Below are positions 1 to 64,000 of a stretch of DNA of 64,000 nucleotides, in pieces. Each line of letters begins with the position of its first letter. Position 1 is the first letter of the stretch. The position numbers and the translations under genes are program-made. The DNA is taken from the NCBI GenBank assembly GCA_007449985.2, contig VIIQ02000571.1, forward strand, positions 62,001 to 126,000, in the 5' to 3' direction. Source of the stretch: Desmodesmus armatus (Eukaryota; Chlorophyta; Chlorophyceae; Sphaeropleales; Scenedesmaceae). Under the pieces are notes generated by a model that did not search any database, was not told the DNA's origin, and worked only from the letters and a program-made list of their open reading frames with translations.

Positions 1-158
1 CAGCAAGACCACGACCAGGGGGCCGTGGGCTCACCGCCTGTCGTGGCACTCATGTCGCGCCCGTCTGTTTGAAACCCAGTATGACACTGGCACAGCAAAC
101 AAGGTTGTATCATGCGTCTGCTTCTTGTTGGTTAATTTCCACCTATCTTCCCCTGCAG

Positions 159-850
159 GAGTGTGCCAAGCGCATTGAGAACTCGGACCATGAAGGGGCA
201 CACTGCACAGGCTGGGCCTTTGACTACTGGCGGTGCATAGACAAATGCGTAAGTGGCAGCCGCCCACACATAAGAATGTCTGGGCCGACCTAGTCGGACA
301 ACAGCTACCTGACCAGATGCAGGCTCAGGTTCAGAGATGTCGGGCTCGATGTCGAAAGACGACATGTCGCCAGTCATCCCTCAGCCTGAGCCTGCATCTG
401 GTCAGGTAGCTGTTGTCACCACCGCTATAGTTGTTGGTTGTTGGCAGCTGCTGATCAGCCCCGGCTGCCTATTGGGTACTGCAGGGAGGCTTTCTTTGCA
501 GGCAGCGATCAGCACATCAGCGATCAGAACAGCAGCCGTACGTGTCAGCACAGTGTGTCAGCACAGTATGAAGGAGCACATAACAAGGCAGTGCATCGCT
601 GTGGTAGTTCCATGTCACCTTTTAACAGCTGGCACAATGTGAGATGTCGGAAGTTGCCTCAGACATCGTTGTGTACGGGCACAAGTGCAGATGGTCCGGT
701 GGTCGTCCACCATTGCCAGTGAATGGTGCTTTGATGGTGTGGTGCCAAGCCTTGACTGAGAAATCAGTACTGCTCAAGACCCTTGCCTGTGTATGTCCTG
801 CTCTGTTGCTGCCACAGGCTGCCCCCAAGCTGTTCCCCCTGCTGAAGTGA
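159..850 (+). CDS. QCR6: Cytochrome bc1 complex hinge protein QCR6/UCRH, 3' part (exons 159-248 and 818-850)
   Basis: Small acidic 'hinge' subunit of mitochondrial ubiquinol-cytochrome c reductase (complex III), which helps cytochrome c1 interact with cytochrome c on the intermembrane side. Exon 159-248 encodes ECAKRIE, then HCTGWAFDYWRCIDKC, the family's diagnostic paired-cysteine helical hairpin. A GTAAGT donor at 249 joins in phase 0 to exon 818-850, which encodes AAPKLFPLLK and a TGA stop. The -APKLF- ending followed by a short basic tail is typical of the family. The N-terminal exon(s) are not recognisable in bases 1-158 and probably lie left of the window, so the gene is partial. The 569-bp intron holds an inverted repeat (297-417). 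TGTAA poly(A)-type signals occur at 1265 and 1281. The gene is convergent with the VPS10 receptor. Family assignment is firm; the start is unknown. Confidence 0.85.
297..417. repeat. Perfect 33-bp inverted repeat in QCR6 intron
   Basis: Bases 297-329 are the exact reverse complement of 385-417, with a 55-bp spacer that contains smaller palindromes. The transcript of the QCR6 intron would fold into a long hairpin. It could be a MITE remnant or a small-RNA precursor; no transposase coding is present. Confidence 0.8.
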
Positions 851-2189
851 AGTCACAGCGAAAGGCTCAGCACTGTTACGCAGCAGCAGCATCAGGCAAA
901 TATACACAGTGCAGACCAGCTGACTCCCAGCGCGGGACTTATGGCATATAGCCAGCTGACAGCTGTTGGGCCAGCGCACCACAGGCATCGGCAATCTGGG
1001 TGTGTGTGTGTGCTGCGTGCTGCTCTTGCACTGGTGTGCTGTGTGAGTGACTTCATTCCTCTGCTGGCGTAGTGCGCATAGGATACAGCAGTAGTCGCAG
1101 ACAAGAAATTTGTGCAGCGCTATCAGCAGATGACACCATGGCTGCCTGCATGGAGCTGCTCTGCTTCCTGCATGCCAGGTACTGCCTGGTCACCAGCACG
1201 GGACCTGCAGCATGAGTGAACGCTGTGGTGTGTTGGTTGCCGCAGACTTGTCTGGCCGTGACAATGTAAACGGATTCTCATGTAATACCATAGCATCTCT
1301 CAGCAGAGCACAGCATCTGAGCGCACAGTGAAGAGGCAGCGAACCAACTCTGGCTGATGCCATGTCTTTCTGAACTTCTTTTCTGAACTCGGAAGGAAGT
1401 ATTACATGACCAACACTGCAGCTAACGAACACCGGGTGGGTGACAGGGCCTGCCAGAGTCTGCAAGCAGCAGTTTGACCTCCACGAGCATGTCACAGTGT
1501 TACACCATACAACTACACTCCAACGAGCTGACAACTCAGCAGTGCTTCTACTCCCATGACGACAACCTGCCTGCACTTGGCCAAATGTGCTTGCTTGCCA
1601 AAGTGAAAAGGGGGCCTGCACTGCCCTTCCCCCATGCTTGCAACACTGACAACTGCTGGCGTTCACTGCAAGAACCCCTCCTTGCTTCATGGTTCCTCAA
1701 CCCATCGGAGGATCGGACAGTGGCATTTGCAGCTGTTGGCTCAACCCCCGTGCCCTACAGTATATACAGACAAACCCTGTAGCACCCTGCCACTTGAACT
1801 ACCTCCTGCATACACTGTGCAAAGCTACACACCACAACTGCAGCAACCTGCCCTACCCACTCCCTTTCTCTCCACACACGCAACAGCTGGTTGCTTTGTT
1901 AGGCTTTTGTTGCCTGGGGTGGCGGTGGGGGACCCCAGTGCTAGCTACATTGTGTTACCATCTTGTGTGTTCCCAGTGTCTCCACAGGAAATCACGCTAC
2001 CTCCCCAGTTCCGGGCACTGTCTCGCAACAGCTGCCCACCGTGGGCACCGTGTGACACAGGACTCCCACAGTCTTCAGCAGCAAGTGACCCACCACACTC
2101 ACAACAGTACAGGCTTGCCACCCTCACCCCCATCCTGACCCTCCCTCCCCCCCATCAACCAAGCAGCAACAACACCACACCAACACCCC
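851..2189. other. Convergent intergenic region, no gene seen
   Basis: This lies between the stop codons of QCR6 (+) and the VPS10 receptor (-). Open frames here show no family features or splice structure. TGTAA (the green-algal poly(A) signal) occurs on + at 1265-1269 and 1281-1285, and on - (as TTACA) at 1402-1406 and 1500-1504. The two 3' UTRs may therefore meet or overlap around 1.3-1.5 kb. Confidence 0.5.
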
Positions 2190-5100
2190 TCACCGTAATG
2201 TAAACACACCATCCCCTCCTCCCCCTCCGCCGCCACCCCCACCCCCTGAACCCGCCCCCACCCCCACCACAACTTCCGGTGCATCCGCCCCTGCTGCCGG
2301 CAACGGCTGGAAATAATTCAACTCCTCATCCAATGGTACATAAGCAGCACCTGCTGACCGGCCCCCTCCTAACCCCGCCCGCCCCCGCCCCGTCCACTCG
2401 GCCACCTTGTCCCCTATCAGCCCTAGTAAGCTACTGCCGAAGGACTTGACAGACCCTGCGAGGTCTGAAACCTGGGCCTTGGCTGCTGGCGTGGCTAGGA
2501 AGTGGTACCAGGCCCCGAAGATACCACCCAACACGAGGAGGACCACTAAGAGGACAAAGGAGCCGGAGGCTTTGTGCTGACGGCCTCCTGAGCCACCACG
2601 AGGCTGCACACCAGGCTTGGACCCTGCAGCAGGGTACACAGCGTGCACACAGAAAAACACGCGTGATGTCGGTGTGCGACAAACCCTAAACCCTGAAAAA
2701 GCAGGGGGGGTGGGGTGGGGCGGACCCAATCCTGGCGTGAGTGCCCTTCTGCTACAAGGCAGCTAAGGCCATCTACACAACACCCCACCCCCACTAGCCC
2801 TCTTACGATCGTGTTTGTGCATCTGGACCCCAAACCCCACCAGAATTTAGTCTTGGAAGTTCCAACCCCCCTCAGAGCCCAACACAAAAGTCACACCCCC
2901 GGACTCCCACCCCACCCATTCGCAAAATGAAGTCCAGCACAAGGATCCACACAACCCACAGCACAGCAGCCCTGTGGCCCGTTCACCTGGGTTTAGTGCA
3001 CCCTTGCCGTCTGTGTCTGGTATGAGTGCGTTGAGGCCGCTGTTGCACAGGTCACCATGCACCAAGCGCTTGCCGGTGCTGCTGACATAGTAGCCACCCT
3101 TGTTGATGGAGGGACAAGTCGACAGCTTCTCCTGAAGCAGCACAGACAGGGTGGCAACGGGGCAGCCGCAGTTACGTCACGTGCACACACCATGCACACA
3201 CCATAATGGAGGGCAGGGGGGGGGGGGGAGGGGGGGGGGGGGAGGAAGGCAGAGGGGGGGGGGGGGAGGAGGAGTCGGGGGCGGGGGAGGAGCCACTCCC
3301 CACCGCTCGAGACGCCAGGACAGCTTCTCCTGCACCAGCACAGGCGAGCAACGAGGTGGCAACGAACGGGATAAAGGTAACAAGCACACACCGGAATGAC
3401 GGGGTGGAGAGGGCAGGAGAGTGTGAGCGGGACATGTCTTTGTCACGGGACACGTCAACAGCTTCTCTTGCATTGGAACAGGCAAGCAGCAAGGTGGCGA
3501 CGACAGATACACTACTAACCCTTGACCGTGTCCTACTGTCCTGCACACCCTGTCCCACATATCCATACACACCTGCGGCAGTGCTTTGCAGGTGCCGTCA
3601 GCGCCTGCCACGTATCCATAGTCACACTCCACGTCAGCTGCAGTGCAGGCACAAGGAGTGACCGCGGGCTCAGGGCGCTTGTAGTCGCCACCCTGGACGC
3701 ACGCAGCGTCCTGCTTCCGACGAGTGAACTGTCGCTGAGCACCTGTGCAGCAGGAAGGGCACAACCGGCAGGCAGGCAGGCAGGCAGGCCAGCGTTTGGG
3801 CGAACGGGCAGGCTAGACAGGGTGGCCCACCCTGGGTTTAGGGTTTACGTGCCCGGTACGTGCCCGGTACTTAGGTGTACGTAAATGCAAATCTAGCCGG
3901 GCTAGATGTATCTAGCCGTAACCTTACCCAATCACATTGCATCGGCATGCACAACCTCACCCCTCCCCCCTTGCCAAGCACAACCGGCTGCAAACGGCCC
4001 TAAAACCTAAAACCTAACCCTGACCCCTAACCACAGCGTCACCCCCATGAGCAACGTTGAACCCCTACGGAGTGCTCAGGCACAGCATGTGACAGGAAGA
4101 ATAAAAGAGACAGGAACTAATCCGTAGGTTAAATTGCGACATCTAGCCCCGACCCAACCCCAAACCCTAAACCCTAAGCCCGAACCCTTGCTCACCTAGT
4201 AAACACCGTGGTGTGCGGTCGTCAGCAGGTACAGTCCACTGCTCATAGTCGCTGACTTTGCAGGCAGGCATCTTGTCACCCATCAGCTGAGCGATGTCAA
4301 GAGCATACACAAAACCCTGACACAGCACGACACAGCACAGCACGGCACAGCAGTGGTGGCTTGTCATCCCTTGGCTGAGCGATGTGTTCCAGGAGCATAT
4401 ATGAAGCTGTTGGCACGCACAGCACAGCATAGCGCGGCATAACACGTTGCTGACAAGCATGGGGCAAGTGTAGCTGCAGCCCCGGACAGCTGCCAGGTGC
4501 AGCAGTAGCCCAGTTGATATAACGCGCTGGCATACACGCTGCAGCCCACAGAAACAGCATGTGTCAGTCACTGACTGTTTGTGGTACCAAGCTCACGCAC
4601 CTCAATGCCGGACCGAGTGTCGGATGTGTCGTACGCACACTTAGGGTTGGCGGTCTTTCGGCAGGCCTTGCCATGAATGAGCACCTTGGGCCGCTGCCCA
4701 TCAGGCTCAATCCTGTAGGGAGCAGAGCAGAATGGGATAAATGATTGAATGATGGAGTTGGACTCTGTGCATCTGCGTGATGAGCTTGCTGGAAAAGTGT
4801 GGGATGATATGAGCAATGACACTCAGTAGGGCACAGGTCAAGGCTGAAGGGTCCCTTGAATGGCACAACATCGACGGTTCGCACGCCCACAAAAACCGAA
4901 TCTCACTTTGCAGCTAGTTCATGAGTCTCTGGCTGCCTTGTCACTGTTCAAACCAGTGACCAGCCAACAGGGGGAGTGTACTGATTGAGGTACAATGTAC
5001 AAGGAAACAAACGCCTCAGCAGTCCAACAGTGCAGCAGTGGCAGGTGGCCCTCACCTGATGTTCTCGACATACATAGCTGTCTGCAGCGGGACTGTCCGC

Positions 5101-8100
5101 CAGCAGCGGCCGTAGTCGTACGAGAACCGCACCTGCAGCAACAATATACAGGAACATAACTGCCATGATACAATAAACCACGCACCCCCAACACTGCATT
5201 ACACACTCGCCTCCCCCCCTTCTCACACACTCCCTCCCCACCACCACCACACCGCCAGCCAGCAACCCAGTCACCCACCCACCTCATCCGCCCAGCCCAG
5301 GGAAGGGAGCAGGTCCCCTTGCCCCCTGCCCTCCTCCCAAAGACACACACCCACACCCACTCCCCCCCCCCCCACACACACACACCCCTCACACACACCC
5401 GCTCCCCCCCCCCCCCACCCACCCCACACCGCACCGCCCACCCACCTCGTCAGCAGGTCCATTCAGTTCGTGTTTGCTCATCACCACCAGCCCACCCCAG
5501 TCCGCATACTCGTAGATCCAAGTCCCCTCAGCTATGTCACTCCAGGTGAAGCCGCCATCAAACGACAGCCACGTACACACCCTGTGTTGGGGGAAGAACA
5601 GCAGCCACAGCCGGCAGCAGAATCAGCAGTAACAGTAGTTGCTGGCAGCTCAAAGACACAGCCCCTGCCACGCTGTGTAGTTTGCTGACACCGCTGCATC
5701 GAAGCACAACCGAGCAAACGGCCCAGACCACACCAACCCTAGCGGGTTCAGTTGTAGGGGCAGTAGCGATACAGAAATACACACAGCAGTGGCCCTTATG
5801 TGAAGTGTACAAATCTTGTCAGGCACCATTGACAGTAGCTGGCCGAAGCCAAGATTCTAGTGCTGCAGGTGTGAAGTTGGCTGCTGGTAAAAGGGACCGA
5901 AAAGTGCTCACTGATGATGTTGTACACGCACCCATCATTATCATCCAGTCCATAGCCCTCTCCCGCCACATTGCCACTCGCCACCAACAGCCCTGGTGCG
6001 CTGGGGTTGCTGTAGGCACTCGGGAACTGAATGGCACCAAAGAACCAACTGCTGGCACCTGCACCACACCAGCAGTAGAAACAGCAGCAGACACACACAG
6101 CTGTCAGCTTCTGTGTGCTGTGCTTGTGCTGCCACATGTTGCTGTTCTTCCTGGAACCTTGAAAATGCAACAACCCATTGCCATGTGCATATGGCAGTAA
6201 ACAACGTTGTTAACAAAGCGCTGGGACTGTTCACCATGGGGATCTTGATGCCAAACACCGTGTGACTATACTAGCACCTTCCAACAGCACCAAGGCAGTG
6301 CAGGAGGGCCGCTCCAGCTGCATACTCAAGCTTCTTGTGGCCACTCATCTTGGGATGGTGCAGGACAATCGAAGATGAGGCGGGATGCATTGGTTGCCGT
6401 GCAGAGGCAGCAGACCCTATGGTGGGGGGCAGGGAGAGGACTGGGATGAGAGGGGGGGGGGTGAGACTGGTGGGGGGGGGAGTTGATGGTGGTGGTGGTG
6501 GTGGTGGTGGCGCGGGGGGGGGGGGGGGAGTTGATGGTGGTGGTGGTGGTGGTGGTGGCGCGGGGGGGGGGGGATAAGGACGAGGGAGAGGTGGGAAAGG
6601 GGGGGGGGGTGAGAGTTGACGGGCAGGGTGATAGGGGAAGGGGGTGCTCACCATGCAGGTGCAGCCTGCACTCCTTGGCACCCCCACAGCGGTCACACTT
6701 CTGGAAGTTGAACTTGGTTGGTGCCTTGATCTGCTGCCATGTGCCCCCTCCATTGAATGTCATCTTGGTCTGAACTGTCGGCTTGATCTGGATTGGTTCA
6801 ATGTCAGGCACGGGGGGCAGTCAAGAGGTCAACTTGTATGGGGCAGTTCAGCCCAAGGTCAATGTCATCTTGGTCTGAATTCAGTATGAAGGCTGTTCTG
6901 ATGCAGGCATGGGGGCAGGGAGCACGTCAGTATGTAGGCAACATACACAAAAACATTCACTGGTGCTGTATCCCCACTTGGTGAATTGTTCACTACAACT
7001 CGCCATAGCTCAGCCGGTAGAGCAAGAATAGAGCGGGAGACTGTTCATGCTTTGTGGAACCCACCAATAAAACACCCTCAGGTTTAAGGCCAGAACACTG
7101 CCTGCAGCAACAGGCCTACCTTGAGCCCAAAGGGACCGTCTGTGCCAGTTGCTGTAAGCTGGTTGGCCAAAAACACCCCCTACAGCCACATAGCACAGCA
7201 CAGCACAGCACACCAGCAGCAGCACAGGACAGACAGTAATGTCTTGTTGTGGGGAAACATCAACATGCATGTCTAGATATCATGGCAGGCATGCCTTCAA
7301 GGCATGCAACATTCTGCATGCCTTCTAGCCCAGTAGGCTGCCTGCTACCATGAGCGCTCAGTGAGCATGGACAAAAACGCGTAATGCATTATTTGACAAG
7401 TAGTGGTGCACGAATATGTCAGTGCACAAGCACAAGCTTCAAGTTTCACACCTTCCTCGCTAGCAGCAGCAACCATATGCTCCCCTAAGGCATGCCACAT
7501 GATGCTCACCGGGACACCATCCACTCTCAGGAAGTCAGTGCCGCTGCTGAGCACATCCTGCTTGTATATAGAGGACAGGCTGAGGCTGAACATGGCATGG
7601 TGGGGCCCTGCAGTGTACGCAGAGCTGGCCTGCAGCAGTAACACCAGGACAACACACAGCACAACAGCCGTCTTTGACACTTGTCAATTGGAGGGGGGGG
7701 TCACTTGAAGAAGTCTAGTATCCAGCAGCGTCTGTCCCTGTCTCTGCTGCCAATGAAGCAGGCTGGTGAAAGGCGGATCACCCCCCCCCCCCCCGCCCGC
7801 CCAGCGGTGAAAGCATCCACCCGTAATACCCCACCCCCCAAAATGGCTCAACCCCACCCCCCAAAATGGCTCAAGCTGCCAAGCTGTAATACCTGCAGAG
7901 GCCACGGGTGGATACCAAAGCATGGACACTAGGCATTTGTTATATCCTATGCATAATATTCTCAAAACCATATCATCCTGATGGTGTGCAGCAGGTGCAG
8001 AGCCCGGCAGGGAGGGTGTGCATAATGCGCATCCCAGGTCACCTGGGTATTTTCAACAAGCACAGTTGTCAACCAGCACCAGTCCTGTTGCTCCTGCACT

Positions 8101-11100
8101 CCGCAGTACTATAACATGCACCACCATCATCACCACTACTATCCAGGGTCTTCTCCCTGTCCACACGCACCTGCAAGTTGCCCAGTGGAGTCTTGACCAG
8201 GTAGTCAACAATCACCAGAGCTCCCTGACCATCGTGAGTCTCCAACAGTTCATAGCCCTCTTGCTGCAGCACAACACATATCTCCTTTCATTATTCTTGA
8301 TTTTTTTATCATTTATTCTTGATTGACGCACGCACTTACACCCAACCTTGGAATGTCACAACATTGGATGGTTGATGCATTGGCTGGATGGCACTCCCTG
8401 TGTCTCCACACAAACAACACAACAATCTAGTGATTAGCAGGATAACCCTAAACCAGGTGCTGGCCACATTTTGGGATTGGGATGTTGGGCGTGGTTTCTT
8501 ACTGACATCAGCTCCGGCCGCTAGATAGTAAGGATTGCCCAGCACCTGCGATCTGTACGTGTGGCCAGCCACTGTACCCCCCCCCTCCCCTCGTTGCCCA
8601 AGAAAAACAGTATGGGCTACATGGGCCTCAATAGGCCCGGTGGTTTTCGGCACCCGCTTACCCGTAGTGCCACAGGGAGGCAAGCCGCCTTGAAGTGAGC
8701 TCCCCCATCCTCCGATGTGTGTAGGGTGATGCCTGGCACACCTGCAGGCAACACATGACACCGTGACAGGAGTGAACTGACATGAATGCTGCTGCAGGGG
8801 TAGCTGGGGTTTGTTGCAAGTGCATGGGCCAGAAAAAGACCATGACAACGTAGGCAGCCGACAAGGTGCCAACCAGCCCAAACAGGAAGCCTTTGCGGTC
8901 CTGGAAAATACAGAATAGGCTTGCATGCTCACTGTGCCACCAACCCCCCTCCTCCTGCACGCTGTCCCCCCCCTGATATCCACTGTGCAAAACCCACCCA
9001 CCCTCCCCACGACCAGATACGTACTGGTTATTCCTCTGATTTTGGGGCACGAGGGGGGGTATGGGACATACCCCCCTGAGGGGGGTGCGCATATCCCCCC
9101 GAGGCGAAGCCGAGGGGGGATATTCGCACCTCCCGAGGGGGGTAGGGCCCATGCCCCCCCGAGGGGCCCAAAATCAGAGGGATAAGAAGCTTATCCCATG
9201 GATTGAGGGCGCGTCCAATGCAGCCCACTGCTGCTCATCAGAACTGTCCCCAGCTGTCCCCTGACGAGTCCAGCATGTGCAATATATCTCAGAAGGTGGT
9301 GTGCAGCCTTTTATACATCCAAAACCCTCGCCCTTACGTCAAAAAACGCTCAGCAAAGCTCACAAAACCCTGTTGGTGGATTCAGCACCTTGAAATCTCG
9401 AATGTGCATGGTGCCCTTGTGGCCCACTGGTTAGAGTTTTCCCCTACAGTCTGCAAGGTTGCTGGTTAGAATCCTAGCGGTGGCAGAGTGTGCACTTGGG
9501 CGAGGAGCAGGCCAGCATGTCAATAGAGTGGTGTGTGTAGGGGCTGGAGAGGAATATGGAAGGATCAGGGGAATATGGGCGGTGCAGGAAGAATATGAGA
9601 TATATTTTCGGTCGAATATGGGGGCAATATGAACAATCCATGGGATAAGCACGATATCTGCTGTGCCCCCCCCCCCCTTGCCCTGGCCCCGTTGCCTCAC
9701 CGGAAGGGTCGATGGTGCGTGTGTGCCCATCAAAGTCCACGGGGCACCTGTTGCTGACAGCCAGATAGATCTGACGGCCCAGCAGCTCAAACTGGTTCCC
9801 ACAAGGCACCTGGACGCCAGCACAGAATACCAGGGGCACAGGCAGCGCAAACAAACAGGTATATAACACACATAGACATGATGATGGTCAAACTTCACAG
9901 GGTTGAGGCATTAGGGTTTACAGTTTCCTAGACCTAGCAATTCATAACCCACCGACCCACTAGGGAGCCAGGAGCTGTTATATAACATGTATGAGCCGCA
10001 TGCACAGAGGATAACACAGGAGACATGCATCCCACCAACTGTTGCCCACTATCGTTGAGTTTGATAGCCTCACCCTCAGTCTACTGCATGCTATAAAAAG
10101 CTCCAAAAGCTTCAGCTCTGCCACACCAAACAACACCCACCCTTTGCTTGATGGTTTTGAACCAATCGTCGCTGCGCACAAAGTGCACATCAGGGTCCCA
10201 CGCAGTGTCCCAGTCTCCCGCCTTCTCATACATGGTGGCAAAAATTGCCTGGTCTGGCAGGTTGAGCCCGTCACAGCTGCTCTTGTGGCAGGCACCTATG
10301 GCCCAGCCCCAGTCCACAAAGCCGGCCACCTTGCCGTTGGCGTTAGCTGTGAGGTTGACCCAGGTCATGCCTGTGAAAGCATCCTGCGTGTGGTAGTGGG
10401 GGGGGGGGGGAGGTTGGAGCGGGAGGGTCAGAGTGAAGGCATGTTGGCACGGACTCCCTGTGTCTACACACTGACATCAATGTGCGGGTGGTGTTTGCTC
10501 CACAGGGGGAAGAGAATCCCACCGACTGCCACTTGAGATTGACCAGGGCACCTTGCCGTTGGCTTTAGTGCCGTTGGCATTGGCTGTCGGATTGCCCCAG
10601 GCCATGCACTGCACAGGAAATGGAAGTTGCAGTAGGAGGGTCAGAGTTGGGGCATATGTTGCGACGGACACATTGACATCAGTGTGCGGTGAGTATTAGC
10701 ATCACCAGAGTGGGGTGCGCCGTATTGAAAGGATCACTTTCGCTCTCATCCTCCGCCTCCCTTTCGACACACACCTCCCTCTCACCCCCCCCCCTGTCCC
10801 TTTCACTGCTGTCGATGGTACACCCCCCCCCCTCCCACCATGTCATTTCCACTGATGTTGATGGTACCCCCCCTCCTCCCCACACCTCTGCCACCAGCAG
10901 GTCCTGAGCACATCTCCACTTCGTCCAATAGCCTGCACCCAGGCCACTTCATTGATAGTGTTCACCCTCGTCCTCCTCCACGCCCTTCCCACTCCCACCT
11001 CAGCCCCTCCTCCCCACCCCATTTCCACTACCTCAAATGTGCAAACTTTCCCTGTACCTCTGCCACCAGCAGGTCCTGTGCGCAGTGCATCTCCACTTCG

Positions 11101-12403
11101 TCCAACAGCCTGCAGCCAGGCCGCTTGGCTCGCGCCACCACCCAATCAGGGCGTGTGGAATGTGCCCTCAGCACTGTGCTGGATCCCTTGCTGGCTCCGG
11201 GGTTGATCATCACCCCCCGCCCCTTTCCCACTCAGCACCTCACCCCTCCTCCATGCCCTTTCCACTGCCTTCAATTGGTGCAAGCACCCCCCACCCCCCC
11301 CCCCCACCCCCCACCCCCCACCCCACCCCCACCCCACCCCCAAAGTACCTCTGCCACCAGCAGGTCTTGTGCGCAGCGCATCTCCACTTCATCAAGTAGC
11401 CTGCAACCGGGCCGCTTAGCTCGCGCCAACACCCAATCAGGGCGTGTGGGGTGTGCCCTCAGCACTGTGCTGGATCCCTTGATGCCCCCAGGGTTGGTGT
11501 GGGGTACCAACGTCTCCCCAAAGTCGCTGCTGGTCCTGTTGTTGCAGAGGATTGGAGGAAGGCAATTGCAGAGGATTGGAGGAAGGCAAGGGCGGTTGAA
11601 TGAGGGTGATACTCTGACATGCTGTCTCAATGCAACGAGGATGGTTCATGCCAGTGTGCTTATGTTGATAATACAATTTGACCCTGTGACTCATATGGAA
11701 AGCAAGCCAGGCTATGTGTGTGTGAGATGCCTACCACATGTGGTCTGCTGCGCCCACGAAGATGATTTGGTTGGGTTTGGTCTTGTGTGACAACACCTGG
11801 GTGATGGCAACCACCTGGTCTGACTTGATGGAACCTGCAGGAGTGGAAGGGGGTGGGGGTGGGGTGGGGGTGGGGGGGGGGGGGGGGGGGGTGGGTGGGT
11901 GGGTGGGGGGGGGGGCAACAGATGATAAGACAGGGCGGATGGAGGGGCTGGGGTTGAGGGAAGACAGTGACAGCACCTGGGTGATGGCCACCACCTGGCC
12001 AGACTTGATGGAACCTGCAGGAGTGGAACGCGGCGGGGGGGGGGGCAGGTGGTGCGTAATGGACAGGAGAGGGCATGGCGGGGTAAGCTCAGTGAATGAA
12101 GTAACGGCAGAGGTGTGTGAGCGCAGGAACGTGAGGTGTGTTTTGGGTGGGGGTGGGGGGCAGAGAGACGCAGGCAATCGAAGAGGAGTGGGGTAGGAGG
12201 CTGCAGGGGAGGCGGAGAGGGGAGGAGGAGGAAGAGGATGAATGACTGGGGCTGTTGACATGAGGGAGGATCAGAGGAGGGGTAGACTCTACCCCTGTAG
12301 TAGACTGCATCAATGGTGCAGGGAACAATCAGCTACAGCTGCTTTAATGCTGTGGCACCAGCCCTGCAACACCCAGTGGCTGCTGCTGCTGCAGCCCACA
12401 CAA

Positions 12404-12450
<47 letters not shown>

Positions 12451-12556
12451 GACAGACGCAAGCCTCAACCTGCTGCTGCTGCTGCTGCCGCTGCCGCTGC
12501 TGCAGACCAGCACCTGCCCCCACTGTCCCTACTGCTGTGGCCAAGGCAAGCCTCAA

Positions 12557-12588
<32 letters not shown>

Positions 12589-13893
12589 ACTAGGTCTCAC
12601 TTTTGAATCGCTCGCTGATGTCCTCAAAGGTTGACCCGCCATCCTTTGAGCGCCATATGGCTGCCTTGACGGTGATCAGGAATACATGCTGCAGCACAGA
12701 TGTGTGATAACAGAGTGACAGATTGAGTGATATAAATGTGAGCGTTCAGCTGTTTAAGAGTGATTAGGAACACACGCTGCAGCACAGCAGCAGACAGCAC
12801 GCAGGCTCGACAGGTGTCACAAATGCAAGCGTGCAGGTAGCTGGGGGTTGGGTTTGCTGCCCTGCAGGGAGGCCAACCAGCCTCATGGTTGGTTGGCCTG
12901 GTAAAACCCTGGTGAAACCCAAGCATAAAAACCAGCCTCATGGGATCATGCAGCAACATGAGTCTGAGCACACAGGTGGTGAGAACTCCGTCCAGAATAG
13001 CAGCAAGCAACAGGGAGATAGCTGCTGCAATGTATCAGGGTTGAGGATTTAGGTAAGGGTAGGTACCCTTGAACCCTTTGACTGGGGGGCAGGGGCACCA
13101 TGACAGTGGCTACACGACCATACATGACAGGTGCCAGCTGCCTTACATGCAATGCAGAAGGCATGTTGTTTTGTTGGTGAAAACAGTGGCAACTGCATTG
13201 TGCAAAATGCAATCATGATGCAATCATGATGCAATGGCAGTGTCCCACACCGCTTCCGCATATGGATGTTATAAGGGCGGGGTATACTGCTACCATGCTG
13301 CAGACAACATGCCCAGGCATCTGCTCTGCCCGCCTCAAAAATCTCTGCATTGCTGCCCCAGTTGCGGCTGGCCTGCTCTGCTGGTGTCCTAGCCATTCCA
13401 CCCTAGTACCAATGGGGTGAGTGCTGGCTCTTGCCCTTGTAGTGCCCTTGTAGCCTTATCTATTTGGTATTACTACTGAGTTCTGCTGGGCAAACTGTCT
13501 GGCCAGAAGATGACATGTGGGTGTGCATGCTGTGCATCAAGGGATTGCCGTACCTGATCGTCTGCTCCAGCCCACTCCACCCCTGCTGCTCTCGAGTCCA
13601 GAAGGGTCTGCAGATGAAGCAGAGCCAGACATGGAAGTGTCTTGAATGCTTTCATATAGTTTGTGATGCGTGATAGAGTCTGCTGCAGAAGGAATGCATG
13701 CCACTGCTTGATCCTGAGGTTTGCTCACCGGTTTGAGCTCAGGGAAAGAGCCAGTGTCACAGGAGCTTTGCAGGTGCCGCGCGTGTGCTGCTGCTGCCCA
13801 GTCAGTTAAGTTTCTGCCTTGAACAGAAGGGTAGAGGCTGGAAAGGCTGACCAGCAGCAGCAGGGTGCCAGCTGCAGCTGCAGAGAGCTGCAT
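2190..13893 (-). CDS. VPS10-domain (sortilin-type) vacuolar/endosomal cargo receptor, 20 exons, 918 aa
   Basis: Type I membrane receptor expected to carry lumenal cargo from Golgi to endosome/vacuole. Exons in transcript order: 13893-13729, 13607-13554, 12688-12601, 11834-11735, 11535-11349, 10383-10141, 9809-9701, 8741-8662, 8263-8171, 7629-7510, 7179-7120, 6787-6652, 6058-5932, 5581-5446, 5132-5056, 4712-4601, 4316-4196, 3742-3573, 3131-2987, 2623-2190. All phases match (2757 nt). Residues 1-26 are a signal peptide. VPS10 propeller blades follow (IWRSKDGGSTFEDI, HTSEDGGAHF, TKMTFNGGGTWQQI, CTWLSFDGGFTW, SYDYGRCW), with CRLHLHG and APGLLVASGNV signatures. The 10CC cysteine module includes CLLGAQRQF, CACTAADVECDYGY and GGYYVSSTGKRLV. 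The TM helix is about 797-816. The 102-aa cytosolic tail has YVPL (869-872, a YxxPhi-type signal), the acidic DEEL and a poly-Gly run. Land plants use VSR receptors for this job. Exon structure is inferred from splice signals and was not checked against RNA. Confidence 0.9.
3209..3292. repeat. G-rich homopolymer tract (C-rich on the transcribed strand)
   Basis: Almost uninterrupted runs of G with a few A lie in the intron before VPS10 exon 2987-3131. On the transcript this is a C-rich pyrimidine tract. Similar tracts lie at about 6445-6610, and poly-C tracts on + lie in RecQ introns (35050-35077 and before most array acceptors). Confidence 0.7.
3315..3505 (-). repeat. Two decayed copies of the start of VPS10 exon 2987-3131
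   Basis: About 3315-3365 and 3453-3505 each repeat, with substitutions, the exon's 5' end plus the intron sequence before it (real junction 3117-3160: AGCTTCTCCTG, then GGTGGCAACG). Both keep an acceptor-like AG. They sit upstream of the true exon in the same intron. The true exon is the one that keeps phase with its neighbours and encodes the 10CC module. Confidence 0.7.
6445..6610. repeat. Poly-G and (TGG)n low-complexity tract, internally duplicated
   Basis: Two near-identical blocks (GTTGATGGTGGTGG..., then poly-G) start at about 6481 and 6530, in the intron upstream of VPS10 exon 5932-6058. On the transcript strand they are C-rich. No coding is supported. Confidence 0.7.
7002..7040 (+). 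repeat. tRNA-like head (Pol III A-box), probable SINE remnant
   Basis: CCATAGCTCAGCCGGTAGAG closely resembles the 5' half of a tRNA (D-arm, A-box consensus TRGCNNARNGG). The rest does not fold as a tRNA: no anticodon arm or CCA-side stem can be paired, and the only B-box-like string (about 7081-7091) is poor. A tRNA-derived SINE fragment is the best reading. Confidence 0.35.
8352..8415 (+). repeat. Dispersed repeat A, copy 1
   Basis: TTGGATGGTTGATGCATTGG and the following CACTCCCTGTGTCTCCACACA recur at about 29742-29806 and 30052-30112 in the same orientation, with few differences. This copy lies in the intron just upstream of VPS10 exon 8171-8263. Function unknown. Confidence 0.7.
9021..9649. 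mobile_element. Composite repeat with terminal inverted repeats and tRNA-like Pol III boxes, copy 1
   Basis: This element in a VPS10 intron recurs at 47781-48395. It has two parts. The left part (9021-9185) is a large imperfect palindrome: CCTCTGATTTTGG at its left end is matched by CCAAAATCAGAGG at its right end, around GC-rich blocks of the GAGGCGAAGCCGAG type. The right part is bounded by a 16-bp inverted repeat (9190-9205 and 9634-9649) and contains an A-box (TGGCCCACTGG, 9420-9430) and a degraded B-box (GGTTAGAATCC, 9464-9474). It encodes no protein. A non-autonomous element of SINE/MITE character is inferred. Confidence 0.65.
10538..10617 (-). repeat. Decayed copy of the start of VPS10 exon 10141-10383
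   Basis: Read on the minus strand this gives a corrupted version of the exon opening (GMTWVNLTANANG becomes MAWGNPTANANG). Flanking intron sequence is duplicated too (GGAGGGTCAGAG, then TGACATCA.TGTGCGG in both copies). The frame breaks further on, so it is a pseudo-exon. Confidence 0.7.
10886..11215 (-). repeat. Two extra tandem copies of VPS10 exon 11349-11535
   Basis: Copy B (11058 to about 11215) keeps an open frame nearly identical to the true exon (CAQDLLVAE, RPGCRLLDEVEM) and a GTAC donor, but lacks the exon's first segment and has no acceptor AG at the right place. Copy C (10886 to about 10945) is shorter and more decayed but still keeps a GT donor. Spacing is about 290 and 170 bp. 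The true exon supplies the TSSDFGET blade start and the correct phase. Confidence 0.75.
11971..12014 (-). repeat. Duplicate of the start of VPS10 exon 11735-11834
   Basis: The first ~43 bases of the exon (SIK, then QVVAITQVLS in translation) and its CTCCTGCAG acceptor are repeated about 180 bp upstream in the transcript. The copy then runs into unrelated sequence, so using it would break the VPS10 fold. Confidence 0.75.
12405..12450. repeat. (CTG)n trinucleotide run
   Basis: A pure (CTG) run of about 15 units lies in the VPS10 intron upstream of exon 11735-11834. Shorter CTG runs lie at 12379-12391, 12470-12487 and 12559-12583. They are non-coding here, but the same triplet encodes poly-Gln and poly-Ala in the neighbouring genes. 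Confidence 0.85.
12754..12776 (-). repeat. Short copy of the start of VPS10 exon 12601-12688
   Basis: On the minus strand GTGTTCCTAATCACTCTTAA mirrors the true exon start GTATTCCTGATCACCGTCAA (VFLIT in both), and the GCTGCAG acceptor is duplicated too. The similarity lasts only about 23 coding bases. Confidence 0.6.
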
Positions 13894-14349
13894 GGGCCCT
13901 GTTTGTGTGTCTCGCTACTGCTGGTCCAGGTGTGTGGGGACTTCAGATACTCCAGGACGCACGTCACCGATACCAAAAAGCTTTGATCGCTGGTCAAAAT
14001 TGTTCTGCGTGTTTGCCGGGCATGCCAGACAGGTCAGGACGGAGCTCTTGCACTTTGTGATGGAGTGAGTGACTCCGGTGATGGACGTATCAGGGTTTCA
14101 AACGCCTATGACGGGTCCTATCGTGGTCTCGGATCATACAAGCAAGCCCCTTGCCCTCGCGTTGCTGTGAAGTATTCAAGCAGCACTGACAGCCAAAGCC
14201 CGAACTCTGCCCACAAAGCAAACCCAAACCTTCCAGCCGAGCACTCGCTGTGCCTTTTCATACATGTGCTTCACCTGAACTGGTGTCCAGCCACCCTGCG
14301 CGACAGCACTGCTGTACCCAACAACAGCAACACAGCAACAACAGCAATC
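13894..14349. promoter_or_regulatory. Shared head-to-head promoter region of the VPS10 receptor and SPICE1-like gene
   Basis: About 456 bp separate the divergent start codons (VPS10 ATG ending at 13893 on -, SPICE1-like ATG at 14350 on +), so both 5' UTRs and promoters must fit here. No convincing TATA box was found. An open frame on + from 14065 runs into the second gene, so its start could be farther upstream. Confidence 0.5.
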
Positions 14350-17300
14350 ATGAGACGTGTGCACAGAAAGCCATACTACCCGCCCCCACTTCACCTCAGC
14401 AAGAAGAAGCACAAGGACAAGTCTAGTCAGCCCTTGGTGCAGCCAGAGTGGGATGTGAGTACTGCATGCTGCACTGTCAGCGACACAGCAGCAGCACACG
14501 CAACACGTGTACAACGCCAGCACCATGTGCTCATGTTCCCTCCTGTCTGCACATCTTCGTCCTGCAGGACACCGTACATGACCTGACTGCCTTGAAAGCA
14601 TCGCCTGATGACCTGGTGGGTTGTCTGGTTGGTTGATGCTGGTTCCGCTGCTGTTGCATTTGCCTGACCACCGGCCATCGGTGCTAGCACGCGCTGGTAC
14701 ACCAGCAGGCCGTTGCTGTCACTCAAAACCAAATGGTGGGCTGCTTTTCTGCATGCTGCAGTTGAAGCGCAAGCTATCCAGGACATCTCACAACCAAATG
14801 GGCATAGCCCTGGTGACCCAACTGCGACGCTCGGCCCGCAGCGGTGCGTGCACAATGGGCCAAGCCAACACACGTTTGCAAGCATAGTGATTCAAGCCAG
14901 CACATGCTGACGCACAGCACACCCCTCCTGGCCCTTCCTTGTGTGCTTGAGAGCTGTGCCAACCTAGCATGCTCAGCCCCACAGTAGCACACATCCGCTG
15001 CACAGCACATATGGTGTTGATTTGCCTGGCTTCCTTTGCGTGAGCTGTTCAGAGTGAACTCATGAACATCCAGTGTAACACTCATAGCCCCAGCTGGCCA
15101 GCCAGCTGCTTGCTTCAGCTCTGCAACCCTGCTGCTGGAACGGTCAGCCGTGCTGCTTACCCCTTAGCCAGTGGCGACCCATCAGCGCACCAGCATGCCA
15201 GCAAGCTAGCTCACCATGCCAACCTGATTGACCAACATTGCAAAAACGACGTCTCACACAACAAGTGTTGGCCTGCCTGCTGCTTCTGCACAGGTCAGCA
15301 GGATCGCTACACCCCCAGCGCTTCAGATGGTGACGCCTCTGACACCGACAGTGAACCAGCCTGCACCTCTCCTCACAGCCAGCAGCAGCAGCAGCAGCAT
15401 GGCTCAGCCTGCCACCAGCAGCCATCACCCTCTCATGCGGGTCAGCAACAGCACGGGGGCCTAAGGCAGCAGCAGTGGCAGGGACAGGAGCGGCGGCAGC
15501 AGCAGCACTGGCAAGGGCGGCAGCAGCCACTGCGGCAGCAGGCACCTGCCAGCCGCTCTACTTCTGCGCTGGCCCAGTATGCTTCCAGCACAGCAGACAG
15601 TGAGGAAGATGTTTGCCAGTGGCACAGCCCCATCCGGCCAACACATCAACAGCAGCAGCACGAGGGGCGGCCAGGTCTGCAAGATGTCCGCAGCAGCAGA
15701 CAGCAGCACAGCACAGCAGCTGGACTGACAGAGCTCACAGATGCAGCCGTGCGGCGCCTGCAGCAGCTGGAGCAGCAGCAGCATGCCGAGTTAGACAAGC
15801 AGCACGGCGGCAGGCTGTCTGTAGATGCAGACGCATTGCAGGTCCTGTTGGATAAGGTGGGACCCAGCCAGCTTTTGGGGTGGATCTATGGGTCCAGGAG
15901 TGACTATGGACAGGGTCCAGTGCCGTGCCAGCAGATGCCAAGGCTCGTGGCAGTTTGGTTTGGTGCCGAGGAGATGTACAAGCACTTGTTGGAACTTCAG
16001 CGGGGATCAAACATACATATGGATGGAGCTTGCGACCAATGCTGCTGTGTTTGTGTGTAGACACGTCCGAGAAGCCCCAAATGCACGACATCATACGCTT
16101 GTCCTGTGTCTTGTCTTGTGTCCCTGTCCTTGTGTGTTTGACCAGATCAACTTGTTAGAGGCACAGCTGGGGCAGAGGGACCTGCAGCAGCAGGAACAGC
16201 AGCAGCCCCACCCCAGCACGCCAGGGCTGCAGCAGCAGCTGTCAGCAAGCCAGCAGCAGCTGCAAGCCACACAGCAGGAGCTGCGCGTGCTGCGGGACGA
16301 ACACAGGCAGTATGTTGCACATACCAGCACGCTGCTCACGCAGCTGCAGACCCAAGTGCAGCAAGTACTGACAGGCCAGCACATGCTGCCTCCTCCCGTG
16401 CCGTCGTTGCACGCGCAAGTGCAGCCACAGCACCAGCAGCCAATGTCGCTGCCAGCGTACAGCAGCCGGCTGCGACCTGCTACTGTTGGTGGCCAGCAGG
16501 GCCTACAGGCTGCTGCTGCTGCTGGTGGTGGAGATGCTGTGGGGGTTGCCGGTGCTGCTGCTGCTGCTGCTGCTGCAGGCGTGAGAGACAGCAGCACTGA
16601 CAGGCTCCTGCAGATCAGCAGCTTCATACGGCAGCAGCTGCATGAGCAGGAGCAGGGAGCAGCAGCACAGCCGGGGTTTAGTGGCAGCACAGGGCTCAGC
16701 ACAGGCACCAGTGGTCGGGCTCCAGGCATGTGGCCGGCAGCACCCAACCGCAGTGACAGCACCAGCATGCAGCAGGAGCAGCAGCCAGCCTATACTGCTG
16801 CTGAAGCCACCAAGGGCGGGGGGTCCAGTGACTCTGCCAGCAAGTTTGCAGCAGCAGGCAGGGAGCCAGCAGGGAAACAAGTGACCGGTTCAGCCTCGAG
16901 CTGCAGCAGCCCTTCACGCAGGAAAGCAGCGCTGCTGTTCACTCCAGCAGTGGCTGACTCTGTGTCGCTGCCAAGCTATGCGGCGATGCGGCAGCAGGGC
17001 AGAGGGCCGCTGGGGTCACCAGCCACAGCCAGGGGTCCACTTGGCCAGCAGCAGTGGTCGCCGGGCGCAACCGGCAGCCCTACAGGGCTAGCTAGCAGGG
17101 GGTGGAGGGGGCATGACAGCGGCTCTCAAGCAGCAGGAGAGGCAGTACAGACAGCAGGCAGCATGGGTGGCTCAAGTAGCCCTAGCAGGGGTAGGAGGGG
17201 GCATGACACATCAAGCGGGGGCCCTCGAGCATCAGTCGGCAGCCCCCAGCGGCTGCATGCAACACACATCCCACGGCCGGTGCCCATGCAGGGCATGGAT

Positions 17301-18390
17301 GACAGGGGGCTGGCAGGCCAGCAGCAGCAGCAGCAGCACCGGCTAGCTGGCAGTGTAGACAGCAGGAGTGTTGGCAGGGACGCCCCTGCGCTGTCATCGC
17401 TGAGAGTCCTGCCAGCGGCAGCTGCTGCTGCAGCCGTGTGGGAGGCGGAGCTGGCTTCATCACCCAGGCCGCAGCAGATGCAGGTGTGCACATACACCTT
17501 TGGCTGTGATGTGTACGTCAATCATGTAGTGGTCAACATGGGGGGAGAAACAGACAGGCAAATAGACAGAGGGACAGGCAGATACCGGAAAGAGACAGGA
17601 CAGAGCAACACTCATGAGGGCATAGACCAGCCATACAGTCCTCTTTGCTGCCTGTGCAGAGGTTCAGAACAAGTGCAGAGGTTCAGAACAATTCCTCCCT
17701 TCAGGCCTCTGCAAGTGCCACAGGAGGCTCTGCATGCACCAGCTCTCCTGAGGCATACATCAGCCCCCAGAACCGTCTGCGTTCTTACTTTGAAACTATT
17801 TTTGTTGTCCTGATTTTTCCGTGCAGGTGCCACAGGGGGCAATGCATGCAGCACCCCTCAGCAATGCAGCCGGAGAGTATGTGCTGAGGCTGGGGCCACA
17901 CCAGCAGGCACAGCTGCCAAGTGACCTTACAGTGCTGCTGCGAGACCTTGGCCTAGCATCCCTGGAGTTTGACCAAGTCCCAGCCGGACCTGTAAACCCC
18001 AGTCAACCGCCAGCAGCCTCGTCAGCACAACAGCAAAGGACGGCGGCAGAAGCAGCAGGAGGGGTGCCAGTGGTGCTTTCCGAGGCTGCAGCAGCGCCAG
18101 CAGCGGTCACAGCCCCAGGTTTGTTGAGCCTCAGTAGGGGCGATGGGGTGCTGGGTAGCCTAGAGGATGTGGATAGGTGGCTGCAGGAGGGGCTGCCTAG
18201 GGCTGCTGTGAGTAGGGTGTTTACTGCAGCAGGGTGTTTGGTGGAGGACAGGGTGACTGCTGCTGGTGCTGTGGGTGGTGCTGGTGCACCACAGCCGCGG
18301 GTGCTGGCAGACTTGAAGAACATGTGCTTCAGAGACCACTTGCGGGCAGCAGCCACGGCCGCAGCAGCCAGCACTGGGAGGGTGGAGTGA
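14350..18390 (+). CDS. SPICE1/CCDC52-like centriole and spindle coiled-coil protein, 6 exons, 899 aa
   Basis: Exons 14350-14454, 14568-14615, 14762-14843, 15294-15856, 16146-17483 and 17827-18390 join in phase (2700 nt). The N-terminus is basic and Pro-rich (KPYYPPPLHLSKKKHKDK), followed by PEWDDTVHDLTALKASPDDL and a basic RKLSRTSHN segment. As I recall it, animal SPICE1, a protein of centrioles and mitotic spindle that acts in centriole duplication, has a similar N-terminal EWD.TV.DLT...A.PEDL.RR...H.SKN motif. The middle is Gln-rich with coiled-coil heptads (about residues 205-330: LLDKINLLEAQL, QQELRVLRDEH). The rest is Ser/Gly/Gln-rich and disordered. A conserved-looking C-terminal block ends with LADLKNMCFRDHL. 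An in-frame ATG at 14065 could add 95 residues, but the 14350 start gives the more natural N-terminus. A role in basal bodies is inferred from the motif only. Confidence 0.6.
17711..17755 (+). repeat. Decayed copy of the start of SPICE1-like exon 6
   Basis: GTGCCACAGGAGGCTCTGCA resembles the true exon start at 17827 (GTGCCACAGGGGGCAATGCA). The copy is preceded by AAG rather than CAG and sits 112 bp upstream in the same intron. Confidence 0.7.
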
Positions 18391-18941
18391 GAGGGTACAA
18401 CCCCAATCAGTCCTGGTCAGTATCGGCCCCAGGGGGAGGGGACAGTTGTTGGCAGATTGGTCTGTGGTGTGTGGGTGCGGTGGCAAGATTTCCTGTAGTG
18501 CTCTGATTGTCAACAACGTGCAGATTGAGTGTGCAAGGTACAGGTTGACGTGCTCTAGAGATCTCCTGTGTGCAATTTGCAGTTGTGTAGTCAAACACCC
18601 ATGCCTGGGACATGTCGAAGCTGCTTTGTCAGCTACTGTAACATTGTCGTCTTGCGTGTGGTCTGCATGTTGTGTTGCAGCAGCTCCGGCCTCGTGCGTT
18701 GCATTGTTCGCGCGGCTACGAGGCATAAGACTCACAACTGAGCCAAGATGCTCCATATGTAGTCAATATTTCTGACAATCCATCACATCACTATCATACA
18801 TTGTTGCTTCAAGGCAATCGGCAGTCTAGGGCCTGGACTGGCCCTGGCGCCAATACTGCAGTAATCGCCGTTTGCAAGCCTCGTGACCGCACGATCAATT
18901 CCAATCCATAACATCAGCATACTACAAGGCGCGTTGCCGGC
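18391..18941. other. Intergenic region between SPICE1-like and F-box genes
   Basis: No gene seen. It must hold the 3' UTR of the SPICE1-like gene (TGTAA near 18637) and the promoter and 5' UTR of the F-box gene. Confidence 0.4.
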
Positions 18942-20922
18942 ATGGCTGATCTTCAGTCACAACAGCATGGCCAACAGCAGCAGCTGCTTGACCCCACAGT
19001 TTGTGCCTTTGACACCCTGCCAGAGCACATCTTGACCATCATCGCACAGCATTTGTCGGGTGGCACTCTCGAGAACTTCCGCCAGACCTGCACCCACTTC
19101 AGACAGGCCGCCAACCTGAGGGTCAAATCCCTGGACTTCCATGCATGTGCAAGTGTGCCAGGCAGCTCAGCACAGGTGCCAGCATGTGCAGTAGCAGCGC
19201 TGCAGGACCACCCAAACGCGAGCAGGCTCACCTTTCCTTCAAGCTGGCGCTATTTTTGCATTGTGAAGCTGCTGCAGCACATGGCAAAGCTCAGGAGCTC
19301 TGTTGGTAGCACCAGCAGCAACGACAGGGATCTTGGCAGCACCTGCAGCAGCCACCATTCAGTCAACACCAGCATCTCAAACAGTGACGGAGGCAGCAGT
19401 AGCAGCAGCAGGACCCTGCAGGGCGTTCAGTTGGACTGCTTGGAGCTGCATTTCCAGTCGGTGTGTGCCAGCCTGTGTGACCACATTGCCAGGCTGGCCC
19501 CTGGTGTAACACAGCTGCAGCTGTCACTGGACCTGGCCTTTGAACTGACGACCAAACAGGTAAGCACTACTGATAACCAGTTTTGAATGATCTTTTCCAT
19601 GTAATGACACTTGTACCGCTGAGTTTCTTGGCTTGGTTTGGTGGATGCTTGCCACATGAATTGGGTTTGTCTGATACAATGCAGCTGCAGTGACACTCTC
19701 ACCAAGCCTGTCCTGCTGAGCAAGCAGTGGCTGCAACCACCCCACACAAACAGCAACCCTTTTTCCCCATCCACCCAGCTTTCCACCCATCCCCTGCACC
19801 AATGACACAGTGGAACAGCAAGCACCTCATTTCCTGCATTCACTGACTCAGCAGCAGCAGCGCGCCACCGGCATTCACACACCGTGTCCAAACTGCACAA
19901 CACCGCCTGCATACCAATCAACAACCTCACACATCATCACCACAATGTACCCCTTTGTCAGCACGTAGCCACCGCAAATCACCCTCTGTACCCTCCTTTG
20001 CTGTAGGTGCGGCGCATCACAGCCCTCGCCAGCCTACCCAACCTTGAAACCCTGTGGCTAGACCCCGACCTAGGGCCTGAGGCACTCAAAACCCTGGCCA
20101 GGCTGCAGGGCTTAAGGGAGCTGCGTCTGTTGGGCAGCAGCCACCTGAGCCACAGCAGCCACAGCCTGCAAGCCCTGTGTGGCCTCAGCCAGCTGACAGG
20201 ACTGAGCTTCAAATGGACCGGGGGACGGTGAGTTAGTGCGATCACCATCGATCATGTTAACAGCACCAGTAAGATTAAGAGTGGTAACAACTTGCTGAAA
20301 CAGTAACAACAACTTACTATTGCATCGATTCCTTTAGGAATAGATGCCAATACAGCGCACGGGTCTCACACCCACACACATGACTGCTAAAACTGGTCTG
20401 AAGTAAGGTCCAAGAGGTGTCAGAGCAGGCCTTGGCTAGTCGTTCAGGAATGTTGTGGTTATAATAAGTAATAATGTCCTTTGTAGGCTGCGTATGGATG
20501 CTGCGGTAGCAAACGCCAACATTCCTGCAGCTGCTGGTTACGAGAAGGTCAAAAGGAAAAATGCCACGATGTACGTACGTATTTGTCGGTGACGGCTGGG
20601 GCACGCCTGTGTGCCGCAATAGTCTGGTTGAATAGCGTCACTAATTTCATGGACGCAATTTCCTTGCACGTGCAAAGTGCACCGTACACAACAGGGCAGG
20701 GAAAAGGTTATTGAAGATAAGAATGAAAAAACGTTTCATGGGGCCTTTGGGTAGAGGCTGCGAGCTCGCTCTCGAGACAAGTGCGGGGTTGAGTAATGGG
20801 TGACTAACAGTCCGTCAGCTGTGGATGCGCGTGCCGAAGACATAAGGACTTTAGCTAGATTCTGCCCATCAGCGACGCAGGCACAGGATAGGAATGCAAG
20901 GGCGCAGCAGCTTTGTTCACTC

Positions 20923-20953
<31 letters not shown>

Positions 20954-23900
20954 CAAGCTTGCAGTTGAGCCCAGAGTGTGAGCGACCAGTTCAGTGCCAT
21001 AATGGTGTTCGATCGTGTCACATGTAGTTGCAATCTTGAAAGCGCTACGTTCCAGGGCCTTGGAAGGCCGTGAAGGGCCATCAGCAGCAGCAAGTCCAGC
21101 AGCAGCAGCCCAGCAGCAGCAACTGTTTAGCACCTTGGCAGCAGCAGCCCTGCAATCAGAAAGCGTCACCCAGATAACTACTAGTAGCCGCCTGTGACAG
21201 CCCAGTCACAATCCAGGGTACACCCTGTGCATCAAAAACAGTAGGACGGAATCGATGCAGTACTGACGCCACCCGGGGGTTAGACGTTCTATAATAAAAG
21301 TGACAGTCAAAACAGCCTGCAGGCCCTGTGTGGCCTCAGCCAGCTGACAGGACTGAGCTTCAAATGGACCGGGGGACGGTGAGTTCATGCGATCACCATC
21401 GATCATGTTAACAGCACCAGTAAGATTAAGAGTGGTAACAACTTGCTGAAACAGTAACAACAACTTACTATAATAAAAGTGACAGTCAAAACAGCCTGCA
21501 GGCCCTGTGTGGCCTCAGCCAGCTGACAGGACTGAGCTTCAAATGGACCGGGGGACGGTGAGTTCATGCGATCACCATCGACCACGTAACAGCAACAGTA
21601 AAATTAAGAGTAATAACAACTTGCTGAAACAGTAACAACAACTTACTGAAAGTGACAGTCACAACAGCCTGCAGGCCCTGTGTGGCCTCAGCCAGCTGAC
21701 AGGACTGAGCTTCAAATGGACCGGGGGACGGTGAGTGTGTGTGATTACTATTGTGTGCAGTAGGATAACAATTACTTACTTGAAAAAGTAACAACAACTT
21801 ACGCTAAAAGTAACACCAAGAGTGACAGCCAGCACAGCCTGCAGGCCCTGTGTGGCCTCAGCCAGCTGACAGGACTGAGCTTCAAGTGGACCGGGGGACA
21901 GTGAGTCCATGTGATCACCATTGACCACGTAACAGAAACAGCAACAGTAACTTACTGCAACAGGCACCAGGTACACCTGGTGACCGCACCTGGACAACGT
22001 GCACCACCAGGTACACATGCGGATGGCACTTTGACCTTGATCTGATCGCACTTCCCTGTGTGCAGGACCATGACCGACGCCAGCCCCCTCACCCGCATGA
22101 CCACCCTCAAGAGGCTTCACGTGTGGCTGGGTGCCAGCCATGAGCTGCCCCCCTGCAGCAACAAGCCCCTGAGGGGCCTCATGACAGCACTGGGCCATCT
22201 CACACAGCTGACAGAGCTGCAGCTGCTCAAGGGGCTGTACCTGTCATGGGAGCTGCGCAAGATTGTGCACTTGGACGGCCTCACAGACCTACAGGTAGGG
22301 GCAGTGTCAACCCTTGCCCCCAACACACACGCACAATTCACCTCCACCACCCTTGTGCTTTGCGGGTTACCAGGGGGGGCGCTTCCACCACCCCTCACCC
22401 TCTCAAGAGGTTCGACTGAGACGCACAGCAGCGGGGCTGTTCCTGTCATGGGGAACTGACTTATCACGCCGCTGCTGCCACATTGGTGCCACATTGCTGC
22501 TGCTGCATCACAGGTCCTCAGCCTGCATGACTCAGTGATGACAGAGGAGGAGCTCTCCCTCCTGGCCCCCTGCACTGCCCTCACTGACTTCCGCGTGGAC
22601 ACCATCCGACTCACAGCACAGCGCAGCACAGCAGGCCCGGCCGCCGCAGCCGCCGCAGCCGCCACGGCCGCCGCCGCTACTGCTGCCAGTGCCGCTGCAG
22701 CTGCCGCAGCCGCCGCGGCGGCTGCAGCCGCGGGCGGCGCGCCGGGGCTGTTCATCCCGCAGCCGCCGGTGGCTGACTACGCCCTGGCGGCGGCTGCCGT
22801 CGCAGCGCCGGCTGTGCTTGCAGCCGCCGGAGCCGCCGCAGCGTTGGACCCCGGGGGCGGCGGGGCAGTCAACCACGTGCAGCAGCAGGCGCAGTTTAGG
22901 CAGATGGCAGCCGCCGGCGTGATGCTGCGGCGGCTGCGGCGGCTGCAGGTCAACATGCTGCATTTGGGACTGTACCAGCTGTCAGAGCTGTGTCCGGAGC
23001 TTACACACCTTACCCCGTTGTCTGAGACCCTTGCACCAGGGGGCCATGGGGTTGGCTGGAACTTGGCAGCGCTGGAGGGTCACCCAAAGCTGCAGACAAT
23101 TGGGCTGATGATGGGGGCTCTGGGAACCACGTGCACCTTCTACAGAACACTGTGTGGTGCAGATGCATCATCGCCAGCACAGGTGATACTGTTATAACAG
23201 TGGTGGTGCGCAGTCAAGAGATACATTGAAGAGTTACCTAATCATTAGCTCTAACCTACTACTACATAGAACCAGTAAATAGACTCAAATAACTTAGGAA
23301 ACGAGGCTAGTGAGGATCTGCCTGCATATATCCCTAACTATAAATATGGACGCAAAACTACCTGGATGGGACACGGGCTTCCAGTGTCAGAGGGTGCACT
23401 GATGTTTCAGACAGCCTGTCCTTACGTGTCAGAAAGTGCCCTGGTGTATTGAGTAGACACCTGTGGGGGGCAAGCTAACCACCATCAGCACCTGCAGTAT
23501 GAATCATTGAATATCGGGTGCAGGTCTGCCAGCATGGCATTTCAAATGTTGGGCTCCCTCTTAGTGGTACTATGCATTTTACAAGGCAGTCGCACATGCA
23601 GTGACAGTCGGATTCAGCCTGTTCCTCACGACCTCCTGGTGCACCCCCTGCTCCGGCAACAGTGCACTTCATCTGCTGACACCCCCCCCCTGCTGTTATA
23701 GTGGTATCAGCCTCTTCTCCTACGCTCTCCTAACCTCCTCGTGCACCCCTCATCCCCTCACTCACTCACTCACTCACAGGGGTCTGCCAGGTCCAGGGCT
23801 GCGTCAGTCATGCGCAGCATCCTGCAGTCAGCCGGGTGGGGGGGCATGGGGGCAGCAGCCATTGGCGTGACCCTCCAGCAGCTGCTGCAGGTGCTGCAGT

Positions 23901-25207
23901 CCCTCCCCAGCCTCCACACAATGCAGCTCTGGGGCCATGCTGGCGGCCTGGGGGGCAAAACCCTAACCTCCGTGGCAGCATTCGTACAGGCTGGGGAGGC
24001 CAAGCGGCGGCTGGAGGAATGCAGCGGCAGCAGCAGCAGTAGCTGGGCCGGTGGGCTACTGAGCCAGGCGTCTGGGCAGCTGATGACAGCGGGGAGTGCT
24101 GGGATAGTGTTTGGATCAGAGCTGCTGTGTTCGTTTGGGTCGCTGCTGACCCCCACAGACTTGGGTGAGGTTGAGACACTGGGAACGAAGGCAGAGGCGG
24201 CCCAAAGTTGGTCCGTGGGGGAGACACAGCAGCAGCAGCAGCAGCAGGAGCAGCAGGAGCTGGAGGTTCCGGCAGGAGGCAGCAACATCGAGGCGTACAG
24301 TGCTGCTGCTGCCGCTGCTGGTGGTGGTGCTGCTGGTGCTGAGGGTGGTGATGGTTGTGGGGATGTATCCGGCAGTGAAGAGGAGGCGTCGTCAGTTTCC
24401 TGTAGTGTCGTTAGCAGGGTGAGCAGCAGCTCTTCTGATGCAGAGTCGAGCGGTTACCACAGCAGCGCCACGTGTAGCCGCAGCAGCAATGACAGCAGCA
24501 GCAGCTTCAACAGCAGCGTCAGCAGGGCTGCTGACGGCGACAGCAGCAGCAGCGGCAGCAGCAGGATCCGGCACAACTTGAGGTACAGTTGCGTGGATGG
24601 GGACAGCCATCAGGCAACCACCCCCCTGCAGCTGGCAGCTGGTCGGGTGGGTGGGGGTGCTGACACTGATGCTGTGAGGCACGCAGGCAGGGACCAGACT
24701 GCCAAGCAGCAGCCTTCAATGCTGCAGCCACAGTCACAACCACTATCATCACAGCTACTATCGCCACAGCCACAGCCACAGTCACAACCACTATCATCAC
24801 AGCTACTATCGCCACAGCCACAGCCACAGGCGATATCACCATCGTTGCCACGAGCCCTGGCTCAGGCACAGCAGAACACACCTTTCTGCATGCAGCAGCA
24901 GGTGTGCAGCAGCCTTGCTGCCAGTGCTGCTACAACCGCCAGCACTGCTGCCACAGCCGCCGCCACTGCTGCCAGTGCTGCTGCCGCCGCAGCCGCCACT
25001 GCTGCCACTTCTGAGAACTTTGTGAGGCAGGCGGTGCGGCTGAAGTCAGTGCAGCCTGATGAGGTGTTTGTGGTGGAGCTGCTGCAGCAGCTGCCAGGGC
25101 TGCAGCTGCTGCAGCTGCAAAACTGCAGGCACCTCCGGGAGGAGGGGCAGAGGCTGGCCCGGCACTGCTGCGGTAGGTACAGTGCAGCAACTGTCACCTT
25201 CAGGTAG
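18942..25207 (+). CDS. F-box protein with leucine-rich-type repeats and low-complexity tails, 5 exons, 1054 aa
   Basis: Likely substrate adaptor of an SCF ubiquitin ligase. Exons 18942-19559, 20007-20227, 22066-22294, 22514-23182 and 23780-25207 join in phase (3165 nt). Residues ~22-68 form an F-box (FDTLPEHILTIIAQHL, FRQTCTHFRQAA). LRR-like segments follow: VTQLQLSLDL, ASLPNLETLWL, LQGLRELRLLG, LSQLTGLSF, LTELQLLKGL, and near the C-terminus LLQQLPGLQLLQLQNCRHL. Between them are a 30-residue Ala-rich run (about 22640-22735), a Gln run and a Ser-rich stretch, which suggests disordered inserts between LRR blocks. Intron 2 (1838 bp) contains four extra copies of the end of exon 2 and a 968-bp insertion. 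The substrate is unknown. Confidence 0.75.
20321..21288. mobile_element. 968-bp insertion flanked by CTAT, with inverted 12-mers
   Basis: Comparison with the neighbouring tandem unit (21313-21491) shows that 20321-21288 interrupts an otherwise collinear repeat. CTAT is present on both sides (20317-20320 and 21289-21292), consistent with a 4-bp target duplication. TGCATCGATTCC starts the insert; its reverse complement lies at 21249-21260, 28 bp inside the other end. A near-palindromic hairpin occupies the first 27 bp. There is no long coding frame. It looks like a non-autonomous transposable element of undetermined class. Confidence 0.6.
21313..21906 (+). repeat. Four tandem copies of the end of F-box exon 2 with its 5' splice site
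   Basis: Units of about 179, 173 and 170 bp start at 21313, 21492, 21665 and 21835. Each repeats ~66 bp of the exon's 3' end (ALCGLSQLTGLSFKWTGG), the donor junction (ACG/GTGAGT in the first three, ACA/GTGAGT in the last) and the following intron. The true exon end is at 20227. All copies keep the reading frame of the exon fragment, but no acceptor lies at its left edge. Confidence 0.85.
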
Positions 25208-26823
25208 CTGTGTTGCAATGAGGCTTGTGTGAGGAGGAAAGGGGGCGCTTAAGCAGGGGGTGCTTGCGTGGTTGTGGGGCTTGCGGCAGTAGGGGTAGCC
25301 CTGAATGAAGCAGCCTGCTGATGCTAGGCATGAGCTTGTGTTTTGAATGGTGGCCCTTGTTTTTGGAGATCTGGGGCGCTATGATGCTGCGGCAGTGCAG
25401 CTCAGCAATTGGCAGTGTTCTAGGGCAACCATGTTGTTTTTGAGGCTGTGTCCGACGCAGACATCGCATCCCAGGAGGTGCCCAGTGCCCTGATTATCAA
25501 GCATGGCAGTGGGACACCCAGGACTGGTCTTGTGTGGGTTTGGTGGGTTTGGTGGTGTCCCTTATCCTGCAGCAGCCTCAGCAGGAGGAGGTTGTGTACA
25601 TCAGTACTATAACATACTCTCTACACTAGCAGGTGTAGCTTTGGGTAGCAGCGTAGACCCAGCCTCAGCGTAGCAGGTAGACCTAGCCTCAGGATTGCTG
25701 TGCAGGCTGTAGGCAGCATATCCCCCAGTTGCTGTTCTTGACACAACTTTTTGTGGGGGTCCACTACTAGTGACGGTACAGCTGAGTGTGCTAGTGATTC
25801 TTGTCTACTCTGTTCACATGGTAGGCAGCATGTGTGTGGTTGTTGCCTAGGTGCAGGGCTATGTCCAGTGTACATTGTTGAAAGGCTTTGGGCAGGTGCC
25901 CTTGACAGGCACAGTTTTCCTGTAGATTGCTTCGCAGCCAGGCTGTTGTGTTGGTGCATTTGGCTGTCTTGATTATGGTACAATAATTGTTGCCATGGGT
26001 ATTTTGTGTGCGGTGTGGGGGGAGGCGTTGCCCTCTGGACCTGCTACATACCTCAACCACCGGGGCAGCGTGTAGCTACAGCTGGCTGTGGCGTGCCAGA
26101 TCGTCTGCACCAGCAGGTTGAGCATTGATTGGCTTGTTGTGTGCTGAAGTGTGTGCTTTCAATGTCTCCTACACCTTTAGCTACAGTCAGCTACATCCAG
26201 GCAACCAGACATGGCCGCCCTCCAGACTGGCAAGTGGCTACGGGTAGGGGGCGTTTTAACAGTACGTGTAGCACAGGGTAGTGAGAGCATGTTGTGCGGT
26301 CGCGACAGCGCCGCTCACACACACAGTCCCCATGTCAGTTCACAGAGGCCTTCGAGGCTCCCCAAGGACATCTTGACTGGAGGGCACCAACCCCAGCTGC
26401 GGCTCTTGCTGTCTGTTCCCAGTTTGTTTCTGGCGATATGGACGTATGGCAATATATCATAATCTGTAGACTACACAGATGTGCAGTTGCAGCTTCCTGG
26501 CCACAGCACTCGCGAGCCTCGGGTCTCGCACCCCAACAAGCATGGCACCAGCAGCTCAGTCAAACAGCAGCAGGTGCAAGCAGGCTGCAGGATTCTTGAT
26601 CAAGCAAACTGTCAAGACAATGATCAGCCAGAAAACCCGTATGGCACAGTCACTGACGCCAACGGCACTCCCGTCGCGTCCGATGTTTTGTCCAAAACCT
26701 GAACCTCGAGCAGGAAGAAGTCTTGTCTGTGGTTGTTGCACCGTGTGGTGGTTGGCCTGCTCAGGGTACCAAGAAAGCAATCATCGCATTTGTATGGCCC
26801 AGTAAGCCAACGTTCAACTCGGC
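25208..26823. other. Intergenic region, no confident gene
   Basis: It contains an imperfect short tandem repeat (GTAGCAGGT...CAGCCTCAG, about 25627-25700) and short open frames without family features. An ATG at 26211 heads a short frame ending at a possible donor (WLR/GTAGGG), but no downstream exon in phase with the next gene was found. Confidence 0.4.
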
Positions 26824-29121
26824 ATGTCGGGTCTCGCTGCCCTTCTCTGCAATCCTGATCCTGATCGCATCACTGGCTGCTTTGGGAACAACGTATCGTG
26901 TATATATGTAGATCTCAAGTACACAGCAGCCCTCGCTGCAGCACGGCTTGCGTTCTCAGCAGCAGCAGATGCAGTGTCAAGCAGGGTCACGTCCAAGGCC
27001 GATGCCTGGGCACAACCACTGCCCTTCGGCAGCAGCAACAGCGGCAGTGCATGTCCCTTAGGCTTCTCCAACCCTGCTGTCTACAAGCAGTACCCCACGG
27101 TGCACCTGCCCAGCACAACCAGCCTTCTTACCCCCAGGCAGCTGCTCTGGCTCTTTTTGAAGAACAGCGGCATAGTGCTGCTCCTGCAGGTAGGTGGTGG
27201 CTGGTGTTGCGAGGATCTGCAGGCTGTATCACCCCTCAAGGACCCTGAACAGCTTCCTTCCTCAGTGCACCCCCCCCCCCCCCCCCCCCCCCGCACACAC
27301 ACACATCCAACTCCCTCTCTTCAACGAGCCAAGCATGTGCCTGCACAGGATGAACCCTCAACGGCAGCATGCACGAACCCACACCAGTTCCGGGCTTTGT
27401 TTGTGCATGCCTTATGCAGCACAGTTGCCCCGCACTGCCCCCTGCCCTTGGGGGTGCGGCACTCTCATCAACGTTTGTGCAGCACTGTGTGTTGCTATGC
27501 CACGCTGCCTTGTATACTGACATGATCTGCTTTTGAAAGCCTCCTGTTTACACACCATCTCGAATGAGATGAATTTGTGCTGCTTGCTTTCTGTGCAGAC
27601 CAATGGCTGGCTGTACCAAGCACTGGAGGCCGAGGAGGCTGCAGTACAGCAGGGCACACAGGTGAGCACAGGGAAGCCAGCTGGCGACATCAAGCAGCAC
27701 ACCAGCATCAGGGGTTTAACATGCACAGGCGATGTGCTCACTGACACACGCATACAAGACCTTGCGAACTCTCATGTCTTGGGTGGAGAAGAGTTACCTG
27801 TTAGCGTGAGCTTCGTTAGCTCTGAGTGTGGCAATGCACCAGCTTCACTCGTATCAGGGACTTCCAAGGGATGTTTTGCTGCCGGCTGATGGTTTGGCTG
27901 CTGTTTGACTGCAGGCCCAGCTGCCTCCCTTCCCCAACGTGCTGCACTCCCTGGTGAAGGCAGCATGGCAGAGCTGGCGCGAGCTGCTCACACGCATCAC
28001 ACGCAGCGAGATACGACACTGGATACGCTCCAGCGCCAGCAGTAGGGTGGCTTGGAAGATACTGAAGGACCCACGGTGCGTGGCTAGATCTAGGTTCGCT
28101 GTGGATTGGTGGATTGTTTGCAGCTTGGTCTGAACCGTGTAGCGATAACATGGTTGTGCAGCATTGGCGGCAGCAGCATTAGCAGCAGCTAAGGTGGCCC
28201 GTCCTTGGTGGGCACTGTGTGCAACTGTGTGCAAGTGCTGATGTGTGCGCTCGGACATGACACGCATGCTGACCTGTCAGTTCAAGGCAAAGGGCAAGAT
28301 GTTGGCAGTAGCTCAGCTGCTGTGGGAACTGCTGTTGCACTTGCTTGGTTATGCAGCACTCACTTGCTTGATCGCTTGCTGTGTGCTGGTGCTACTTCTG
28401 CCGCCTGTATCATTTGCTCGGTGTGTACATGGAACAACTGCATGTCTGTGCTGACGTGTTCTGTATGTCGTGTGTCTGTGCTGACACCTGCAGGCAGAGC
28501 ATCACCAGCAAGGCGCTGTTCTACGACAGCACCCCATCCATCAAGCTGCTGCCCCAGTACACCACCACCATGTTCCGCACACAGCTGCCAACATACACCG
28601 CAGAGTTCCTGGTGGCATGCGTGTACGATGCCATAACAGACCTGCAGCAGCTGGTCAAGGGCCCACAGAAGCAGGTGCAGCCACAGCAGCAGCAGCAGCC
28701 AGGTGTGCTGGGCTCCCTGCATCTCCTGCAGCAGCAGGCAGCGCAGCGCGTGCAGCAATTAGTCGGAGGGCAGTTGAGTATCGATTGGGTTCAGCTGCCG
28801 CCCGTGTCTAAGGCCCTAGGGCTCAAGGCGGCGAAGCACCTGGTGCGCTGCAGCGGGACGGCTGTCATAGCAGCAGTGGGTGCAGGGGTGGCTGGGTCGG
28901 TTGCGCCTAGGGAGTCTGCAGGGGTGTGGGCGTTCAGGGGTATGTTGGTGACGGACCTCATCGTCGCTAATATTCTGGCATTGCTGCTGGATGGGCCGCT
29001 GGCAGGTGCTTTTGGGGATGCAGCAGCAGAGGCCGCCACGCAGCAACAGCAGCAGCAGCCGCACCTGCCTTCGCATCCCGCTGATGACATGCTGAGGCTG
29101 TTCCAGGACTTGTCTCGGTAA
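26824..29121 (+). CDS. Protein of unknown function, probably membrane-associated, 4 exons, 405 aa
   Basis: Exons 26824-27189, 27599-27661, 27915-28075 and 28494-29121 join in phase (1218 nt). The start is the first ATG after an in-frame TAA 18 nt upstream. Family not recognised. Visible features are an Ala-rich N-terminal helix, the segment LLTPRQLLWLFLKNSGIVLL, a tryptophan-rich basic region (AAWQSWRELLTRITRSEIRHW), the segment FRTQLPTYTAEFLVACVYDA, a Gln-rich insert, then two Gly/Ala-rich hydrophobic helices (GTAVIAAVGAGVAGSVAP and MLVTDLIVANILALLLDGPL). The overall pattern recalls uncharacterised plant/algal proteins with paired glycine-rich helices, but that resemblance is weak. Real coding is supported by consistent phase, splice signals and codon composition. 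Confidence 0.6.
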
Positions 29122-29445
29122 AGTCTGTTGCCGTAGTGTGCCCGTGTAGTTGCTTGGGAATTTTGTAGGACCTGTGTTGTTTGAGCCTTGGCTGGCATGC
29201 CTGGCTCTAGAAAGCGAGCTTTCGTTCCTTGCAGATGAATATCAGGGACAGGCCAAGCAAGGTGCAGGGCAGCGCTGCTGTACTATGGTAGGATCACCAT
29301 CGTAGCTATGTGTTGTGAGCTTGACAATTTGAACTGATGATGTTTTTGTTATTTTTGAAGTCATTGATCATGGGATGTGGTGCTGTGAGCAGTGCGCAAA
29401 CAGCACTGCTTGTGCAGTTGTAATTGCAATTCAGATTTGCTGTTT

Positions 29446-30112
29446 GGGCTTTGTTGTAATAAGATCGCAGAGGCTGAAGCTGCCGTGTCTGTCAACGATT
29501 TGCTGTTTGGGCTTTGTTGAGCTGGTGTTGAACAGATGAGTTACAACCATCATGGTGTATGTTCCTCTGTTCCCTACCTGTAAGATATCCTACAAGCTTG
29601 GGCTGTGGGTCCTTCAAGGTGAATTCCCCGGTCTGGTTGATGGCACTAACAGAGTGTGCAGGAATTGTGGCCCCACAAGTTGTAGATGGCCTCACGCAAG
29701 GGCACTCAGGACACCTTTGCACTCTTAACCCACACACTTTGGACTGTGACAACGTTGGATGGTTGATGCATGGCTGAATGCACTTCCTGTGTCCACACAC
29801 ACTGCTAGGGCTGTGGGTCGTTAGTGAATGCCCCGGTTCGGTCGATGGCACTAAGAGAGACCTGTGCAGGAGTTATGGCTCCAATCATTATGGGTGGCTA
29901 GCCTCACACAAGGGCACGCAGGACACCTTTGCACTCAAATCACCACACACTTTGGACTTTTGCACATGCATATGCATCACTTACCACTTGTTTTCGTTGA
30001 CAGACACGACAGCTTCAGCCTCTGCGATCTTACTACAACACACACTTTGTCCGGGGCAACTTTGGATGGTTGATGCATTGGCTGGATGCACTTCCTGTGT
30101 CCACACACACTG
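29446..30112. repeat. Cluster of dispersed and tandem repeats between unknown gene and Ycf66
   Basis: Repeat B (GCAGCTTCAGCCTCTGCGAT core) lies inverted at about 29446-29497 and direct at 29966-30045, so it brackets the cluster. A tandem duplication of about 210 bp starts at 29601 and 29809 (GGGCTGTGGGTC..., CACACACTTTGGACT). Repeat A copies lie at 29742-29806 and 30052-30112. No protein is supported. Confidence 0.7.
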
Positions 30113-30883
30113 CACCGTGATGGGGTGCAAGCTGCCCCTTCAAGCACGTTGCACTGCTTGGGACTCACCCTGGGACCCATCAACGTCAACGTGACCCATG
30201 AACATAAACATGGACATGAACCAGGAGCTGACCACACGGCCACTCCTGTGTGATACAGGGATCCTTGCTGCCCAAATCAGCATTAGTGGGCTGCCTGCAA
30301 AGATACCAGACTGTTTGAAAACATCAAGATAAAGATGACGATACTGCAGCAAGAAAGCAGTAAGGCACATCGTCCCTCAGCTGTACTCCCCTCTGGCTAT
30401 ATGATACCACACAAATACCTGGGCACGACTTGGCACCTTGTCACTTGGCCGAATTGTGACAGCCGTGCGCAAACCGACCGTGCAAAGCACACAACACCCA
30501 ACAGTGCAACGCACTTGCCTCAACTGCCAACAGCTGGTTGTGCACAGCACAACGTAGATGTCACATGAATCAACATCAACAGCACACATCAAGCAACTCA
30601 GACATTGGTGCTGTCACACTCCGCTGCCCAGCTGTCTGGCAGGTCATTTACAAACCAGCGCCTTGACCACCGATAGGGAGAGCCAAGAACAGCCTGTGCC
30701 ATCTGATGCTACTACTGTTGTTACTACTGCACCAGCCCCTTCAAGCGAAAGAAATGTCAAGCGAAGACACCAAACTTAACCCCTGGAAGTCAGAGTATCG
30801 ATCACCCTGCATTCAAGCTTCCCCTGTCGCTGCACCAGCCACTCCACCAAGCCATCGACAGCGAGGCTTGATGCAGGGCACCA
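30113..30883. other. Intergenic region, probable Ycf66 3' UTR
   Basis: No gene seen. TTACA at 30648 (TGTAA on the minus strand), about 235 nt past the Ycf66 stop, is a plausible poly(A) signal. Confidence 0.4.
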
Positions 30884-31605
30884 TCACTCCCAATCATCAA
30901 CCTGCTCGTAGGCATTCCGCCCACCACCCTGACCCGCCCGCTGCTGCACCTGCCCAGGCTGCCTCTGCCGCTGCTGCTGCTGACCGTCTGCTGCCGGCGG
31001 CGGCAATGGTAACCCCAGGCTACTGCCATCCGCACCATACCCCCCTGGCAGCAATGACATCCCACCATCCCCTGGCAGCGACCCCACCCCAGACCCCGGC
31101 AAACCTCCCACAGGCATGTAAGGGTCTTCTAAGCCAGGCAGCCCCCCGTACGGCTGCTGCTGCTGCTGTGGCTGCTGCTGCTGCTGCAGGAGCGGTTGCC
31201 CGTCTGGGCCCAACGGCACCCCTGAAGGGCTGTACCACCCCGGCTGCTGCTGCTGCTGCGGCGGCATGTACCCTGCCCCCAGCGGCGGCTGCTGGTAGCC
31301 GCCAGACGGCCAGTCGTACTGCTGCTGCTGTCCCGGGGGCGCCTGCCCACCGTACATCCCAGCAGCTGGGTCATACGTGCCATTCCCATACCCGCCAACA
31401 CTACTGCTGCTGCCATAGCCGCCGGCTGGTGGCATGTACTGCTGCTGGCTGTCCTGTTCATACCCTGCAAACGCAGCATCTGGCACTGCTGCACCCGTAC
31501 GGCTGCTGCTGCTGCTGCCAGCGAATGCATCGTACGGCACCCCCTGCTGCTGCCCTGCTGCCGGTAAGCCCCACCGCGTGCTGCTGCCAGGGCCGAATGC
31601 ACCTG

Positions 31606-31637
<32 letters not shown>

Positions 31638-33210
31638 GCCCAGGGTGCTGACCTGTCAGCGGCTGGGGGTAGGTAGCCTGGTCGGGTTGCGTTTGTGAAG
31701 TCCTGCTGCTGCTGCTGCTGCTGCATGGGAGGCATGTCCTGCAGGGGTGGCATCTGCTGGCCCTGCATATTGGCAGGGTCCTGCAGCAGCAGCAGCAGCA
31801 GCAACAGCGGCGGCATGTCAGGCAGCGTGGAGTGGCAGTAGGCAGAGACAGCAACTGACGTCGCAACACCCACACCCACATGACACAACCTGAACCCCTT
31901 TTCCAAACCACCTGATACTCAAAGCTAGCCCACTTCCTCCTGCACCACCCCAACACCCAGCTTGGATGCGTCAAGCATCTCCTAAACACCACACCCACAC
32001 ACCAAGACCTGCACCCCGTACTCAACCAACGCCAGTTCACCTCGCCCTGCACCACCTCAACACCCAGCTTGAATGCTTCAAGTATCTCCTAAACACCACA
32101 CTCACACAACAAGACCTGAATCCCACACTTTTACCCAGAATTCAAAGCCAGCTCACCTCCTCCTGCACCACCTCAGCACGCAGTTTGAATGCTTCAAGTC
32201 CATACCAAAACGCCACCGATGTGGTCAGCGCCTGCAGCAGCACCAGCAGCAATACAGCAGTGACTGTTCACTCCATGAAGCAATGCATAGGGAACAAGCA
32301 GGGGATACACAAGGTTTATGCACTCCCGGTTACGTAATCACACGCAACTTTGGCCTTACCTGGCAGAGCAGCAGCAAGGGGTCCAGGCGCCAACCCTGGA
32401 AGATGAGTGTGCTGCCGACAATGGATATCATGGCAGCAACCACAATGTCGGCATCCCGGGACACCTCACGCTGCATGTTGCGCACCTGCAGGCAACCAGA
32501 TGCACCACCCCACCCTCAGATGCATACCCAGGCTCTGTGAACACTGTGTTGATCTTGTGTAGGTCAGTATGAATACCATGCAGATAAGTGTGCGCTCAGT
32601 GTTGTGTTGGACACTAAGCTTGATGACAGACGATACAATCATCATGACAGTCCGAAACACTTTCGTGAGGGCACACTTTTGTGTGTATTTCAGTAAGCAT
32701 ACCATGCAGCTGGTGTCCTGACCAGACGAGAGCATAGCCACATGCTGCAACAGCTGACTACAGCCGTACAGGTGGAGCAGCCCGTGCCTGATCCACCTCC
32801 AACAGGCAGTGCAGGTTTCGTCAACTTAACAGCAGCTGCAAGAAGGCACTGATGCGACTGTTGAATGTTTAAAAGCATGCCTGTCCTGACGATTTGATTG
32901 GGGCCCAACTCACTTGCAGCAAGGCAATGCCACAGCCTATCAGCGTGACTCCCAGCACAAGAGATGGGCTGGCAAAGTCAACATTGACCATGGCCAGTGG
33001 TGGCATCACACGGCGCTGCATGCTGCCGAAGCGGCGGCGGTGCTGCAGCTGAGTGCGGCTTCTGATACAGGTCTGCCGCAACTGCACTGATTTGCTGCTG
33101 CTGGGTGAACCACTGACTGATAGGACAGCAGTGCACAGCAGTACCCTGCTGTGTTGTGCGATCTGTTTGCCGTGCATGTGCTGGACTGCTTGATGCTGCA
33201 AACGAAACAT
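30884..33210 (-). CDS. ycf66: Chloroplast Ycf66 family protein with long Gln/Gly/Pro tail, 4 exons, 464 aa
   Basis: Nuclear gene for a protein found in cyanobacteria and plastids and linked to thylakoid/photosynthesis function; its exact role is unsettled. Exons 33210-32914, 32485-32360, 32231-32157 and 31780-30884 join in phase (1395 nt). Residues 1 to ~73 are Ser/Arg-rich with no acidic residues, typical of a chloroplast transit peptide. The Ycf66 core starts at MVNVDFASPSLVLGVTLIG (74 on), then VRNMQREVSRDADIV and the signature LIFQGWRLDPLLLLCQ, then LEAFKLRAEVVQEE. Two to three hydrophobic segments are present. The last exon (298 codons) is a low-complexity tail of poly-Gln, GGYG and PPxx repeats ending YEQVDDWE. 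Intron 3 contains two decayed copies of the end of exon 3. The gene is divergent from RecQ. Confidence 0.85.
31934..32085 (-). repeat. Two decayed copies of the end of Ycf66 exon 3
   Basis: Copies at 32041-32085 and 31934-31978 repeat the exon's last ~45 bases and the intron after it (period 116 and 107 bp). The nearer copy keeps a GTGAA donor; the farther one has GTGGG. The exon peptide AFKLRAEVVQEE is recognisable but corrupted in both. Confidence 0.75.
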
Positions 33211-33720
33211 GCCAGGCGTCAGAAGAGCCTGGGCAAAGCGAAAGCAGCAGCAGTATCAGCAGCAGCAGCAGCAGCATGTCCTGGAGTAGATGGATGGTGA
33301 CACTATGTACGTACCTGCGTTACTGGGCCATAAGATCCAGAACTAGGAAGCACCGATGCTGGCGCTCTGCCTCGAATCATCATGGTTGCAAAGTACGTTG
33401 TGTTTGGATGGCAGTGTGTCTGCTTGCTTGAATGCAGCCAGGCCTTGTAAACGTGGCACAGTTTGAGGTTGTGGAGCAAGCTTATCATCACGCGTTCGTA
33501 GCATGGCCTTGCACCATATGAAGAAAAATAACGTTAGGTAGTACTCTGTGTAACACACGGGTGGGTTGGGCAATTGAACGAAGAAGAATGCCAACTTATG
33601 TTGCTGTGGTGCTCTGTGATGTGACAGGACTTGACCATCTGCTGATCTGAAAACCTTGGAGGGGCCTGTGTCAGTCACAGTGCAACAGTCACAGTGTGTG
33701 CGTGGGAGCAGTCCCCTCAG
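33211..33720. promoter_or_regulatory. Shared promoter region of Ycf66 and the RecQ-like gene
   Basis: About 510 bp between divergent start codons. No clear TATA box. The RecQ ATG at 33721 is directly preceded by CCCCTCAG, which looks like a splice acceptor, so a 5' UTR or N-terminal exon of RecQ may also lie here. Confidence 0.45.
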
Positions 33721-36700
33721 ATGACCTGGCAGCATTTGAAGCCCAGAGTGCTGGACGTCCTCAGCCAAACCTTTAGTGGGTAGCACCTCACCCCCCCCCC
33801 TCCTGGGACCCCCCCCCCCCCCTTCTATCCACCACCCAACCCACACTAGACAAAAGTGCCCAGATCACGACCCAGACAGACATCATGTTGCCGTAAATGT
33901 ACAATGTACAGTGGTGTTCCTCGCTCCCAAGCCCCACCGGCACCTTGAAGCAGCTTCCACACTGCTGCCGTACCCCCTGCCCCCTCTCATGTTGTGTACA
34001 GGATTCGACGGCTTCAGGGGAGTACAGGAGGAAGCTGTCAAAGCAGCACTGGAAGGTATGCAGCAGCAGTGGCAGCATCAGCACTGTTTATGACCCTGGC
34101 AGCAGCAATCGCCCAGTCCACCATGCCTCACTGAGGCATGTGGTGACGATTACTGAGTACTCTTCCTCACCATATGGCAGGCATGCATGCCTGGTAACCT
34201 ATGGCTGTGGCAGTGATTGCTAAGCAAAGCATCGCATGCAATGAGGAATCTGTGATGGGGGCTGTGTGGGTCTTGCTTGCAGGCAGAGATGCTTTCATAC
34301 TGATGCCCACTGGTGAGCCGACCGGGTCAAGAAACTGCTGGTGTGTGTGTGGGGGGGGGGGGGGGGGGGGGCTGGGGAGACTGGTGTGCTGGGTGGCAAC
34401 TTGTCGTTTGCACTCCGTCGAATGGGATAGCTCGTGATTGAAGGAGCGAATAAGTTGGTAACTGCCTAGCTAGTGGTGGTGGTGGTGGTGCTTTTCTGGG
34501 GGGGGGGGGTTGATTTGGCATCTGTGGGGGGCGAATTGCACAGGGCTCCGCGCCATACAACAGCACTACGATTTGTGCGATGTATGTGTGTGCAGGAGGA
34601 GGCAAGTCGCTGTGCTATGCACTCCCTGCTGCTGTCACTGGGGGCCTGGTGTTGGTGGTGTCTCCCCTCATTGGTGAGTGGGCAAGAGTGAAGTGAAGTT
34701 ATGCATGAGGGCCAAAAGCATCAGCACTGTAGGCCTTCCGGAGGCAGACGGTGCACCCCATGCGACGCTATGTGACCCCTTGTGACCCATGTCGACGCCT
34801 TGAGTACCCATGCCCACCACAGCCCCCCCCCCCCTCCTCTACATGCAGCCCTGATGCAGGACCAAGTGTCAGCACTGCAAGCCCACATGTGGCCCCATGC
34901 CCACCACACGGCCCCTCCTTTCTCTACTCGCAGCCCTGATGGGGAACCAAATGTCAGCACTGGAGGCCACTGATGTGCTCCCATGTGACCCATTGTGCCG
35001 CCACGTCTCTCTGCTGCAAAGCCCCCCTGCTTGTTGCCGTCTCTCTGCCTCCCCCCCCCCCCCCCCCCCCCCCCCCGCCCTGCTTGCAGCCCAAATGCGG
35101 TTCCAAGTGTCGCCGTTGCAAGCCCACACGTGGCTCACGTCCCCCATGCCCTCCCCCCCTTCTTGCAGCCCTCATGCAGGACCAATTATCACCACTGTCA
35201 GCCCACATGTGCCCCATGTCATCCCCCTTCCCCTCCTCACACCCCCGTCTTCTTGCAGCCCTGATGCAGGACCAAGTATCAGCACTGAAGCCCCCTCATG
35301 TGCCCCATGTGCCCCATGTGAGTAACCCCCCTCCCCCCTCATCTTCTCATCTTGCAGCCCTGATGCAGGACCAAGCGTCAGCACTGCAGGCCCCCAGTGT
35401 GCCCCAGGTGACCCTATCTGAACCCCATTTGAACCCTTGCAAAACTCCCCCCCCCTTGTCTTGTTGCAGCCCTGATGCAGGACCAAGTGTCAGCACTGCA
35501 GGCCCCCAGTGTGCCCCAGGTGACCCTATCTGAACCCCATTTGAACCCTTGCAAAACTCCCCCCCCCCTTGTCTTGTTGCAGCCCTGATGCAGGACCAAG
35601 TGTCAGCACTGCAGGCCCCCAGTGTGCCCCAGGTGACCCTATCTGAACCCCATTTGAACCCTTGCAAAACTCCCCCCCCCCTTGTCTTGTTGCAGCCCTG
35701 ATGCAGGACCAAGTGTCAGCACTGCAGGCCCCCAGTGTGCCCCAGGTGACCCTATCTGAACCCCATTTGAACCCTTGCGAAACCCCCCCCCCCTTGTCTT
35801 GTTGCAGCCCTGATGCAGGATCAGGTTTCAGCACTGCAGGCCACCGGCGTACCAGCTGACTACCTATCAAGCACACGCACTGCAGCAGAGAGGCGTGCCA
35901 TTCTGGAGCAGCTCACCCCTGCTGCTGCTGCTGCGGCGGCGGCTGGCGGCGGCAGCAATGGCAGCAATGGCGGCAGGCTGGCGTTGCTGTATGTCACCCC
36001 TGAGCTGATTGCCACTGATGGGTGAGTGCAGAGCAACTGCGTATCTGTGCTGTCTTTGCTTCGACGGGCGTGGGTGGAGGACGACATAATTTCGTATAAA
36101 GCCGGGGTGGGGGAAGTGGTCAGTTTATTCAAACCTGTCGTTGAGTGAAGTCGTGTGCACAGGAGCCGCGTGCAGAGCTGTGCTGCCTTCTCAGCAGTCT
36201 TCTCACTCATGACAGTCTCAGCTGAGATCAGTAGCGGCACCTGCACCCCCATCGGCAGTCAAGACGTGCCAGGCGGTCGTTTCACTCAAGCAGCTGGCCT
36301 GTACACTGCTTGGCAATATACCACGCTTTTCCCAAAGTGTGATGCTTTGCCAGCCTAGTGTTGTGATTCCTTGATCCATGCAATATGCTGTGATCAGGTG
36401 CGTGATGAAGTCGGGGCTGTATGCAGCAGCATACGCATACCCGACACCTGCCGGGGCACAGCCATGCAGTAGGTGCCTTATGCCAGCAAATCATAACTTC
36501 CCCATTAGTTGCAACTGGTAGGCAGTCATAAATTGCAACTGGTGATTAGTTGCAACTGGTAATCAGTTGCAACTGGCAGGCGTGCTAAATGTTGTAGAAG
36601 TGCCTTGGTCCCACCACTTGTCCTGCTGCTGCACACACTGTGCTGATGTGTTGCCCCCACCTGCAGGTTCAGGCAGAAGCTGGCTGGCCTGCACTCCCAG

Positions 36701-39700
36701 TGCCCTGGCTATGTGAAGCTGGTGGCAGTGGATGAGGCACACTGCATCAGCCAGTGGGGCCATGACTACCGGTGGGTTTAGTAATGGTTTAGTATTAATG
36801 TCATAACGTTATTACAAGCTTTGCCCTTGCGCAATCCCTTGAGGATAGGTGTGCATGTGTCTTTTTCTAGTAGGTGCATTGCTGACACAGCTTGCACCTG
36901 GGTTGGATCTGCAGCTGTGTGCGCATGTGTATATTGGCAGAACGTAGGGCTGGCGCATTGGCACGTGATTGTGCATGCTGCTGCACGGTGCTGTGCACAG
37001 GCTGCATGAGACGGCTTGGGCGGCTGTCTGTGCGCTGCACTCTTCATGCCACAAATGCAGGCCCACTTACCGAATGCTTTCAAAGCTGAGGACGGTGCTC
37101 AAGGGAGTGCCGTGCATGGCGCTGACGGCAACAGCAACACTGCAGGTGCGCACAATCACCATCAGCAACACTGCAGGTGTGCGCCAATAGCAGCAACAGA
37201 GCGCAAGGCAAAGCTACCTTCCAGCATGATGCTGCTTTTTGCGTTAGGCTGCGGATAGTGTCAATTTTAGGCGGAGAGGCTCGCGGCGGCTGTCATAGCA
37301 CGATTGAGAGACAGCCTGTACATTGGATGTATGCTGCTTGAAGCATGCTGAACGCCAGCTGATTTTCAACCCCCAAACCTTGAACCCTAAATCCTATTGC
37401 ACCCTTCACCGGGCCTCACAGGGCGGTCGGTGTTGCAGAGCTGGCCGGTCCATTTCAAGGACTCACCATTGGTGGCAGAATGCTTATCAAGAGAATGCTT
37501 ATCAGTATCCATTTGGATGCTCTTGACGATCACCGCCCCTGTGACCCTACTAAGTGAATGATATGATATCAAAGTGTCCTGCAGGTTTGGCAGGACCGTG
37601 CTGGCAACACTCACTGCATGACATCTTTCCTCATCACTGAGTGTATATTTCTCTCCTGCAGGTTCGGCAGGACATCATCAGCAGCTTGAAGCTGTCACAG
37701 CCAGCTGTGCTGACCAGCAGCTTCAACAGGCCCAACATACACTACAGCATTCTACTGCTGGATGTACAGCACCCAGCACCAGAAGCTGCAGCAGCACACA
37801 GCACAGCGGCTGCCGCTGGTGCTGTGGCAGCAGGGAGTGCTGCCGGTGGCCGACCAGGGATAGATGACGTGATGGGTGGTGATGTGGATGACGTCATGAC
37901 GGAAGATCTGGATCATGCTGGGTATGGTCACTTGCTGCAGCTGCTGAAGCCGACAGGGAAAGCACGGCAGGGTCAACGGGCAGGGGGCCAGCACCTGCAG
38001 CAGCAGCAGCGGCAGTGGCCTGGACCCATTGCTATTGTGTATGCACTCAAACGGTGGGTGGTCTGGGTGCTCGCACCTGTACTTGTGATGCTTTTGATAC
38101 ATGGCCGGCGTGTGTGACGGCCACAGGGTGTGACCATCATGGGGCCCACCACGGCGAGTGCCTGTCACGCCAGGAGGGAGTGCTTTGCGCGTAGCACATC
38201 AAGTGCAAAATCTGCTGCTGCATGCTGCAGTTGCCGGCTGGTGCAGAGAGCTCTCCTGAACATGTAGGCTTAGCCAACCCTGTTGGTGCCCAACACCGGT
38301 GCACTCCCTACCCGATGTCAGCTACATGCCCTGCGACTGCTTGCAAAATCCATGTAACACCTTCCGTTCCCTCGCAAATGTTGCTGCTGCCATGTGTGCT
38401 GACAGGACAACGGTTTGATGCCCTCACTGCAGTACCTGTATTTTGCTCTTGTAAATGCTGCTGCCTGGTGCGGACAGGACCACGGTGGATGGCCTCACCA
38501 GGCGGTTGAGGGGTGAGGGGCTGGCAGCAGCAGCCTACCATGCAGCGCTGCCTGCATCAAACCGTGCTGACGTCCTGCAGCAGTGGAGGGCTGGCCAGCT
38601 GCAGGTGGTGGTGGCTTCTGTTGCATTCGGGATGGGCGTGGACAAGGGTGAGATGACACTATTTGATGTTTATGTTGGGTTTTGGGGAAAGGGGTACTTA
38701 ATTGGGTACATGTGAGGCATGCAAGCAGTCCTGTCTGATGCACAATGGTAGAATGTCAACCCTAGGCATGCAGCCCGGCTGCAACACAGCAACTCGCAGG
38801 CAGGAAAGTGTGCTGACGTCCTGCTGTTGTACAGGCAGGGCAGCTGCAGATGGTTGTGGCCTCTGTAGCGCCAGGGATGGGTGGAAACAAGGGTATGTGT
38901 CAACCCAAAACATGCAGCCGGGTTGAAGATACTAGTGCAGACCCCTGCCTCGACGGCATGCAGCTAGTGTTGCAGGCTCACATACCTTAGGATTGCTGGC
39001 TCTTGCTAAGCATTCAATGAACACAGGGTGTGTGCACAGGGCACATGTGTGCGCGGTGCGGGGTGATGCCTCCAGGGAAGAGGTGAAATTGTTACTTCAT
39101 GACTGCACAGCATAGCAGGCTCTGCTACTGGTAGGCTGTTCACACGCTTAGCAAGCGGTGCCACATGACGTAATGCCTTGCCTCGTTCGCTCCATACGGG
39201 GTGCTCAGGCTCGGCCTGAACCATGTATACTATTACGTAATAGTACCAGTACCAGTAACAGGAATGCCCTATGCGGTTTGGCTCCTGAAAGGGCATTTAG
39301 GCGAGGCCCTGATCCAGTCAAGTAGAGATAGAACTGCTCGCACACATAATCTTGCGTGTCTGGGTGCCTGCAGGTGACATAGAGCTGGTGGTGCACTACA
39401 ACCTGCCCAGGTCCATTGAGGGCTTCTACCAGGCAAGCTCGCTACTCCCTGTGTGGTAGCATGCAGCGTGCATGGCTAGCATGCATGCAATCGTCAACGG
39501 CATCCACAGCATACCATCAAAGCAGTAGTCAGGATGGTCCGCCAAGGACAGGCAAGCTAGCTGGTTCCTGTGTGTGGCACTGGCTGCCAGCACGGCGTGC
39601 GGTGCACACGTCAGTGCAACATCGGGTGTTTTCAGTACTTGGGCCTGCTTCGGTTGCCGTGCACACAACCAGCCTGCCTCTGCCTCCATACGGGTATTTG

Positions 39701-42700
39701 TCTCAAAGCTAAGCGTTGAAGCCTTCACCCTGTGAGACAACGTGCTGCTACTGCTGGGCGGTACTTCCCACACGCTATGTACTGTGTACACCGGAAGGTG
39801 TTGAGACAGCGGCACTGCTCAGGCTGATTTGTCGCTGTCGTGCAGGAGAGTGGGCGTGCTGGCCGCAACGGCGAGCCTGCGTGCAGCGTGCTGATGTACG
39901 CCACCCGCGACAGGAGGTGAGGCGGCCGGGGTCAGTGCAAGCATGCTGTAGAACCAACCCAGCTTTGTGTGACTGCCTGCGACCATCCGATGGAGCTGGC
40001 AGCTCTCTGATGCTTTGGCACAGGCCATGTGCGCCCCGATTTCTATTTGTGGCTATTTTCGAAGGGGTAGCGCGTGTGAGCGGTCCAAACGGCCGCCATC
40101 CTTTGCTGCTTGCGGCTCTCTGGGCAGGGGTCAGCTAGGTACAGTTAAGCTGCTTGCGATGGGCAGCTTGGCTGCTTGCGATAGTGCAGCTTGGTATAGC
40201 AAGTTGCACTACCATTAGTTCGAAACAATTGGCATGACATGCTGCTGCACCTTTGTGTACCTGCAGGCGCATGGACTTCATCCTGCAGCAAGACGCCAAC
40301 AAGAAAGCCGGCCGCAAGCGCAAGAAGCAGGCAGCTGGTGCAGCCACCGACCCAGCAACGGCAGCAGGCAGCACTGCCCCCGCTGACAGTAATTCAACAG
40401 ACCCTGCAGTAGCTGCCGCTGCTCTGCGTGCGTTTGGCGGTGTGGTCGATCTGTGCTGCACAGCAAGCTGCAGGCGGCAGCGGTTGCTCAGCCACTTTGG
40501 AGAGACGCTGTCGGCTGCGCAGCAGCGGCAGCAGCAAGGGGCGCGCTGCTGTGACTACTGCGATAGTGCAGGCAGGGTTGAGGCAGCGGTGCAGCAGCTG
40601 CAACAGTTTGAGCAGCAGATGGTGCAGTCGCGGTTCAATGGCGGTGCTGGTAGGGGTGGTCAGGGTGCTGTCAACAAGAGGCGCAAGGCTGCATACGGGT
40701 ATGAGGCCCTTGGGTTTGGGAGCTATTCAGAGGATGATGAAGACGATGAGGCAGCAGGCTCAGGTAAGACGGATGTGTTCGAGGCAATGTTGGTAGGTTT
40801 GATGCTTGGCGCCTGCACCAGTGAACCACAGCATCCTTGAGGGAGTGTTGACATGTTTGATACCTGGGGCCTGCACCAGTAGACCACACAGCATGCTTTG
40901 AGGGAGTGTTGATATGTTTGAATGCCTGAGGCCTGCACCAGTGGGCCACACAGCATGCTTTGTGCTTCAGTCGTTCGTTCTGACATGCGTGTTGCGAGGG
41001 CAGGCAGGGGAAAAGAGGGGGAAGGGCGCAGTGGCCACAGCTGTGCAAGAGCAGGCGCGTCTTGATCAAGGGGTCCCATAGGATATGGGTGGCCACCGCC
41101 CCAGCAAGACGCTGAGCATGTAGCGTTTGCGTGACGTTGAAATGTTTACGGTCCCTCCTTTGAAATGTTAAAATGTCCCCTGCAGACATCGACGTCGCTG
41201 ATGATGCTGATGCTCAGGAGGTGGCAGCAGCTCTAGCCGCAGCAAAGCGTGCAGCAGCAGCAGCAGCAGCAGCAGCAGCCGCAGGCAAAAAGCCTGTGCA
41301 CACCGGCACCACCACCACTGCGGTGGGTGTGGCAGGGGGCGGTACTCATCACGGTGGTGGTGGTGGTGCTGGACGGCCTGCTGCTGGGACTGATGCTTTT
41401 TTGTCAGCCATGCTGAAGGCTGAGCAGGCACATGAGCGCAGGGCGGCAGCGGGAGGGGCGCAAGGGGGTGGGGACGAGCTGCAGAGGCTGATGGCACAGA
41501 AGGGCAGGGCTCAGCAGGTGGGTAGTTGTGAAGGTCTGGCTTTGTGGCTTCACAGATGGGGGGAAGGGGGGATAGGAAGCTTGTGGAGTGGCCATAAGTG
41601 ACCACAGTTGCAAGCAACCAGGGTGGTTGGGTGCCAGGGTGTTAGAGGCTGCTGGCACAGAAGCATAGGGCCCAACAAGCACTATACTTGGGCTGTTTGG
41701 GTTTTTGGGTGACAGGAGGGTGCTGAATGTGTGGACTGGCCACAGTCCTAGCAGCCAGGATGGCATGGCGCCAGGTGGCCAGTCGCTGCCGCAGCCTGCT
41801 GTGGTCTTGTAAGGGTAGCAGCTAGCACATGGGAGCATGGTGGGGGGAGGCCTGGCAGGGGCCACGGCCTCTGGTCACAGGGTGCGGCAGAGTAACAGCC
41901 AGGGCTGAGCAGGGAGGCAGAGTGCCAGCCAGGCCGAGGGAGCTCCTTCAAGGTGCCCTTGGCGGTTGTCACAGTGTTGACAGGGAGTCATGCCAGGACA
42001 AGCAAGGGTACACAGACAAGCAAGGGTGCATAGCTCGGGTTGACTGTATGCAGAGAGTAGCTGAAGGGTGTCACACCAAGCTTGGCAAGCTTGGTCTTCT
42101 AAAGCTGGCAGCAGCTTATTCACTGACATGCACTACTCATGGACTCCCACTGTAAGCAGCCTGTACTTCGTCCAAGTGCCGTTGGAGAGGCAGGGGGGGG
42201 GGGGGGGAGTAGCTCAGCATGATAGACATGCACATCCCTCTGAGCCAGTGGTTTCCCATAGGCATACTTACCAACCGTTGGTCCAGTAAGTTACTGGACG
42301 AGGATCGCCACTATTCACTGTAACCTGCGGCATGCCTGCTGTGCCTCAGGTGACCCCTCTAACGCCAGAGATGCGGACCACCCGGCAGTCCAAGCTGGCA
42401 GCAGTCATCAGCAGCAATGCCAGCCTACAAGCCAGCCAAGAGCTGTGCCAGCAGCTGGCTGCAACCTATGAGGCCTCCGCTGCAGCTAGCTGTGGTGGCG
42501 ACGCCAACGCGCACAAGGCACGTATGCTGCAGCTGCTGTCTGGCTGCAGGGCGGCGACAGGCTGGCTGGATCTGCCGGAGCTGCAGCTGCTGTCAGGGCC
42601 AGCACTGGTGGCAGCGCTGAGGGCGGGGGTGGCCAGGGTGGTTGCAGCTGCTCAGGAATGTGTGAAGCAGCAGCAGACGGGCAGCTCGAGCCTTCCTAAG

Positions 42701-42952
42701 CCTGGGGAGGTTGCTGGTGCTGGCGGTGCTGGTGCTGGTGCCGCTGGCCAGGCGTTGGCAGCAGCGGCAGAGAAAGCAGTGGTGCAGCTGCAGCAGCTGG
42801 CCAAGCTCAGGGTGACGGCGGATGCGTTAGAGGCGACTGGGGTGGCGGCCACAGTGAAAAAGCTGCGGAAGCATGGCAATGCTGCCGTGGCTGCGGCTGC
42901 CAGCGAGACCATTGCTGCGTGGAGGGCTACAGTGGCCAGGGGGTCAACTTGA
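33721..42952 (+). CDS. RECQ5-like DNA helicase with C-terminal TFIIS-N-like domain, 14 exons, 914 aa
   Basis: ATP-dependent 3'-5' DNA helicase of the RecQ family (genome stability). Exons: 33721-33775, 34002-34055, 34283-34312, 34596-34673, 35808-36021, 36667-36771, 37061-37145, 37662-38053, 38478-38647, 39374-39432, 39846-39916, 40267-40763, 41186-41517, 42350-42952 (2745 nt, all phases match). Motifs are FRGVQEEAV (motif 0), [11 protein letters not shown] (Walker A, ~47-51), [27 protein letters not shown] (166 on), [24 protein letters not shown] and [10 protein letters not shown] RecQ-Ct zinc module follows ([22 protein letters not shown], ~501-536), then a RECQ5-like [19 protein letters not shown]. 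The last ~65 residues ([24 protein letters not shown], then TIAAWRAT) resemble the TFIIS N-terminal (LW) domain. Intron 10 is GC-AG. Intron 4 holds the exon-copy array. The N-terminus could extend upstream. Confidence 0.85.
34849..35807 (+). repeat. Nine tandem copies of the start of RecQ exon 5, each with an acceptor site
   Basis: Copies of the exon start (CCCTGATGCAGGACCAAGTG, encoding [12 protein letters not shown]) begin at 34849, 34934, 35090, 35169, 35259, 35358, 35470, 35583 and 35696, each directly after a TGCAG-type acceptor (CGCAG for the second); the real exon starts at 35808. Spacing is 79-156 bp, settling to 112-113 bp in the last four, which are almost identical and so recent. 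The last four array copies also share GTGCCCCAG/GTGACC, a possible donor. Only the final copy continues into the conserved helicase sequence. Confidence 0.95.
36503..36578 (+). repeat. Short tandem repeat in RecQ intron 5
   Basis: Four imperfect copies of a unit built around TTGCAACTGG lie in the intron between exons 5 and 6. Each core (GTTGCAAC) is itself palindromic. Confidence 0.7.
37163..37176 (+). repeat. Duplicate of RecQ exon 7 donor junction
   Basis: CAGCAACACTGCAG/GTG repeats the exon's last 14 bases and donor 31 bp downstream of the real site (37145). Using it would shift the frame. Confidence 0.7.
37574..37600 (+). repeat. Decayed copy of the start of RecQ exon 8
   Basis: TCCTGCAGGTTTGGCAGGAC repeats the true acceptor and exon start (TCCTGCAGGTTCGGCAGGAC, exon from 37662) with one change in 20 bases, then diverges. 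Confidence 0.7.
38811..38898 (+). repeat. Decayed copy of the end of RecQ exon 9
   Basis: TGCTGACGTCCTGC..., GGCAGCTGCAGATGGTTGTG and GGGATGGGTGGAAACAAGGGTATG track the true exon end and donor (38562-38652) with many changes. The helicase motif AFGMGVDK is corrupted in this copy. Confidence 0.7.
40793..40965 (+). repeat. Three ~60-bp tandem repeats in RecQ intron 12
   Basis: The unit contains GCCTGCACCAGT, then CCACACAGCATGCTTTGAGG and GAGTGTTGA.ATGTTTGA. The three copies are imperfect. It is not derived from the adjoining exons. Confidence 0.75.
41646..41690 (+). repeat. Decayed copy of the end of RecQ exon 13
   Basis: AGAGGCTGCTGGCACAGAAG and GGGCCCAACAAG resemble the exon end (AGAGGCTGATGGCACAGAAG, then GGGCTCAGCAG) about 160 bp upstream; the donor GT is lost. 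Confidence 0.6.
42196..42295 (+). repeat. tRNA-like head and hairpin in RecQ intron 13
   Basis: GGGAGTAGCTCAGCATGATA resembles a tRNA 5' half with an A-box. A perfect 9-bp inverted repeat (GTCCAGTAA g TTACTGGAC) follows near 42279-42297. It does not fold as a full tRNA; a SINE remnant is possible. Confidence 0.3.
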
Positions 42953-43336
42953 TACCTTGTATGGTGGTATGCCTGTCATGCAGAAGGTCAGGCCCTAGGG
43001 TGTCCCATGGGCCAGCCATGTCGTTTGAGGATGGAAGACTCTCTACTCATGATCGGGGTATGCTGCAGTGCTACCAGCATTTATTCTGACAAGGAATCAC
43101 GATCATCAGCCGTGTTGCTTGCGAAACTGGCCAAAAGTCACACCAGTGACCTCCAACCCTGGCGGTTCAGTGGTTCAGGGAATGGGTTCCAGTTGCTTTC
43201 GTTGCTTGCAGCACCTCTCCCTCCTCACTTGTTCCAGCGCTCTGACAACTCGTCTCACCTTTCCTGAGTTTCTTTCAAGTTGCTTGCGGCTGATCTGCTC
43301 CCCCAGTCTTCTCCCGTTCTCTTTCATCTCAGCATC
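42953..43336. other. Intergenic region between RecQ and UAP56
   Basis: 384 bp that must contain the RecQ 3' end and the UAP56 promoter and 5' UTR. The stretch before the UAP56 ATG is pyrimidine-rich (CCCAGTCTTCTCCCGTTCTC), as in many strong algal promoters and 5' UTRs. No other gene seen. Confidence 0.4.
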
Positions 43337-46300
43337 ATGGCAGACAACGAGGAGCTCCTCGACTATGAGGAGGACGAGAACCAGGAGCAGGCAGCAGGCA
43401 CGGCCGCGAAGGCGGATGCCAGCAAGAAAGGCTATGTGGGCATCCACTCCACCAGCTTCAAGGACATGCTGCTGAAGGAGCCTCTGTTCGATGCCATCCA
43501 GCGCTGTGGCTTTGAGCACCCTTCGGAAGGTGCGTTTGCTGCTCTCGCGCTCCCTTGTTGACCCATCACTGCGGTGGTTGTCTGTGTCTACGTATCTGGC
43601 CAGCCAGCCTGTGCTGCTTGCCGTGCCACAAGCTGAATCAGCCGTGTTCCTTCCGCACTTTGTTTGTGCGCAGTGCAACATGAGGCCATCCCACAGGCCC
43701 TTGTGCGACAGGACATCCTGTGCCAGGCCAAGTCCGGCATGGGCAAGACTGCAGTCTTTGTCATCTCCATCCTGCAGAACCTGGAGCCCAAGAAGGGAGT
43801 GGTGCAGGCTCTGGTGCTGTGCCACACTCGCGAGCTGTCCTTCCAGGTGAGCCAGCACCTTCAGATCTCAGGACTACTGCTGCTGTGCTTTTACAGCAGA
43901 GTGCATAATGCATAGCGTGCTTGCATGTATGGGGGTTTTCAGTGAAATTGTATTGTAGTTTCCCGCAATAACAGGGCTTCAAAGGTTGTTGCAAGTAGGC
44001 CCACAGCCAGGTGTCTAAAATGACTTTGTCTGCTGTCACCCTGCTTCTTGCCGACAGATTTGCCGCGAGTTTGAGCGCTTCGGCAAGCCCCTGAATGTCA
44101 AGGTTGGCAACTTCTTTGGCGGCATGGACATCAAGGCGCAAAAGGACATGCTGAAGGACGAGGACAAGTGCCCAGACATTGTGGTCGGCACCCCTGGCAG
44201 GATCAAGCAGGTACGTAGTGGACTGCTGTGGATGATCAACAGCAGCTGCGGCCAGCCCAGAACCCGCAGCTGAGTTGTATGATGCTTCGGTGTGTTGGTT
44301 GGAGCCAGCATCCCCAGGTTGGTAGGCGTCAGCATGCATGCACAGCAGAAATCTACTGGTAGGGGCTGGCATGAAGGAGAATCTACTGTGTTCCGACCCT
44401 TGCATGCTGCTGCTGCCTCTTTGTGCTGTGCAGCTGGCAACGGAGAAGCACCTCAACCTCAACCAGCTCAAGTTCTTCGTGATCGATGAGTGCGACAAGG
44501 TGCTGGAGAAGCACGGTGAGTTCTTACTGCCTTGGGCATCCTGCGGTGTTGGCCTGTTTGTGTGTCGTGCATGTCTGCTTGCACATGCGTGGCTCCTGAT
44601 TGCCACCCGTGATACAGTGGTGTCCCCACTGGTAAATTCAGGCTTGCTTTGTGTAAACACCTCAGTTTCCGTGGCTACGAGCATGTTGCGGTTTGATTTT
44701 GGCTGTGCTGGGGCCACTTGCTGACACAGACCTCTCCTGCTGCCTGCCTGTTCTGCTGCTGTAGACATGCGCGGTGACGTCCAGGCCATCTTCAAGGAGA
44801 CCCCTCATGACAAGCAGGTCATGATGTTCTCAGCCACACTGGCCAAGGAGATCCGCGCAGTGTGCAAGAAGTTTATGTCACCAAAAGTGCGTGCGCCCTG
44901 GGAGCAAGCCAAGCAACCCGAGGCTGGCCGGTCAACTGAGGCGCCAGTCGCCGACGTCAGCACTAGCAGTGCCAGGTCCAGCATTCACAGTGTCAGCTTG
45001 CAATCTCAACACCGTTGTCGTCATCAGCAGCGGAAGCGGCCACTCTGCCAGGCGACCCAGGCAGCCACCCTGCTGTCGGCAGCAGGGTGCAGAGGCACAG
45101 CTGATGTCCGGGCCGGCCCACAGCCCCACAGTCAACTGTGCTTCTTGCCTTGCTGGGCTGCGCAAGCGCCACAGGCTGTGGCAGCCTTGGTCGCTGGGTG
45201 AACCTGCTGTTGGGGTTCACAGCTAAAGTCCTTGCAGAAGTGTGACAGACAGGCTAGCTATCATGACAGTGTGCTAGTGTGTGCTTGGTGATGGCCCTGT
45301 CCCTGTGCCATGGGCTTCAGCAGCCTTGGCAGCAGCAGCAGCTTCAGCTATGACCCACGTTAATGCATACCTATGGCAGCATCATGCCCTGGCGTTGGCA
45401 CTCGCCCGCTGAGGCTCAACCTCTGCAGCTTTGCCCGAAGGGTGGTGGCGCTGGCGATGTGAAGTCAGGCGGGGCGCGGGAGAGATGTTGGGCGTAGATC
45501 GACTCACTGAAGCGCTGTGGCAGGTTGCTCATGCTGACTGTAGCTGGGCCGCCATGGGACGGGGATATGGCAGTAAGGGGCTGGGGCAGGGTTTAGACAC
45601 ACTGCGTGAGGGAGGGCCACCACAGGCGTGTGTAGCTAGGACAGGAACGGGCGCATGCAATGGGCAGGGGTCTTGGACGCTTCTTGGGATCGGGCCTGCA
45701 GGTGCACGCTGAACATGTTTCTGTCGAATTGTGCTTGCATGTTGTTGTGCCTTTGTAGTGTGGGTTCACCTGAGTGCGATATTCGACTTCACCCACGTTG
45801 CTGTACAAACGCTGCCTGTTGTGTTGCACGAGGCTGGTGTGCGGTGCGCACACATGTTTGCCGTCCTTGTTATGCACACCCCTATGCATGTGTTTCCACG
45901 TATTCTGCATTGTCCCTTTTTCCGTCTTTCCCTGTGTCCGCAGCCAGCAGAGATCTATGTGGACGACGAGAGCAAGCTGACGCTGCACGGCCTTGTGCAG
46001 CATTACGTCATGCTGCACGAGGAGGAGAAGAACAGGAAGCTCACAGACCTGCTGGACGCCCTGGACTTCAACCAGGTCAGTGGGGGTGTCAGCGGGTCAG
46101 CAGTTGGCTCTGTCTGGGTGCATGTGACAGGCGATGGGTGGTGGATCACCATGCTCTCCCCTGGTGTTGACGCACGCAGCGGGGGCAGTAAACAGGCGGG
46201 AGCTGTTGCAGCTGCGTGTCATTGTGTCAGCGCCCAGCATGGCAGGTGGCAGACCCGTTGGCACAGACCGCCAGTCAGCTACTCTGGGTTGTTGAAGCTG

Positions 46301-47546
46301 CTCCATATATCTGGGAGCAGCATGCTGCGCAACTTTCCACCCTCATAGCAGCAGCAGCGTCCACTGACCCTCCCTCCCCAGCACCACCAACTGGCCTGTG
46401 TTGTCAGCCCAGCAGCGTCAGGCAGCATGGACCGGTGTAAGCCTGTTGTTGAGGCATCGCTGACATCTGTGTCCATGTACTGCTTTCTTGCAGGTGGTGA
46501 TCTTTGTCAAGAGTGTGCAGCGCGCCAAGACCCTCAACGCGCTGCTGAACGAGTGCAACTTCCCCAGCGTGTGCATCTATGCGGGCATGCCCCAGGAGAA
46601 GCGCCTGGAGGTGTACAAGAACTTCAAGGACAACCAGGTGGGTGAAATCACAGGCGCACTGTACACCTGTGTGCTTGCTGCGGTAGGACAACCAAAAGTG
46701 AAGGGAAGGCGGGGGCAGCTGGCAGGGTGTCGCTCCTGCTTTGCAGATGCCGGTATAAGGTCACACCAACAGCTGCCCACAAGTTGCCATGTTGAAGCTG
46801 GTGCTGGACCGTGTCGCTATGGTTGGAGAGGCGGTTTGCGACAACGCATGTTGGGGGCAGTCTGTGGCAGCTTGTTGACTCTGCTGTCATTGTCCGTGCT
46901 GTGTGTTGTGTCTGCCTGCAGGTGCGCATCCTGGTGGCCACGGACCTGGTTGGTCGCGGCATTGACGTGGAGCGCGTCAACATCGTAATCAACTACGATA
47001 TGCCAGTCACAGACGACCGTCACGGCAACGGTGCCGACACGTACCTGCATCGCGTGGGCCGCGCTGGTCGCTTCGGAACCAAGGGTCTGGCTATCACCTT
47101 CGTCAGCACACAGGTGGGTTGGGATCTGCTGTTGGCAGCGGTGGTCCTGTCATCTGGTGCGTGGCTCTAGAGCTCTTGGGGCTTCCTATATTTTAGTGCG
47201 TGCATGCAAGGTGATAGCATGTATCAGGGGTGGACTGGGTGGGTTGAAGACGAAGGAGTTGCTGTAGGTTGGTTGTAAAGGAATGAGTGGTCACAGCACT
47301 CCTCCCTGCACAACCAACCTACAACAACTCCTTCATCTTCAACCTACTCAGGAAGGGAGTGGTGGTAGCGGCAGCTAGTACAGGCTGGAGCTGTTGGACA
47401 CCAGGGTCAAAATGTTTTGCTGTGTGTGCTGGCTTGCATTGCAGGAGGACAGTGACACCCTCAACAAGGTGCAGGAGCGCTTTGACGTTGACATCAAGCC
47501 CCTGCCAGCTGCCATCGACACCAGCACATACATGAACCAGAGCTGA
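43337..47546 (+). CDS. UAP56: DECD-box RNA helicase UAP56/Sub2 (DDX39), 9 exons, 430 aa
   Basis: Splicing and mRNA-export ATPase of the TREX complex; also needed for spliceosome assembly. Exons 43337-43529, 43674-43846, 44058-44210, 44434-44515, 44765-44886, 45944-46075, 46494-46637, 46922-47113 and 47445-47546 join in phase (1293 nt); 430 aa is the normal family length. Visible motifs: acidic start [15 protein letters not shown]-motif region ([16 protein letters not shown]), Walker A AKSGMGKT (83-90), CHTREL, GTPGR, the family-specific DECD (191-194), SAT (223-225), [35 protein letters not shown], and C-terminal [18 protein letters not shown]. Every exon boundary is canonical. Intron 5 (1057 bp) and intron 8 (331 bp, with an inverted repeat) contain no other gene. 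Confidence 0.96.
47242..47344. repeat. 35-bp inverted repeat in UAP56 intron 8
   Basis: 47242-47276 is the near-perfect reverse complement of 47310-47344 (two mismatches), with a 33-bp loop. The intron RNA would form a stable hairpin of miRNA-precursor size. Confidence 0.8.
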
Positions 47547-47780
47547 GGCGTCTGTCTGACACAGTTTGGCAGTGGTGCTGCTTGAGTGCGGTGGCGTGGG
47601 GTGTGGCAGCAGCTGAAATGTTGCGTCGACTGGTTTTTCAGCTGCAATGGCCTGCTTTTTGCTGTGGCATTTGTTGAGCAGCCCATGCAGTGCTGCCAAG
47701 TCCCTGGCATGCAGCTGGTGGCACTGCAAGTGTACTTGTTGTTGATGTTAGGACTTTTGTACAGTGTGACGACTTGATAT

Positions 47781-48395
47781 GTACTGGTTATTCCTCTGAT
47801 TTTGGGGCACGAGGGGGGGTATGGGTTTTGGTGCGCATATCCCCCCGAGGCGAAGCCGAGGGGGATATTCGCACCTCCCGAGGGGGGGTAGGGCCCATGC
47901 CCCCCCGAGGGGCCCAAAATCAGAGGGATAAGAAGCTTATCCCATGGATTGAGGGTGCGTCCAATGCAGCCCACTGCTGCTCATCAGGACTGTCCCCAGC
48001 TGTCCCCTGACGAGTCCAGCACGTGCAGGACATCTCAGAAGGTGGTTTGAAGCATTGTATACATCCAAAACCCTCGCCCTGACGTCAAAAAACGCTTAGC
48101 AAAGCTCACAAAACCCTGTTGGTGGATACAGCACCTTGAAATCTCCAATGTGCATGGTGCCCTCGTGGCCCACTGGTTAGAATTTTCCCCTACAGTCTGC
48201 AAGGTCGCTGGTTCGAATCCTAGCGGTGGCAGAGTGTGGAGCTGGGTGAGGAGCAGGTCAGCATGACAACAAGGTGGTGTGTGTAGGGGCTGGAGAGGGA
48301 TATGGAAGGAATAGGGGAATATGGGGGGTCCAGGAAGAATATGAGATATATTTTCGGTCGAATATGGGGGCAATATGAACAATCCATGGGATAAG
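47781..48395. mobile_element. Composite repeat with terminal inverted repeats and tRNA-like Pol III boxes, copy 2
   Basis: Same element as 9021-9649, highly similar over its length, about 235 bp downstream of the UAP56 stop. It has an intact A-box (TGGCCCACTGG, 48166-48176) and a perfect B-box (GGTTCGAATCC, 48210-48220) about 34 bp apart. The 16-bp inverted repeat is at 47936-47951 and 48380-48395. The left GC-palindrome part is shorter than in copy 1. This copy's Pol III promoter looks functional; copy 1's B-box is mutated. Confidence 0.65.
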
Positions 48396-49391
48396 TGGCT
48401 TTGCCAGCCTGACAGGACGCGACATCGTGCTTGTTGGGGCCATGAACTATTTTCAACTGTGCTGGTGCATGAAAAGTTTTTGATCTGGACCCAGTCAGGA
48501 CACCAACAGCATTCACACGGAAACCAATATCAGTTGGTGTACAGGACTGCTGCTGCAACATCCTCAGTCATCGAGCATTACAGAGTGGGGGTGTTGACGG
48601 TGTTCATCCCTTGCAGGAAATCCACCAGGCCAGCCTTCTGCTGCGCCAGCTTGCAAGTGGTGGACACGGCAGCTTCAGCCTCTGCGATCTTACTACAACA
48701 GGCCCTCCTTCTGCTGCGCCAGCTTGCCGTGAGCCAAGGGTTGGGGGGCCCCGAAGCTCGTCTAGCCGCATTTGCACATGCATTTGCATCACTTACTACT
48801 TCTTTTCGTTGACAGACACGGCAGCTTCAGCCTCTGCGATCTTATTACAACACAGCTTGCCGTGGTGTTTTGAAAATGCACTAGTCATTTGAGAGAGCCC
48901 TTTGGTCATCTGAAGGGTTCCAATGCTGCAACAGGGAGAATATACACATGGAGAAGCAGTTGCTGTACAAGGAGATGATGGGCAGCATAGTCATACCCCC
49001 CAGCGATCATAACGGTTGACTTGAAGTAGTTCAGCCTAAGGAGGGCCTGCACTTAATGTAGGTTCATCACCAGCAGTGGAACGTCTAATGACGTCGCGCT
49101 CAGCCCGCGCTTGGAGTGAGCAAGTGTTGTGTCCGAACTGAGTCAACCGCGCTGGGTATCGCGTCGAGTGAATTCTAGACGAAGCTGCACGGATCATCGT
49201 GATCGCTAGTGGAACATCAACTCGTCTTACTTCCATCAAATACACCATAGGAGCTGCACACAAACACACTCAGACTTCAGACACCCCACACCGCAGGGGT
49301 GTGAAATGCGAAGCAGACGCAGGCCATCATGACGATTGAATAGTTTCAGGCTCGCTGGTGGCACGGGGCTGGCCAGGACAGCTGCACAGGC
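48396..49391. other. Repeat-bearing intergenic region upstream of kinase
   Basis: It holds repeat B copies and a duplicated CCTTCTGCTGCGCCAGCTTG (about 48633 and 48707). A 23-codon frame from an ATG at 48951 is not supported as a gene. The kinase promoter must lie near its right end. Confidence 0.4.
48660..48853 (+). repeat. Dispersed repeat B, two copies
   Basis: GACACGGCAGCTTCAGCCTC followed by TGCGATCTTA.TACAACA occurs at 48660-48699 and 48820-48853. The second copy includes an extended upstream block (from 48772: GCACATGCATTTGCATCACT) shared with 29966-30045. Confidence 0.75.
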
Positions 49392-52300
49392 ATGGAGCAC
49401 TGGTCTTCAAGTGCATTGGTGCATGAGCCCACGACTGATCAGCACACGAAGCCCGTGCTGACGCTTGACCATGTCCAGAATGTCCAAGAGCTCAAGCGGG
49501 GCAGGTAGGGTGTGGGGCATCATCCCGATGGAAATGTGGCACATTTTAGTTGGCTTGCCTGTCTTGCAGTTGGGTATTTCGGCATAGAGATGCAATGTGA
49601 TATCTATTGCATACTTTTCTGTACCGGTTTCACGACCTGCTGAAGCACAACACCTACAGCATAATGCAATCGATCAAGGTTCCTCCCTTCACACCCCCAT
49701 GCGCTACAGTACTTGAAGCAGTCTTGGAGCAACTTGTTCTTTTGGTGTGCTTTGTGTGCGCCAGGTATCCGTGTGGCCATAGACGAATGCAGCACAGCAC
49801 AGTGGAGTGTGCACAATTGCTGTTGCTGGTGCTCTTTGCCCTGCTCAGTAGCTAGTTCAAAGCAATGTTAACCATACTCAGGCGCTAGCGTTGACCCAAC
49901 GTGCTCACCTTCCCGCAGGTACTCGGTTGTGCTCAAGGGCGACTGCCTGCAGCTGGGTGCCAAGCAGCAGGTGGCAGTCAAGGTTTATGAAAAGCCCAGC
50001 CTGACCTCCAAAAAGCAGAAGATGGCCACCAGGGAGGCCATAGTACTGAAATACCTGAACTCACAAGGGTGAGTGCAGGCACCTTCCAGCAGCAGCAGAG
50101 TGCCAGCGTCATCGCAGTGGACTTGTGACACACAACTTGGCAGGCTGTATGTGCAAGCTACTCACTGTGCATTGAACCCTTGTACAGCTGGTATGCAAAG
50201 ACAGTTTCACCTGCCCAGCCCCGCAGTCGTGGGCAGTCCTGCTGCAGGCGTCATTGCAGATGGCCGTTGACACACAATGCAGCAAAGCTGCATGTGCACC
50301 GCAACCCCTGCTGCTGATATGCAGACACCTTCCCTGACCCGCCTAGCAGCCGTTAACTTGGGATCACCAAACGCCTTTAGTACTGATGTCTGCCGCTGTC
50401 CCATGCTGCAGTGTCCCCAACATCACGCACATGTGGAGTGCATACGCCAGCCGGGACAGGTTTCACATCATCATGGAGTACTGCCAGGGCGGGAACATGT
50501 TGGACTGGCTCAAGGCCCAGCAGCCCCATGCAGTGCCAGAGCAGTGGCTGGCCATGCAGGTGCGCCGCTGTGCTGTTTTGTGGAGGGGGGGGCGTGAGGC
50601 AGTGGGCAGAGCCCTCCATGTGTGGTAGGGGCGATCACTCAGGCTGCAGCTGCCAGCTGCCGTGTGCTGTGCAGGCCAAAGCAGCTGCCAGCTGTTTCTG
50701 CGGTTTCAGGCAGCAGCATGCCAGCTGCTGTGTGTACCTCATATTGAGAGCATATGATACCACTGTCACAGCGTCATACAATGCAGTTGGCCAGAAGGGT
50801 TGAGATCAGGGGTAGGGTGCTGTGCAGGTGTTGATGCAATGCTGTAGTGCACATGCATGATGCAAGCCTTTTTACACTGAATCTTGGTGCGAAATTATAA
50901 GTATGTCTGTACTGCTGTGTTCGAATGCTGCAGGTGGCAGCACCCCTCCTGCGCACGCTGGCTGCCATGCATACGGTGGGCGTGACTCACCGGGATGTGA
51001 AGCTGGAGAACATCTTCATGGATGCCAGCGGGGCAGTCAAACTCGGGGACTTTGACCTGGCTGTCTTCCACCATGAGGCACAGGTGGGCCTGCAGGAGTG
51101 ATCCACCCTTTTACCTGCCTGTGTTTTTGCATCTGCAGGGGCGTGCCAGCTGCTTGTCCACTAGTTGTGCAAGGCTGTCTTACGCCCATAATGGAACTAG
51201 TGGAAACAGCAGCTGGCACGCCCCTGCGGATGCAAAAACACAGGACTGAGGCGGTTTGCCACAGCACAAGCAGCAGCCATCCACGGGTAAATGCCCTTTG
51301 TATTCAAATTTGCACAAACATGGGTCCTGTCGCTGTAGCTCAAATCGCTTATGCTTTGGTGGTGCTGCTGGTCACTGGCTGCTGACCCCTACCCACGTCT
51401 GTGCTGGTACTGTGTGTGCCTTGCCTGCAGGCACGTGCCCCAGTGGGCACCATCTTCTACATGGCCCCTGAGGTGCTGCTGCTGGCCAGCTACAAGGGTT
51501 CACCCCTGGAGGCAGCTGTGAGCAGGAGGGTCGGGGAGAAGATGGATATCTGGAGCCTGGGGGTGTGCCTGTTTGAGCTGGCAGCAGGTGAGGAGGCACA
51601 GCGGGAAAGGTGGCTGCAGCAGTTCCAGCACAACATTGAAAAATTAGATACCCTGAATGTTGGCTTTTGCACATCCCTGGCTGGATACATGTCGCGGCGT
51701 ATCTGTCGGCGTGTTTGTGCTGCTGTCTGGTGTTTTGGTACTGTACCACCCTGTCTGACTATCTGGGTACTTGATCGTGTTCGCTTTCGGTGGTCCCTGC
51801 AGGCTACAAGCCCTTCCAGGGTGTGTCCTATGAGGGCATTGCTGCAGCAGTCATCCAGCATGCCATGGCAGACCTGCCGCCACACCTGAGCCCTGCTTTC
51901 AAGGCCTTCGTAGCCACAGCACTGACCTATGACCCTCAGCAGAGGCCGACAGCACTGCAGCTGCTGGATCATCCCTGGGTGCAGGTGTGTTCTGCTGCGT
52001 TAGCATGCTTGCTGTTCGCTCTGGTTTGACTTGCCATGCTGTGGAAGGGAGTGTTGCAGTCTTGAGTGTTTCAGAGTGAGCAGTTTGAGTGTGCTGCGTG
52101 TTTTTTTTAATATCTTCACCTGATGTTGAGCGACCAGTGATGTGTACAATTAGCCAACCAGAACTTGGCAATGCTGAGATGGCTGACCCGCTTTTCGTCC
52201 TGCTGTTTGCTTGCTGGTGCCTGTGCAGGTTCACCTGCCAAACGCTGCGCGCTCTGACAGTGCAGCGAGCCTGCTCGACACTGCCACCCTCAAAGCAGCG

Positions 52301-54454
52301 GCCAAGCCCCACTGGCGGGCACCACTGTCAGCACAGCATCAGCACAGCAGCCCCCCAGCAGCAGCAACAACCGGGAAGTTGTCGCTGAGCCATGCGTGCT
52401 CAGCAGCTTCCCTCATGTCAAAGCAGCAGGGCGTCCAGCAGCCAGCTCCCGGGTCGAGCCCAGCATGCAGCAACACAACCGGCAGCACAGATGGGGGTGC
52501 GAGCCTCACAGGCAGTAGCTGCAGCAGCTCAGCACTCAAGTACAGCAAAGACCACCTGTACTATGGTGCTGGCAGCCCGTGTGGTGGCCCTGCAGGCTTC
52601 TCTGTTGCCACCATGGCAGGAGGTGCTGGCACGGATGCATGCGGGATGTACCCTACAGGTGGCGAGCGGCTGTTTGACAGGAACATGACTCCCTTCGCCA
52701 ACTCTGCTGCCGCAGCAGCAGTGCTCGGGGCGACGGGTGGCAGCACGTCCGCTGCTGTTGGGCCCCCAGTGTTTGGTCACATGCAGCAGCCGTGGGCAGC
52801 AGGCAGCTGTGCAGGGGTGCAACCACATGCTCCATTTGGGCCGCTGGCTTATATGCCTGGTAAGTTGGCCTCGGGTTGGACTCTGTGGGCTGTGACTGCC
52901 TGTGCATACTTGGGATTTTTCTAAGATGATAACTGGGAGGCGTCTTGCCCAGCTGTGCACGAGTACTGTAGAGATGTGCGCAAGGTACTGCTGACAGCAA
53001 GTGCATGTGTCTATGCAGGATGGTCATCATAGAAGCGTTGATGACTCATCTGCGCTACTGCTGTGTGTGCTGCAGGTATCCCTCGTGTCGGTTCCCGCCA
53101 GTGCAGCCTAGGGACACACATGGACTGGGGTAGTACGCAGGACAGCTGTTACACAGGCAGCCCCCGCAGCATGATGCAGCGCATGGGCCTTAGCAGCAGC
53201 AGCTCACTGGCCAAGCAGCTCATGCCCTGGACCTCTACAGGCTCCGGCACCTTGTCAGCAGCAGCTAGCTTCAACGCCCCAGCCCAGCAGGGCCCTGCAG
53301 CAGTGGTGGCAGCAGCCATGTCAGCCGCTGCCGCTGCAGCAGCAGCCAACGCCGCAGCAGCAAGCAGCGGTGCTGGGGACGCAGGAGCGAGTGCTGTGCC
53401 TGGGAGTGGCGGAGGGGTGCATGTGGGTCAGCAGCAGCATCCTGGCATGGGCAGCCGGAGCAGCAGCTGGGTGCAGTCTGCAGTGGGCGGGGTGCCAACA
53501 GGCGGGAACTCAGCCACCCAGCAGATTACACAGCAGCAGGGCCAGCCAACAGCCTCTGGGGCACCTGGTGCTAGCCATGCACGCGGCAGCGGCGTGCACC
53601 ACAGCCGTAGCAGCAGCGGTGGCGGCAACAGTAGTAGCAGCAGCAACGTGGCGGCAGCAACGGCTGAAATGGGCAGGATGCATCTGCAACAGCAGGGCGC
53701 GCACCACGCCCACCAGCACAGCCAGCAGCAGCACCGGCGGCAGCAGCAGCAAACACGGAGCACCAGCCTGCCTCCTGCAGGAGCAGCCCCAAGCAGCCAT
53801 GCCAGCACTCCTGGGGTGCAGGCCAGCACAAGCCCTGCAGCAGCAGCACAGGCAGCCGCAGCCGCCGCAGCGGCCGCTGCAGGCGCGCAGATCACTCCCT
53901 TGGCGCTGGCTGTTGCAGCAGCCGTTGCTGAGCACAACAAGAGGCAGCCCAGGCGCTGGACGCCCTTTGCCCTGCGCGTGCACCAGCTGCGCGTCGCACA
54001 GGTGCTCCTGGCTGAGCGGCAGAAGCAGGTGACCGGCCAGCAGCAGCACCCGCAGTCACAGCAACAGGCCGCAGGGCAGCAACACCCGCAGTCTCCTGCA
54101 CGCCAGGTGCAGGCGCAGCAGCGTGCGCAGGCCCCTGCCTCGCCTCCAGCACAGCAGGACTCCCCCAGCACACCTGCTCCTGCAGGACTGGCCCATGCAG
54201 AGAAGCTGGATGTCAGCACACAGCAGGATGAGGGCACAGCAACACCATCAGTGCAGGCAGCTGCTGCTGCTCATGCACCAGCCAGCCCCAGCAGGTACAG
54301 CACTGCTGCTGCTGGGACCGCTGGGCAGACAGGCAGTCAGCAGGAGCAGCGACAGCTGCCACCCACCTCACCACCAAAGGAGCAGGCTGGTAAGGAGCAA
54401 AAGCCAGCCAAGAAGAAATGGTTGGCTTGCTTTGTTCCTCGCGCTCTCAGCTGA
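49392..54454 (+). CDS. Serine/threonine protein kinase with DFD motif and long disordered tail, 8 exons, 969 aa
   Basis: Exons 49392-49504, 49919-50068, 50412-50559, 50934-51083, 51431-51587, 51803-51984, 52229-52859 and 53076-54454 join in phase (2910 nt). The short first exon (MEHWSSSALVHEP, ending LKRGR) was found by phase and splice signals. Kinase domain ~28-310: degenerate glycine loop (RGRYSVVLKG), VAVK with Lys59, alpha-C Glu77, HRDVKLEN (catalytic Asp158, Asn163), GTIFYMAPEV (Glu201), DIWSLGVCLFELAAG and RPTALQLLDHPWV. The Mg-binding motif reads LGDFDLAVF, so DFG is DFD (176-178). The metal-binding Asp176 is kept, so activity is likely. The tail (~310-969) is Ser/Gln/Ala-rich and ends in a basic Lys/Trp/Cys motif (KKKWLACF), perhaps for membrane attachment. 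Subfamily not assigned; it could be CAMK- or Aurora-like. Confidence 0.82.
51118..51244. repeat. ~50-bp inverted repeat in kinase intron 4
   Basis: 51118-51167 pairs with 51195-51244 with only a few mismatches around a short loop of about 27 bp. The left arm begins CCTGTGTTTTTGCATCTGCA. The intron transcript would form a long hairpin typical of green-algal miRNA precursors or MITEs. Confidence 0.8.
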
Positions 54455-54633
54455 GCACGCACAGATCCGTCTGCAGGAGCTGCTGTGAAGCTTGTGCGCT
54501 GTTGCTCCCTTGAAAGGGTGTTTCGTTGGGTTACGTAATTCAGCACTCTGTGCTGCTGCTTGATGCACTACTCCTGCACCATGCCACTGTTTTCTGGTTG
54601 AACAGCTCCCTCGCTTGTTGAGTTCCACAACAT

Positions 54634-57600
54634 GTGTGTGGGGTGTGCTGTCAGTTCCAAACACAATCCGCTGACAAGGTAACTGTGCTGTCAGCAATAA
54701 GTAGCTGTGTCAGCTTTCTGCACTCCATGCAGCTGTGGTTCCCGTTCTCCTACACAGCTATGGCTTCAGCGTGTGCAATTAGTGCTGAGGGTGTGTGCCT
54801 CCTGGTGTATCTATATATGGGAGGGGGCATGCTGGCTAGCCACAGTCAACGGCAGTCTGTGCTGCCCGCATGCAGAGTGGCGTTGTTGAGACAGGCATGC
54901 TTGCCTTTGCTGGCATGGTTGTACGGGTGCAGCTCTTTCCAGGGTTCCAGTCAGCACTGATTCAACCAGGGGCCATGCTGTTCGTTTTCGTACTGTGAGT
55001 ATGGGTGGAACTGTGCCTGCCCTGCAGCACTACCATCTGTCTCCACACAGTCTGTACCCTGCTGCTTCTTTTGAAGCAGGATGAGCAGCTGCAGCTGTTG
55101 TGGCTGATGCACTTCCACACGATGGCAAGCTGTGATGAAAGGTAGCAGCGAGTATTGTGGGGAGTGGAGAACACAGTTGCCTGCATGTGTGTGTGCATGG
55201 CCAGGTGCCCTCAACACAGCGTGCCCGTGGGCTGGGCAAGTGGCAGAAAACATGTGTGGTGGTGTGTGCTGAGATCGTGCGTAGGAATTCCTGCTGCAGC
55301 AGAGTGCACATGGTTTGTTTGTGCTGGATAGCACTCCTCCGCAGGAGCCGCCACATGCTCCCAAATCATCCCTGTGCCTAGGTCCCCAGGTTGTGCTACT
55401 CGGTGTTTAGTCGCTCCTGGCTTGTGTCTGTCTACGTTCAGGGCTTGGGTTACTTTTGTGTCGAGTGATGACCAGGGTTTACTTTGAGAAACCCTTTGAG
55501 GGCTTTGCGCATGTCGCCATGCCATGCAGAGCTTCTTGCCTTTCTGCTGACAATGCATTCTGTATAGGGTGCTCATACCTGCTTCCGGCTTGCTCATTGC
55601 AGTATGCCCCCGCAACTTCCTGCGTGTGTTCTGCAGCGTGTTGTGGTTTGTGCGATGCACAGAGTCATACCGCCCTGTGACGACTGCAAAAGCGGTGTAC
55701 CGTCACTGCTGTGGGGTGTGTGGTATGTTGGACTGTCCATGGGTTTGTACAGCTCAACGCATGGCACGTTGTGGGGTGTGTATCCTGTTTGGTGCCGAAG
55801 CAAGGCAGGCAGGCAGACAGGGCTGTCTTGTTGCTGGAGGTGTGTTGCATGGCAAAGCCTTGGGGGATCTACGCTGAGTGTAGCTTTGTGTGTTAGTCTG
55901 GACACCTGATGTTGCATGTGCGTGTGTGTTGTATTGGCAGGAGCATTCTGCAATCCATGCAGTATGGCACCCCTTGTTTCTTGGCAGCGTCTCAGTAGGC
56001 TGCTATGTAGCCTGCTGTTTTGCGTGTACTATGCTGTGGCGTGATCCTATCAATGTCGCCGCCGTGCTATTATGTCTGGTGTGAGCTGGGGTGTACATGT
56101 GTTTGTGTGCAGTTCCATTGGCCTCAGCTTCAGCAATCAGGGCAAGGTGCCTGCCGCAACCGGGTTTGTAGGGGGTGGTGCAATCAGGATGCGTCTGCAG
56201 CCATGGTTTGTAGTCCCTAGCCAGTCTTGAAAGAAGGTGTTTGGAGGGCGAAACACGGCCGGTCCAGTCGTTGCGCATTGGGTGTGGCATGTGGCGGGCA
56301 AAAACACAGCCTGTCCGGTTGCTGCGTGTGCGAGGTGTGACTGTTGAGTGTGCTTGACTCCAGTTCACGCAGAGAGTGAGACAGCTGCAGATGCAGAGCA
56401 TGGTGTGTGATGTTGGATGTGCATCGTGCTGTTGTGGCCCCTGGGTCAGCCTCCCTGCATGCATGCATGCATGCATATGGCCTGCACCTGTGTGCAGCAG
56501 AGACAGTTGTTATTTTGCTGTACCCTAAAACCCCCGGGGGGGGGGGGGCTAGGGCTGCTCTGCTGCCCTTGCGGCTGCACTGTTGCCCCTGCAATTCAAT
56601 GCCATTGCTAGCGCTCAGGTTGCATCTCTCCACAGGTACAGGCTCACAGGGGTTTGTGCTGAGACGTTGCGGCCCCTGCAGTTGCGGTTTCTCTCTGGTT
56701 CAACCAAGTTGCAGTTGTGTTCCTCCCTGGTTGCAGTTGCAGTTGTGTTTCGCATTGTGGAGGCTACAGGAGGGGGCGTCTGACCCACACTCCTGCTGTT
56801 GAGGAGGGAGGGTGTATGTTCCGTGCCTGCCTTCCTACATGTGGTTGTGCAAGACTGCAAATCAGCTCTGCGGCTGAGAGGGACATGCAGCCGGTGCTGC
56901 TGCGAGCGTCTTGTTTGCTTGGCTGCATCGACTGAGCTGTACTGTACCCATCATGTGCCAAGTGGTAGTGGCTGCAGGTACAGGCCCTTCCAGCTGCCCT
57001 CCTGCAGGAGCTGGTCCAGGCTGCAAATCAAGGGTTGGTGCGAGCAGGCTGCTAGGCAGGCATGCAGTGTGTCATGTTGATGGTGGTGCATGATAGGAGC
57101 CCTGAATGTAGAGCATTCATGCCTCGTGTGGGGCCTTTGGAGCCCTTGTGTGTGTGTGTGTGTTCACAGGGTGGTGACGTGAGGTGGCGCAGCAGATCGC
57201 AGCCAGCAGCTGTGGTTCCCTGGTCTACAGTTGGCGCTGCATCATCTGCATGGTTACCAACATCAGCAGAGCAGTTTGCCCGATGGTTGGGAGGCTGGGA
57301 GGCTGGGTTTCAACCACACAATGCATGAGGTTCGTAGGTCTAGGCGCGTATGACCCAATGTGTGTCATACTGTACGCATGTTACAGCATGCTGCCCTTTT
57401 GGGTGGCGTATCTGTGTGCCCTGGTGTACAACCACACGTGTTTTAGTGGTGGATGGAGTGGTGTATTCAGGCAGCTGGCCTGCAGTGCCAAGTCATGTTG
57501 GTTAAAGGCTGCAGTCTCCAGCAACAGCAGCCGCCGCGGTCTGTGCCGGGCTGTGCTATTCTGGGGCTCCCGGCCACTTAGCGAGACTTCCCTTGTGTTC

Positions 57601-58422
57601 CTTGGTGTGCGGGTGGCCTTTGTGTTTGTGTTTGGGTGGGTTGCCCGTGTGTTCCTTTGTGGGGGTTGGGTGGAGACTGTTTGGCAGCAATGCACAGGGG
57701 GGGGGGCTATGGGCTACTTTCTTGGTTTCTTCACTTGGACTTTTTTTGGTTTTGTATGGGGTTCCCTTGGGCTGATGGATGGTGATTGCCATGGGCCATG
57801 GATACTGTGGTGGGGTGGGGTGAGACAAGGTCCCGATGCCTGTGCTTTCAGCCCATCCACAGGTATTTGGTGGGCTGTCATTGGCCCCTCCGGCACCGGA
57901 TGCAAGGGCGCAAACAGATGTCCGCCCCACTTGTGGCCCGACACACACCTTCTGGCCGAACCAAATCCTGAAGCTGTTATCTGCGTTTCTGTTCACCCAC
58001 TGGCTATATAGGGCTGGTGAGCAAGGAACAGCATTGCAAGTGTGCGCATGTCGGCGTCCGTTTGCGTGTCAGCGGGGTGCTGGGGCAAGGGTGGCGTTAG
58101 GTAGGGGATTGCCCCTCAGCCATAGCGTTCGAGGGGAGAGAGGGGGGGGGGGGGCTTGAGGTCACTGCTTGTGTGTTATAGCTGGCAGCTGATTGGCCGT
58201 CTGAGGATTTTATCGATTTCTCTTTTTTGATCACAGGGGCGGCAATGATTCTGTGGATTCACAGTTGTCGTGGTGGTGTATGTGGCTGCATGCTTGCATT
58301 GTGATGATACCTTGCTTCTGTTCCTTGCCCAGCACGAGCCAAAGTGCCTAGCCGTGCACAAGGCGGCCTTTGCAGATCTTGTGCATGGCTTGCAGGTGCT
58401 TGTCTCGCTGTTGTTCCAATAG
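54634..58422 (+). CDS. Probable multi-exon gene, product unknown, model incomplete
   Basis: Several segments have coding character and matching phases: 54634-54678 (possible start MCGVCCQFQ), 54933-54994, 55028-55141, 55941-55994 and 56113-56146. Together they read LFPGFQSALIQPGAMLFVFV, a hydrophobic stretch, then QLLWLMHFHTMASCDE and YGTPCFLAASHSIGLSFSNQ. A later candidate is 56978-57033 (LPAALLQELVQAANQ). A probable 3' end is 57863-58039 (PNQILKLLSAFLFTHWLYRA) joined in phase to 58333-58422 (HEPKCLAVHKAAFADLVHGL, then a TAG stop). The middle (57034-57862) could not be joined in frame. One hydrophobic segment suggests a membrane protein, but no family is recognised. The region is GT-rich, which gives spurious Cys/Val-rich frames, so part of this may be the kinase's long 3' UTR. 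Confidence 0.3.
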
Positions 58423-59526
58423 TTGACGTCGGTGCATGGCAGCAGCGGCAGCAGCAACAGCGTTCAATGTATACCGGCACCTGTTGTGCGTGCAGATCCT
58501 GTACAGCGCACGCCACCATTGTGTCGACCGCATGTGCTTGCTTGCATATGGAATGCTGTGTTTTTATGGGTTTGCGCTGTTGAGGGGGACTTGCCATGCA
58601 GTCTCAACTTGCCATTCAGTCTGCTGGGCGGGGGTATGAATGAACCCCAAGCCATGAATTATTCGGTGACGCGATAATGCTGTTGCTGTGTCATTACTGT
58701 TGCGTTGTATCTGTGGTTGGTGTTGAAGGAAGGGCCTTTTTGTGTACTAACTGTGTGTTTGTCGTTCCGGAGGCATGTGTGTACTGGTGTGAATATCTTG
58801 TGACTGAGGAACTTGCAAGCTGTGAATAGTGCTGGGCGCACAGTCTGTTCCCAAACTCGTAGCAATGCAGGACGGAGGTTCTTTCCAGCCTGTAAGCAGC
58901 CACACATCTTTCCAGCATTGCGCAAACAACCAGATGCAATGCATCGTCTTCCATCGGTACCTTGACCCCATCAACATTACAGCTGGTTTCATCCTCACCT
59001 GTCACTGATCAGCAGGCAAAGAGCAGTAGCAAACTGTCAGCAGATTGGTCCTAAGTGCACACAAGCTGGGGAGGGGAGGGGAGGGGAACCCTCCTGACCT
59101 CCTGACCCTATCGAATCTAGGTTGTCGACGAAAAGGTCATCCTGAGAACACCGATCTGAGGCCAACAGGGTTGCGTCAAGGGGTGCGACCCTCACCCATA
59201 CCACCCCTCAATCCTCATTCCCCTCGAGAAGGCCCACCCAGGGACACCGACCCACCTTGGACACCGACCCATCTTGGACACCGGAACCACCCACGAGGGT
59301 CGTAGGATAGCCATGTTTTGCATTCATCAGACTACATGAGACAGCTGAATGATCTTCTTCAGTTCTCAGCTTGCTTCTTGGAATCGTACAGGGTCTTACA
59401 GTAAATTCGTGGAGCCCCCTGGTCGCAGAAGCCTCATCAGTAGATTTAAAGTCATGACTAAATGGAAATCTATCCGCACACTTGCTTAGCTGCGTCTTTG
59501 TAATCTCTTAATGAGGCTGAGGACTG
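58423..59526. other. Intergenic region, no gene seen
   Basis: It contains an imperfect short tandem repeat (GGACACCGACCCA-type, about 59237-59283). Frames on either strand show no family features. Its right end should hold the promoter of the FkbM-like gene. Confidence 0.4.
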
Positions 59527-62027
59527 ATGACGGCAAGGCCACAAGCCAGGCACTTGTGCGTTTTCATAGCATGCACGTTATTTTTAGTAGCTGCAGTAGC
59601 CATTGTCTTACGCCAGGCGCACGCTCAGCAAAGCTTATACTGGGTAGATGATGCTCCTGCCAGGTTGGTCGTGGTATGTATGGAATTCTTCAAAGGACAG
59701 CAGCAGGATGCCTGAGCAATCCTGTGGTCGCTCACAAGCATGCTCACCATGGTGTCTCGTGCATACTACAGGTCTCAGCAGAGGGCACATGCAGGAGCAG
59801 ATGCTGCAGGCTGCAGCACTCCAAGCCCCGAGCCTGCATGTACAGTGAAACACACATACACCTCATCCGAACTGGAGAGGGCATGGCTAGGCAATATCAG
59901 CAGGTGGCAGCAGGACTTCTGCCACCACCTAGCCCCCACAGAGCAGCTGACACAAGCATGGATCAAGGCACAAGCCGTTTATGATGCAGCCCTTCAACAG
60001 GGACAGGGTCAGCAGAACCCCACCACCGTGCTTGAACAGCAGAAGATGCTGACAACCAAGATATTCTCGCAGATTCGGACCACCATCGACTGCGGAAGCC
60101 ACGGCAGCAGTGAACAGGTGACCTGGATAGAGCCCCTGTCGCATAACCTCCGCCACCCCAACTCCCGGTGCAACCGTGGCACGACAGTATTCGACAGGAC
60201 TTACCTTATGACTGCGCATGGGAGTGAGGTCAGCAGCATACGGGAGAGCAGCCGCCAAACCTGCAAAGGCCGTGACTGCAAAGCCATTTATTTTGACCTG
60301 GGGGCCACCACATTACAGCCAGGACCATCAGAGGCAGGCCAGGGGTGGTTCTTCCACACCTATGCAAAGCAGGGCATTCACTTTGATCGCTTCCTCTTGT
60401 GGGAAGCTGTGCCTCGCAAGCCAGAGGAGATATTCAAGCATGTGCCCAAGCAGGATCTGGACAAATATCAGTATTACAACATCCCAGTCACAGCTGATAC
60501 TGCAGACCCATCCAACCCGGTCAGCATATTGAAGGTAGGCAGGGGTGGCAGCTGTGACAGCTGGGGGATTAGTCATCAGGGCCACACAGCATTTGGATCA
60601 CCAGGGCCTGGACCAGGCAGGTGCCTCACTCAAAAAAATAAACCCTATGGCCGCGAGTCTTCACTGAAAGGTTGCTGGGTGGCGCAACAGGCGGGCATGT
60701 TAGTGTGCCTCATACTGCTGCTGTCCGACAGCCTGAGGCAGTGCAGGTTCAAACATGTGCAGATCAAGTTGATCTGCACATGTTTGCAACAGTCATTCAA
60801 GGGTGGTGGTGATGCAAGCCGTGCTTCCAGTACAGCTCTTCGCATCCAGTGCCAAGCATGGCAACAAGCCACCATCAAGATGTCTGATGGGATGTCTGCC
60901 ATGCCGCTGCTGCTGCCGTCATGCTCCTGTGCAGCGCATCGCACAACCAGGCGATTTTGTTGTTTTCAAACTGGTAAGGGTCTGGCTCAGAAGTTCTATG
61001 CCAGGAACGAACAACCGCACAGCTGCGCCCACACATCTATTGTTGGACAGCCTGAGTCAGGGCCCCTGCGGTGTCAGCAGCACATAAGCGGCAGCCGCCA
61101 CCTGCGAGCAATGAGCATGCATGCAAGCACGCCAGCTTTTTGGGTCTAGGGTTCAGGGGAGTGAGTATGCTGGAAGCTGCATCGTCTAATCCAAACAGTA
61201 ACACTGTTGTGGCCTGGTGTTGTACCCAGCCTTCCTGATGCAAGCGCGGCGTGTTGCAGTTCAACTGTGCATGCCAACCCCAGTTGTCTTTGTCTTCTAC
61301 TCTGCAAGGATGGAGCCACAGGTACAGCTGCACATTGACACAATGTTTTTGCTGCTGCTGCTGCTGCTGTCACTGCCACTGCTTGAATAGGACATTGACA
61401 ATTGGGCTATTGAGGCAGCACTGCTGAAGGCTTTGTTTGCTGACAAGTCAGCTCTTGAGCTAATTGACGAATTCTATCATGAAGACCACGTGAACTTCAA
61501 GGAGATGTATGAATGGTGGGTGGCGCTCTGCAGACGTACACACCCCCTCTAAACCCTAGAGCCTACAAACTTGTGCCATGCTAGATCCTGAAAACCCCAT
61601 GATGGCTTCAGCGATACAGCCTTCCCTGCGTCAACCCCATGTCAGCCTGGTGGTGCTGTCCTCGTTGTGCTACAAGCCTGCTAGCTCAGGCTGAGTACTA
61701 TTACTACTTCACGACCAGCGGCTGATTTGACGGCTATTCTGCATGCAGCTACCTAGCCGCCACCATCAGCAACACAACGTCAGCTCGATCCAACAGTCAG
61801 AAAGCACACGGTGTGCCACTGGCAACTAGCGAGCCTGTGGCTGGCGTCATGCGCCCACTGGTACCCTCATGCAACTGCCCGTGGCTGCTGCTGTCTGCAC
61901 ATCTGTTTCCCCCCGCCACAGGTGGGACTGGAACAAGCAGTACGATCCCAACAGAACGCTGGCTGACTCCTACCAGCAATTCCTCAAGCTGCGCCAGCTG
62001 GGCATTCGCGCGCACCCCTGGGTGTGA
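59527..62027 (+). CDS. FkbM-like, membrane-anchored algal protein, 5 exons, 389 aa
   Basis: Exons 59527-59663, 59772-60534, 60935-60973, 61391-61515 and 61922-62027 join in phase (1170 nt). A short N-terminal cytosolic segment and hydrophobic anchor (~11-30, CVFIACTLFLVAAVAIVL) suggest a type II Golgi/secretory protein. The body contains AIYFDLGATT (a Rossmann-type first strand and glycine loop), GIHFDRFLLWEAVPRKPEEI, QYYNIPVTADT, QPGDFVVFKLDIDN, ELIDEFYHEDHV and YEWWDWNKQYDP, ending in HPWV. This order (D-x-GA strand, FDR...WE, FKLDID, FFEHH-like) is that of uncharacterised FkbM/methyltransferase-like proteins common in algae. The real reaction is unknown; SAM binding is inferred from the fold. 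Intron 2 contains a 35-bp palindrome. A TGTAA follows at about 62220. Confidence 0.78.
60751..60785. repeat. Perfect 35-bp palindrome in FkbM-like intron 2
   Basis: 17-bp arms (AAACATGTGCAGATCAA) around a single central base. It could form a cruciform or a short hairpin RNA. No gene function is visible. Confidence 0.85.
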
Positions 62028-62499
62028 ACCCCTAAGCAACAGCATCACAGCAGCTGCCCCGGCATGATTTTTGCCTCAGGTACCCATCAGTGGCAGCATG
62101 GCAGCAGCGGTGACACTAGTGGCCTGTGCGACGGGGCGGTGTCATGATGGCCGCAGCAGCAGGAGCAGCAGCATACTGCTGGCAGTGCTGCAGTGATGGC
62201 AGCAGCAGCAGCATTCATTCATGTAAATGCTGCCGAGAAAAGGATGCTGTGGTAGCAGCAGCAGGGCTTGTCTGTGCCTCAATTTTGCAGCTGGGTGTTG
62301 GACTTCTCCTATTCGGGGTGTAGCAACAAGCCAAGGCTTGTTGCCAACAACACTGTTGGGCCAGGGTTGTGAGCCGTCTTCCCTTGGCTGGTGTGTATGA
62401 GCCCAGCTTGGCTGTCAGGCAAGGCCCTGCAATAACAGTAGTACTAGTGATTACGCCTTTGGAATGTTTTGATTGGTGTGAGGTGTGTAACTTGACGTG

Positions 62500-62596
<97 letters not shown>

Positions 62597-63298
62597 AGGG
62601 CGGCGGGCGCGGGACTGTTCCATGCAGACAGTGCAGGGGCAGAAGGACTCTTGCCAGACGTTGTCCCAGCAACCTTCCCTGCTGCGATTCGAAGCCCTGG
62701 GCAGAGCACAAGTGCAGCCCAGCAGTAAGGCAGATGCGCGCCGGTGTGGCCACTTGGCGTTGGCTTCGCAGATTCGTGCAGTCAGGAGCTCCACCTGGCC
62801 TCTGCATAATCATGCAATGCAACCTCGAAACCCACTGCTCATGATAACTGTGCATCGCACAGTGTGCAAAGGAGGCTGACAATGTCCCATAAAATATGTG
62901 CTGGCCCAATGGGGGTGTTGGCCACAGGAGACTTGAGAAGAGAAGGCTGCATGTGTGCTGGGATTTTGAACATAGCTGAAAGGTCTTGAGTTATGACAGT
63001 TCCTTTGTCACCAGTACTCAGTGCCAGTACTGCAGCTGAGTTGCAGTACCCCAGGACTAACCCCTGTCACAACGGAACCAGGTTGATGTCTTGCAGTTGC
63101 AGGCATCCACGTTCGGCAAGAGAAGAACTTGTGCCAGAGTATAGCATAGATGCGTAGAATAAGCTCAAAGGACGCACTGTTGCATACCCAACTGCAGTGC
63201 TGAACTGGGGGAGGATTACTGGTGACTTTTGGGCTTGAGTGGGGGTCTGGCAGCGCGATGAAACTTAGTTGAGCCATGTTCTTGGAGCTATACGACAG
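62028..63298. other. Intergenic or upstream-exon region before the Myb-like gene
   Basis: It includes an (AGGC)n microsatellite. A possible exon 62660-62724 (ACGTTGTCCCAGCAACC start after TTGCCAG, donor GTAAGG; peptide TLSQQPSLLRFEALGRAQVQ) has good splice signals. It was not joined confidently to the downstream gene. Confidence 0.3.
62501..62595 (+). repeat. (AGGC)n microsatellite
   Basis: About 24 uninterrupted AGGC units. A short relative (GGCA x5) lies at 3770-3789 in a VPS10 intron. Confidence 0.95.
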
Positions 63299-63669
63299 AT
63301 GTCATCGGCAAGTGCTGGTGTAGTGTGCGAAGGCAGCGGGACCGTCTGCAGCGTGCTACACCGCCTACTGCAGTGGGATGTGGAGGTCAGTCCCATTAAA
63401 TTTGCGTTGTATGGAGTCCTTTTGCCGTAACCTGGCATCATGAGCCAGAAAACCACATCATCTCGTCTGTTGTGCAGGATGATCGAGCTCTCTTGCAGCA
63501 CGTTGCTGCCCATGGCACAGCCGACCATGCGAAGGCAGCAGAGGGGCTTGGCATTTCTTCATCCCTTGTCATGCTTCGCTGGTGCACCCTGGTGGCGAAG
63601 GTGTCCCGAAGGGTCCCGTGGTCGCAGACCGAGCTGGCTCTGCTCTCAAGGGTGCGCAACAAGTTTTGA
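63299..63669 (+). CDS. Small Myb/SANT-like protein or C-terminal part of a larger Myb gene, 2 exons, 92 aa
   Basis: Exon 63299-63385 (MSSASAGVVCEG, ending LLQWDVE/GTCAGT) joins in phase 0 to exon 63478-63669, which ends in TGA. The product contains one Myb-like repeat: WDVEDDRALLQHVAAHG, then AKAAEGLGISSS and LRW, matching W..EED..LL..V..HG....IA..L..S...RW. The start of a second repeat follows (VPWSQTELALLSRVRN). Myb/SANT repeats bind DNA or histone tails. The ATG at 63299 is preceded by CAG, so it may be an internal exon with upstream Myb repeats to the left, possibly including 62660-62724. No partner or target is visible. Confidence 0.45.
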
Positions 63670-64000
63670 TATCCTTCTGTCGTCACGTTTGCGCTAGAGA
63701 CGGCCTCCTTTCCTCTCCCTGTCAACACCCGAGGTCCCACCTGCTGCCTTGACAAGTGGGGTTCTAATGTAGTATCAGTGTAGTAGTTATACATTGGTGC
63801 GTCAAACATTCATGCAGCATGCAGCATTCAGTCCTTAGCCAGTGCTACAACCTTCTTGATACAACCTTTGTCACATATTCATCGGCATTTGGCCTGAATG
63901 GCGGCTGCTGGATGATATCCATGCAGGTTGCACTGCTGACTCAGCAGTGTTGAGTACAGCAGACCCAGTGGCTGCTTGAACTTAGTACTAGTCATCATAC
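63670..64000. other. Right end of window, no gene seen
   Basis: No coding features are evident on either strand in these 331 bases. Confidence 0.4.

Follow-up and report, generated by a model that had tools for sequence, protein, structure and literature searches.

The introns of this 64,000-nucleotide stretch (the window), taken from the 115.8-Mb genome of a green alga related to Tetradesmus, carry tandem copies of adjacent exon edges, which raises the question whether copying is directed to splice junctions. The first-pass annotation had listed 13 such edges in five genes that it considered unrelated. Its observation that exon edges are copied into introns is confirmed in part.

Copies of exon edges in the window

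The RecQ exons were placed by splice sites and conserved motifs (they match P0001 of Tetradesmus obliquus, a homologue, at 59% identity), the VPS10 exons by tblastn with four homologues and by splice-site scores, and the remaining genes by a splice-aware HMM with sampled sequence of the same genome as training set. The HMM models superseded two early rounds of gene models, which had joined most of the window as one gene. VPS10 and the Ycf66-like gene are on the minus strand. The VPS10 edges originally described as 5′ (exons 2987, 10141, 11735 and 12601) were therefore taken as acceptors 3131, 10387, 11834 and 12688. SPICE1-like, F-box and Ycf66 are putative gene names from that annotation, and three-frame Pfam scans of the plus strand at 10000–29991 gave nothing at E ≤ 0.01, and thus no support for them there. 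No Rfam match was found within the window. Edges 17827 and 20227 share one predicted gene chain (14022–29121), so it is uncertain that the five genes are unrelated.

Each edge (60 bp of exon plus 60 bp of intron) was compared with the rest of its own intron and with 300 dinucleotide shuffles. Twelve of the 13 edges beat all 300 shuffles, indicating that the repeats are not due to chance; edge 37145 failed the 60-bp test (p = 0.53) and was marginal with 25 bp (p = 0.043). The copies had been said to span the junction. This held for eight of the 13, with alignments that extend 5 bp or more to each side of it (3131, 11834, 12688, 17827, 35808, 37662, 20227 and 32157), and 37145 was weak. The other four alignments ended at or before the junction, 17 bp short at 10387 and within 4 bp at 11349, 38647 and 41517, although at 11349 the intron side was seen by eye to be repeated too. 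Copies were also found at two acceptors absent from the earlier list, 38478 and, weakly, 4316 (score 32 vs. a shuffle maximum of 31). The copied edges and their copies are as follows.

3319–3364, minus strand: copy of VPS10 acceptor edge 3131
4272–4439, minus strand: VPS10 acceptor edge 4316 and its weak copy
10569–10607, minus strand: decayed copy of the exon part beside VPS10 acceptor 10387
11787–12044, minus strand: VPS10 acceptor edge 11834 and its copy at 11967–12044 (70/78 identical)
12760–12787, minus strand: 28-bp copy of VPS10 acceptor edge 12688
17710–17747, plus strand: copy of acceptor edge 17827 (gene first annotated as SPICE1-like)
20161–20320, plus strand: donor edge of the F-box gene (junction 20227/20228), copied downstream
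31865–32216, minus strand: donor edge 32157 of the Ycf66-like gene and its copies, spaced ∼107 bp
37577–37596, plus strand: 20-bp copy of RecQ acceptor edge 37662
38382–38498, plus strand: RecQ acceptor edge 38478 and its copy
38810–38894, plus strand: decayed copy of the RecQ exon end at donor 38647
41644–41677, plus strand: copy of the RecQ exon end at donor 41517, junction not crossed

The arrays, the exons that two of the copied edges belong to and a repeat internal to an intron complete the set.

10884–11205, minus strand: two copies (11054–11205 and 10884–10949) of the donor half of VPS10 exon 11349–11535, in the next intron
11349–11535, minus strand: VPS10 exon with the copied donor edge
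21289–21950, plus strand: four copies of the F-box donor edge at 98% to 85% identity, lying ∼1.1 kb further downstream within that intron and matching only their own locus
34807–35868, plus strand: tandem array of the acceptor edge of RecQ exon 35808–36021, filling most of intron 34674–35807 and matching only its own locus
35808–36021, plus strand: RecQ exon with the copied acceptor edge
40778–40962, plus strand: ∼60-bp tandem repeat wholly within RecQ intron 40764–41185, touching no junction

The copies are direct repeats, head to tail and a short distance apart, except in the F-box gene, where 1 kb lies between the exon edge and the array. The best pairs range from 100% down to ∼70% identity, in keeping with the wide range of decay first described. 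Nine extra acceptor-edge copies were counted by eye in RecQ intron 34674–35807, and the last part of this array is a 113-bp tandem array at 98%. The presumed donor at VPS10 11349 scores 1.0, and one of its copies scores 5.7.

Junctions compared with other positions

The event, intron-length and matched-control counts exclude sequences L010 and L012, which are rich in long, nearly identical repeats, together with five predicted exons of doubtful status and every exon shorter than 20 bp. The RecQ pseudo-exons of the window were kept out of the junction counts by a curated exon list. The duplication at 7–271 of L001, which touches a donor by 6 bp, was scored as intergenic in the event test after an L001 pseudo-exon had been dropped.

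Directed copying, as first proposed, predicts an excess at exon edges. With matched controls, copies were not significantly commoner at junctions than at intron-internal points, either in the window (14/118 vs. 16/196, p = 0.32) or outside it (13/451 vs. 27/612, p = 0.25). When whole events were slid at random, 9 of the 23 intronic duplications outside the window spanned a junction, vs. 6.8 expected (p = 0.16). The corresponding figures in the window, which was picked for this feature, were 10 of 12 vs. 5.8 (p = 0.0045). All 35 intronic events together gave 19 spanning a junction vs. 12.6 expected (p = 0.006), or vs. 11.9 with an 8-bp flank (p = 0.0024), an excess driven by the window.

Junction-spanning copies were also compared with copies spanning the center of intergenic points. 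Outside the window they were no commoner (6/451 vs. 5/333), contrary to what the first-pass annotation would require; inside it they were (8/118 vs. 2/269). Duplications covered 10.1% of the intron positions of the window, a rate that the 8 of 118 junctions spanned by at least 10 bp do not exceed, vs. 2.2% of its intergenic or unannotated positions. Cover of introns so far above that of intergenic DNA marks the window as a rich stretch, beyond what blind duplication explains.

Splice-motif pairs at duplicate-like spacing were counted genome-wide; confounded by satellites and gene clustering, these counts bound the rate rather than settle it. There were 175 acceptor-motif pairs, and 59 of the first 100 listed belong to four satellite-like arrays on three contigs. 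This leaves at most 116 outside visible satellite arrays vs. 102 expected from single counts, which is near chance. Donor-motif pairs numbered 49 vs. 27 expected (1.8-fold), a count inflated by gene clustering and by at least 11 pairs that adjoin on the same contig.

Intron growth, also proposed originally, is borne out: with added length taken as the footprint minus one unit, duplications account for 12.2% of the window's intron sequence and for 5.0% across the full set of 308 sampled introns. Local duplication families occurred in every sampled sequence except L002. In three young, exact tandem duplications, the sequence shared at the breakpoint amounts to 0, 1 and 2 bp. An apparent link between duplications and G/C runs of at least 8 (Fisher p = 0.002) became weaker on stratification by length (p = 0.11). 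The exon part was more alike than the intron part in 22 of 24 rows, from which no inference was drawn since the intron side was padded 40 bp past the duplicated stretch. The C5b row of the exon-vs.-intron divergence comparison was an artefact, and the RecQ row alone was used.

Origin and survival of the copies

We consider it very probable that the copies arise by blind local tandem duplication, in units of ∼60–370 bp, tolerated where splicing removes the extra copy. Short stretches of DNA would be copied head to tail regardless of splice junctions, presumably by slippage, template switching or end joining. Duplications in coding sequence would mostly be purged. Those inside an intron or across one junction would leave the mRNA unaltered provided that splicing keeps to the original outer site, as it probably does (the scores at VPS10 11349 point the other way), so that they would survive as presumably neutral copies and the intron would lengthen. 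Geometry alone would make a large share of the surviving intronic duplications straddle a junction (198 of 429 placements for a 100-bp unit in a 330-bp intron), and an array once present may expand further, as in RecQ. This worked null model, blind local duplication with selection on coding sequence, predicts junction-spanning copies in introns, so their presence alone is no proof of a mechanism linked to splicing.

A process that prefers exon edges, for example breakage tied to splicing or R-loops, or one with spliced or reverse-spliced RNA as the copying template, would account for the event excess in the window and for the surplus of donor-motif pairs. We judge it unlikely, because junctions showed no excess over intron-internal points in either sample, events outside the window showed no significant excess, acceptor-motif pairs were near chance outside visible satellites, and the youngest exact duplications include three (C1b 2779, C1b 5833 and L007 6107) that lie wholly within predicted introns. 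There is a slightly better, though still slim, chance that some genes, such as those of the window, are hot spots in which exon edges are copied into introns beyond random placement, and in which arrays of complete pseudo-exons (in RecQ, acceptor, 50 bp and donor, repeated) supply raw material for new exons.

Selection might have retained the copies as alternative sites or nascent exons. The RecQ units repeat an acceptor with the same score as the real one (8.0) and, 50 bp on, a donor scoring 6.2 (real-donor median, 6.3), and the HMM called several of them exons. A 50-bp insert would, however, shift the frame, the four VPS10 and two RecQ homologous proteins aligned have no second copy at these edges, and many other copies are decayed; retention by selection is thus very unlikely on these sequence comparisons, although new exons may arise from units with motifs as strong as real ones. 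Collapsed or misjoined reads could have produced the few exact copies, but most best pairs are ∼70–95% identical, which misassembly does not yield, and we give an assembly artefact hardly any weight. Least credible of all is the insertion of mobile elements, introner-like or other, into the introns. Repeats with splice motifs do occur in several introns, and 18 distant same-strand matches were found within the window, but the copies carry gene-specific exon sequence, and genome searches, in which very common words were skipped, placed all 6 matches of the RecQ unit and all 3 of the F-box unit at their own loci.

Relation to known systems

Blind local tandem duplication is best read as an already-known process, well illustrated by the arrays of RecQ and the F-box gene. 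Local tandem duplications that bring extra splice sites into a gene are said to have been described by Rogers, Hellsten, and Gao and Lynch; here, by contrast, the copies are in introns and span existing junctions. The portions of papers covered by a literature scan held no report of such duplications in the introns of this alga. A tandem duplication across an intron–exon boundary of a potato RdRp gene is reported to have formed a new intron (PMC4974935). As here, the head-to-tail duplication comprises an intron end, a splice site and an exon start, and the copy inherits splicing signals, but a new intron arose there, whereas existing introns appear to have been lengthened here. Introner elements are likewise repeated DNA with splice signals in introns; they are dispersed over many genes, unlike the RecQ and F-box arrays (PMC9860276).

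The analysis singles out genes of this alga whose introns owe a visible part of their length to local duplication, and the arrays of decoy splice sites would offer a natural test of how the correct site is chosen.

Exon-edge copies in the window

The first-pass annotation had claimed 13 exon edges with copies of the adjacent splice junction in the neighbouring intron. Each of the 13 edges was compared with its own intron against 300 shuffles. At 12 of them the copy scored above all 300 shuffles, and the copy at 37145 was weak. The claim that the copies span the junction held in part: eight alignments cross it with 5 bp or more on each side, but four exon-edge copies end at or before it. The strongest cases were:

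34807-35868 (+), RecQ acceptor array
F-box donor with four copies, the most similar one 98% identical across 160 bp
11349 (-), VPS10 donor with two copies
11834 (-), VPS10 acceptor
32157 (-), Ycf66-like donor

Genome matches of the RecQ and F-box repeat units were confined to their own loci in the assembly (115.8 Mb, 831 contigs, with the window at 62001-126000 of contig C542; G+C of the window ∼57%). At the protein level, the nearest relatives belong to the Tetradesmus/Scenedesmus group of algae: RecQ and VPS10 share 59 and 64% identity with their Tetradesmus obliquus counterparts, and VPS10 shares 87% with a metagenome protein covering 49% of the query.

RecQ exons (+) were placed via splice sites and conserved motifs, VPS10 exons (-) were located by tblastn with four homologues and splice-site scores, and the remaining window genes came from a splice-aware hidden Markov model (HMM) trained on the sampled sequence itself. 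The window tests used a curated exon list, and a few doubtful exons were removed elsewhere; beyond the window the HMM is the sole basis of the gene models. The HMM found again most RecQ and VPS10 exons, and it predicted several RecQ repeat units as exons, a sign of the exon-like character of these copies. The repeated RecQ acceptor scores 8.0, as does the real one (real-acceptor median 7.9), and a donor 50 bp beyond it scores 6.2 (real-donor median 6.3). Three of the four F-box copies retain a donor-like site (5.6-6.0 vs. 5.6 for the real one); at VPS10 11349 the scores are 1.0 for the presumed real donor and 2.6 and 5.7 for its copies.

The donor of RecQ exon 39374-39432 reads GCAAGC at 39432, which makes the following intron an apparent GC-AG intron. 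Three-frame Pfam scans placed a ubiquinol-cytochrome c reductase hinge domain (PF02320, E = 3.7e-07) at 153-254 (+), and DEAD-box helicase and protein kinase domains downstream of RecQ at 43333-54389 (+).

Junctions compared with other points

A test with matched controls, close to the check that the first-pass annotation had proposed, covered 254 kb of sequence and introns of at least 120 bp at a score cut-off of 40. Reversed targets, the chance control, gave 3 matches in 1,979 comparisons. In the window, copies of any kind were found at 14 of 118 junctions, 16 of 196 intron-internal points and 7 of 269 intergenic points, a class that takes in unannotated genes; outside it, the values were 13/451, 27/612 and 6/333. 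Junction-specific copying is not borne out by this test: junctions and intron-internal points did not differ in the window (p = 0.32) or outside it (p = 0.25). The same was true of centre-spanning copies, both in the window (8/118 vs. 7/196, p = 0.27) and outside it (6/451 vs. 14/612, p = 0.36); the highest class was that of window acceptors (6/59).

The placement of duplication events was analyzed by sliding each event at random in its intron, with flanking-exon overlap of up to one unit allowed. Among 47 events, 35 were intronic, a number that includes doubtful cases (a 26-bp match at 15757, a short match at 15553 of the sampled stretch C1b, four events in a 5-kb "intron" of scattered locus L008 and a coding repeat in L011). 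Nineteen of the 35 span a junction, when 12.6 were expected (p = 0.006). Within the window, which was selected for this feature, the proportion was 10/12 (5.8 expected, p = 0.0045), and outside it 9/23, with no significant excess (6.8 expected, p = 0.16). An 8-bp flank gave 19 vs. 11.9 expected for all events (p = 0.0024), 10 vs. 5.5 in the window and 9 vs. 6.4 outside (p = 0.11). Loci L010 and L012, with dense long near-identical repeats over 52 and 65% of their bases, perhaps transposons or satellites, were excluded from the event tests.

Straddling copies would be expected from placement itself. With D as the length of the duplication and I0 as that of the intron, I0-D+1 placements would lie inside the intron and 2(D-1) across one junction; by this arithmetic, D = 100 and I0 = 330 give 231 and 198. 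A straddling copy would be removed by splicing, provided that the outer site is used, and should remain recognisable longer because selection would hold the exon side of the original.

Motif pairs and satellite-like repeats

The acceptor and donor motifs each have ∼14,000 sites genome-wide. Acceptor-motif pairs with a gap of 60-90 bp numbered 175; among the first 100 listed, 59 lie in four satellite-like arrays on contigs C2, C5 and C117. This leaves at most 116 pairs outside those arrays vs. 102 expected from single counts, assuming evenly spread sites. Donor-motif pairs numbered 49 vs. 27 expected. Satellite-like repeats of ∼79 bp containing a TTGCAGG acceptor-like motif occur on at least two contigs (C2:568907-570253, C2:1466459-1466790 and C5:265108-266545), and C117:106705-109334 is a short-repeat array with TTGCAGGTTGTGTCTCC-like units. 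The window carries an AGGC tetranucleotide repeat at 62501-62599 (24.8 copies, 98%).

Possible origin of the duplications and intron length

Three young exact tandem duplications, at C1b 2779 (73 bp), C1b 5833 (94 bp) and L007 6107 (258 bp), have 0, 1 and 2 bp in common at their breakpoints, respectively, judged from match length vs. period and from the flanks. These three cases fit an origin by slippage, template switching or end joining. In the RecQ array, the last intron tail is identical to the preceding unit at 175 of 176 positions, and the exon parts at 51 of 61; another duplication inside the existing array would account for this contrast.

The share of intron sequence taken up by recognised extra copies is 12.2% for the window (59 introns), 1.2% for C1b (83 introns), 0.4% for C5b, another sampled stretch (66 introns), and 4.7% for the scattered loci (100 introns). 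The window is a stretch rich in local duplication. In contrast, a predicted minus-strand gene of over 60 exons, separated by short introns, in L019-L021 (C5:400001-430000) has one local duplication only. Introns with an extra copy (31/308) have a median length of 492 bp, compared with 281 bp for the others, although longer introns also give more room for copies.

Tandem duplication over an intron-exon boundary is already described, one documented example being a potato gene that acquired an intron (PMC4974935), and tandem genomic duplication has been reviewed as a route to intron gain (PMC3443670). The algal exon-edge copies are probably a further instance of such duplication across intron-exon boundaries. 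Whereas an intron was gained in the potato case, existing introns appear lengthened in the algal window, and the outcome of the duplications in this alga appears to be longer introns.
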